The notes beneath the pieces were generated by a model, which saw only the letters and a program-made list of their open reading frames with translations, was not told the origin of the DNA and did no database searches. From Echinarachnius parma (Eukaryota; Echinodermata; Echinoidea; Clypeasteroida; Echinarachniidae): a DNA stretch of 64,000 bases. This document shows positions 1-64,000 of this stretch, one piece after another. Both the position numbers and the translations under genes were made by a program. The stretch spans positions 1 through 64,000 of the forward strand of contig JBAMJV010002946.1 in assembly GCA_037951105.1 (NCBI GenBank), given 5' to 3'. Position 1 is the stretch's first letter, and every line of letters starts with the position of its first letter.

Positions 1-1000
1 TACCAGGGAAAGTTACAATGCTACAATAAAAAAATGCAATTCCTGTTCACTCATGCATAAAAGTTTGGTTTAATAAACCATAAAATTCACTCAGCAAACC
101 CAAACTGATCGCAATTGATCATGAATTTATCATATCACCCTCAATTTTGTAAGCTCCAAAGGACTTACCTCTCACAAATTGGAAGGCTAATTCCTGCGCA
201 ACCTAATTTTCACACCCTTTACAAAAGTGAGCAGTGCTCACCCAAGCATGAATTATTTTCGGACTTTTTGGTGTCATATGAAAGTTGAGTCCATAAGCTA
301 TCCATACAATATATAAAGTTACCTTTCCCCCCAGAATCATATATTTTTTTATTCGGCAGCCATTTCAAAAGTGTATAGTTTTTTTTTAGACACACGGTAG
401 ACCTTAAAGGCCCAGTCACAACTGTCACATATCACCGGATATAGCGCAAACGGATGCCCGACGGAAAATAATATTTTCAATCCGTTCGTATGCGTTTCTT
501 TTCCGTTCTTTGTCAGGCGATGTACGTTGTTCTATCCAGCGTAATGTTGTGTGCATGAATCAATGGAGACGACTTTCACCACCGGATAATTTGATTAAGC
601 AAATGTTCTATTCGTTTGGGCATCCGTTTACGGTATCGGAATATCGGATGTGACCGGGCCTGTACTATGTAGCTGCAAAATCATAAAAATTGTGAAGAAA
701 AAAAAACATGAGTGATTACTATTAGTAATGTTTGATTAACTATATTTTGTTTAACACGGATAGTCGGATACCATGGTCATGATGGTGGGTTTTAGTATTA
801 CAATACCTATATCATTCTGTAAAAATTGTATTTTTATAACACTATTGAGATATTCATATACAGGTTTTCTTATCGGTATTTGTAGATAGTTCTACTCGAA
901 ACTCGAAACTCGAAAGTTATTTTGTTAGTACATGACGATTACATTACAATATTAGTTTTATCGCAAGAGTTATCACTCTTAACATTTGAATAACGTATAT

Positions 1001-1256
1001 AGCCCCATATACATAAAACCCCGCTAGCTTTGTACCTTGCTATATAAGTGTACAAAGTACATGTATACAGTTTAGTGAGCAGCAAACAGTTTTCCTAGTC
1101 CCCAACTAGGGTTAGCTTGGTATATAAGCCTTAGGTACCCATATAATAATATTAAGATAACCATAGTTAGCAACTAATATAAATCTTACCAACGTCATCC
1201 AAAATAGACTTAGCAAGGAACTAAGCTAGCGGGGTTTCATGACAATGGACCCTGGT
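1001..1256. mobile_element. MITE family with CTAGCTTAGTTCC ends (copy 1)
   Basis: Imperfect inverted repeat: CCCCGCTAGCTTTGTACC… and …GGAACTAAGCTAGCGGGG. Two related copies lie at 32785-32948 and 42716-42958; all share AGTCCCCAACT or GCCAACTAGGGT-type inner motifs. Confidence 0.65.
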
Positions 1257-1302
1257 CAAAATTATTTAATATAAACTCTCATTGTCCGATCGGGCCGACT
1301 AA

Positions 1303-1745
1303 GACCCCGTTTACAGTGCAGGGCCGGGCCGAGACGCGTCTCGGCCCTGCTTAAATTGCGGTACTCGGGCCCCCCAATTTTGGTGCGTTTACAGTGGCGG
1401 TCTCGGCCCTCGCGGCCCGGCCGCCCTTTCAATATATTGTCGTAGTGGCGCTCTGCATGTAAACAAACCATTATTTTGGAGGCACGCCGGGGTCACAGAA
1501 CAAAGGCGCGTTATTTGCAATGAATTGTTTTCCCAATTTGGTACCGCATTTGGCCCTGCGTGCGTTTACAGTGAGAAAAAGCGGGGCCGAGACGCGTCTC
1601 GGCCGCGGCCGAGACTACCTCCAGAGCGGGGCCAAATGCGCGGCCACTTTTGGCCCCACATTTGGCCTTTTGAGCGTTTACAGTGAAAAAAAGGCCGGGC
1701 CGAGACGCGTCTCGGCCCGGCCTTTTTTTCACTGTAAACGGGGTC
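1303..1745. mobile_element. GC-rich Harbinger-like MITE with TAA target duplication
   Basis: Terminal repeats GACCCCGTTTACAGTG / CACTGTAAACGGGGTC are flanked by TAA at 1300-1302 and 1746-1748, the 3-bp target typical of PIF/Harbinger. The GTTTACAGTG motif recurs internally (near 1388, 1566, 1678) beside CGAGACGCGTCTCG palindromes. It is far richer in GC than its AT-rich surroundings and has no credible ORF. Confidence 0.8.
1675..1740. repeat. Perfect 66-bp palindrome, centre ACG|CGT
   Basis: Every base pairs with its mirror around 1707/1708: CGTTTACAGTG, seven A, then a GC-rich arm, mirrored with seven T. It lies at the right end of the GC-rich MITE. Confidence 0.9.
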
Positions 1746-2225
1746 TAAGTTCCTATATTTTTGCTGGCCTAAATACAAAAACGGCTGGTCCCAAGCCCGA
1801 TTGAGATTAGTCTTTTGACAAGCCTGTCTCGTCTGAGCTGAGTTGAATGCACGGAACGACTGGACAGCCGCGACTACTATGCACACTCTCTTGCGTAATT
1901 GCCGCCACTCGCCGGATAGTCTCCACCACGCGTTCAGTCGTTCATGCAGTGCAGCCATTTAGACGCGATCGCCTTGTTAAAAGGCTAGATTGAGATTTGA
2001 TCCCGTGATAATTATTCAGTTAATTTTGATTATTCTGTTAAATTCTATGATAATTTATGTGCATTATATTATACGATTGTTTTCCTCGTATGTTGAAACC
2101 TACTTGATTGATCGTCTCAACGTAAGACATGTGAGATAACTTCAATATTATACTGTACAGTATTAAAAAGGACAAATTACAGTGAATGTTAATGTTTAGA
2201 ATGTTTCATTTCGTATACCCATTTT

Positions 2226-2442
2226 GCGTTCCCATTAGAGCGAATTTCCGCGGCGAATTTTTTTTTTTCGCAGCGAATTATTTAAAAAAATCGCTCTGAG
2301 GAGTGATTAAAAAAATTCGCTTGCGAATATTCGCCATGTAACATTAATAATATATATGAATAATATATGAATAACACTGATTTGGTCCATGCGAATGTTC
2401 GTGGCGGAAATTCGCCGCGGAAATTCGCTCTAGTGGAAACGC
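2226..2442. mobile_element. Short inverted-repeat element with CGAATTTCCGCGG ends
   Basis: Left end GCGTTCCCATTAGAGCGAAT pairs with right end ATTCGCTCTAGTGGAAACGC. The interior holds several GCGAATT motifs. No ORF. Confidence 0.7.
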
Positions 2443-2529
2443 AGCTTTATAGTGTTCGCGTCTATAATTATGTACTATTAGGCGTAGGAGGCGGGGACTG
2501 GAGGGCTTCAGCCCCCTGCACATGAAATT

Positions 2530-2690
2530 TGGGCATAAACATGCCATATTCGGGAAAACCATCATATTCAGGAAAATCATTTCATATTCGGGCTAAACCA
2601 TGTTACATTCGGGCGAATACATCTTATTTTCGGTCAAAACCGTCTCATATATCCTGGCAAAATCGTGTTATTTTCGGACTATATTTATAT
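2530..2690 (+). repeat. Degenerate ~27-bp tandem repeat (CATATTCGGG…)
   Basis: Five to six imperfect units of ATTCGGGCAAAACCAT type, each starting near a TCATATTC/TTACATTC. A looser relative is at 29840-29900. Confidence 0.6.
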
Positions 2691-3900
2691 GCCATCGAAA
2701 ACATATTATTTTGGGTCATCAAAAAGGCGAGGACCTTTTTTTTTGTATTGCTTGTCGGGTGAAAAGTCGGGAAGGATAATTATTCGAGCAAAATACCTCG
2801 GCCCTCCTTCGAAAGAAGTTCCCTTATACGTCCATGTACGCATTGAGTTGTATTAGTTTATTTAATTAAATGAGTCTTCATATTTTTACCTGCGATTGTG
2901 TGTAGCTTTCAAAAAAGAAAGAACTGTTTTTATAAAATAAAAAAAACATGTATAAACAAGTATAGAAAAGGCGTCTTTTTTAGTTAAAAACTTTATTTCG
3001 ACAGGGAAATCCATCACAATATGTTTACAATAAATATATTTATTGACAAATAATGTCACGTACAAGTTCAGAAATGATTAAGAACAGAATATATGTCTGG
3101 TGGGAAAATGTCTACATTAACACAATACAAAAGTCATTGTAATAATGACCAACTAATGGTTTCGAACAATAGCAGCAAATTGTGCACAAATTGTTTTAAA
3201 TTAATCCTTTCCGAATTTTACTATTAAAGACTTTCAATGTAGTTCTTTGATGTGTAATAGATGTAATATGATATAGACCGAGGACATAATTGGGCTCTAT
3301 TTTTTTTTAAATATCCAAAGTGAAGTATAAATCGACTCGAAGTGGTATTCTAAGCCGCCAAAGAAATTTGCGTTTGGTTTGGCGTTATAAACACCTTGCT
3401 CAGGCGTTTATGACACTTATATTGTTGCGCTTCCCCAGTGATCAACGCTAAAAGAAATAATGACATGTATGTTCACTTGTAATAATAAAGCAAACTTGTT
3501 TTAAGTGAAGATCATGTTCATGCACTTCCAGGATTTTCAAAACTTCAGAAGTGGTTGGAACTCAGAGGTGGGACTAGTGGCGTAGCGTGGTCGGACTGAT
3601 TGGGGGCACACCTTTTGTCTCTCTTTGTTTTTGCAATAATATTATTGTCCTCTTATATTTTTTACTGTTTTGTCAAATGATTTGGGGCCAAGTTGGGTGG
3701 GGGGGGGGGTGGGGGGGGGGGGGGGGGTTGTCTACGCCGCTGAGCGTGACTATATCACAATCGACCAAAAGACGCATAATTATTATCGAATTATGATTCA
3801 ATGTTCGTGGGACTTCGCTCGAAAGGTTCGATCCGCGAAGCAGGAATCACTCATGTTAATGATAACTAGAGGGAATTGTGATCCCCTTCACAGCCGGTCT

Positions 3901-4074
3901 TCACAGTTCACACCCGTACAGTCGGGCGCCTTTCATGATGCGACACGCCACACAACCCGCTCGTTGGTCAGTGAACACGGGCTGCGCTGGTTGACCGCTG
4001 CAGAGATTGTGGTAGCACCGCCCCTCTTCTGGCGAGAGGCCGGTCAGCGTAGCGAGGGGCAGCTTGCTGGTGGG
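3901..4074 (-). CDS. Gene X terminal exon with a cysteine cluster
   Basis: The acceptor (gttccgctcttcag) is preceded by a pyrimidine-rich stretch and is phase 0, matching the phase-0 donor of the exon ending at 5924. It codes 57 residues, then TGA at 3901. Six cysteines lie in the C-terminal 40 residues, including C-x4-C and C-x2-C spacings, so zinc binding is possible but unproven. Candidate poly(A) signals (AATAAA on minus) lie near 3039-3044 and 2992-2997. A short element with GTGGCGTAG-type ends and a long poly-G run sits just downstream. Confidence 0.65.
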   Translation of the reverse strand, partial: PTSKLPLATLTGLSPEEGRCYHNLCSGQPAQPVFTDQRAGCVACRIMKGARLYGCEL

Positions 4075-7000
4075 CTGAAGAGCGGAACACATGGGAAAAG
4101 TTTTGCGTGAAGATTTTATAGTGAGGATAAAGTTCTGCATTCTATATTAATATGGTTGTTGGTGAGGTGGATTCACGGGTAAAAATGATCACGTTTGTGT
4201 ATTAAATTATAATTTTGGGGTGCATAAGTTTTGGACTTTGGTTTCAAAGAGAGAGGCAAATTATTATTTTTTAAATAAAAATGGAATAAAATCTGGAAAA
4301 TAATATAATTATATAAACCCCTCAAAAAAAGTTCGGAAACTCAAGTTTGATCGATCATATATCTCATATTTTTTTTAATAGCATATTTGAAATTGGTGTC
4401 ACAATAAAGCCTCATTATATACCTTTCAAACGGTGCATTATGTGTAGTGATTATGCAATTGGGGCGATTGCAGTAGCCCAGAGAATAGGGGGAGGCAGGA
4501 AGTGAAATGTCGCAAAATGGCTCAATGCATTTAATTTACGAGTGCATGACTGTGCTGACCAGTTTTTTAAAAGTTCACTTTCTATTGAATATACTGCCAC
4601 CCTTTCCATTCATCAAAATCATTGGAATTTGATACCATTTTAATGGAAATGATCTCTTCATTACGATGGCATATTAATCGTAAGGAATATGCAAATGGGG
4701 TGTGTGCAGCGAACCGGAATATGGAGATGAATGTAGGGGAGCCTCAAAAGTGACCCATTTTAAAACGCTCTGATTTCAAGGCACAACTGAGTCACTCTAT
4801 TCATGCGTTTTCAATTGAATTCTTCTCATTCATGGCCAACTCATTTAAGTCGCATTACATCCTCCACACAATGGTAAAAAACACCGACAACAAATCAGAG
4901 CGTTTTGAAATGGGTCACTTTTGAGGCTCCCCCACATTCATCTCTCTGCAGCCGCCCTTTACAAAAATCATTATAAATTTCACATTTTCATACAGAAGAG
5001 TTGTTGGGCTTTCCGTTGATATCAATTTGAATCATGAATATTTCATTTGAAATGCTAAAAAATCCTCCCAAAAGCTCGAAAAAAATGCAACGCTCTGATT
5101 TTTTGTCAACACCATATTTTTTGTCTGATTTCACACTCGACCCATCTCCATATTCCGGTTTGCTGCGCACAACCCATTTGCCTAATCATTACGATCAATA
5201 TGCCATCGTAATGAAAAGATAATTTCCATTAAAATGGTATCAAATTCCAATGATTTTGATGAATGGAAAGGGTTGCAGTATTCAATAGAAAGTGAACTTT
5301 CAAAAAACTGGTCAGCACAATCATGCACTAGTAAATTAAATGCATTGAGCCATTTTGCGACATTTTACTTCCTGCCTCCCCCTATTCTCTGGGCTACTGC
5401 AATCGCCCCAATTGCATAATCACTACACATAATGCACCGTTTGAAAGGTATATAATGAGGCTTTATTGTGAAACCAATTTCGAATATGCTTATTAAAAAA
5501 ACGAGAGATATGATCGATCAAAATTGAGTTTCCTGACTTTTTTTGAGGGGTTTATATCTAAAAGGGACAAAATGCTTACGATAACGATGGTGACTTTAAA
5601 AGATACCATTTGACAACAATGATGGTGATATTATTATGTTGAAGATGATGTTTAGCCTATACAATACAACTTGAACATGACATGATATGCCTAGGCTATC
5701 GTGATGGAGGGGATAGTATAAGTCATAATATTAAAGGACCCCTCCAGAACGAGATGGATTTTTCTCTCTATATATTGCAATGAGTTAGAGTGACGTGGTT
5801 GTGAAAATGGGAGCAAAGGGATCGAGCATTTTTTGTACTTTTTTGTCAAATAATTGGGGGCACGCGCACCCCCCCCCCCCCCCCCCGTAGCTACGCCACT
5901 TGCACCATGACGTAATCACTCACCTGTCTCCCCTCCATACCGAACCGGTGGTGAGCGAACTGGCTGTTGATCCGCCTCCGCATCCGGTCCTCGACCGATA
6001 CATCCGCCCTTCCAGTCGACCCTCTGCTAGTAGGACGAGTGGGGTCAAAGTTCACTGTCCGACCAATAATTGTGTCAGAGGTTATTGACCTCTGGCGACC
6101 CGAGTCGTCCATGGTAAAGGTCAGTGCTCGGAGGAGATCCAGCCGCCTGCGACTGGCCACCTTCAGCTGTCTGTCCATCTCATCTGTAATAATAATGTTC
6201 GCCAAGTGCAGATAAATATAGAAGTGGATTATAATAAACACAACAAAAAAAGTAAGTCCCCCCCCCCCTAATCAAAACAGCGTAACTTTTTAACCAAAAG
6301 GTTTTGAGCAAAATAACCTGGCAGAATTGTTTCTACACTCATTGGTTAACTTCTCTGTGAAAATGAGATTGATCCGTCAAGTCATGCATGAGTGAGCACA
6401 CATTAAAGGCAAAATTGTCACTTTTCAAAAGTCACAAGAGTAAAAAAGTGACAAGTTTGCGTGTGCTCACTCATGCATGACTTGACGGATCAATCTCATT
6501 TGCATAGAGAAGTTAGTTAAAGGCATATATGCGTGGGTTATTAGACGCGTGGATCCATCTTGCGCACTTTTACGCACGGTACGTAATCCCCATTGGCTCA
6601 GTTATAAGTAGCGATCGCAAACTTCCCCGCTTCCGAATACCCGAGTCAAAAATGCATTAAAAATAGTCGCGTTCGGAGATGTTTACGAGCGAAAATATCA
6701 CGTAACACGCTTCACCGCAACCGACTTCAAAGTGCCGCCGATTGATGGCTAGGTGACAGCGTGAGAAATTTGTTTGCTGCATGCAATTTCATAAGAAGGC
6801 CTTTGTTCAGATATTTTGAAGCACCTCTCTTCGATCGATCCAACATATATCTTGAGTTTACCTCGAGAGATTACGGTGGAGTCGAGTTGGAATTTGCTGA
6901 CTACCCTTTATAACCCACGCATATATGCCTTTAATAGATATAGTAACAATTCTGCTGAGTTATACTTTGCTTAAATTTTTTTCGTTAAAAAGTTACATTA

Positions 7001-10000
7001 TTTTGATTGGGGGGGGGGGGGGGGGGACTTAATTTTTTGGTTTGGTTTTATTGATCAGTATTGTTGAAATAAACCCAACAAAAAAGTAAGTCCCCCCTTA
7101 ATCAAAATAACGTAACTTTTAAACAAAAGAGTTTTGAGCAAAATAACTTGGCAGGATTGTTCCTACACTTATTGACTAACTTCTGTGTGAAAATAAAATT
7201 GGTCCGTCAAGTCATGCATGGGTGAGCACACATTAAAGGCAAAATTGTCACTTTTTTACTCTTGTGACTTTTGAAAAGTGAATGTGCTCACTTATGCATG
7301 ACTTGACGGATCAATTTCATTTTCACAGGGAAGTTAGTCAATAAGTGTAGAAACATATCTGTCAAGTTATTTTGCTCAAAACCTTTTGGTTAAAAAAGTT
7401 ACGCTATTTTGATTAGGGGGGACTTACTTTTTGTTGTTGTGTTTACATGTAGTTGGTATTATATATAGTTGGTTCGTTCGTTGGTTGGTCGGGTTGGTTG
7501 GGACCCCCCCCCCCCCCCCCCCCCGTCCGACTATAATCTGAGTACCCCCCCCCCCCCCCCCCGGGGTTGGGAAGCCTAATAACAAGGGAAATTATAAGAT
7601 TATACGGTGGTTGGTTGGTTAGAAGCGGTATATAACGAAGGAATGTATAGATCAAAGATGGTTAGTTGGTTCGTTGGTTGGTTTGGTTGGTATTTTGGGA
7701 AATTGGTTGGGCCGGCGGTTGGTTCGTTGGTTGATTGATTGGTTAGTTTGTTGGTCAATTGGTTGGTTGGGAAGCGGTACAACAAGGGAAAGTATAAGAT
7801 TATACGCGGTTGGTTGGTTGGTTGGTTAGAAGCGGTATATAACAAAGGAAAGAGGTTGGTTAGAAGCGGTATATAACAAAGGAAAGTGGTTGGTTGGTTG
7901 GTTGGTTGGTTGGTTTGGTTGATTGGTCGGTTGGTTGGATGGATGGACTTGGTCGGAATTACTTGGTGGATTAATGCTTGTGGTTTGGTTGGTTGTTAGG
8001 TAGACGAGGGTACTACGATATATAATATCTTATATTGGTGTCGTTCTGTTGTATATTGGTTTAACTGATTCAGATATTTAAATAATCAAATTTAGTCGAA
8101 TAGTTAGCTTAGTTATATGTCTGTAATTACCTATAGTATATGTCTAGTTAGATTTGTGGTCCGAATGCCCGGTAGACCAGTAGCCCATTTCATAAAACAC
8201 TTGCAAGTGTTGTAAGTGTCCAATTGGCTTGCTGTAACTAATTGGCTTGCTGTAACTATTTGGTCAACAGCCAATCAGCATGGAGCATTACAGCTGTTAT
8301 CATGGTAGTTGCAATAATTGGACACTTACAACAATTGCAACAGTTTTATGAAATGGGCTACAGTATAGTGTGGTTATCATGATAATAATAATGTCGTTGC
8401 TCTATAAACATTTATAATTATAGTAACGGCATTTCACTATATTTACCCCTTCATTTTGAAAAGTAGACGATCTATATCAATTACCTTGTTTTTTAATCCA
8501 TTCTCCGTACCAATCGGGATCATCAAATGAATGTATAACGAGATTCAGCCTCTGCCTTGTTCTGTTGAATCTTTCAAGAACTTCATTCTGCATTGGAGGA
8601 AATTAAACTGATTTAGGTTACGTTAGTGATGATGAAGACAGTATCATTATTTGCAATGTGGCTATAAACTATAACCATGAACCTGGCACGAATTGGGTCA
8701 TTAGGCGAGCTGGGAGTGTTGCATAAAGAGTTGCCATTAAACGCAAGTAAGAAAAAACGCGCATTTGAGCCAATCAGATTGGCGCTTCTCGGGTAAAACA
8801 AAAAATGGGTGCCTGGAAGGATTGGAGCGTGATTCATTAGCACTGTGTGTACATGCATGCAATATACTTGGCTGGAATACTCTCCAGGGAGTAGAACATG
8901 TGCACTTTGAATGTTGGATTTGTTGCAGCGTGTATCAGATGATCGGCCGGGGTAATAATAATGATGCGCCTCGACCGTCAAAAGACGGATCGTGCATATA
9001 AAACAATTACAATGCAATCTTACCACAGTCGAATTTGCTGGTGTCCCTCCACCCCTGCGTTGCATATGATGCTGATGTCTTAGTCGGTTATCTGGTCTCC
9101 TTCTGCTCCCCGTCATCAAACCCTTCTCCCGAACCTTTTGTCGTCCAGACAGAATTCTTTGCGCAGCGGGCGATTCTGCATCTTTACCGTGAATGGTGAC
9201 GTCTGCAAAAGAGACGTGCAGACCCTTCTTACCCTTCTTACATCCATGGTCATGCAGGTGAAGAATACTTTCCCGGCATGTTTTTATTTTTGCTGGAGAA
9301 GATCGGTTGCGAAGATTAACCTCAACATTATCTTTATCGCTGACGGCATCAAGCAGAAGCGGAGGTCGTTTGATGGTCGTATCATGCTGCGTTGCTATGC
9401 GACACTCTTTCCAAGCTGGAGATGACGTAAACATGAACTTCTTCTGTTCAGCTTCGATGGTAACCGGCCACCAAATCGATCTCGCCAATCTGGAAAACGC
9501 GTCTCTGGTGTCTAAAAGTGCAGCCACAATCGATCGGCGGAACGCGGTTTTCGGCGTTCCAAAATGAAGCCGCGGGATCTTCACGCTCCGCCACCAGTCT
9601 TGGATCCGCTGGACGCCAAACTGGAAGTCGATGGTAAACTTCATCACGCGCTCGTGCTCGACTATTCGGAATCGGAGCGGCGGCGGTTGGATGTGGCTTA
9701 GTACCCTCCGAAAAGGCTCGAAGCTCGCGGCGCGGTCACGGTCATGCTGGAGATATTCCCGTCGCTTTCGGTCATCTTCGGAAGTGCTCGAAGACATCTC
9801 GGCCAAGAGCTTAATAGTGGTTGTCATGGTATCGGAGAAATTTTCTAAATCTCGCGATGAGTCGGATGTAAACTTAGAAGTCTTCAGCCACTCACTCGCT
9901 ATGGCATGTTTGGATTTTGTTTTTTGTCTATTATGTGATTTACGTTCAACTGCTTGATCGATGAGAGATGGCGACGGTGTTGTTGATGTGGAGTTTGCAT

Positions 10001-11094
10001 CCATCGCTTCTGGTCTCAGTGGTCGTTTCCCGACCGAGGGCAGCTTCGTACGATTGTTTTTCTTCGTTTTCCTCATCTTGGGGATCCATTCAAATGGGCC
10101 TGCAGATTTGCTCAGCTCACCGAACCCGCGCGAACAATTCCGAAAAGTGACGAGCTCTGGTTTCGACATTGGTCGCCGATGCGTTGAATACATGGTAGAC
10201 GTTGATTCGGAATCTACCGGCGTGGACGCCCGAAGTGGAACGAAATTCACATAATGTGGCTGCCATTGAGTTATCGGAGGTAGAATGGTTGGCGGTGCTG
10301 TCTGTGAGTAGAGATGCGATGGCAACTTATTTGCATGCGTCCTGTGGCCAGTTTTCTGTGTAGTCACAAAAAAAGGAAAACAAAATCTAAAAAGATCTCG
10401 AGATACTATAGACATAATTATAAAATTTAATCTGATATAGGCGTACAAAAATATAATACAGTATAAATATGGCAGATCAAGTGGATATAACAATACAAGA
10501 TATAGGTGGGTGAATGCATTGAATGAACAAAAATTATTTCTAGTGGTCAACCAAACCGATTATATACTGTAGTATGTACTGGGCGGGGAGGGGGCGGGGG
10601 TTCAGGTTGTGAAACCAAATCAATATCAAAACAAACAAAGTAATTTAACTGACCTTGTGTGTCTTAAATGACGACAATGATGGCAATGGCCTAATGTTGA
10701 TTGACGAAGTTCTAGCGTTTCCATTGCCAGGCGAAGCTGTTCGGCATTCCGGTCTCTTATTTCGCCTTCGGTCTCGAGACCTCCCGGAAACCTCCGAAGT
10801 ACCATTCGTACCTTCGTCCTTTCGGGATAGTGATGATTCCTTTTGATTTCGTATGGTGCCTTCTCGAGACGAACTTGGTGGACGGGGAAGTTTCCTCTTG
10901 GTGCTAGAGCCAGCAGTTTGTTCATTTACGGACACTTGTACTCGTTGCGTGATGTCTTTAGATAACCTTCTTGAATTAAAATCGTTAGCCGTATCTTTCC
11001 GAAGGCTGCCCGAAGGTTGTAAAACCTTGAAGGAAGTACCAGTTTTCTTTCCCCGCTGATTTTCTGACATATTGTAAGCGTTAATTTGAGACAT
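3901..11094 (-). CDS. Gene X: unrecognised five-exon gene, ~769 aa, basic and largely disordered
   Basis: Exons (minus strand, coding order): 11094-10654, 10355-9024, 8587-8485, 6183-5924, 4074-3901 (TGA). All introns are GT-AG and the phases join exactly (0, 0, 1, 0), giving 147+444+121+57 codons. The chosen ATG (11094) has G at -3. The upstream frame is open to a TAA near 11180 without another ATG, so a 5' non-coding exon starting near 11194 is likely. The N-terminal ~250 residues are Ser/Arg/Lys-rich and look disordered. The middle has Trp-rich stretches (QDWWRS, ARSIWWP). Residues ~592-712 look alpha-helical (start NEVLERFNRTR, then DWYGEWIKKQ). The last exon carries a possible Cys cluster (CYHNLC ... 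CVAC). I do not recognise the family and assign no function. Confidence in the exon chain is good; the 5' end is less certain. Confidence 0.8.
4312..5557. mobile_element. 1.25-kb foldback element
   Basis: Arms 4312-~4745 and ~5135-5557 are long imperfect inverted copies; outer ends are TATAAACCCCTCAAAAAAAG and its complement. A second inner inverted pair (GCCTCAAAAGTGACCCATTT, 4742, against 4900-4930) fills the middle, so nearly the whole 1.25 kb can fold. No protein gene is visible; short ORFs are by-products of the arms. Confidence 0.8.
6250..7032. mobile_element. Inverted-repeat element A1, interrupted
   Basis: Ends AAGTAAGTCCCCCCC and GGGGGGGACTTAA; inner inverted motifs CCGTCAAGTCATGCATGAG pair around 6370-6500. 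It is split by a second element at 6518-6934. A sister copy, A2, follows at 7085-7430. Confidence 0.75.
6518..6934. mobile_element. Nested piggyBac-like MITE with TTAA target site
   Basis: Terminal inverted repeats AGGCATATATGCGTGGGTTA / TAACCCACGCATATATGCCT are each flanked by TTAA. It sits inside A1; the sister copy A2 has no insert at the equivalent point (~7335). The interior has no transposase ORF. Confidence 0.85.
7085..7430. mobile_element. Inverted-repeat element A2, uninterrupted
   Basis: Ends AAAAAGTAAGTCCCCCC and GGGGGGACTTACTTTTTG; same inner hairpin motif as A1 (CCGTCAAGTCATGCAT). It provides the empty-site version of A1. Confidence 0.8.
7448..8000. repeat. TTGG-rich repeat tract with long C runs, gene X intron 3
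   Basis: Parent-like version of the 26.3-26.7 kb segment: GGTTGGTT arrays, repeated GAAGCGGTATATAACAA-type phrases and two poly-C runs (7503-7524, 7547-7562). Confidence 0.85.
8185..8361. mobile_element. MITE with AGCCCATTTCATAAAAC ends (copy 1)
   Basis: Ends pair as TAGCCCATTTCATAAAAC and GTTTTATGAAATGGGCTA. The interior has CCAATTGGCTTGCTGTAACT-type repeats and TGATTGGCTGTTGACCAAAT. Copy 2 is at 22320-22462 in the opposite orientation. Confidence 0.8.
9024..10355 (-). CDS. Gene X exon 2, the 1,332-bp main coding exon
   Basis: The acceptor follows a T-rich tract (…gactacacag) and the donor is GTG|gtaaga. Both ends are phase 0. The reading frame stays open about 400 bp into the following intron (to 8613), which can make the exon look like a 645-codon single-exon gene. 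The tail of that longer frame has no coding character, while the donor joins in frame to the exon at 8587-8485. It encodes about 444 residues, rich in Ser, Arg and Lys, with a more ordered central part containing several tryptophans. Confidence 0.8.
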
Positions 11095-11194
11095 GTCGAA
11101 TTTTGCCGAGCCCTTCCGACTTCTGCCCGAAGGTGACCGAGCCCTCACTACCGAGGCAGGTGGTCGATGCCGAGGGGGTATTTAGTTCATCTAT

Positions 11195-13380
11195 CTAAAA
11201 CAGAATAATAACATTATTATTTCACTTTTCTTACACTGCTTTAAAATTGTGCGACCTAATCGTTCAAAGCATTCCAATTATAATGGCATGCAGTAGGCTA
11301 CATTGTACAGTTTGTTTAATCATTGGTACGTTGATGCTGTGCGCTGCAGTTCCGTATCAACGGTTTCCCCCCATGATGTAACAATGCGACGCATAGGTGA
11401 ACTGATATGACATCATAATGACGCAACAATAAGGCGCGCGTTTATATACACGCACAGATTGGTGCAAACAAATGATTTCAAGTTTTAAAGGGCAATGAAA
11501 CTTTGGCTTTCGGCTATTATTATCGTTTAGAGGGTGAACAGACATTTTATTTGATACATAACTTGGCAATTTTGGCATCCTGGATCCCATGAAATCCTTA
11601 CGTGAACATACCCACATTTTACTAATTCTTACGGCGGCAAAAGGTGATGGGAGCGGCCATGTTCTTGTAATTGCCCGACATGCTTTGCAAACTATGACGA
11701 GTGTGCTACGGGCCGAACAAAAAGCTTTTCACTGATTTATAGACTCGTCAAAGCATATATACAAGTATTCAGACAATGGTTTCAATAGAAGCTATTGAAA
11801 TGCATTAGTGCATATCACTGACCATAAGTCCGCACACACCTAATAATGGCGGCCTCCAGTGTTCGCATGAATAGTGGTAAACCCGATAGTGTTTTCACAT
11901 ATTTCTCCCAAAGCAGAAATCTGAGTCGGAGTTATGTTATATACTGTATAATAAAAAGGCATATTACGATATATCAAGTAGGATAAACTCTATTCTTGAG
12001 TTGCATTGCCCTTTAAGTTTCAAGTTTATTTCCACATCTGAATAAAAAAAACAGCGTAAATACAGAATACAATGCAAAATATACAATAAAAATATACACA
12101 TTTGAGAAAAACATCAATAAGAAGAAGAGATTTACGAGGGTGATGATACGTTTTACTTCAACCGGCAACCATGCACTGAAGCTGTTCTCACTTGAGCTAG
12201 CTCTTTATTAATTTTCTGTTAAAATTATGAGCAATATTGATGTACTTTGTATCTCTGTATCCATCAATCCATCCATCAATCGACCCATCAATCCATTACT
12301 GATTTGTCCATATAGCTTCAGGAGCGGCATCCAACTTTGAAACGGGGGTCTAAGGGGCAACAGCCAACTAAAAACGGGGTTTGCCGGAGCGATCGTGACC
12401 GAGCCCGAGAGTCGTGCATGTAAGCGGGGTGGTGTGGGAGGGGGGGGGGGGGGGGGGGGGGGAGGGGGTGTCCGTCGCCAAAAAATGTCGAGGTCTCTTC
12501 TTGTTTTGATGAAAATAAGACCCTTAGGAGCGGCGATCGGCCTAAAGTTTGATGAAAATTAATGAGACCCTCAGGAGCGGCCGGCTCGGCTGTGAAAAAG
12601 GGGGTCACTGAAACAGCACATGTACCGTAACACCCCCCCCCCCCCCGGGCCTGGGGGAGGGGTCGTACAGGGAAATACAGGGGAAATATATACTCGGAAA
12701 ATACGGTGACTGCATGTCAGTGGTATAGTTTTGTTTCAACGAAGGTCAGTTGGTTATCCTTTACAATCGATTTATTCTACCTCATAATGCACTAATACGA
12801 TTTGTATATTCATGCATCATCGATTTGATACAAACAACAAAAAAACAATAAAATGTATGTAGGCCTATTACTTATCATATCTTGCTTATCCATATGAACC
12901 ACGGAATGTAATATTAGCTTTGGAATAAAGGCATGGCCACATTTATGGAAAGGATGTTTACAATGACAAATCAGAGCTTCTACCAATACAGCGAATACAG
13001 TGATTACAAAAAAAGGAAATACTTTCTAGTAATTACAAACATTTATTTAAAGTTGTTATCTTCAATTTACATTTTTGGAAATTGTGTAAATAAATAATTG
13101 ATAAAATCCTATTAATTCAGCGGGAAATGAAAATAGTGTTTCTACGTGTAAAATAGTATCGGGGCATGACCTCAATTAGCGTTTTGCTACTTCTTATAGC
13201 TCTAATTATCAATCAATCACATGTATTATTTTTTTTAAATCATGTATTTATCAGTACTGGAAACATTGAATTGATTATTATTATTGACAATAAATTCCAT
13301 TCCACAATTCTACGTATCAAAATGCAGCAGAGAGCACTGCCGGAGCTAGCTAGCTAGAGGGAGCTAGAGCCGGTGGCGAT
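11195..13380. other. Intergenic region between divergent genes X and Y
   Basis: Presumed to hold both promoters. It contains long poly-G (12430-12462) and poly-C (12634-12647) runs, an AT-rich stretch with CCATCAATC repeats near 12260-12290 and no supported gene. No TATA box can be called with confidence. Confidence 0.5.
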
Positions 13381-13398
13381 TTTTTTTTGTTAACGTAG

Positions 13399-13422
13399 AT
13401 GGCGACAAATATTATTTCTTGA
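13399..13422 (+). promoter_or_regulatory. Short upstream ORF in the 5' leader of gene Y
   Basis: ATG GCG ACA AAT ATT ATT TCT TGA, encoding MATNIIS, ends 16 bases before the gene Y start codon and is in a different frame. If the transcript starts upstream of 13399, this uORF would be met first by scanning ribosomes. The transcription start is not known. Confidence 0.4.
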
Positions 13423-13438
13423 CAACCCGAAGATCAAG

Positions 13439-16400
13439 ATGGCGAGTGACAACAATGTTCGAGCGCTTCCCGACAACCCCCAAGAATTGATCAAATCCCC
13501 TGTCAAAAATGAAGTAGTAATTTCTAAGAAACGCATGCCAGAGATGGATCCAGATGACATGAAGTGGCCCATTGGTGGGCCCATTCAGTAAGTTCACATT
13601 TCGTATTGTAATTGTGTTTATTTGTAGCAAAATACAGGCAAGTCGCAAGTGATGAGCTGCGCTGCCGATGCCGGAGACGAGCATCCTGCCGTGGCCAGCG
13701 GCAGCGGTCTCGCGTAGCTAGAGACTAGAGGACCGTGCCTGGTGCGGGTATAAATGATTGATTGGACCATTTACCCACATCTACAATGTATTGTAAATGG
13801 TCCTGATGGACCATTTACTGCTCACAGTGGTAAAAATCTACGGGACACAATTTGAACTACAAACAGAGAGAAAAGAACAGCATATCTAAAGTTAAAAATT
13901 GCATACCTAGATTGAAGCTGATTTTATGATTTATTGTACAAAATTTCATTTTCAAAATGATAAGTCATACTTACAAAAATCGTCATATAAGTTCCATTTC
14001 TTTCTCTTCCTGCTCGATGTCCCATCGTAAACAAAGAAAGCCCGCCCGCAACATGCGGAGGCCGCTTATTATTGTCCAAAACAAGCCAACTCGCAATCTG
14101 CAAGCATGCCCGCCGTATCAGATTTCGGATACGCCGTATCAGAATTCGGATACGCCGTGTCAGAATTCGGATACGGTAACACGTGTGGTGTGGGAAGCTT
14201 GCGGGAAATACATGACAGTCATCCAGATAGCAGCAACACTTTCGAGAGGGATCACGACTGAGATTTTCTCAGTCTTTTTATTTTCCAAAACTGCAGATTT
14301 TACATTTTTTTCGACATTTGAAGAATAATTTGGACCATTTTGGTAAGTTCATATAACACTTGTATCATTTTTAGGGCCAGTCATGATTGATTTTGTTGAA
14401 TTTAAGATAAGAATTTTGTGTGAAATTTTGACAAACTTTTTTTGTACTGTCCCACATTGTTCCCGTATAGCGCAGCATTACAATGTAGTGTTGTGTGCAT
14501 TTACCACCCTCCTATGCCATATATAAAGCACAGTAAACAAGTTTGTGAGATTAACCAAAAATGTTAAACTATCTCTAGCTATAATAAAGTATTATCTCAC
14601 CAAATTAATCAACTGTGGATAGTAGCACACATACACTCATCGCCATTCACTTACGTGTTCGAACGTGCTATTGTCGTTGACATGCACCACATCTTACACA
14701 AAATCATGCTACTTCAGTAAGCAGCATCATCACCATTATCGATCACAATCAGGCGCTAATATATTTGTTTTATGCATTAACTCACCATTTCACTCCAGAT
14801 GGAACTTTCAAAATGAAAATTCTTGTCCAAAATGTGTAAATTTATCCAATTTCGCGTTAACGTCGACGTGAATGCTCCCCGAATGCTCATTTCTAGCATG
14901 CTGACTGTGTTGTAATGGCGACTCGGTATTTTTTTGGTCTGAGTCCGAGTGCGCTCTCTACGCTGCAATTACGTACATGCGACACAATGCATTGCATAGC
15001 GATGTTTAGTTACGTGACGCTACTACTGTGCACTCTCTTCGAGTGTCGACCATTCGAGATCGGATGTTGATCTTCCATCAAGACGTTGACTATTAACGCC
15101 GTAATTATGTGAACCAATGTCATCACGCTCTGCTACCAACATACATTCTTTCGGGGACAAAATACAATGAACTCATATGAACACTAGATGGCGCTATGTT
15201 AAAATACACGTACGGTTGATAGGGGTTTATGTTGTGTAATATTGAAATTGATTGAAATAGTCAAATATTTAGTGACTAAATGATTACGCCTTGTAAAAGA
15301 CTAGGACGGTCTAGGTGAACGAACTTTCATGTTTACATGTATATCGATATCTGCTACCGTACCCGCTATGTTATGCCATAGCCAGCCATAGCTGGCGCGT
15401 GTACAGTCGGCCTTTTCTTGCCAATTCCTGAAGGAAGACGGACTCGAACAATTTTCCCGCTGAAAATGCAGATTTGGTGAGCATAGCACAACGTATTTGT
15501 AGTGAAATTTGCATATTTAAAAATGATTAAATGTTCAACTATCCATTAATATATAGCTGGAGCGCAAAAGAAGTGAGAAAGAGAAGGTATGTGAGAGAGA
15601 AAAATCGGAAAGGTAGCTTCGACCACGATAAGCACTAGTGTAAGGTAAATGGTTACTGTATGTATACAGAACCATCTTACAGTGTAGATGTGGATAGTAG
15701 GAGGGTTGAATTAAACACAATTTGAAACTTGCATTGAGCCTTCTGGAGTTCTGATGTAAAAAGTACTTTTCTATTTGAGACATTCTGATCTTCAGTTGGA
15801 AGAGTGGATCTCCTCAAAGCTGTACTGCCCTCTAAATACAAAAGTAGACCAGTTGTTTACTTGTTTAGGCTTCTGCCCAGTAAAATTATCAAATTCCTAA
15901 TTTCCTACTGAAACTGCAGAACAGTGGTACAAAAAACTGCAATGACAGGCTGAGTGAAAGGATCTTGCAACATATGTGTCTAAGTAATGTCTGTAAATGT
16001 GTGAATTGACTGGTATGTCTATAGTCAATTGATAATATAGCTTTTGTATTGCATTCCAAGGTGTAACAATGAATAAATAGGTCAATTTGTGACTAAGGAA
16101 TTCTTTACAACCAGCTTTGAACTACTTAGAAGATTAACAGATAACAAAGCCAAACAAGATTAAGACCATTAATGTCAGCATCAAATTGGACAATAGTGTG
16201 AAAACATCTAGTTTGAGGCTAGGAAGACGGGGGATTCCCCAGTGTTTTCTTGGACAATGAGGGCAGCTTTCACTAACATGTTTTTTACAGGCAAAGGAGT
16301 AAGGGGTTAATGCAGTTAACCCCTTGTCTTGTAGGGGTGACCATTTACTATATAGTTTAGTAGATGTGGCTGCAGCAACGATCGCAAGTCATCGACGACG

Positions 16401-19400
16401 TCATTGACACTGGAAGCAAATTTGCATATATAATTATGATGGACAAGTTTTAACATGTTTTATTGTCAATGTTTGATGCGAGTGAAGCTGCATGGTAAAT
16501 TATGGTAATGTAATAACTAATGGCTGCCTTGCCTGTAATTTTATTGGTAAATGGTAAAAAAGTGTATGATGGGGGCATCAAAGTTCGTGCACATAACTTT
16601 CAATTCATCATTTTGACAAGAAATATACTGATTTGTATAATGATTCTAATACCAGCTTATTCAGAATATTCTCTGTAGTATAGGTCTAATAAACATGTTT
16701 TGGTTTTAAGATCACTCAATTTTAATTGTTTATTTTGGCCGGTTTTTTAAACCCTTCCATTTTTATTGAGAAAAAAAAAAGGGCATCGAAGTTCGCGGAT
16801 CAGTTTTTCCATTCATTTGTACGCGCATTTAAAAAGCCATTGTAGCTGTCTTCGCTTCACTGTCATTTTTGAGGCATTTTCAAGCACGCACAAAATAAAG
16901 AGGCTTTGAAGTTTGTGCATTTATAACGTATTGTATGCATACATAATGTTGTGGAGCTGTATGCATAATAACTAGCTGCTGGCAAGTTAGCTTGCGCGAA
17001 CTTGAATGCCGTGCGAACTTGAATGCCGCGCGAACTTAGATGCCCTGACCATAAACTGTAAAGTGTAATTAACCCTTTTCATTTTTGATAAATAATAATA
17101 AATACAAAAAATAATCATGTCTTCATGACATACAAAATCTGGGAAAAATTTGTCGGCCGATTCCTCCCTCCATTTATCAGCAAATGCAATAAAACTTTTG
17201 TTTATGTAATCCACAATTCATATACTTTGATAATAATTACCGACTCTGTTGGTTTGAAGACTGCAAAATGTAGGACAAAAATGATGATTTCCTGTCCGTT
17301 TTCCTTACTGATGCATCCTAAAACACAGCGTTCATTTGTTGAACGGTACGAATGGGCGGTATGCTTACCTCCAGCGTATTAGCGTAATTGCGTGTAAATG
17401 GTCCAACGGTTTGGACCATTTACTTTAGTAGATGTGGGAAATCATAAAATTTGAGTTTTAAGACGAAAGACAAAAGACATTTGCTGCTCTATCCAACACT
17501 GAACTAGTTTTGCTGGCAAATTCCTCCCTCCATTTTCCAGCAAATGCAAAAAACAAAACAAAATTGTATGTGATCCACAATTCATTATAATTTGATAATA
17601 AAATGATACCAACTCTGTTGTTTTGAAGACCGCAAAATGTAGACATTTTTGTATTTCCAGTCCGTTTTCTGTACATAGCGAGGCTTCCTGAAAACACAGC
17701 GATTAACTGTTGAAAGGGAATTTGATATTGCGCAATAGTACAATGTACAAATGGCCGGTATGCTTAGCTACAGCATATTAACGTGTATTGCATGTAAAAT
17801 GCTCCAGCTTACCGGACCATTTACTTTAGTAGATGTGCTCCTTATGTAGTTACAAGTATATTGTAATTGTAATCTATTATTTGTCTGTAAATCAATGGAG
17901 CCGCGAGCTATCGAATCTGGCAGATTCTTCTTCAGGCAAACGAATGACAACTATTGTTTTTCTGTGATGCACTATGTAACACTTTTGACCAGGTGCCTAA
18001 AAGATCCTCCTCTTCTTGCCTCCACAGGCCGTCGATATCAGACCAGCAGAAGGTCGGGTTCTTCCGGCAGGACAGGGCCGCCCAGACCGTGGAGTCGGAA
18101 ATTCTGGAACTGAAACAGATGACCATCGTCCTGCAAACTCTTCTCAAGGTATATATATATGCCATGTTCACTGGGTCCACACAGGGCCAGGGGGGTGTTT
18201 CACAAAGATCCTAAGTTGAACTTAACTCTAAATTGGACTTAAAAAGTAAGGAAAGCCAATTGTAGCCTTGGAATGAAATAATTTGAAACCACATTTGATG
18301 CCTTTTTAAAGGACTTTTACCAAAAAAAATTCAATGAAACTAATGGCTTTCCATACTTTTTAAGTCCAACTTAGAGTTAAGTTCAACTTAGGATCTTTGT
18401 GAAACACCCCCCTGGAAAGTGCTGGAATATGACTGCTGCATTTTTTTTTCCAGGGTCTTGTTTCATGAGCGGGTCATAGCTATGTAGTACATTGTCTGGT
18501 GCGAAGCTAGGGTGCAATTATCTCTGTATTTCGCACAGAGAGTCGATAGCCATTGGAAATTCAAAAGCTTTCTTTAGGATCTGAATGCAGATCTAGTTTA
18601 TGAATAGACTATAATTGAAACATATATGTGCTGCAATCTTCAACCTGACTGTGCAAGAGCTTATATATAATGCAACATATCTTTTTCTTTTGCCTGCGAG
18701 AGCTGGCCATTGCTTAAGCAAGTGATGAGGGCATTCAATTTGCTGTTTAAGTGAGCAGTTTAAACCCTAGGCTAGGAACCTGCTATAAAACATTTGTGCC
18801 GTGCAGTTTTCAACCAGACTGGGCAAAATCTTATGCAACCTGTCTTGTTCTTTTGCTAGAAATCTAAAAAGCTGACACTAGAGCTGGCCGTTGCTAAGCA
18901 GGCAATGAGAGCAGATTATGAGAACAAACTACAGCCCCTTGTGATGTACTGATGGAATTTGCTGCTTTTTAGTAGTGCCATTTTAACCCTAAGACACCAT
19001 ACCGTAAAACTCCGTGTATAAGACGCACTTTTTTTCCGTCGGAAAATTTTCAAAGTGGGGGGTGCGTCTTATACACAGGTACAGCAAAAAAAAAAAAAAA
19101 AAAGTCATGTTTAATGCATATTAAACTGGTCTAGGGCATGACTAGAGCTTGATATAAGGGGGAACATTTATCAAAATATACCTTTTTCCTACATAAATTA
19201 TAGTGGTTAGCAAAACAAAATGCAAGTTTTTAAGCAGTAACACTGCTACTAATTGAATATTCAGATATTCATGAGTAGCAGCACTCATTTAATATTCAAT
19301 TTTCTAAACAGTGGTTATACATTTTTCTCAACAAAAAAGTTATTAATGAATTTAGTATTTTGCATATTTAATGAGCATTGCTACCTCATGAATTTATATG

Positions 19401-19454
19401 AATATTCATGAAAAAAAAAATATTCTAAAAAAAAATAAAAAAAATAAAAAAATG

Positions 19455-19486
<32 letters not shown>

Positions 19487-22400
19487 GAAAGTTGGGGGTG
19501 CGTTTTATACACGAGTGCGTCTTATACACGGAGTTTTACGGTAATTAAAACATTTGTGCCATGATAGTATTCAAGTGGGCAACATTTGATGCTACATATC
19601 TTATTCTTTTCCTAGGAATCTAAAGAGCTGAAGCGATCGAGCTGGCCGTTGCTAAGGGCAGGCTATGAGAACTACAGGCCCTTGAGATGTATTGATGGAA
19701 TTTACTGCTTTGTAGTAGTGCCATTTTAACCCTAAGGCACCATAATTAAAACATTTGTGCCATAGTCTTCATAGTCGCCATAGTCTTCATAGTCGCCATA
19801 GTCTTCAAGTGGGCAAAATCTTATGCAACATACCTTGTTCTTTTGCTAGGAATCTAAAGAGCTGAAGCGAGAGCTGGCCGTTGCTAAGCAGGTGATGCGG
19901 GCAGACTATGAGAACAAACTGCAGGAGAAGGCGCTGGAGATGTACTGCCGGATCAACGAGCATGTCACGGTCCTGGAAAAGGCCCACAAGGAGGTGAGAA
20001 AATGTTTTCTAATGGTTCTTGAAAAACTGGGTTCCACCAAACGTTGTGAACTGTAATTTGTGACCGGCTATAGCAAAACCCTGTACTTGTCGTAAAAAAT
20101 CAAAACATATATTTTCATACCATTTGAAAGGCCTTGTTATTTGATGCTTTATTCTAAAAAATTGTCCAATAATTGGCGAAGATGCGTTTGATTCAATTTT
20201 ACGATCGTAAGTCTTTACACACATTATGGGAACTTAAAATGCCCATTTCTACAAAACATGAATTACCGACAAGTGCAGGGGTTTTGCTATAACTGGTCAC
20301 ATTTCTGTAAACTCTTACTAATCAAAAATTCAGTCCCTTTATTGATCTAAACTAAAATCATCGATGATGACTTGTAACGCAAAAGAAGTGCATCAATTTC
20401 TCAAGATCTCAATTTGTAATCTTTATTGATCTAAACTTCATTCATCGATGATGACTTGCGCAAAAGAAGTGCAACTATTTGTCAAGATCTCAATTTTCAA
20501 TCTTGGTGCTTGATCGCACCACCAAAATGTAAGTTTTATCAAATTATCCTGGTCCGACATGAACTTTTACTGGTTCAGGGTCATCCAGCCAGTGCTATGG
20601 TCTAGCCCTGGTTTAAAGGAGTAGATAGCAAGCTTCTGATACTCTGATTTATGTTTTGGCATGAAAATTAACATAATTTGTGTTGACCAAAGTAGTTCAA
20701 TTTCCCCCCCCCCCCCCCCCCCCCTACAGAGGATTGAAATCGTACGAAGGAATTTCAAGCAGCAGCTGGCCAATGTCATCGCAAAGGTCGCCCATGACTG
20801 GAAGGTAAGATCAATCAAATTTGTCCTCTTTGTGTCAATCGTCAACCCTTTCATTGCCAGTATTAAAATGAGGGAGAAAACGGACCGCTTCAATGATCCG
20901 CATCCATTCAAGTGCTGTAATCTGATAATTTTCATTCAATGAAAAATCATATTTAAACATGATTTCTGATGCTCAAAATTTCATAGAAGGTAGAGTGAGA
21001 TACCCTCATTTTATGAAATATCAAAATCCTGACTCTCATATTTTAAACAAAATTTGACTATTTCAGCTAATAACAGAGAAACTACCACAGCGACATAACG
21101 GTCGTTTTGTGGTGAAAGGTCACATATTAAAAAGAGCTTCTCGGTCAGAGCACCAGTCTAGCTTTCTGGAGGTCTTGGTTTCGATTCCTGTGGAAGCCCA
21201 TTTTTCTTTTCTCATTTTTCATTCATTACAAATATCTCTGGTCCGTCAGTTTCCTTATTTCTGAGTTTATTATTAATTTTAATGTAATTTTGTGTTATCC
21301 TTCTCAGAACCATGCCAGTAAGAAGATGAACGAAGAGCTGAAGAAGCAGTCAGGCAGCAACGCTCTGTTGATGGAGGAACACAAGGCTATACAGAACCAA
21401 GTGGCCTCCCAAGAGGGTATCATTGAGATGCTCAAAATGCAGCTAGAGCAACAGGCAAATGTGAGAATCTATTTCTAGGAAAATAATTGAGGTGATGATT
21501 ATAATTATGATTATGACGATGATGATGGTGATAATGATGCTCAAATGCAGTTAGAACAACAGGCAAATGTGAGAATCTATTTCTAGGAAAAACATTGAGG
21601 TGATGATGGTGATGATTATGATTATGATTATGATGACGATGATGATGGTGATGATGATGATGATAGTGGTGATGATGGTGATAATGATGATGATGATGAT
21701 GATGATGGTGATGATTATTGTATTGTGATGATGATGGTGACTTATACATTATTTTGATGATGATGAGTATGTAATATAAAAAGAAAATTATTCAGACATT
21801 TTCAATTATTCAGCCTCTTTTATTGAAAAAAAAAACGGGGGTTTCCTTATGCTGCAATGTATTATTTATTGTTTGTATTTTGTATTTTCTAGTTACCAAG
21901 AAGTGAAGCATCCACTCCGAGTGCTGTGTATGAGGTGGAAGAGCTTAAAGACGAAATGGCCCTCATGAAGAGGAAGATTGACGGACTTGAATCTGCTCTT
22001 GACGGGAAAGATGAGGTCATAGAGGAATTGAGTAAGTTTTTGAATACTTAAAAAGAAATGTAGTTATGACAGTATTTAAAGGGCAAAACTGTCAAATCTT
22101 TCTAAAGAGCGTAAAGATGAAATCTCCATGAAATCTGCCCTTGATGGAAACGATGAGGTCATAGAGGATTTGAGTAAGTTTTACTTCATAATTCAAAGCA
22201 CTTAGAGATGATTCGTATTACATGCTATGTAAATAAAAACATCATCAAATCTTCTCTCTAAATGTTATGATTTAATTCACATTCCTTCAATATCACAGAT
22301 GCATTCGCATTCGCGCTTCCAGCCCATTTTATAAAACTGTTGCAATTGTTGTAAGTGTCCAATTATTGTAACTACCATTGCAACAGCTGTAATGCTCCAT

Positions 22401-25400
22401 GCTGATTGGCTGTTGACCAAATAGTTACAACAATTGCAAGTGTTTTATGAAATGGGCTACTGAGCAATAAGTCAGATAATAATTGCTGATTCCATTTTTT
22501 TCATTCTCTTCTTAGCTACAGATATAATTACACTTTTGTACTATTGTGTTTTGTTTTCTATTTATCCAGACAGAGATTTGGAAAGGTCACAAAGGGACAT
22601 AGAGAGAGAGAGAATTCACATAAAACAGGTAAAGAAGACATAAAGATGCAGTGAATCCTTGACTTAAATATTTTTAATTAAAGGAGTCGAATTGTATTAT
22701 TATATTTATATTTACACTATCTACATTACTATAAAGGGTTGTCCATTCTATTCAATTTTTTGCTTTGCAGGCTTCCCATATTTCCAGTTTAATTGATTTA
22801 ATTAAATATTTTCTGGTATTTAAGATGAGTGATTATACAAAATCAATTGTAGTTTTTCTGCTTATGTGGTAGAGCAGCAAACTTGATGGAACTTGATTGT
22901 ATGCATTTTTCTGCATTTCATATAACAAATGCAGATCAAAAATTATTGTTTTGAAAATTATTGTGAAAAGTTATTTCTTATAGTATGCAAGAATGTATTG
23001 CAAATACATACAAAACGTATTCTTTACATTGTAAACATTGTACTTGTGGAAGAAATAATGCACATGATATTAAGTTATTAATTTAATTTTGTTTTTATAA
23101 CTATTTCATGTACAAAAGGTTCCTTTTGTTCTTACAAATATATAATATAATGCAAATAATAATTGATACGTGTGTTTATTTTATTTAATGGGCTTTACTG
23201 TTTTTACTGTTTATGTTTTCTATCTTTTTTCTCACGAATCTGTCTCAGCTTTTGAAAGAGCTGGAAGAATCCAAAACGGTAGCGATGCAAGAAATATCTT
23301 CTCTCAAAAGACAGGTAAGTGGTCAGTGAATGCAGTTCAGAACCATAACAGTTACACAACAATCGATAAACGTGACCGGTTATAGCAAAACCCGGCACTT
23401 GTCGTTAAAAATCAAAATTCAGATTTCTATACCATTACAAAGGCCTCATCACAAGCTTTCATTTGATGCTTTGTTCTAACTAATTGGTCAATAATTGGCG
23501 AAGATATGATTTTTTCAATTTTACAATCATACATGTAGGTCTTTTACACACATTGTGTGAACTTAAAATGCCCATTTCTTCAAAACATGAATTACCGACA
23601 AGTGCCAGGTTTTTCTATAGTCGCCGTCACAAATGGACTTTTAATCACTTGCTAATTCGGCCGAGGCTGCAGTCATCATCAAGCATTTATGCTTACAACA
23701 TATGGGCCAAATTGCAGAAAGAGATAAAATTGATTGTAGGTTACAATTACTTGTAAGTCAGATCATGTGTTCTAAATGCATAAATCAGATTGGTTGAAAA
23801 GCGCAAACTTTCTGATTTACAATCAATTGTAACTTACAATCGATTGTATATCTTTTTTCAACAGGGCCATGGTCTCCTGCCTTTTCTTTTGTAAATACAT
23901 TGTAACTCACTAAACATACATGAGATTTCCATTCTCTCCCCTTCTTTCGTACTGTGTATTATATGCAGATAATTTTCTCACGATGGATTGACACCAATCA
24001 ATAGGTACTCGTTTTGCTTGTATGTTACTGATTATAAACCCGGCCCTCACAAAGAGTTCTGCAATTCAAGTTTGAGTGTCAATATCTCTCTTGTCCCTAT
24101 ATTATCTGACATTGGTATCATTGAAAAGCCTATTTATTCGTATTTACCTTGATACCCTATTTTTAGTGGTTATGTAATTATGGAATGTGCATTACACCAA
24201 AATATGGGGCCGAGTAAAGATTGAAATGTTGCAAAGGATATTTCATATAAACTCATCCGTGGATCAAAGAGCTGCCAAAAATACCAATGCCCCCAAATTG
24301 TCTATTTTAGCAATCAAATAATTGAATTGACTTAGTCGTCGCGCATGAACGTTCACTGGCCCGCACATAGAGAGCACATGGAAAGCAGCAGCATGATGTT
24401 ATCAAAGCAACATACCGGGCCCAAGGGGGTGTGCAGACTAAGGATAATTTGTGTTATCTCGGCGTCGGGGGCATTTTTACATGGAACTTTTGTTTCATAT
24501 TTCTGCATTTAACCATTTTAATCGGTTCAGATTTTGCTCGAACCCCTCTCTATTTCTATACTCTGTATACTCTAATCTTCTTTTCTAAAGCGCTTAGAGG
24601 TTTGTTTGAATTAATTACGCAGTATATAAATTTGTCATATTATTATTAGTAGTAGTATCTTAATCTCTTCTTGGACATATCTATCAAATACATTATTCAT
24701 AAATTGATTGGCTGCATGTCAACATTAAAGTTACCATCATTTGACTTTTTCATTCGGAGACGTTTCATGAAACGGGGCCCTGGGTAGTAGAGAGCAGCAA
24801 TGCGAATTGATTGCCTTGCTGTAGGGCAATGAGACATGGATTCAAACTCTTGTAGATTGAAATAAGTTATTATAATTATTATTCATGGTATTTATTTTGA
24901 ACATGTATGGCAGCAAACAAGCTGAATTGCACGTGCTAAAAAGTTATTGAATTGAATTGATTTAATTTTACTGAATTCAAATCTGTTTCCCCTTCATATT
25001 ACGTGCAGGCTGAGAAGCAGAGAATGGGCCTGGAGAGGGACATGCAGGACAAGATGAAGAAAGCAAGAGATGATGTAAGAAACTTTGTATGTATTCTGTT
25101 AGGAAAATGATCTATGGATGAATTTACAACGTCCTCTATGTTTCAGGACAAAGTCATTGGGGAAATTAAATTAAATGCAACTATTATTATTACCGTAAAC
25201 CGGGGTGATCGCTTTTGCCACTTTTTTAGATGAATATATTTTCAGCAAGCATCAATTTTTAGAACAAATTTCTTATTAATAGTAAATGTATTACTCATTG
25301 CGGATATAGTATCGAAAATAATATCGCTAGTGATATTCGTTGACATTTCTTATTGTTTCTAATGTAGTCCTATAGGGTAATTGTATAGAATCAGAAATTT

Positions 25401-28400
25401 ATAGTTCGCGAAGCAAAATGCAGCCGATTCGCAGAAGGTGGACGTTGTGTATCGAAAACATCCTCTTCACGATAACCAAATTTGTATGATATTGACTCTC
25501 TGCATAGATGTTGAACATGGCGAAGCAGCACGCAGTGGACTCGCAGAAGGCGGAGGAGGAGAAGATGCAGCTTCAGAGAGTAAAGGAGAAACAGGAGAGA
25601 GAAATACAGAGGAAGGTAAGAGGAAAATGAACGCAGATCTCTACAAGAATTTGTTTAAAAAATAATAATAATGGTATAATAATTTAAATGTTCTCCTACA
25701 TCCCCCGAGTCTAGAAAATTTCTATGATAGAATCTTGCCCTCAAACATGTGTTACATGCTCAAAAAAGGAGCATTTAACTGAATTTTGTACATAAGAAGA
25801 CGAGCATAAATTGTCACCGTCTTTAAAAGCACTCACGAGGATGGGGAAGGCCGCTGATTCAGGAAATTAAATCGATGCCCTGTTTAGGTATATAACCTTG
25901 ACATACATATAAACAAATATCTGAAAAAGCTGTAGGAAAAAGGAGCAATATATTTTTCTTGCTTTTAGGAGTGGCTAAAACTGCTGGAATAGGACAGAAA
26001 ATCAATAGAATGAGTTGCCTCACTGAAAAAAAAGATTGAGGGAAAAGATTGCAAGACTAATTGATTGCAAATTCTTTGAAAATGTCAACCAAAAAATGAA
26101 CAACTGATTATGTTTTCCTTTTATTACGCTTTTAGGAGCAAGAAACAGTGGCCAAGGCTGCCGAGTCCGGGGAAGAGATCACAAAGTTGGGTCGTCTCGA
26201 GAAACATCTCAGAGGGGAGATCGCAAGATTGAAGAAAGAATTGGCCAGGAGCACCAAATTGTGGGAGAAGAAGTTTACTGTTCTTCAAAGGAGGTGAGTA
26301 TATTTCATTGATTGATCCATCTCATCTGTAATAATAATGTTCGTTAAGTGCAGATATAATATAGAAGTGGATTATGATACATGTAGTTAGTATTATAGTT
26401 GGTTCGTTCGTTGATTGGTCGGGTTGGTTGGGAAGCCTAATAACAAGGGAAAGTATAAGATTATACGGTGGTTGGCTGGTTAGAAGTGGTATATAACGAA
26501 GGAATGTATATCAAAGATGGTTAGTTGGTTGGTTGGTTGGTTGGTTAGTTGGTTGGTTTGGTTGGTATTTTGGTTGGTTATTTTGGTAGGTTGGTTGGGC
26601 GGTTGGCTTGTTGGTTGATTGATTGGTTAGTTTGTTGGTCAATTGGTTGGTTGGGAAGCGGTAAAACAAGGGAAAGTATAAGATTATACGCGGTTGGTTG
26701 GTTGGTTAAAAGCGGTATATAACAAAGGAAAGTATAAAAGATGCATCGTTCGTTGGTTGGTTGGTTATTCTGGTAGGTAGGTAGGTAGGTAGGTAGGTAG
26801 GTAGGTAGGTAGGTTGGTTGGTTGGTTGGTTGGTTGGTTGGTTGGTTGGTTGGTTGGTTGGTTGGTTGGTTGGTTGGTTGGTTGGTTGGTTGGTTGGTTG
26901 GTTGGTTGGTTGGTTGGTTGGTTGGTTGGTTGGTTGGTTGGTTGGTTGGTTGGTTGGTTGGTTGGTTGGTTGGTTGGTTGGTTGGTTGGTTGGTTGGTTG
27001 GTTGGTTGGTTGGTTGGTTGGTTGGTTGGTTGGTTGGTTGGTTGGTTGGTTGGTTGGTTGGTTGGTTGGTTGATGGTTGGTTGTTTGGCTGGTTGGTTGG
27101 TTGGTTGGTTGGTTGGTTGGTTGGTTGGTTGGTTGGTTGGTTGGTTGGTTGGTTGGTTGGTTGGTTGGTTGGTTGGTTGGTTGGTTGGTTGGTTGGTTGG
27201 GTTGGTTGGTTGGGTTGGTTGGTTGGTTGGTTGGTTGGTTGGTTGGTTGGTTGGTTGGTTGGTTGGTTGGTTGGTTGGTTGGTTGGTTGGTTGGTTGGTT
27301 GGTTGGTTGGTTGGTTGGTTGGTTGGTTGGTTGGTTGGTTGGTTGGTTGGTTGGTGGGTTGGTGGGTTGGTGGGTTGGTGGGTTGGTGGGTTGGTGGGTT
27401 GGGTTGGGTTGGGTTGGGTTGGGTTGGGTTGGGTTGGGTGGGTTGGTTGGTTGGTTGGTTGGTTGGTTGGTTGGTTGGTTGGTTGGTTGGTTGGTTGGGT
27501 GGTTGGTTGGTTGGTTGGTTGGGATTGGATTGGATTGGATTGGATTGGATTGATTAATTGATTGGTTGGTTGGTTGTATTCATTAATTGTTTGGTTGTTT
27601 ATTTTCATATGTTTAATAAATGCATCTAATATATGTGATTGGACATACCAATGTAATGTAATTTTATTGTAGCATTATTTTTTTAAGAAAATGAAAATAT
27701 TTATATCATAACAATTGTAATTACAATTTTGTTTTCCAGCATGTATGCCTTGAAAGATGAGAGCTATTTGAGGCAAACTCTCCAGAAACAAGCCGCAACT
27801 CTCCACCATGCCACGGTCATGTATGCCGTAAGTAACAATGTTATGAAATATTTTATTTTATATGTGACCTTACACCACAAAACGACCGTTATGTTTCTCT
27901 GTTATTAGCTAAAATAATCAAATTTGGTTTAAAATATGAGATTTAGGATTTTTGTATTTCCTGATTAGAGGTATCTTAATCTACCTTCTGTGACATTTTG
28001 ATCGTCAGAAATCATTTTTAAATATGTTTTTTCATCGAATAACAAATATCAGATTACAGCGCTTGAATGGACGCCAATCTTTGAAGTGGCCTGTTTCTCC
28101 CTTGTTTTAAATCTGCTTCAGCCATTTTCCAAATCTTTGGCGCTCATTTTCAGAGAGTTTAGCTTGTCTGAATATGACAATTTGTATACCATTTTAAAGG
28201 TAATGACTCCTACTGTTATGTCATGTGAAAATCAGCATAATAATTTTCCAGACTTATTGGTCGTTTTGTGGGGTAAGGTCACATATGATACCTATAAATT
28301 TTGATTTTTCAAGATTACATACCTCTTTGTTTTGCGACACTCTTTCAGAGATAGAAGCCTACTATTCTGGCCTTGCTGTCAAGCGTGGCGGGATGCAGCT

Positions 28401-31400
28401 ACACTGCTGATTGTCATTTTGAACTAGGTTTGTTTGTGCGCACTATGCTAGTGTACATTGCGCACTGCACGATTTACCAATCAGAACTACCTTAAAGTGG
28501 CTGGAGGATACCTACATGCTGACAGTGAGGATGAAACTGCAACTTTCATGTACATTTACAGAGTGCTATATAAGCACTAGCCTGATTGGCCAGGGCAGGT
28601 GGAAGACAGATTGGAGCCAGTATTTTCTAGAAAACAAGAGGGGTTATTGTCCCTGCAGGCAAACAGAATAATTGAATTAAAGTGAACCACGTTATCAGTA
28701 AAGTATATTTCATAAAGTTATTGTTTGTTCATGATCAGAAAGTCATTGTTTGTGTGATGTGCTTTAATGTTCTAATTTTCTCACAGAGTGACCAACCAGG
28801 TACTGTTGAGAGGAGTGCAGCCATCCAACCCCAGCCCGCCGCCTTGCCTCCCCCAGCTAGACACTCTGGACCACAACCACCATTGGTAAGACACCCCCTT
28901 TCAATCATTTACCTATTCATTAGTAAATTAATTTAGAGGAGAGCAGCCACCCAGCCCCAACTCACCTTGCTTCCCTGAGCTAGACACCCTGGTCGACCAC
29001 CACCAGTGGTAAGCCAGTTAGCCCTGGCAATGATTACCCCAGTATGCTCATGCTGAGTGCATAAAGGCTTAAATAACCCCCTCCCCCCTCGATCCGGCCC
29101 ATGCCCACCATACCTCCCAAATCTAGACTATGAACCGCAAGCACCATTGGTAAAAACACCCTCTTTGATGATTAGAGGCTTTTTGATATGTAGACTGGTA
29201 CATTAAGGTTCACGCCAGTGTGCATGCGCCGTACGTCCCCTAGCTCTCATGTCGTCTCGTCCACCACCAAATTATGGACAGCATTATATATCCCCAATCT
29301 TGTATCAACAATTCTGGTACCTGGACAAGACGACACAGTGGGCGCATGCACACAGCTTGAACGGAACATGTGACATCATAGTGTCCCAGTCTACATAGTG
29401 GACATATGCAATCGGAAAGCCTCTTTTAACCCATCTATAAGCACATATATGAGGTTATACAGGGTGGCCCACAAATAACGGAACGGGGTACTTGCCATAC
29501 TAAAGATTCATGATGCCCGCCATACTGCATCGAGTAACGTTCAACCGTGCGCCATTGTGAGTGTGAGTTCAGCTGTGTATAGAGAAGAAGGAGTACTAAC
29601 AATGGCGCACGCATTGAACGTTACTAGTACTAGTTGCTATGACGGGCATCATGTGTCTTCATTATAGCAAGCACCCCGTTCGGTTATTTCTGGGCCACCC
29701 TGTATAGGTTTAGTTTGTACAAACTCGCTTGATTTGCAACACACTGGACCACAACCACCATTGGTAGGACATTCACTCTTTCAATCATTATGCCATTCAT
29801 AAGCACATGAAGTGGGGGTTAGGGGTCAATTTGAAACCTCGATGTTTGGGCCAAAAACATTTGATATTCAGGCAATATCCCACATTCTGGGGCAAAATCA
29901 ATTTCACTGCAGATTTTTCTGAAAGTCATATTGGACCAAATGAGATGTAGACCAAATAGATTTTGATTTTTGACCAAATGTATATAAACAACTATTAAAT
30001 GATTTTCTTTTCGTTTCTTTGATGTTCCTTGCAGCCTGGGATAGGTCAGATCAACCCGATGCGGGACAGGAAGTTTGAGGTCATGTCGGCATACACTGTG
30101 TCACCTCCACCGGGAAGGGGTGTCGAGCTGTTCTCTGTCAACGGTAAGCATTCATGCACTCTATTTAAGATAACATGAGTATTACGAATGTCTTCTTTAA
30201 GCAATCATGAGATAATATTATATAAAAAGTTACAACAAAAATAGACAAAATTATGACCCGATGTGAGACAGGAACTTTGAGGTCATGTCAGCCTACATGC
30301 ACAGCTGGCCCTTCCTCTGGGAAGGGGTGTTGAGCTGTTCTCTGTCAACGGTAAGCATCCATACAGTCGAAGATGTCGTCCATAATGCATGTTTACAATC
30401 ATAATAATATAGAAAAATAAACAATCTTAGCAAAACATTAAAAATGTATCTTTTGTTATGGGTCTTGTAATCCCATATTCCTGTATAATACATGAATGCT
30501 TTACACTGTGTCCCCTCCACCGGGAAGGGGTGTGGAGCTTTTCTCTGCCAACGGTAAACTTCCACACAGTAATTGATGTCTACATTACCCAATCATAATA
30601 AATGAAATATCCTATGGTATATAAAATATATATAAGTTTGAGATGATGTCAGCGTACACTGTGTCATCTCCACTGGGAAGGGTGTTGAGCTGTTCTCCAT
30701 TAACAGTAACCATCCACGCATGAATGCATATCTACTTTATCAAACAAAGATCCTAAGTTGAACTTAACTCTAAGTTGGACTTAAAAAGTATGGAAAGCCG
30801 TTAGTTTCTTTGAAAACAAATGATAAAAGTCCTTTTAAAAGGCTATAAATGTTGTTTTAATTCATAAATATGTTTCTATTATCAAAGAGATTTCATGTTC
30901 TTCATGTAAAATTTATCAAAAGTCTAAAATACTTGCATTTTTGCTTTTGAATTTATTTTGTTCCAAGGCTACAAATGGCTTACCATACATTTTAAGTCCA
31001 ACTTAGAGTTAAGTTCAACTTAGGATCTTTGTGAAACACCCCCCAGGTGATATAGGCAATTTTCCTGCCACAATTCTGTTTAATTTGACAGAATTTGAAC
31101 CCCAACATTGAGTCACTAAATTTGATCTAGAATGAAAATCACTTAACAAAAATTGGTGATCATGGTATCATTTTCTCTAAAATGGATTCCCTATATAATG
31201 AAACCAAACGTCTTGTACACATGTTATCGGAAGTATCCTGTTCGGTTTTATTTTTGCTTCCCGGATTATTTGCAAACTAATATTCTTTTTATAAATTCAA
31301 ATAGCAGTCTTTGAATGTGATACAAGATTGTTTTTCTTTTCTTCATTGTTAAATATCATAATCAGCGACATCATCATCATCATCATCATTATTTATTTAT

Positions 31401-34400
31401 GTTTGTTATTTGCAGAGGGTCAAATCTTGGAGCCCAATGAGAACTACGAGGAGTATGCAGATGGAGACTATGCTCCTCTACCCACCCCACCCCCACCCAG
31501 GTGAGAACCGTGTCCACTGGAATATGGATACATCATCTGCATTCTCGCACCATTCTCCTCCTTCAAAAGGCTACCATCAACTGCATTATCGCACCCTTCT
31601 CTTTCTTCAAAAGGCTACCATCATCTGCATTCTCGCACCATTCTCTTCCTCTAAAAGGCTACTACCATCAGCATTCTCGCAATCTTCTCTTTCGTTAAAA
31701 AGTTGTCTCTGCTTATAGCTGTCGTCGTGTGCTTCTTGCATCTTCCACTTTCTTTACAAATCTTCACATTGTTCACTGCTTGTAGCGCACTGAGAATTTG
31801 TTCCTGTACCCATCCCTCCCCCACCCAGGTGAGAATCGTGTCCACTGGAATATGGCTGCCTTTTTTAAAAATGTCATTCTTTTTTTATATAAGGTGCAAA
31901 TGTGAACAATAGCCCACCAGAGCATTGTGTGACTCTAGAGGGCCAATCAATCATCTGCATTCTCGCATTCTTCATTTAAACCTTCACCTTGTCATCGTGC
32001 ACCTCTTCAAAAAATCTTCATTGAGTCACTGCTTATATAGCCACTCTCATGTGCTTTCTCGCATCATTCACTTTCTTTTAAAATCTTCACGCTGTCACCA
32101 CTTAGACAGATTTTGCTCCTCTACTAGCCCCTCCCTTGCCCGGGTGAGAATCATGCTGCTTGTAGTCACTATCATGTGCTTTCTCATATCCTTCACTTTC
32201 TCTGAAAATCTTCACTTTGTTTCTTTAAAAATATTCACTATGTCACATTGCTTAATATTCCTTCTATTTTAAAGACATTGTCCTATGCCACCAAGTTCAT
32301 AGCTGCCATCATGTTGCTTTCAACTCTTTTGATCTGCCTCAGCAAGTCTGAAGCCCACCACACACTCTACAATATGCTGTTTTATGACTTAATGACAAAT
32401 TTAAAGGGACTGCATTGTTGCATTAATAGGATGCTTTTCAAAGTATTCACAGGGGGCTGCCATGTTGTATGCACATGCCCTGCTTATATATGCCCTGCTT
32501 ATATATGCCCTGTTGGTTTCACATGCTCTAGAAGTGTGCAAGTGTCACGCTTAAGCACAATCCTGCCAGGTTCTGAAAACGTGGCGCTTAGCTGTGCGCA
32601 TTCCTGAATGTGACAGGATAGTAACTTAATGAATGAAGTCACAAGTCATCATGAGTTGAAGCCAATGGAGGAACAACTGTTGACGACTTATGTAGCCAGT
32701 TGTTAGGATTTATCATAACTGCTCGTATGACCGAATCTGTCTTATGATGGGTGGCATGGGTTGTGTGTGGTGGGCTTATAGCCTACTGATCAGGGCCCAT
32801 ATTCCTAAAACCCTGCTAGCTTAGTTCCATGCTAAATCCATTTCAAATGGTACAGTTTACTGTTCTAGAAACAGTTTTCGTAGTCCCCAACTTGTGTTAG
32901 CTGATTTAGCCTTACGTACCTACTAAGTTAACTCTAGTTAGCAAGATGTTTGTTATCATAGACCTCTCTCTATTTTCCTTTTCACATATTATTTTCTCGC
33001 ATTCCCTCTATTTCGTTTTAGTAAGTAGAAGTTATAAGTTAATTGATTTCCTGATAATTCCAGTGGCAGTGTCGTACTACATCGGTTCAGGCTTTTCAAT
33101 GTGTTTTAAAAGTTTATAGTTGAATGCTTAAAATTTGCCAAACATTACTTTTTCAATGTTTATAAATGATAATGTGTGTATCAATGTTACCATAGTATAT
33201 ATCCTTGATGACATGCCATATGTTGGTTGTATTAATTATCTATATTTCCCTACAATATTGCACTACGAACATTTCAGTAAATGTATGTTACTCTTTTGCC
33301 GTGTTAGTTCATTGCTGTACTGGTCATATTGTTGCAAACCATACTAAGATTAGACTCACATTTTCTCAGTAACTGCACTCTTCTGCTTTTTCAATATAAC
33401 AATTTAACTACCTTTAGAATATCTAATTTCAGTTTGTGTCACTCACGCCATGTATGTGTGTGGGATATACATGTATGCACTACTAGTAATTCATGTATGT
33501 ACCAATTCATTGTCTTCCCATGCTTTTGTACTATGCCCATCTATAGCATTTAATGCAGAAAAAAGAAACAAAAGTAATTGCCTTCTTCCTGCCTGCATCC
33601 TGTCTGTACTGATAACAGTCCTCATGAGTCTTAATTGTCTTTTGCAAATGCTGGCATCAGTTTGGGCAGTACAATTTCACTTTTCAAAGAATCCTACTTG
33701 ATTTCTACAATTGTGTACAATTGTACAATTGATCTATGTTGACCTGCTTAAAATAAAGATTACAATTCTAGAAAATCAATGAAATTAATAAAAAAAATAT
33801 TTTAAAAACCCTAGTAGAATTATGGTTTAAAGGGATTTTCATGCAATTACTAGTCATCTCAAATTTTCCTGTAGTTTTTGTGTGCTTAATTTTCCTGTAG
33901 GGTTTTTTTTTTTTTCTTAATTTCATATGCTCCTTCGATGACCATGTATTTCTGCCTCGTCAACTTCCTGTTTCATAGTGTGCATATGTATGTGTTACAC
34001 CTGCACCCATTTTCAACATGTGATGGATCAAGTTTCCGTCTCTCTTTTTTCTCTTCTTTCTTTTTTGGTCCTTCAAGGGTCAGTTTGTCTCCTTTTCACT
34101 GTTTTCATCTCTCGATCTCCTGACATAAAAAGTGACTCCTGGGGTGTTTCACAAAGATTCTAAGTTGAATCACTCCAAGTTGGACCTAACCATTATGGAA
34201 AGCCATCAGTTTGTTTGTAAAATTGTTAAAACAGTTCTTTTTTAAAAGGCACAAATTTGATAAAAATCAATAATCTTGTTTTTATTATCAAGGAGTCTTG
34301 AAGTTATTGGTAATTTTTCTTTAAAGGGATCTAGTAACTTTGTTGAGATGTGCAAAAACTGATGAATGGTTGATGCAATGTATACTGTTGTTATCTCATA

Positions 34401-35069
34401 TGTCCTCAGGGTATTGTGTGAAAATTTCAGGTCAAATGGACAATGTATGGCCAAGTAATGAGCGAAAATGCAAAGTGATATTAGGTGATATTCACCAACT
34501 CACTGCATTCACTTTGTACAGGGATGAAAATCTCGCCCGGAGATTTTCTTATCTAAATACTTCAATCATACATATCTTTGTAATGAAAGGGAAATTTGAA
34601 AAACCGAAAGCTGTCCCATGATTTTATTGTTAATACGAATACAACAAGGTATAAAGGAACCGCTAGAATTACAATTTTATTTTGAGGATTTGGACAATGT
34701 TACTAAGTCCCTTTAAAATATCAAATACTGGTATTTTTTTCTTTTGATTTGTTTTTATTCCAAGGCTACAAAATGGCTTTCCATATTTGATAGGTCCAGT
34801 TTAGAGTTAAGTTCCTCTTAGAATCTTTGTGAGACATCCCTCTGACTGTTTTTTTTCCTGGTAGTTTGAACCTGCCAATCATATCTTGCAGCCCTTCTCC
34901 ACTCCCCAGGGAGCATACTAGCTATGCAGTTGAATTCGAACAGCTCTGCGATTGCTGATGTATTGTTTTTATATTGTCCCCTTGATTTGTTTCTTGTTGT
35001 CTCATCAGGTGGTTGGATGGTGATAGCAGACCACCCTCGGCTAATCCTGGGATGCTGGCCGCTTCATGA
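13439..35069 (+). CDS. Gene Y: 16-exon coiled-coil protein, 559 aa (C10orf67/DUF4709-like candidate)
   Basis: Exons: 13439-13587, 18028-18148, 19850-19993, 20730-20804, 21308-21460, 21893-22031, 22570-22628, 23249-23314, 25009-25074, 25508-25615, 26136-26293, 27740-27827, 28787-28885, 30035-30143, 31416-31500, 35009-35069 (TGA). All are GT-AG and all phases join, for 1,680 coding bases. An in-frame TAA at 13391 precedes the first ATG. Residues ~50-90 form a compact segment containing [11 protein letters not shown]. Residues ~90-440 are long Lys/Glu/Gln-rich coiled coil. Residues ~440-559 are Pro-rich, with PLPTPPPPR before the last intron and an end near GMLAAS. Length and layout recall the poorly characterised C10orf67 (DUF4709) family, but that is from memory and not verified. 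A ciliary or sperm role would be only a guess. Confidence 0.88.
14119..14175 (+). repeat. Three tandem copies of a ~22-bp unit
   Basis: Units of TCAGAATTCGGATACGCCGT type, in gene Y intron 1. They fall within a 123-codon frame that has no coding support. Confidence 0.8.
16571..17046. repeat. Inverted and repeated GGGCATCAAAGTTCG motifs, gene Y intron 1
   Basis: GGGCATCAAAGTTCGTGCAC (16574), a variant at 16781 and at 16905, and three reverse copies of GCGCGAACTTGAATGCC type at 16990-17046. Looks like nested inverted-repeat elements. Confidence 0.6.
17090..17840 (+). repeat. Two diverged direct copies, ~380 bp each, gene Y intron 1
   Basis: 17090-17432 and ~17470-17840 share ATTCCTCCCTCCATTT, AGCAAATGCAA, GATCCACAATTCAT and both end in GGACCATTTACTTTAGTAGA. 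A similar end also occurs at 16345-16370 and GGACCATTTAC recurs at 13765-13830. Confidence 0.8.
18193..18413. mobile_element. MITE with GGGGTGTTTCACAAAGATCC ends (copy 1)
   Basis: Ends pair over ~60 bases: GTTTCACAAAGATCCTAAGT… and …ACTTAGGATCTTTGTGAAAC. Further members are at ~30742-31045, 34140-34840 (interrupted) and 53990-54190 (degenerate). Confidence 0.85.
18620..19740 (+). pseudogene. Three decayed tandem copies of gene Y exon 3 with intronic flank
   Basis: Copies near 18690-18750, 18855-18960 and 19605-19740 resemble real exon 3 (19850-19993) and its upstream intron, including the phrases CATTTGTGCC, CTTATGCAAC and the acceptor context TTCTTTTGCTAG. The second keeps an acceptor and an open frame (core [17 protein letters not shown]) up to a TGA. 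The third has a 2-base insertion and frameshift. None has the exon 3 donor. Unit length is about 200 bp. A transposon-like element interrupts the array at 19002-19541. Confidence 0.85.
19002..19541. mobile_element. MITE-like element with CCGTAAAACTCCGTGTATAA ends, TA target site
   Basis: Long terminal inverted repeats (CCGTAAAACTCC… and …GGAGTTTTACGG) carry repeated CTTATACAC motifs next to the ends. The interior is AT-rich with poly-A and poly-T runs and no ORF. It is flanked by TA on both sides. The neighbouring repeat unit at ~19738 has the uninterrupted site (CACCATAATTAAAAC), which confirms TA duplication, as in Tc1/mariner-type elements. Confidence 0.8.
20062..20304. mobile_element. MITE with GTGACCGGCTATAGCAAAAC ends (copy 1)
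   Basis: Left GACCGGCTATAGCAAAACCC and right GGGGTTTTGCTATAACTGGT pair; inner CACTTGTCG / CGACAAGTG. Copy 2 is at 23370-23632. Confidence 0.8.
20704..20729 (+). promoter_or_regulatory. Poly-C polypyrimidine tract at the exon 4 acceptor of gene Y
   Basis: About 21 consecutive C precede TACAG. The exon that follows (20730-20804) is a clean 25-codon in-frame exon, so the C run must act as the pyrimidine tract. Confidence 0.7.
21135..21203 (+). repeat. tRNA-like SINE fragment (copy 1)
   Basis: Contains GGTCAGAGCACCAGTCTAGC and a B-box-like GGTTTCGATTCC. Related to 59390-59458 on the other strand. It does not fold as a full tRNA. Confidence 0.55.
21484..21770. repeat. (GAT)n/(GATGGT)n microsatellite in gene Y intron 5
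   Basis: Imperfect trinucleotide array, interrupted by the exon 5 tail copy. On the minus strand it reads as poly-His with no other support as a gene. Confidence 0.9.
21537..21597 (+). pseudogene. Copy of the 3' end of gene Y exon 5 within (GAT)n
   Basis: This repeats the exon 5 tail (LQLEQQAN-coding part), its donor and the following intron bases (compare 21427-21484). It is separated from the original by GAT-type microsatellite. There is no upstream acceptor for it. Confidence 0.75.
22108..22173 (+). other. Possible cassette exon of gene Y (partial duplicate of exon 6)
   Basis: A 66-bp copy of the 3' part of exon 6 (21893-22031) retains the donor (TTTGA|gtaagttt) and has a usable acceptor (aatctttctaaag). 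With those sites it is phase 1 in and phase 1 out, contains no stop, and adds 22 residues, including [12 protein letters not shown], to the coiled coil. Divergence from exon 6 is modest (GKDEVIEEL against GNDEVIEDL). It could be a live alternative exon or a young relic. Confidence 0.45.
22320..22462. mobile_element. MITE with AGCCCATTTTATAAAAC ends (copy 2, gene Y intron 6)
   Basis: Reverse-oriented relative of 8185-8361, sharing GCTCCATGCTGATTGGCTGT and the same palindromic ends. Confidence 0.8.
23370..23632. mobile_element. MITE with GTGACCGGTTATAGCAAAAC ends (copy 2)
   Basis: Same family as 20062-20304, same orientation, with shared interior CCAATAATTGGCGAAGAT. Begins ~55 bases after gene Y exon 8. 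Confidence 0.8.
26317..26740 (+). repeat. Copied segment of gene X (exon 4 boundary + TTGG-rich intron) in gene Y intron 11
   Basis: The start matches 6179-6236, including the first bases of gene X exon 4 and its acceptor (CATCTGTAATAATAATGTTC). It then continues directly into sequence matching 7448 onward (GTTGGTTCGTTCGTTG…). The ~1.2 kb of inverted-repeat elements between these points in gene X is absent here. Confidence 0.8.
26771..27560. repeat. (TTGG)n tetranucleotide array, ~0.8 kb
   Basis: Starts with (TAGG)n, then nearly pure (TTGG)n, then blocks of TTGGTGGG, TTGGG and TTGGA variants. Overlapping plus-strand frames read as VGWL repeats and the minus strand as PTNQ repeats; these are artefacts of the array, not genes. 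Confidence 0.95.
27863..28283. mobile_element. Inverted-repeat element with GTGACCTTAC…CAAAACGACC ends
   Basis: Left GTGACCTTACACCACAAAAC pairs with right GTTTTGTGGGGTAAGGTCAC. A partial inverted relative is at ~20886-21125 directly after gene Y exon 4. Confidence 0.75.
29171..29426. mobile_element. Imperfect inverted repeat in gene Y intron 13
   Basis: AGAGGCTTTTTGATATGTAG… pairs with …GGAAAGCCTCTTTT, and GTGTGCATGCGCC pairs with GGGCGCATGCACAC further in. No ORF. Confidence 0.6.
29458..29704. mobile_element. Mariner-type MITE with CAGGGTGGCCCA ends
   Basis: Ends TACAGGGTGGCCCACAAATA and GGGCCACCCTGTA with TA flanks; sub-terminal AACGGAACGGGGT and inner AATGGCGCACG pair. CAGGGTGGCC-like termini are characteristic of some mariner families. 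Confidence 0.75.
30253..30712 (+). pseudogene. Three decayed copies of gene Y exon 14
   Basis: Copies at 30253-30355, 30500-30556 and 30635-30712 match parts of exon 14 (30035-30143): GAGGTCATGTCAGC, ACTGTGTC, CCGGGAAGGGGTGT and the donor region. Frameshifts break the protein, although the donor (AACGGTAAGC) is intact in the first. Confidence 0.85.
30742..31045. mobile_element. MITE with GTTTCACAAAGATCC ends (copy 2, gene Y intron 14)
   Basis: CAAAGATCCTAAGTTGAACT at the left pairs with AGTTCAACTTAGGATCTTTG at the right. The extreme left end is missing; the right end keeps GTGAAACACCCCCC. Confidence 0.8.
31530..31700 (+). repeat. ~47-bp minisatellite in gene Y intron 15
   Basis: Four imperfect direct copies of a unit containing CTGCATTCTCGCACC and CAAAAGGCTACCATC. 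The ends grade into unrelated intron sequence, with a looser echo near 31950-31970. Confidence 0.8.
31805..32155 (+). pseudogene. Two decayed copies of the exon 15-donor junction of gene Y
   Basis: 31805-31855 and ~32106-32155 repeat the Pro-codon run, the AG|GTGAGAA donor and, in the first, following intron bases (TCCACTGGAATATGG) of exon 15 (31416-31500). Confidence 0.75.
34140..34840. mobile_element. MITE with GTTTCACAAAGATTC ends (copy 3), carrying a nested insert
   Basis: Outer ends GGGGTGTTTCACAAAGATTC and GAATCTTTGTGAGACATCCC. Split by a TTAA-flanked element at 34325-34712. Confidence 0.75.
34325..34712. mobile_element. TTAA-flanked element with AGGGATCTAGTAACTTTGTT end (copy 1)
   Basis: Flanked by TTAA at 34321-34324 and 34713-34716. 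Imperfect inverted ends AGGGATCTAGTAAC / GTTACTAAGTCCCT. Sister copy at 52781-53138 has the same ends and TTAA flanks. No ORF of note; piggyBac-like by target site. Confidence 0.8.
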
Positions 35070-36185
35070 TCTAAATCACAAATCAACAACTGTCATTAAG
35101 TTAAAGTGATCCATTAACTTTGTGAACTAAATTCAACCAAAACCACTTGGAGCTTTCACGTTTCTCTTGAACGTTGTTTCACAAATCAACGACTGTCATT
35201 AAGTTAAAAGGAAAGCAAAATGCTGGCTTCCTTGCTTCAGCCAAACACACACAGAGCCAACTCGACCCGATCCAACTGTTTTTCATTCAGATCTGGTCAA
35301 TGTGCGTTGCCTCATGCACTACTCCGATTTTGCCAGTCGAGAGTAGTCAGTCAGGGGCAATTCACTATGTCGAATTGGCTCCGATTGATCAGTCCTGACT
35401 CTAGCTTGACTGAAACCAGCCGGACCGGGTCGAGTTGGCTCCGTGGGCATTGGGTTTTGGCACTCGTACTGATATAAGAGCATAATTCCTGTCACTTATA
35501 TTCCTATGCTTCCTCTTTGGTATCACTCATAATAAAAAATAATCAATGTCTTTGCACGGTGACCACTGGAGGCTGCCATGTATTGAAACAGTCCGCACAA
35601 AAATGATGCACCATGGGACTTGACAGAAGCAGGTTATGTAACTGCTGTTGAACTTGTATCTGCATGCTAAGTCAGTGGTTATGTTGCTTATTGATTTGTT
35701 TTGGTGTCTTGGAGTGAATCAGTATAGAGATGTGTAATATTACAAAATGAATTCATCTATAATTCAGTTCGCAATAAACTGCTATTAATCAGCATTTCTA
35801 TTTGACTCTTTTTCAATAGTGAAGAATTAAACAACAGCTGTTTTGTAATAAAGATAAAGACTAGAACTTGCTATTTTTAAAATGTCCATATAAAATCTGA
35901 ATTTTACATGTATATGTCCATGTATAACTTGTGTTATGAATAATTCGCCTTGAAAATGGTGCCTTTTTGTTCTTAAATGGTATTAATGCAGTATTTTGCT
36001 CTCAAACTTCCTCTGAAGAGATATTTTAACTGAGTGACCTATATTTTGTATACAGTGTTTCATAAAAAGTATTTATGTGAATGTAATTTGTAAATATATG
36101 TGCATATATAAATATTTGAAAGTGTAAATGAATATTGTATATTTTTCAAGCAACATGAAAAACAATGTGTATATACTGTACATAA

Positions 36186-36191
36186 AATAAA
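36186..36191 (+). terminator. Candidate poly(A) signal of gene Y
   Basis: AATAAA lies about 1.1 kb after the gene Y stop codon, in AT-rich sequence typical of a 3' UTR end. Other AATAAA motifs occur closer (for example near 35770-35850), so the true site cannot be chosen from sequence alone. Confidence 0.35.
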
Positions 36192-36641
36192 AACGTGTAT
36201 TTAATTGTATGATCTACATTATTTTCTATTTAAACAACTTCCGTCCGTAATGTTACAAACCTAACAATACAGGATTTATTTTGTCCAGTTTTGAGAGGAA
36301 TTCCGTCCATTCCAGAAGAGAACAATAAATGACAGAAATTAAACAGATCTTCCAAACCTATAGAAAAGGAACATAATGTGTATTTATGTGTATTGTACTC
36401 TATTTATACAATTTCTGTCCATATCATTATAACACAACAAAACATGACTTGTTTGGTACAGTATTATAATAACCAGAATGAGAACAAATACAATTAATTA
36501 ATTATAGAAATCTATTATACATGTACATGCAACCTATAGTTACAATTATCAACTCTGGTTCTGAATGCAGAGCAGTATAAAGTATGCATGCGCTCTCTAC
36601 TTTATTGCTTACTTTATACATGTATTAATTCAATTCTTTTG

Positions 36642-37042
36642 AAGTCAAACCTGTGTTAGTGGCCACCTGTCAATAGTGACCACTGATTTTGTTATCCCAT
36701 AGTCAATATATGCATGTATGTATCAACCTGTCTATAGAGGCCAGTACCTCTCAATAGTGGTCACATTTTCTTTCTCCATTGGGTGGTCACTAAAGACAAG
36801 TTTGACTGTACATGTACATGTATGATGTATGATGAATGCATGGCTGCAATACTACATGTATAAATTATGTTCACTATACAGTCAAACCCGTCTTAGTGGA
36901 CACCCGTCTATAGCAGCCAACCTCCCTATAGTGGCCAGAAACAAGTGATCCCCTGCAGTGAAAAACACTGTTATGGTCACCTGTCTACAGTAGCCACTAT
37001 TTGTGACTCCCTTGGGTGGTCACTATACACAGGTTTGACTGT
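36642..37042. mobile_element. Two tandem MITEs with ACAGTCAAACCTGT ends
   Basis: 36642-36810 and 36877-37042, each with AGTCAAACC(C/T)GT and ACA(G)GTTTGACT ends and inner TATAG(A/C)GGCCA… GGGTGGTCACTA motifs. A third copy is at 61113-61293. Confidence 0.8.
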
Positions 37043-37309
37043 ATATGCATTACAAAACATGTATTGGGTGTTATTACAGTGTAAGAGCAAAGGTTACTTT
37101 TCTAGTCGTACTCTGTACTCCACCTCTACATGTACAGTGTATTTATAGAATAATCTGAGGTTATCTATCTTGATATTTGTTTAGGCTCTTTGTCAAGGAA
37201 CGTGAGTCTGGAGTCTAAATCACTGTGAAGGAATGGGGCAAGGGTATTGCATTTGATTTTGCTGATGCAATATATGCTGTAAACGGGGCTCAAAATTAGC
37301 TCTCGTGGG

Positions 37310-37428
37310 TGGCATAAACAGTTGTGATAAAACACAAGTCAGAATATATGCCTAAATGCATGATTCTGATTGGCTCAAATGCGCATATTTTCTGACTTGC
37401 ATTACATTGCAACTGTTCATGTAACATT
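37310..37428. mobile_element. Short inverted repeat with AACAGTTG ends
   Basis: GGCATAAACAGTTGTGATAA… CAAGTCAGAATATATGC pairs with GCGCATATTTTCTGACTTG…CAACTGTTCATGTAA. Centre ATTCTGATTGGCTC. Related in style to 23710-23865. Confidence 0.6.
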
Positions 37429-38203
37429 CCCTGGCCTGCTGAACCTAAAAAACTAAAAATTTACTTTGGGTCATTCTCCACAGACCACAACCAAATTATT
37501 TAGGCGGATCAGTCCTGAATTGGATAAACCCAAATTTGACTTGCCCAATTATGTACAACATGATATAGATGGCATTTTCATGTGTTTGAGGGCTATTAGG
37601 TTCAAGTTGTGAGGCTTTGGGCCTACTAAAATGTTAAGTCTTGATTCTACTCTACCCGACAGTTGTGCAAGAAAATAGTTCTAACAAAATGCCATTATGA
37701 ACAATTGTATTTTTTTACCCCAATATATGTTACATGCTTGAACACCCAAGAACAATTTATTAAATATACCAAATAAACTTTTCCAATTAAACATTCCACG
37801 AGTTTCTATTTTCTTTGAAATGAGCAATGTTTGATCGAAGGTGCATGTGGCATGAGTAGTAGATTATGCTTTGTGGTTTGAGAAATCTTCCCAGATAGTG
37901 TTCGGGTCTATCAATGGGGAAAACTTCTCCTTCAAGTGAGGATTACTGAAGTGACAATTTAATTGTCTTGAGAAATGATTCCAGTAACATGTATAGACTT
38001 TAAGTGAAGTATCTAATCCAATAATTGTAGCCTTGGGATTGAAAATACACAAGTAATTGAACTACAGTGGAACCTACAGGTCCAGGTTTTGTACGAGAAA
38101 TTGGATATAACAAGGTAAATTCAATGGGCCCCCAAGGTGCTTGTTATAATGAGGTTTCACTGTATAAGAATAATTACAACTGTTTGAATTTGAGGATGGT
38201 CTA

Positions 38204-38366
38204 CCGTATTTGTCGGTGTATTACCCGCACCTTTTTTCAACAAAAAAAAAAAAAAAAAGGGGGTGCGGTTAATACACGACCATATTAAATGCACTTTTTT
38301 TTTTAATTTTTTTTTTTAGGGGGTGCGGTTAATACACCGGAGCGGTTAATACACCGACAAATACGG
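38204..38366. mobile_element. TA-flanked MITE with CCGTATTTGTCGGTGTATTA ends
   Basis: Ends CCGTATTTGTCGGTGTATTA and TAATACACCGACAAATACGG, TA on both sides. Like 19002-19541, the ends repeat a GGT(T)AATACAC motif and the core is poly-A/poly-T. Confidence 0.8.
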
Positions 38367-39632
38367 TATACCAATTTACAGCTTTAAAACCACATACACA
38401 CGAACAACTCTTGACAATTACTGTATACAACATAAGCACACACTACTCACATGCAGACATACAAATACACGCTTACTTGCAAGCAAACAACAGAACTTCA
38501 CATTCCAGGCCAGTAAAGTTTATAGAAGTCAAATGCGAGTGGCATGAGTGGGCAACTAGATTTTTCAAACTAACAATGACAGGTTTGTACCCTTCCAGTC
38601 AAGCTCCATCCATAATTGCAGCTTTTGATCAATACACTAAATATGAGTGAGATTTGCAAAAGTACATTTTGGGGCAAGTATTAAACGGTCATTTTGTATG
38701 AACAAAAATTTAGAGAAAATAATTTACTTGCCCGACCGTTCCACTAACAAAAGATAGTATTGAGCCCTGCACATTCACACCATCACAGATACTCAAAACA
38801 AAGTGAGAATCAAAACATAGGTCGTATGGTTCTATCACCAACAATAATTTTTTATTACACTTTCTTTTTCCAAGTTCAAATATAAATGTGTCAAGATTGA
38901 AGCCATGTTCACACAATGAATTCAGACACAACTTGACAACGTTGTTGATGGTAGTTATTTCAATTTCTCCCGCTTTGGGCCAACTCTAAGAGCATGGAAT
39001 AAGCAACAGACTAGGTCTTGTGATAACATTTTGATTCCGGAAAAGACGTTCTATTTCTTATGCAAGAAATGTACTTCTTTGGTGTGAGGAATTATGAAAA
39101 TATGGACAATTTTCCATTATTCAATTATCAATTTCATTTTCTGATAAACATATTGGTCTTTCCAACTTTAAAACATCAAAACATCTGCGTTGTAGGCAGA
39201 GAAGGGAAATACAAGGCATGTGCCTTTCAACTACAGGAATCAAATCAACACAACAAAACCTTCAGAGAGAGGATAATAAAATTATTTCGTACAAATATTT
39301 GAACCATCGCCGATGCCAGGAGACATCGGAATATAACTTAGAAAAAAAAATCTTTCAATCTCAATATAAATCTTTGGGCCCTAGAAAACAAACAACAAAA
39401 CCAAGAGGGCGCTTTGGATTTTAGAATCGAATCATAGTTCCGTCAGCCCCAAATAGAGGGCATTTATAACTATAGGCTAGCCCTGAACAGAGGGCGTACG
39501 TTTATAACTATAGCCCTGCGTTTAGTGAATGTACAAGTTGCGTCTTTCTAGGACAGGGTATTTCTAGGATAGGTTCCCTCCCCATGAATGTGATATGGGG
39601 TTGGTTTAGGGGGGTTTGTGAATGAAGGGTGT

Positions 39633-49737
<10,105 letters not shown>

Positions 49738-49957
49738 GGCGATGACTGCAAATTCTTGCCAGGCCTCGGGGTCACACAGAAATTGAAACTTCGGAAGTCC
49801 TCGGAAATTTTCGGAACGCGCACGTTAGGTCATTTATCACGTGACAAATGCCAGTGCAGTGATTGGTCCCAGCTGATCCAATGCCTTTATTGATATTTTT
49901 CGTGCCGCGCCGCGTGAATTACGAATGAATGAGCCGTTGTTGTTCGTAGCATTTTGA
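49738..49957. promoter_or_regulatory. Shared divergent promoter of ATP5F1B and RACGAP1
   Basis: About 220 bp separate the ATP5F1B start codon from the inferred first exon of RACGAP1. The stretch is locally CpG-richer than the surrounding AT-rich DNA. It holds a palindromic E-box TCACGTGA (CACGTG at 49838-49843) and an inverted CCAAT box (ATTGG, 49862-49866). USF/MYC-type and NF-Y factors bind such sites, and both are common at nuclear genes for mitochondrial proteins and at cell-cycle genes. Shared use is inferred from position only. Confidence 0.6.
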
Positions 49958-49989
49958 ATGATGGAAGCATCTTGATTTTCAAATAATAG
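49958..49989 (+). other. Inferred 5' non-coding exon of RACGAP1 with a tiny uORF
   Basis: A strong donor (AATAATAG|gtaagaaa) follows the shared promoter. The first coding exon begins at an acceptor at 53775 (ccacttgcag) with 93 bases of 5' UTR before the ATG at 53868. Joining the two gives a conventional non-coding first exon. An ATG-ATG-GAA-GCA-TCT-TGA mini-ORF (49958-49975) lies at the exon's 3' end. The transcription start itself is not visible. Confidence 0.5.
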
Positions 49990-50352
49990 GTAAGAAACTG
50001 AACTTCCAGAATACTTTTTACTTATTTTTCAAGCTCGTTCGGGAGCCTTCCATAGGTTTATGATTGTATTCAAGTTTATTTTTCTTAGGATAGTTAATAA
50101 AACATATTTTCTACTTTTCTTTTACCAAGCTTCTGGCTTGCGCTAGTTCATCGCCGGTCGCACACACCGATTGGCCCCGCACCTTCGGGGGAAGCTTACC
50201 TTCGGCTTCACGGTAGCCTGCGCCTTGGCTGGCGCCCGCTCGCACACACATTGCATGCATTGCCATTGTCATTGACACATGACATTTGCCATAATTGGCA
50301 TTGGCTTGCTGCTTGGAAATTGCATGCCATGATCATGCTGCCTAGTAAATAA

Positions 50353-50578
50353 TAGATCGACAAATCTATCGCTTTCATGGCCTTTTTGACATTATTATTG
50401 TTATTTTCACTGTCGGCATAGAATGCCGACAGTGAAATGCCGATAATGTCAAAAAGGCCATGAAAGCGATAGATTTGTCGATCTAGTCATGATGCTGACA
50501 GTGACAGTGAAAATAACAATAATAATGCCAAAAAGGCCATGAAAGCGATAGAATTAGATTTGTCGATCTAATTCTAAG
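50353..50578. repeat. Palindrome plus third arm copy in RACGAP1 intron 1
   Basis: 50353-50484 is a nearly perfect inverted repeat centred on CTGTCGGCATAGAATGCCGACAG-like sequence at ~50425 with arms GATCGACAAATCTATCGCTT…. A further copy of the arm (ACAGTGAAAATAACAATAAT … TTGTCGATCT) follows to 50578. Confidence 0.85.
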
Positions 50579-51251
50579 TAAATAAGTAATATAAAAAGCT
50601 ATAGCGTAACTAAGAAGTTTTTAAAGGCTTAAAGCTATATTCGCAAATGTTTTCTGCAAAATAATTTGGTGAAACTGTTTCCAGTTATCATGGTTAATTA
50701 ATATTATTTACTTTTTAACAAAAAAAAGGGTGAGAAAATGATGTGGCCATTGATTTGTGGGAATGGGATTGTTGACATGCTCACATGCATGATGCATGGC
50801 ATGCTGAGCAGTGAGTGTTGCTTATTGGAATGCGTGTTTATGCTTAGTTTAAATTATGCGCGAGTCCACATTCTGGATTGGACGTACGTCATTTGATCAA
50901 TCACTATAATAACTGATTTTCAAATGTTGGCCCCCTGCCTATCAAGGGCAAAACTATACTTTACTCTTTACCACCAGCACCACCACTTATACCGTTTGTG
51001 CTTAGCATACAGAATCACATTGACGTAGTGCGTTATGTTTTCACTCGGCGGGGTAATTGATTGTTCGAGGGGTGTGAGCGAATTCACTGTGACCCAGTTG
51101 ACAATGAGTTGTTAATGGTTACGACCGGACGCTAGCGGTATAGAACAAAGGCACCACGAAGTGTGTGGGGTCATGTGTAACATACAAAGTATTTTACACA
51201 TGACAGTACAGGTATGCTCTTTACTTAGTATTTAGTAGGCTAAATTGTTTT

Positions 51252-51412
51252 TGCAGAATTCTCTTTGAAGACGTGCCCACGACTTTGGCTTGGCATGCAT
51301 GACTAAAACTGCGCTATAGTACAAATCGCATGCCATAGTCTGATAGTGACTGATAGATATAGAGCTTAGTCCAATTCATGGGCACGTCTTTGAAGAGAAT
51401 GCATACAGGCTA
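51252..51412. repeat. Inverted repeat with AAGACGTGCCCA arms
   Basis: TTCTCTTTGAAGACGTGCCC pairs with GGGCACGTCTTTGAAGAGAA; inner GGCATGCATGACTA / CGCATGCCATAGTC. Single copy in the window, in RACGAP1 intron 1. Confidence 0.7.
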
Positions 51413-52780
51413 AGTTTTACTTTTAGTACTTTTAGTTTTAGCAACCGAGCATGCCGAGTCTGAGTGAGTGATATCTAAAAAAGTAAATTCAGCAACTCAC
51501 TCGGCCCGGAGCCAGGCTCAGCTGCCCTGCCTGGTCCTGGATGTGAAATAATAATGTTTAATGGCACCCCTGGCTTTACTTAGAAAAGTATGTTTTCTTT
51601 ATCAATATCATGTTTATTAATTAGAGGATCTTAAAATCTTAAAATTATCTTGTCATCAACTCAAGATTGCCATCAACTAATCAAAGACATTCTATAAATC
51701 CTAACAAATTTAGTTATCCACAAAATGTTTACAAATACAACTTATTTACAAGTAGTGAGTACAAATATGTCAAATGTCAAATCTGAGCAGATTTTGAAAC
51801 ATTGAATTTTTCTGTGGAAACAAATTTGTATTGAAGTGTACACACATTTTGGTGCGCATTATTCACTGGAACACTAATCATAGATAGTACTATCTCAATA
51901 TATACATTGCATGTTGTTGCATAATTGTGGGTTTTAAACATAATTAAGAGGAAATTCTTTTATTTATTACCCTCCTTGTCAGAACATTTAATGATTATAT
52001 TATTCTACACTGAAACAAGAAAAAAGTTCACTTTTCAGGATTCTTTGAATTAAAGGAGGGGGGAAATCCCGGCTTTTATTCAGGTTTATAGCTTTAAATA
52101 TGTGCCTTTATTGATATACCACACTCTTTTTTTCAAAGAAATCCTTAAGTTGGGAAAAAAAGGTAAATTTCATGCAACTTTTTGGCTTTATTTCGCATCG
52201 GCGTTCCATGCTCCTAAAAAAAGTCATTTATAGCAGAGCGGGAATGTGCGCACGTGTCACCCGATTCATGACATCACATGCAGACCGCAACGCGGAGGAA
52301 TGTGCATCGTTTACATGCAGAGCCTATGACTTGCTTGTAAAACAAACTCGTTTTTGCTTGTAAATTGAGGTTTTACTGAAAATGCTTAAGAATTGCTAAG
52401 AAATGAATTGTAGCAGGATGCAGCTACACATCTGAGTGTATATCGTCCATGATATAAACCTGAACAAATGTTTGCAAATATTGAAAAAATGGAAATAATA
52501 TCTCTGTGTCAACGTGAGTATTGCACTCAGCGTGTACGTCTATGACCGAGCTAAACTGCGATTGCCTGCAGGTGACGTCACAAAGATGACGTCATTTTTT
52601 GTTCGCCCGGGACTCAGTTTTTTTACGGGGGTTCCGAAAGTGAATTTACAAGTTGATTTTTTAATTTTACCGGGTTTTCCCACGAGGAAAATATGTTTGT
52701 ATTAGTAATCTTCATGAAAATCTACCTTAGATACAGTAAAACCCAATTTTGAGGCAGTTTTCTTGTCACCATACCTTTAA

Positions 52781-53138
52781 AGGGATCTAGTAACTTTGTT
52801 GGCAAGTGCAAAAAGTGATATGTGATTAATAAAATGTGTATTGGAGTGATCTGATATATATATGTCCATGAAGTAATGTGTGAACATTTAACGTTGGATG
52901 TTCTTTGGCTGAGATGTGAGCATAAATGCAAACTCATTGTACTTACTTTGTACACAGCATGAAATTATCCCGTAGGCAATTTCATATCTGAACACTTCAA
53001 TCATAAATATCTTTTGAACGAAATGGAAATTTGAAAAACAAAAACCTGTCCTGTGCTTTTTAATATGAATATGAGCTATTAGAGAACCACTAGAGTTCCA
53101 AGTAAGTTTTGAGGATTTGGACAATGTTACTAAGTCCC
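52781..53138. mobile_element. TTAA-flanked element with AGGGATCTAGTAACTTTGTT end (copy 2)
   Basis: TTAA at 52777-52780 and 53139-53142. Shares the terminal and sub-terminal sequence (GAGGATTTGGACAATGTTAC) with 34325-34712. In RACGAP1 intron 1. Confidence 0.85.
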
Positions 53139-53867
53139 TTTAACCTTAGTTTATATTGCCCCAAATTTAACACCCAACTTTTTGAAAATTGACCAAGCCA
53201 TGCTTAGTCACATGACCTTTCATCACGGCTATAATTTAATGTTTATGATCACTGATGACTGATCAGTAGAGAAAGGAATACCAATGCTATAAGGGAACAC
53301 AAAATCACATGGGCTCTTGCCGATTTAGCCCCCGAAAGGTAAAATCCAGGTCGTCCCCATCAAATTGCATAGAGTTCAATCAATTCAAAAACAAATTTTA
53401 GAGTGCTATTTTCATGCAAGCAGGCTTGAAAAATTGCCCCCGAACAAAATAAATTGTAATTTGTTTTCCTGCTTGTTAGAAAGCTAGCTAGTAGTACACC
53501 ATATTCAGAAATTATTCCATAATTACTCAAACTCAAATCTTAACCTTAAGTCCTCAATCCACACATACATCTCTTATCTCTTACTGTTAACTAATCAATC
53601 ATCAAGGACAAGGACATTATGTTATCTTCATAAACAAAATAAGAACACAATTTCAGAGTCTTGAGAGTTGAGAAAACATTAAGATGTTTCCAACAAGTAA
53701 ATCATCTCTGTATCATTTCATTAGGCAGCTTATAATCATGATTCCTTGTCTCTTTCAATTGTATCCACTTGCAGACTCTGGTTTGAGGTACAGCTTCAAA
53801 TTAAAAAGCAGACTTCTGTCAGTCTTTCACAAATTGGAAGGGAAACGAGCACTGACATAGCATCACC

Positions 53868-56800
53868 ATGGCAACCCTGGCGAGGAAGCAGCACTCCTTG
53901 GTTGCAGCCTTCGATGAGATTGTTCACTATTCATCCATCCTCTCCAAGGGATGTGAACCAGGTACAGAGTCATTTCAAAGTCTAGTTTGTGGAGTGTTTC
54001 ACAAACATGTATTTATTTGAACTTAAATTTAAGTTAGATTTAAAATGATAGAAAGCTGTTAGTTCCGATGTGAAATTGCTGGCAAAGTGTTATTTCAAGG
54101 CTACAAATGGCTTGTCATGATATTAAATTTCAAGTCTAATTTCAAAGCTAAGTTAAATTGATCTTAGAATATTCCTGAAACAAACCCTTCTGTGGCATAA
54201 AACAAGATTTCCCAATTCCCATATACCACAGTTTGAAATATCAGCATGATTTTGCTTGCCCAAACAAAGTATAATTTAACTGGCCCTGGGCAATAGGGCT
54301 ATTCTTAGTGTTGTTGAGCCCTGGATAATCGTAGTTTCATTATTTTGCTTGGTACCAGCAATGTCAAATCATGAAAAGGAAACAAAATTGTAAAATTATT
54401 GTGCAACTTACATGAATTTGAATTATATGAAATTTGGTTATCCCTGCAGAGTTTATGATGCTGGTGAAGAACCAGGAGGAGTGCCGGCGGAGATGGTTTG
54501 ATCTCGAGCATGACCAGATGGGAGGAAGGGAGCACGTCATAAACCTGACCGCAGAGAGAGATGCCCTACTCACAAAACTCAAACATGCAAGGTACCAGTG
54601 AATGGATGTAATGATGTTGATGGTGGTGGTAGTGGTACTGAGAATGATGATGATGGTGGTGATGGTAATAATAATAATGATGATGATGTGGAGATGGTTT
54701 GACCCCAAGCAGGACCAGATGGGAGGAAGGGAGCACGTCATTAACCTGACCGCAGAGAGAGATGCCCTACTCACAAAACTGATGATGGGGAGGAGGAAGA
54801 ATATATTGATGGCGGTGATGATGATGATGTTAATAATGATGAAGGTGATGATGGTGGTGGTACTTTAGATGATGATAATGATGGTGGTGATGATATTCAT
54901 TTTTAAATCTGCATCTGATGAGGAGGAGGAGGACAAATATGATGGTGGTGGTGTTGCTGAGGATGATGATAATTTAAGATAACTTCTTTTATGTTTAGGT
55001 TATTATTTATGATATTATTTTATATAAAATTTTAATCCATCCCAAAGACCCAAACTTTTGTAATCATGTTGTGGTACAAACAGCTGATTATTTATCGTTT
55101 GCAGAACGTAATTCTTTATTGCTTGCCGTTTTTATTTCACGATTTTGTTCTACTCACAGGAGCCAAGTTGAATCTGAGATGTCAAGAAGAAAGAAAGCAG
55201 AATCTGCACAAGAGGATCTGGTAAGGAAAAAAACTCTTCACTTTTTTCAAATTTTAAATCAGGCCAATAAAATAACTCAATCTCAATTTTTTGTGGCCCA
55301 ACGTGCTTGATCTTGATTACAATTTTTCTCATTCTGTTACTGTGAATTTGAAAATCTAATTAATCAATTTGGCCACCAAAATATGACTATCATACATTTT
55401 TGCTGGCCCAATATCAATTGTTTCTGTTGTCTGTATACATGTAAGTCTTTATCTTTTTGGTTTTCTGTTCATGCTCACAGTGGCAGTTTTCAAATTTGTT
55501 ACACTTTTAAAAGTGTTATTATAAATGTTATTTATCATTATTATTATTAAAAAAACACAGGACAGGCAGATCGCTCTCATCCGTGAGCTCCTCAACGACG
55601 GCAACAAGATGAACGCGCTGTCTGACAAAGAGCGAGAGGGGGCGCTGTTGTTCCTCAGCCACAATGCGGGTACGCCCCAACCCCACAACGGAGGCTCACC
55701 GAACAAGCGTCTGTCGTGCATCAACGAGAAGTCAGCCGATCTGCTGTCTGCATCTGACCTCGACCTCGACCACACCGAGGATGACCTCGATATGTCCGTG
55801 CTGCGAGATGGAAAGAAGTGGAAACGAACAAAGAGGGTGAGTCAATGGATGCCTGCAGTGAAGAAAATAAATACAAGTAATGGGGGCTCAGGCAAATTTA
55901 GCCTCTGAAATGCCCAAAAGAGTGCTGTTTTCAGCTAATCTGTCCGATGATATATTCAACTGCAAAAGTGGTAATTTTCAAAGACTTTGCACTTGTTAGC
56001 AAGCACAAATTCTAAATGGTATGGACTTCATAAACTAAGTTTTTTGTTGTAAGTTTTCTGGTTGGTATTCGAATGGTAGTCACTTGATTTTGTATTGTTT
56101 TCAGCTTATAACTAATAGATGATAATCTGTTTTCCGGTTGTTTTTATTTTGACCTGCAGAAGCCGAGTGCACCTCCTCTTGAGGAAGATGACACACCGCC
56201 CAAGAAGAACAGACGGGAAGAGGTCAGTATGAAAACTCTACATTTATTTTTGTCAATTTTCAGTGCTCAAAATAAGCACAGGCCTGCTGGCCCGGGTGGG
56301 CAACTAAAATTAGCTTTGGGCCACCAAAATTAATTAATGCTAAATTCTACTGGCCCAAATGGGCAACCAAATATAACAACTATTTCTTTGTTTGGTGCCA
56401 CTAGATTTAGGTTTAGGGTCATTAGAATTTGATAAATATTGTGTTTACCTGTTTTGTCATATAAATCTGTCTATGTATTATGATTTTCAGAGGGTTAATT
56501 TAATGTAAGCAAGCTTGAAAAGTAGCCCCCCCCCCCAAGTAATATTGTATTTGTTATTCTTCTTACTTTTATCTCCCGGTTTTAACAACACCACCCTGCT
56601 CATCTCTTGCAACAGCATAATACATCCATTGTTACGACCACGGTTACGGTTCCTCAGCATGGCCACGGTCCCATCACAGCCACCACCAACATTGGGAAGC
56701 CTGCCGGCAGGTACAGGAGAAGCTTGAGCCAGCCGGATATGCCAGTTAAAGGTGAGAAAAAAATCTGCTGTAAATTAAAGATACTGTCCGCCTTTTGGAA

Positions 56801-59800
56801 TTCAATTTTCAAAAATTGCAAGATTATCGTCTTATATTAAAAGAAAATACCATTAAAAGCTTGCCTGAGAAAACTAGGGCAAGGTGGCAAAGGATCCAAG
56901 AGTGCACACATAACATACAAAGACAGTTATCAAACCAGAGTCTTATCTCTCTCTCTCTCTCTCTCTCTTATACATCAAACTGGAATCATATGTCTCTCTA
57001 AAGACTCTAATACATCTAACTGGATTCACATCTCTCTTTTTTCATTGTATAATTAAAAAAATGTGGCTGTTGTAGGTTAGAACGAACAGTTTTTGTGAAT
57101 GACGCCCATTCCGCTAAGACACGCGCCGGGCAGCAAAGGAGCCAGAGTGCACACATAACGTACTTGTAAAACCGTCATCAAACCAGAGTCTCATCTCTCT
57201 CTCTTCATACATCAAACTAGATACATCACACTTTTACGTTGTATAATAAAATGTTCTCTTTGATGGCTGTTGTAGGTGATACAGAGGAATTCTTGTGGAT
57301 GACGCCCATTCCGCTGAGACACACGCCGGGCAGCAAGCGAGCCAGAGTGCACACATTCTGTACTAAGACCGTCATCAAACCAGAGTCATGCGACCCTGTA
57401 AGTATTTGCAAAACATAACCAATGCTATTTCTTCAATAAACATCTAAAACATATAGTAGTGAATGAAGTACATGACTTGGATATCATTCAATAATTTCTG
57501 TTTGTTATGCAAGTTGGTATACCTTCTTTTGACCGTGAATTATCTTAGTCCGCTAAGAGGAAACGGCAACATCTATAATAATTGTATATTTCTCAATTTC
57601 AATTATAACAAATGTAATTGATTTAGTTACTTTTCATGCCAGTCATGGTGACAAATCATAAACTATTGTTGAATGCCTTTAGCTTGGAGTATACAATTTT
57701 CTAGTACTTTGACTTTTATTTGAATTGCTTAAATATTTAAATGAAAGTTGAATACCTTTGTTATGCTAGACTCTCTCTTATTTGATTTCTCCTTTTCTTC
57801 TCAGTGTGGGAAACGCATCAAGTTTGGCAAATACGCCCTCAAATGCAAAGGTAAGTAAAGAACAGTTTCAAAAACAGACATACATGTACAATACAGAATA
57901 TCCAGAAACAACAAATGCAAAAGTTGGTTATGAATTAGAAGTAGGGGAATCATAAGAAGAAAATCTGATTAGCTTGTTGGAATATAATAATAATATACTC
58001 TATCTATATAGCGCCTAATATGATTGATAATCATCTTTAAGCTACAATGACATTATTACCTCGGTCATAGGATACAATGCAAACCAGCACACCATCTCCA
58101 CTCCCTGGGGAGCATTCCTTCCAAGCCGCTCATGGGCATTGAGAAGGCGTTCACGTACTACAGGGTCCCCATTTATACACCTGGGTAGAGAGCAGTAATT
58201 GGGGATAAATTGTCATGCTGAAGGACAAACGCGGTGGGCAGGGTTCAAAATCTTGCCACACCACATCCACGAAACCTTCTATTACATAAACAGCATACAG
58301 CAACGTTTGATTCTACAATAAAATAAAGTTTTGGAGTGAGAAGCATAATTTTGAATTATATGTTTCATTTTATGTCGATTAAAGGGATAGTTGAGTTCTG
58401 GTAAGGAGAGTACAGTTTTAGTGAAACTGAATTTTAGTAACCAAAACCTGCATCATTACATTACAAACTAATTGTTATAACTAGAAAGGAACACAAAATT
58501 ACAAATGACGTAGTAAAGATCATGTTATCATTCAAAAAGAGCCGTTAAAACGTAAGAGGGCGCTCTCTAAACACTCATCGGTTTGAACCATTTTGAATAA
58601 AATATTGTGCATGTGATGCTTTGTTGAAATAGTGATTAGATAGAGAAATAACCAACAACTATTTAAATACCTATTTTGTAACTTTTTGAAAAGAGGAAGC
58701 ATTTTTTTGAATTTTTAACGGCTGGTTCAAAATTCTCTAATAAACCCGGGGCCCCGGATTTATTACAAATTGTTATATTTATGGATATTTCAGCCGTTTC
58801 TGAACCGATTTTGATCAAACAAAGATGATTTTATTGTTTAAATATTATGCTCTTTCAAATTTTACACTCAGTTTTTCATTACCTCACAAACCAATTAAGT
58901 AGTCTAGCGCCCTCTCTACCAAAACTCAACTTTTCCTTTAATTCATGCATAGTCGGGTTCCATTTTATTTCATTCAAAATGTTTGTGATTTATAGGTCTG
59001 AACACTGGGCGAACTTAGTGTCACTACATTTTCATGTTAATTTTCATATTTATGAATTAAAGTTAATGATATATTTCTTTGTTTGTTTGTCCCTAGATTG
59101 TAGACTGGTGTGTCACCCAGACTGCAAGGACAATGCAGCACTCCCCTGCGTACCGACTGCAGGTACACCAACCAAAGCACAGGCCTCGGCTCTCGCAGAG
59201 TTTGTACCATCAACTCCTCCCTACATCCCATCAATAGTTGTAAGTTTCATTTAGAGCTAAGCTGACTAGAAAAATCAGTTAATTAAACTGTTCCCTTCAA
59301 GATTCTGAAATCCCCATAGACTTTGTACATAGCCCACCCGGTCCCAGTAAGCAACAGGTTAAATGAATGAATGGGCAAAGAAAATGGGCCCTGCACAGGA
59401 ATCAAGCCTGAAAACTGGTTTGCTAGACTGGTGCTCTGACCATTGAGCTACAAAGCTCTTGTATTGCAACACTGCAGTAATGGAAATATAGTTATTTATT
59501 TATGAAGATTAAATAGCCTAGAAATCACTATTTATGCCAAATAGAATAAGAAATAATATCCTGCATTACACCAATTCATTTGCAAACTGCAGACGACAGA
59601 AAAGCAAAATGTGGAAAGTCTATATCAAATCTCTCTATAATTTTTTTTTTATTGTATGTAATTGCATTTTTTAAATTTGCTTAAGTATTCTGTAAATCGG
59701 TAGTTATATTGAGCATTGAATTAACAGAACTAAACTGATGTTTATCTTTGTATCTATGTTACAGATCCAGTGCATCAATGAGATCGAGCTCCGAGGGATG

Positions 59801-62800
59801 ACGGAAGAGGGTCTGTATCGAATCTCAGGCAGCGATAGGGAAGTCAAAGAACTGAAGGAGAGATTACTTCTCAAGAATGACCCACATTTGGTAAGTAACG
59901 TGTCAGCGTTGAATCAGTATTTACCAGGAATACAATTAAATGGCCAGTATTCTATTATTTTTGAAGTTAGACCAAGTTATAGTTAAGCTAAAACCCTGCA
60001 TGAGTTTAACTTAACTTACAACTTAGTCTAAGATCATGGAGAATACAGGAATACTGTTCAAATATTGAGACTTTATTAGGGTTTTTTGTATATGGGTGTT
60101 ATCAATTGAAGTGAATGCCAATTGTCCACTCTCTCTACTAAAACTTTTCTTGTAGCACCATCATTATGTATTTGCAAGAGAATTATCACTTACACTCTCT
60201 CCAATGAGAAGGTTAATCTAGCAAAATCATTATAATAGTACTTGCAGGAGAAGGGTTGTGACATCCACACTGTTTGCTGAGCTTTCATAGGTTCCTTTCC
60301 ATCCCTGCTTGAACGGCTTGCATTAACAGGCATTGAAAGTCAACATCCACCATTTCAGTATGAGAATGCCACCTAGACTTGTTGCCAAGACCCCCTGATA
60401 AAGTTGCCAAATGTTGTGTTGAGAAAATTATGCTTCCGTATTTCTAACAATTTTGGTTACCAAATTATAACAAGTAACATACCACCGATAAGCCGATATC
60501 TTGGAGATCAGAGAATTGACATAATTATATAGGAACTTTATAGGGTTGAAGTATTACTTATTATTTACTCATTACACCCTTTCTAATGCCCTTGCAGGAG
60601 AAGGTTTGTGACATCCACATGGTGTGCGGAGCCCTGAAGGATTTCTTCCGCTCCCTATCAGAACCGCTCGTCACATTTCAAAATACAAATTATTTCACCT
60701 AAAAATGTTTATACAATTTTTTTTTTTTTTTTTTTACAGAAAATGTATACAAGTATTTCAAAGCCATACACATGAATAACTGCCAATTTTTCTTTGGCAT
60801 AACATTTATTTAAATTAATGATTTATTGTCTACTCCAATTTGACTAATTATGTTCAAATCGCAATACTATCATTGTGTACTTACAGGAGAAGGTTCGTGA
60901 CATCCACACGGTGTGCGGCGCCCTGAAGGATTTCTTCCGCTCCCTCCCAGAACCCCTCGTCACCTTTGAACTGCACGAGGCCTTCATGAAGGCAGGAGGT
61001 TAGTAACGACTACAACAACAACTTTCTATTTTCAACTTTCGCATTACAGTGGAGCCACCTTATAACAAGCACTTTGGGGCCCTTGGATTTACCTTGTTAC
61101 ATGTATATCAGGTACAGTCAAACCTGTCTTAGTGGGCATCTGTCTATAGCAGCCAACCTGCCTATAGTGGCCATCGATAATGATCCCTGCAGTATAAAAA
61201 CAGGGTTATGGAACCTGTCTATAGTGGCCACCTGCCTGCAGTGGCCACTTTTCTAATTTCCCTTGGGTGCTCACTATACACAGGTTTGACTGTATATGGT
61301 TATATTAGGGCTATAAAGCAATAAAACACAAACATCTCTGACCAGTAAAATTATACCTTGTTATATCAGTTACCTCTTCAGATTACTTAAAGGGTACCAC
61401 CACCCAAAAATAATATTTTATTATAGAAAGGTACCATCTTTAGTATTCCATTCCTTCAACAAGTTCACAAAAATATGTTTTCAGAAAAAAATATATAATT
61501 GGTAAACGCATCACCATTCTCAACCATGTGTTCATGCGGTCTGAATTGCGTAGACTATATGCGTGCAGAGCCAGAGCGCAGTGTGCAGAGCGAATGAATC
61601 ATCCGGGAATCTATTGACGTACGCGTGAAAGCATTGGCGCACTCTCAAATGCTTGGCCCGTATGGAACCAGGAAATAGCAATGGTTCCGTAAGTGGTGGA
61701 AATTAATTGCTTTGTTTATGAATTACACAACCCTTTGCAAAATGTTGGGTATCTATTTGATATCACAAAACGGTACCAAAACATATAATAATGTGTTGTC
61801 CTTTGCCTGGTGGTCCCGTTTAAGTGTACCTCTGCTAAAAAAAGAAGTCTTTCATGGTGTAGATTTCAGTGTCATCTGAAAGTTGTATTAGATTTATTTT
61901 GACTGGTATTTCATCTCTTCTGATCACCTCCAGATTTGCCTGATGCGGATGAGAGTACGACGGCCATGTACCAGGCTGTGAGCGAGCTACCACATGCGAA
62001 CAGGGATACCATGGCTTACCTTATCATACATTTACAAAGGTTAGTGCACAGAATTTGTGGTTCTTAATGGGACTCCTGTATATTGTTATTGATATATACT
62101 ACGATGAAACCCATCTATAAAGACACCCCCCCCCCCTCCCTTTTATGCCTCCGCAACGTAGTAGCCAGAGGCATTATGTTTTTGGATTGTCTGTACGTCC
62201 CGTTCTCGTGATCGCATTATCTCAAGAACCGATTGACGGATTCTCACCAAACTTGGTTCATGTATCAGGGATGCCAGTTGTCGGCTATAGCCTGATTTCA
62301 GGCCCTGACACCTTTCCATATCAGGCTTTATCAGGCTTCATATTGTACATAACATATGAGGCTCGAACATGTCTGGGTCTCTTTTCAGGCTCATCTGGAG
62401 AAACCAACTGGTATCCCTGATGTATGTATCTTGTTTAAGCAGGTGGTCTTTACAGAAAGGTTTATTCACATACAAACTACTGCCTAGGTTATATTTTTAA
62501 CAAAATTGTACATATATATTGTGCGTTGATCATCAAGGTTACTCTTGCTTAAAGTAGTGTGAAATCTGCAAATATTAAAATACTATTACAATATTTGAAT
62601 TCTTTATATTCTATTTTCCTTTGTAGGGTTTCAGAGATGGGAGACTGCAAGATGCATGTTACGAATCAGACCGATATATTTGTACAGGTTTTAGATTTTT
62701 CTCTTGCTTCAAACAGTGTGAAATCTTCCCAAATCTTCAAATCTTCCTTTACAGTAATTGAATTATTCATATTCTTCCCAACCACTGCAAATGTGTCCTT

Positions 62801-63949
62801 CAGCAAGACACTATTTGCTGCTCTCAAACTCTCAACCCAGGTGTAGTAAATGGGTACTTGGCAGGAATTTTTTCCTTGATATGCTTGAGCGCTTGAATAA
62901 GGCTGCTTGGCTAAAGCCAAGGTCATAATGCTCTGTGCGCTTTGAAACTTAACTGCAAAAAGCACTACATACAAAATTGACAATTATTATTATTATTATT
63001 CACAAGTTATTTGTATCTTTTGCAGGGTTTCAGAGATGAGAGACTGCAAGATGCCTGTGATGAATCTGGCCAAGGTGTTTGGGCCAACGATCATCGGCCA
63101 CGGCACCCCCGAACCGGACCCAATGCAGATGCTGAGCGATACCAAGACGCAACCAAGAGTGAGTACATGTTCACAAGAAAATCTTCAATGTCACGCCTCA
63201 TCCATACTTACGCAGTTTCGATCAATAAAAGGAATGACATTTTGAATCATAGACGGGTAACAAATGAAATTAAAGTTTGTGGCCATAAATGTTTGTTTTG
63301 GGTTAATGAATGATAGAGAGAACATTACAATACTTGCCTGATTGTCCACTTGCAAAATATAAGTGTGGACTGTTGTTATATTAACAAATCAAGGCCCATG
63401 CAAATGTTTAATGATCAAGACAAAACCTAGAGTGAAAACATGATTTTGTTGATAACTTTGTGCTAAAATTCCAGTTTCATTCTCAAATCTAGACCTAATG
63501 TGAATGTTGGGCATTTATATTTGTCGTAAAATTATCTGTTTGAGAAAAAAATTACATGGATATTTGTCTACGATTCTGAGATTAATTTGTTTGAAGCATT
63601 TTGACGACTCTTATTCGCTGAAAGCATGTTTCTAAATCTCGCAAGCAGAGATTATAGAGCAGTTGTAATACGCTTTTTCTAACCTAATCTTTAAACAAAT
63701 TGCCCCAAATTTGCCAACGAATGGTAATTGAAAAGCCATGAAATGATTTTCTTAGAAAGTGCTGAAAGTGCTGAAACCCTGTTTAATGACATTGTGTGTT
63801 TGTCGTTTGTCAGGTTGTGGAGAGGCTGATGTTCCTTCCAACGGATTTCTGGATGGCGTTTGTCAACATGGACGCAGATAACACGGAGAACTCCAGCGTG
63901 ATCTCAAACCGCCATACTGCACGCACCCCAGGCACTCCGGGACAGCCCA
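53868..63949 (+). CDS. RACGAP1: Rac GTPase-activating protein 1 (MgcRacGAP/Cyk4), 3'-incomplete
   Basis: Centralspindlin subunit acting on Rho-family GTPases in cytokinesis. Coding exons: 53868-53961, 54450-54591, 55160-55220, 55561-55836, 56160-56222, 56616-56751, 57276-57397, 57805-57850, 59097-59239, 59765-59890, 60887-60998, 61934-62039, 63026-63158, 63814-63949 (donor; continues beyond the window). All are GT-AG and phases close, giving 565 complete codons. Residues ~1-110 are helical (coiled-coil region that pairs with the kinesin MKLP1 in known homologues). A basic, Ser-rich linker follows, with VTTTVTVP as in vertebrate RACGAP1. Residues ~283-331 form a C1 finger with full H-x12-C-x2-C…C-x2-C-x4-H-x2-C-x7-C spacing. 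Residues ~358-530 are RhoGAP, with the arginine finger in GLYRISG and [11 protein letters not shown]. Decayed exon copies occur near exons 54450, 57276, 60887 and 63026. Confidence 0.96.
54600..54970 (+). repeat. (GAT)n-type microsatellite in a RACGAP1 intron
   Basis: Imperfect GATGAT/GGTGGT array directly after the donor at 54592, interrupted by an exon copy. Its layout mirrors the array after gene Y exon 5. Confidence 0.9.
54689..54780 (+). pseudogene. Copy of RACGAP1 exon 3 core inside a (GAT)n array
   Basis: About 90 bases nearly identical to 54487-54579 (CAGATGGGAGGAAGGGAGCA). It is flanked on both sides by GAT/GGT microsatellite and lacks both splice sites. Confidence 0.85.
56880..57195 (+). 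pseudogene. Two decayed copies of RACGAP1 exon 8 region
   Basis: 57064-57195 resembles 57260-57390, including the acceptor context GGCTGTTGTAG, but the first in-frame codon becomes TAG. 56880-56950 is a shorter, more decayed copy (AGAGTGCACACATAAC…CAAACCAGAGTC). Both are followed by CT-rich (TCTC)n. Confidence 0.85.
57276..59239 (+). other. RACGAP1: C1 zinc-finger exons of RACGAP1
   Basis: Three exons (57276-57397, 57805-57850, 59097-59239) encode the C1 domain. The first supplies the opening His and first Cys (HTFC…PESCDP), the second the CGKRIKFGK segment, the third [10 protein letters not shown]…LPC. The metal ligands follow the C1 pattern. Atypical C1 domains of this family bind lipid or protein partners; phorbol-ester binding cannot be judged here. 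Confidence 0.9.
58383..58937. mobile_element. TTAA-flanked element with AGGGATAGTTGAGTT end
   Basis: TTAA at 58379-58382 and 58938-58941. Ends AGGGATAGTTGAGTTCTGGT and ACCAAAACTCAACTTTTCCT. The interior contains GGGGCCCC and a 'GAGGGCGCTCTCTAAA' motif. A truncated inverted relative lies at 47892-48350 in ATP5F1B intron 1. Confidence 0.8.
59388..59458 (-). repeat. tRNA-like SINE fragment (copy 2)
   Basis: On the minus strand: A-box-like TAGCTCAATGG, GTCAGAGCACCAGTCTAGC and B-box-like GGCTTGATTCC at roughly tRNA spacing. Probably a tRNA-derived SINE head, not a functional tRNA. Confidence 0.6.
60248..60702 (+). pseudogene. Two copies of RACGAP1 exon 12 upstream of the real one
   Basis: 60598-60702 keeps the acceptor (cccttgcag) and an open frame matching the exon ([16 protein letters not shown]), then diverges and ends in TAA at 60700-60702 without a donor. 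60248-~60310 is older, with frameshift and stop. The functional exon is 60887-60998. Confidence 0.85.
61113..61293. mobile_element. MITE with ACAGTCAAACCTGT ends (copy 3), nested
   Basis: Ends TACAGTCAAACCTGTCTTAG and …CACAGGTTTGACTGTA. It appears inserted into another element (61046-~61375; CAGTGGAGCCACCTTATAAC…CCTTGTTATATCAG) related to 38064-38166. Confidence 0.75.
62627..62687 (+). pseudogene. Truncated copy of RACGAP1 exon 14
   Basis: Begins with an acceptor (cctttgtag) and GGTTTCAGAGATGGGAGACT, close to 63026 onward, then decays. The possible donor (ACAG|gtttta) would leave an incompatible phase for the next exon. Flanking intron segments are repeated as well (~62540-62620 against ~62690-62780). 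Confidence 0.8.
62750..62998 (+). repeat. SINE-like element with (ATT)n tail
   Basis: CAGCAAGACACTATTTGCTG…CTCAACCCAGGTGTAGTAAA…GGTACTTGGCAGGAA and a tail of TATTATTATT. This resembles a SINE core widespread in marine invertebrates. A reverse-strand relative lies at ~58030-58260 (CACCTGGGTAGAGAG). Confidence 0.65.
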
Positions 63950-64000
63950 GTAAGTATCTGAAGAGATCAACATTGAAAAAAAGCTTCAGGCTTAACCAAA

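Follow-up and report, generated by a model that had tools for sequence, protein, structure and literature searches.

What process placed decayed pieces of exons beside so many exons of three neighbouring genes, and why at the exons? The window, that is the whole 64-kb stretch of DNA analysed here, contains gene Y (DUF4709), ATP5F1B and RACGAP1, and the first-pass annotation had reported decayed direct exon copies in all three. The observation of decayed tandem copies beside these exons is confirmed. At this single small locus, 24 decayed partial copies were aligned beside 13 of the 34 exons of our own annotation (Table 1), and 12 of these 13 exons clear an objective threshold on score. The number of affected exons also agrees with the earlier one (six in gene Y, two in ATP5F1B and four in RACGAP1), and the gene Y exon at 25508 is one weak case added to that set. 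Exons are named here by their coordinates.

Table 1. Exons accompanied by partial copies (window coordinates; sides are given in the direction of the gene)
Gene	Parent exon	Copies	Span	Strand
gene Y	19850-19995	three upstream, acceptor-side: 18597-18739, 18805-18956, 19564-19699	18593..19995	+
gene Y	21308-21460	downstream, donor-side, contiguous with parent block: 21536-21641	21308..21641	+
gene Y	21905-22031	downstream, donor-side, 2-8 bp off parent block: 22132-22276	21905..22276	+
gene Y	25508-25616	weak, upstream, score 118 (below the cut for counts): 25392-25444	25392..25616	+
gene Y	28787-28885	three downstream, donor-side: 28932-29043, 29090-29196, 29739-29810	28787..29810	+
gene Y	30035-30143	three downstream, donor-side: 30241-30417, 30491-30587, 30634-30720	30035..30720	+
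gene Y	31416-31500	two downstream, donor-side: 31782-31980, 32108-32208	31416..32208	+
ATP5F1B	44389-44547	upstream, acceptor-side: 44591-44677	44389..44677	-
ATP5F1B	46592-46778	two upstream, acceptor-side: 46833-46913, 46933-47017	46592..47017	-
RACGAP1	54476-54591	downstream, donor-side, directly adjoining: 54688-54883	54476..54883	+
RACGAP1	57276-57397	two upstream: 56973-57180, 56865-56944	56865..57397	+
RACGAP1	60887-60999	two upstream, acceptor-side: 60060-60320, 60417-60681	60060..60999	+
RACGAP1	63027-63158	upstream, acceptor-side: 62534-62682; weak, downstream, donor-side: 63395-63444	62534..63444	+

Repeats were collected by self-BLAST of the window after masking of short-period repeats, with a raw score of at least 130, and pairs with an offset of 30-1500 were counted as close. 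Close pairs are predominantly direct (43 direct, one satellite and some dispersed elements included, versus 8 inverted), whereas distant pairs are near balance (44 versus 37). Ten block-wise dinucleotide shuffles gave means of 0.0 for close pairs of either orientation and of 0.4 direct and 0.6 inverted for distant ones. A tile test placed at exon edges gave a direct match of at least 130 within 1 kb for 15 of the 68 tiles and an inverted match for none of the 68. The same score was reached in none of 340 distant-sequence draws and in 1 of 68 reversed neighbourhoods. The weak donor-side copy at 63395-63444 scores 126, which is under the cut. BLAST was used in place of a banded Smith-Waterman scan, which under soft gap penalties yielded chance alignments kilobases long.

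The copies are arranged strictly. All 23 classifiable copies lie on the side that tandem duplication predicts, the 11 acceptor-side copies upstream of their exon and the 12 donor-side copies downstream. One exon boundary is spanned, with exon and intron sequence, by 23 of the 24 aligned copies; the remaining one, RACGAP1 copy 56865-56944, consists of an exon part only, and its side is unclassifiable. Seven copies (those of exons 44389, 21308, 21905 and 54476 and the first copies of exons 46592, 57276 and 60887) overlap the parent block or lie at most 24 bp from it, as seen in BLAST runs without an author-set window. Among them, ATP5F1B copy 46833-46913 directly adjoins the parent block with an 82-bp period, and RACGAP1 copy 56973-57180 adjoins its parent and has the acceptor present. 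Direct orientation, near-contiguity and the side rule lend good support to the local tandem duplication proposed earlier for blocks of ~60-250 bp, the units measured here being about 80-290 bp.

Insertion of the copies during double-strand break repair, from a nearby template, would also account for short copies at close range. The repair-mediated proximal duplications of vertebrates (PMC2671141) lie within 5 kb and have similar lengths (mean 162 bp for the human proximal set). That study, however, takes out pairs at most 50 bp apart as tandem, which is the distance range of the seven contiguous copies above. Orientation may be opposite there, as reported for one exon copy, against the absence of inverted edge tiles and the uniform side rule here. 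Exon donors are also few, with a partial or full exon in 8 of 824 human donors, plus 16 in UTRs. Such an origin is thus very unlikely for the ladders.

The block ends are scattered without a common point. The aligned exon part is 25 to 103 bases long, the longest being 103 of 109, and the aligned intron part is 0-172 bp. Long spacers, which would need later insertions, are present in several cases (235 bp at 63027 and 98 bp at 19850), and an intronic array with a 44/88-bp period lies at 31531-31702 within one gene Y ladder. In the parent exons the reading frames are open and splice signals are present. The donor GT is kept in 11 of the 12 donor-side copies. The acceptor AG is kept in 7 of the 11 acceptor-side copies, a tally in which the exon 63027 copy was scored by eye (the annotated exon start is one base off, and the script gave GG) and the 25508 copy, whose exon start is likewise one base off, is left unscored; one acceptor is deleted. 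The first-pass annotation had described copies of part or all of an exon, of which only the former holds: in none of the 24 aligned copies is an exon complete with its two splice sites.

Working alternative exons might be expected to keep a splice dinucleotide, as most copies do, and to stay open, as does copy 60417-60681, the frame of which is intact across 84 aligned exon bases. This interpretation is highly improbable given the lack of paired splice sites in all 24 alignments, a frameshift or an in-frame stop in 16 of the 24 copies, and the divergence pattern, which is that of an unconstrained copy. Over all 24 alignments, differences were counted at 70 of 500 first, 57 of 499 second and 122 of 498 third codon positions and at 399 of 1545 positions of the intron flank, where the alignments are anchored by the exon part and weak ones may be inflated. 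The differing fraction is 0.13 at codon positions 1 and 2, 0.24 at position 3 and 0.26 in the flanking intron. The value for positions 1 and 2 is near half of the intron value, which would be expected if only the copy changed there. The ratio of position 3 to positions 1 and 2 has a bootstrap range, over exons, of 1.39-2.53; exon 28787 has no third-position surplus (12, 11 and 8 differences). The copies decay neutrally while selection maintains the parent exon. Since position 3 and the intron diverge alike, there is no need to invoke gene conversion between an exon and its copy.

Identity to the parent is 0.68-0.89 for 17 copies of seven families. Blocks joined from merged haplotypes should be near-identical, and the parent-copy differences of 11-32% in the seven families, the stops and indels, and the intronic flank kept in tandem order make an assembly artefact highly improbable.

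The first-pass annotation regarded a general bias towards tandem duplication as the simplest view and took no side on a preference for exons; within this window such a bias, with exons only more visible, falls short of the counts. On this view, small tandem duplications would arise everywhere and those at exons would be seen longer, the parent being conserved. Such a visibility bias exists: the divergence pattern runs at half the clock, and in simulation exon-edge units are detected ~1.4-1.55 times more readily. With this bias from the conserved parent built in, with assumed substitution and indel rates, and with larger deletions, which would be selected against near exons, left out, five simulated settings gave an expected exon-touching share of 26-30%. 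After 7 of the 25 close-direct-repeat clusters (6 outside gene spans and 1 inside, at 26432) had been set aside, with at least half of their bases under dispersed or inverted matches, 12 exon-touching clusters versus 2 intron-only ones were counted in gene spans. For 12 of 14, P is 1.2e-5 at an expected share of 0.28 and 2.5e-5 at 0.30. Both halves of the data deviate, 6 of 7 in gene Y and 6 of 7 in ATP5F1B and RACGAP1 together (P 0.003-0.004 each). A tally with five intron-only events instead of two (20337, satellite 40615, dispersed 26432, array 31531, and 50443, which is outside gene spans) gives 12 of 17 and P of 3e-4 to 7e-4 at 0.28-0.30, and a stress case in which three gene Y exons are taken as wrong gives 9 of 14 and P of 0.005-0.008. 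An old tandem duplication (68-71%) at 17084-17837 lies outside all annotated exons. The interpretation of the first-pass annotation is thus supported in part: at this one small locus, with exons of our own annotation, the concentration at exon edges exceeds what the simple visibility bias covers, and visibility alone is a rather unlikely explanation.

The excess of 12 clusters over 2 could instead reflect mutation directed at exon edges, for example through breakage at the GC step of exons or at their nucleosome edge, or through a link with transcription. Such a process would fit the repeated copying of one edge of a single exon, and the published amphioxus cases likewise sit on exon-intron boundaries, although these are biased, having been noticed by people reading genes. 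Targeted breaks are at odds with the scattered block ends and with the youngest events: among those with an intron identity of ~85% or more, by our own count, there is no significant excess (3 of 5, P 0.07-0.14). We consider targeted mutation unlikely.

It is likely that the ladders are relics of small tandem duplications across one splice boundary and that their surplus at exon edges arose by retention. A unit of roughly 80-290 bp crossing one splice boundary would be duplicated in tandem, always leaving one whole exon; with the acceptor in the unit the truncated copy would come to lie upstream, and with the donor in it, downstream. Free of constraint, the truncated copy would rot at the neutral rate while selection holds the parent. 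Some copies were duplicated again, as is shown for one exon; copies 18805-18956 and 19564-19699 have a 6-bp gap in common, and their mutual alignment covers more bases than the alignment with exon 19850-19995. Copies of a complete exon would be included by splicing and removed by selection, which is probably the cause of their absence (2.5-5.3 expected across the simulated settings versus 0 seen). Tandem copies would tend to collapse through slippage or unequal exchange. Once a copy carries a lesion, collapse through its exon part would move the lesion into the working exon and be selected out, so that exon-edge duplications would be locked in while intronic ones vanish. For the exon-edge surplus we suggest selective retention, as the most likely cause, rather than targeted mutation. 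As a tentative generalization, eukaryotic exons may slowly gather dead edge copies through a selection ratchet, in which a decayed copy that has exon sequence in common with its parent can no longer collapse without harm. Among local tandem duplications, the proportion lying at exon edges would then climb with age, far beyond the visibility bias. The pattern can be checked in any annotated genome; the literature matches listed for local or exon-edge tandem duplication, the best 10 of 88 in one case, include the amphioxus cases and no genome-wide count of exon-edge duplications.

Several known systems resemble the ladders. The close direct repeats and short paired "doublets" (Achaz, Thomas; via PMC2671141) are also short and tandem or nearby, but a tie to exon edges is absent from the passage describing them. 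In the systems of PMC4974935 and PMC2809761, too, a block containing splice signals is duplicated in tandem inside a gene; a new intron results there, whereas no new working exon or intron was seen here. With their spare splice sites, the copies in the window offer what has been proposed as the raw material of intron gain.

The closest likeness is to the amphioxus "mirages", minisatellite-like tandem duplications of exon-intron boundaries described in the globin genes BflGb6 and BflGb9, in Adh3 and, by citation, in troponin C, with similar repeats, called imperfect, in PGBD5 (PMC3087553, PMC3902484). Regular splicing is reported to be undisturbed and length to be unstable between haplotypes (PMC3087553); in BflGb6, one haplotype carries 3 units and another 6, with identities of 81-100% (PMC3087553, PMC3902484). 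Mirages are likewise direct tandem copies over the 5' or 3' exon boundary with the regular exon whole, their units measuring 10-160 bp against about 80-290 bp in the window, and AG or GT is kept in many, though not all, copies (PMC3087553, PMC3902484). By the definition in PMC3087553 the unit spans the exon-intron boundary, as in 23 of our 24 copies, and the copies are tandem in the same orientation, as the side rule, the tile test and the seven contiguous copies show. The differences are in number and distribution (1-3 old decayed copies per exon, at many exons of three neighbouring genes) and in identity, ours being below the BflGb6 level, a property outside the mirage definition. The ladders are therefore called an aged variant of mirages and not a plain member. 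Exon-boundary duplication is already known from lancelets, where the process behind it was termed unclear (PMC3087553), and the concentration at exon edges found here is striking and testable. To this the window adds quantities, namely a side rule without exception, an internal clock with the parent held and the copy neutral, and an exon-edge excess beyond the simple visibility bias.

The exons of the three genes in the window were called via reading frames and splice signals. The list of 34 (12 in gene Y, 9 in ATP5F1B and 13 in RACGAP1) is incomplete, with first exons missing and some ends one base off; an exon for the RACGAP1 C1 domain, presumably present to judge from the human protein, is missing from it. 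Three gene Y exons, named by their first coordinates (28787, 30035 and 31416), were called on splice signals and a joining frame read by eye rather than on similarity to any known protein. The genes are collected below with other features of the window.

Genes, repeats and other features of the window
Feature	Position	Strand	Description
Inverted arms	4311-5557		Two arms (about 420 bp each) that are 94% alike, with a 413-bp spacer; fold-back type element
Transposon-like block	6229-7445		Direct and inverted copies
TGGT-rich block	7571-7946		Similar to the (GTTG)n tract
Open frame	8616-10559	-	648 codons; no Pfam match at 0.01 in the first 300 residues
Old tandem duplication	17084-17837		About 350 bp, 68-71% identity; directly 5' of the first exon located in gene Y; no known exon inside
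Gene Y	about 18.0-32.3 kb	+	Pfam DUF4709 match with joined exon pieces, E 4.9e-27
(GTTG)n tract	26748-27576		>800 bp
Intronic array	31531-31702		44/88-bp, 85-86% matches; beside exon 31416, nested within its donor-side ladder
ATP5F1B	39.6-47.9 kb	-	PDB beta subunit of ATP synthase, E 3e-124
Intronic tandem array	40615-41551		In ATP5F1B; units of about 151 bp (4 copies by TRF over 40947-41551), then (GGAC)n
RACGAP1	53.8-64 kb	+	PDB RacGAP1, E 3e-30

In self-BLAST of the window, with 2142 bases of short-period repeats masked, the pairs at a score of at least 130 number 43 direct and 8 inverted at close range and 44 direct and 37 inverted at a distance, against means, in the same order, of 0.0, 0.0, 0.4 and 0.6 in ten shuffles. 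The orientation of distant pairs is near balance and the excess at close range is direct. A direct match of at least 130 within 1 kb was found for 15 of 68 exon-edge tiles and an inverted one for none of the 68; among the controls, this score was reached by 1/68 reversed neighbourhoods and 0/340 distant draws. Intron tiles (n=171) gave direct matches in 43 and inverted matches in 14; by eye, the matching tiles are mostly made up of the copies or of the 40.6-41.5 kb satellite. The corresponding numbers for tiles outside genes (n=182) are 17 and 27. The ladders of decayed exon copies described by the first-pass annotation were correctly seen: close direct pairs exceed the shuffles, and 24 copies were aligned to 13 exons, two of them below a score of 130 (the copies starting at 25392, 118, and 63395, 126).

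Exon and intron sequence of one boundary is present in 23 of the 24 alignments; the copy at 56865 is exon only. Copies holding the acceptor boundary lie upstream in gene direction in 11 of 11 cases and those holding the donor boundary downstream in 12 of 12. Tandem duplication must yield such an order, which a copy inserted nearby need not. If the 14 exon edges rather than the copies are counted, such an order would come about by chance with a probability of about 2 to the power -14, by our arithmetic. In unbounded BLAST runs, seven copies overlap the parent block or sit within 24 bp of it. Local tandem duplication, as proposed earlier, is well supported by the 23-copy side rule and these seven near-contiguous copies. 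None of the 24 alignments holds a complete exon, the longest covering 103 of 109 bases. Beside 12 edge events, the simulated settings predict 2.5-5.3 complete-exon events (P for zero 0.024 in the first setting and 0.005-0.08 across settings, by our arithmetic), a weak sign that complete-exon copies were selected out.

Copies differ from their exons at 70/500, 57/499 and 122/498 sites in codon positions 1, 2 and 3, and the intron flanks at 399/1545 (0.258). Divergence at positions 1+2 (0.127) is half the intron value and that at position 3 (0.245) is near it. These values are as expected if the copy is neutral and the neighbouring exon constrained, where only one side changes at positions 1+2 and both change elsewhere. 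The pattern varies among exons (bootstrap range of the ratio of position 3 to 1+2, 1.39-2.53); exon 28787, with 12, 11 and 8 differences, is without third-position surplus. The exon part carries a frameshift in 12 of the 24 copies, an in-frame stop in 9 and either lesion in 16. All copies score best against the parent rather than another copy in five of seven families examined, the exceptions being exons 19850 and 31416. Two copies of exon 19850 have a 6-bp gap in common, and the alignment between them spans 204 bases where those to the parent span 134 and 147, which indicates that at least one was itself duplicated.

Duplication of this kind is already known. Mirages, tandem duplications spanning exon-intron boundaries, have been described in amphioxus (PMC3087553, PMC3902484); PMC3902484 reports imperfect boundary repeats in PGBD5, with reference to Adh and troponin C as further cases. 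The ladders share with mirages a unit that crosses an exon-intron boundary and a direct tandem order. The high identity reported for the mirages of BflGb6 is not found in the ladders, which may therefore be termed an aged variant.

Whether exons are preferred had been left open. Two BLAST schemes (score >=130; E <=1e-5) were used to collect close direct repeats, which form 25 clusters, each place being entered once however many copies it holds. Ten lie outside gene spans (4 non-dispersed; 6 dispersed, dropped) and 15 within them: 12 exon-touching, 2 intron-only and 1 dispersed (dropped). Duplications were simulated on the window's own sequence with units drawn at random, ages spread uniformly, exons under constraint and detection at a score of 130, by Smith-Waterman rather than BLAST, at assumed rates and with large deletions left out; in five settings edge units made up 19-24% of edge plus intron-only units as made and 26-30% as detected. 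The observed 12/14, which comes from our own exon calls in a single window of 64 kb and from clusters strung along three genes, has a P of 1.2e-5 for an expected share of 0.28 and of 2.5e-5 for 0.30. Intron flanks, some short and all anchored by the exon, exceed 0.87 in score per base, at which density a 150-bp intron-only pair would pass the cut, in 21 of 23 flanked copies (below it, both copies at exon 60887), so intron-only events of equal age should mostly have been detected. The excess at exon edges is strong but small-sample, and merits a genome-wide count.

The excess could arise from mutation targeted at exon edges, which we consider improbable. Among the youngest events three of five touch exons, a surplus that is not significant. 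Local copies in the human set of PMC2671141 are not exon-rich: of 824 donors of repair-mediated duplications, 8 were partial or full exon and 16 lay in UTRs. The favoured cause is retention, in which selection would keep exon-edge copies from collapse. Tandem copies tend to vanish through slippage or exchange between copies; where a decayed copy shares exon sequence, exchange within the exon part would harm the gene, closing part of the loss routes, and larger deletions near exons would be blocked likewise. We calculate a roughly 15-fold excess in odds; with half of the routes closed, retention would require some 5 losses for each copy within the mean age, a modest rate.
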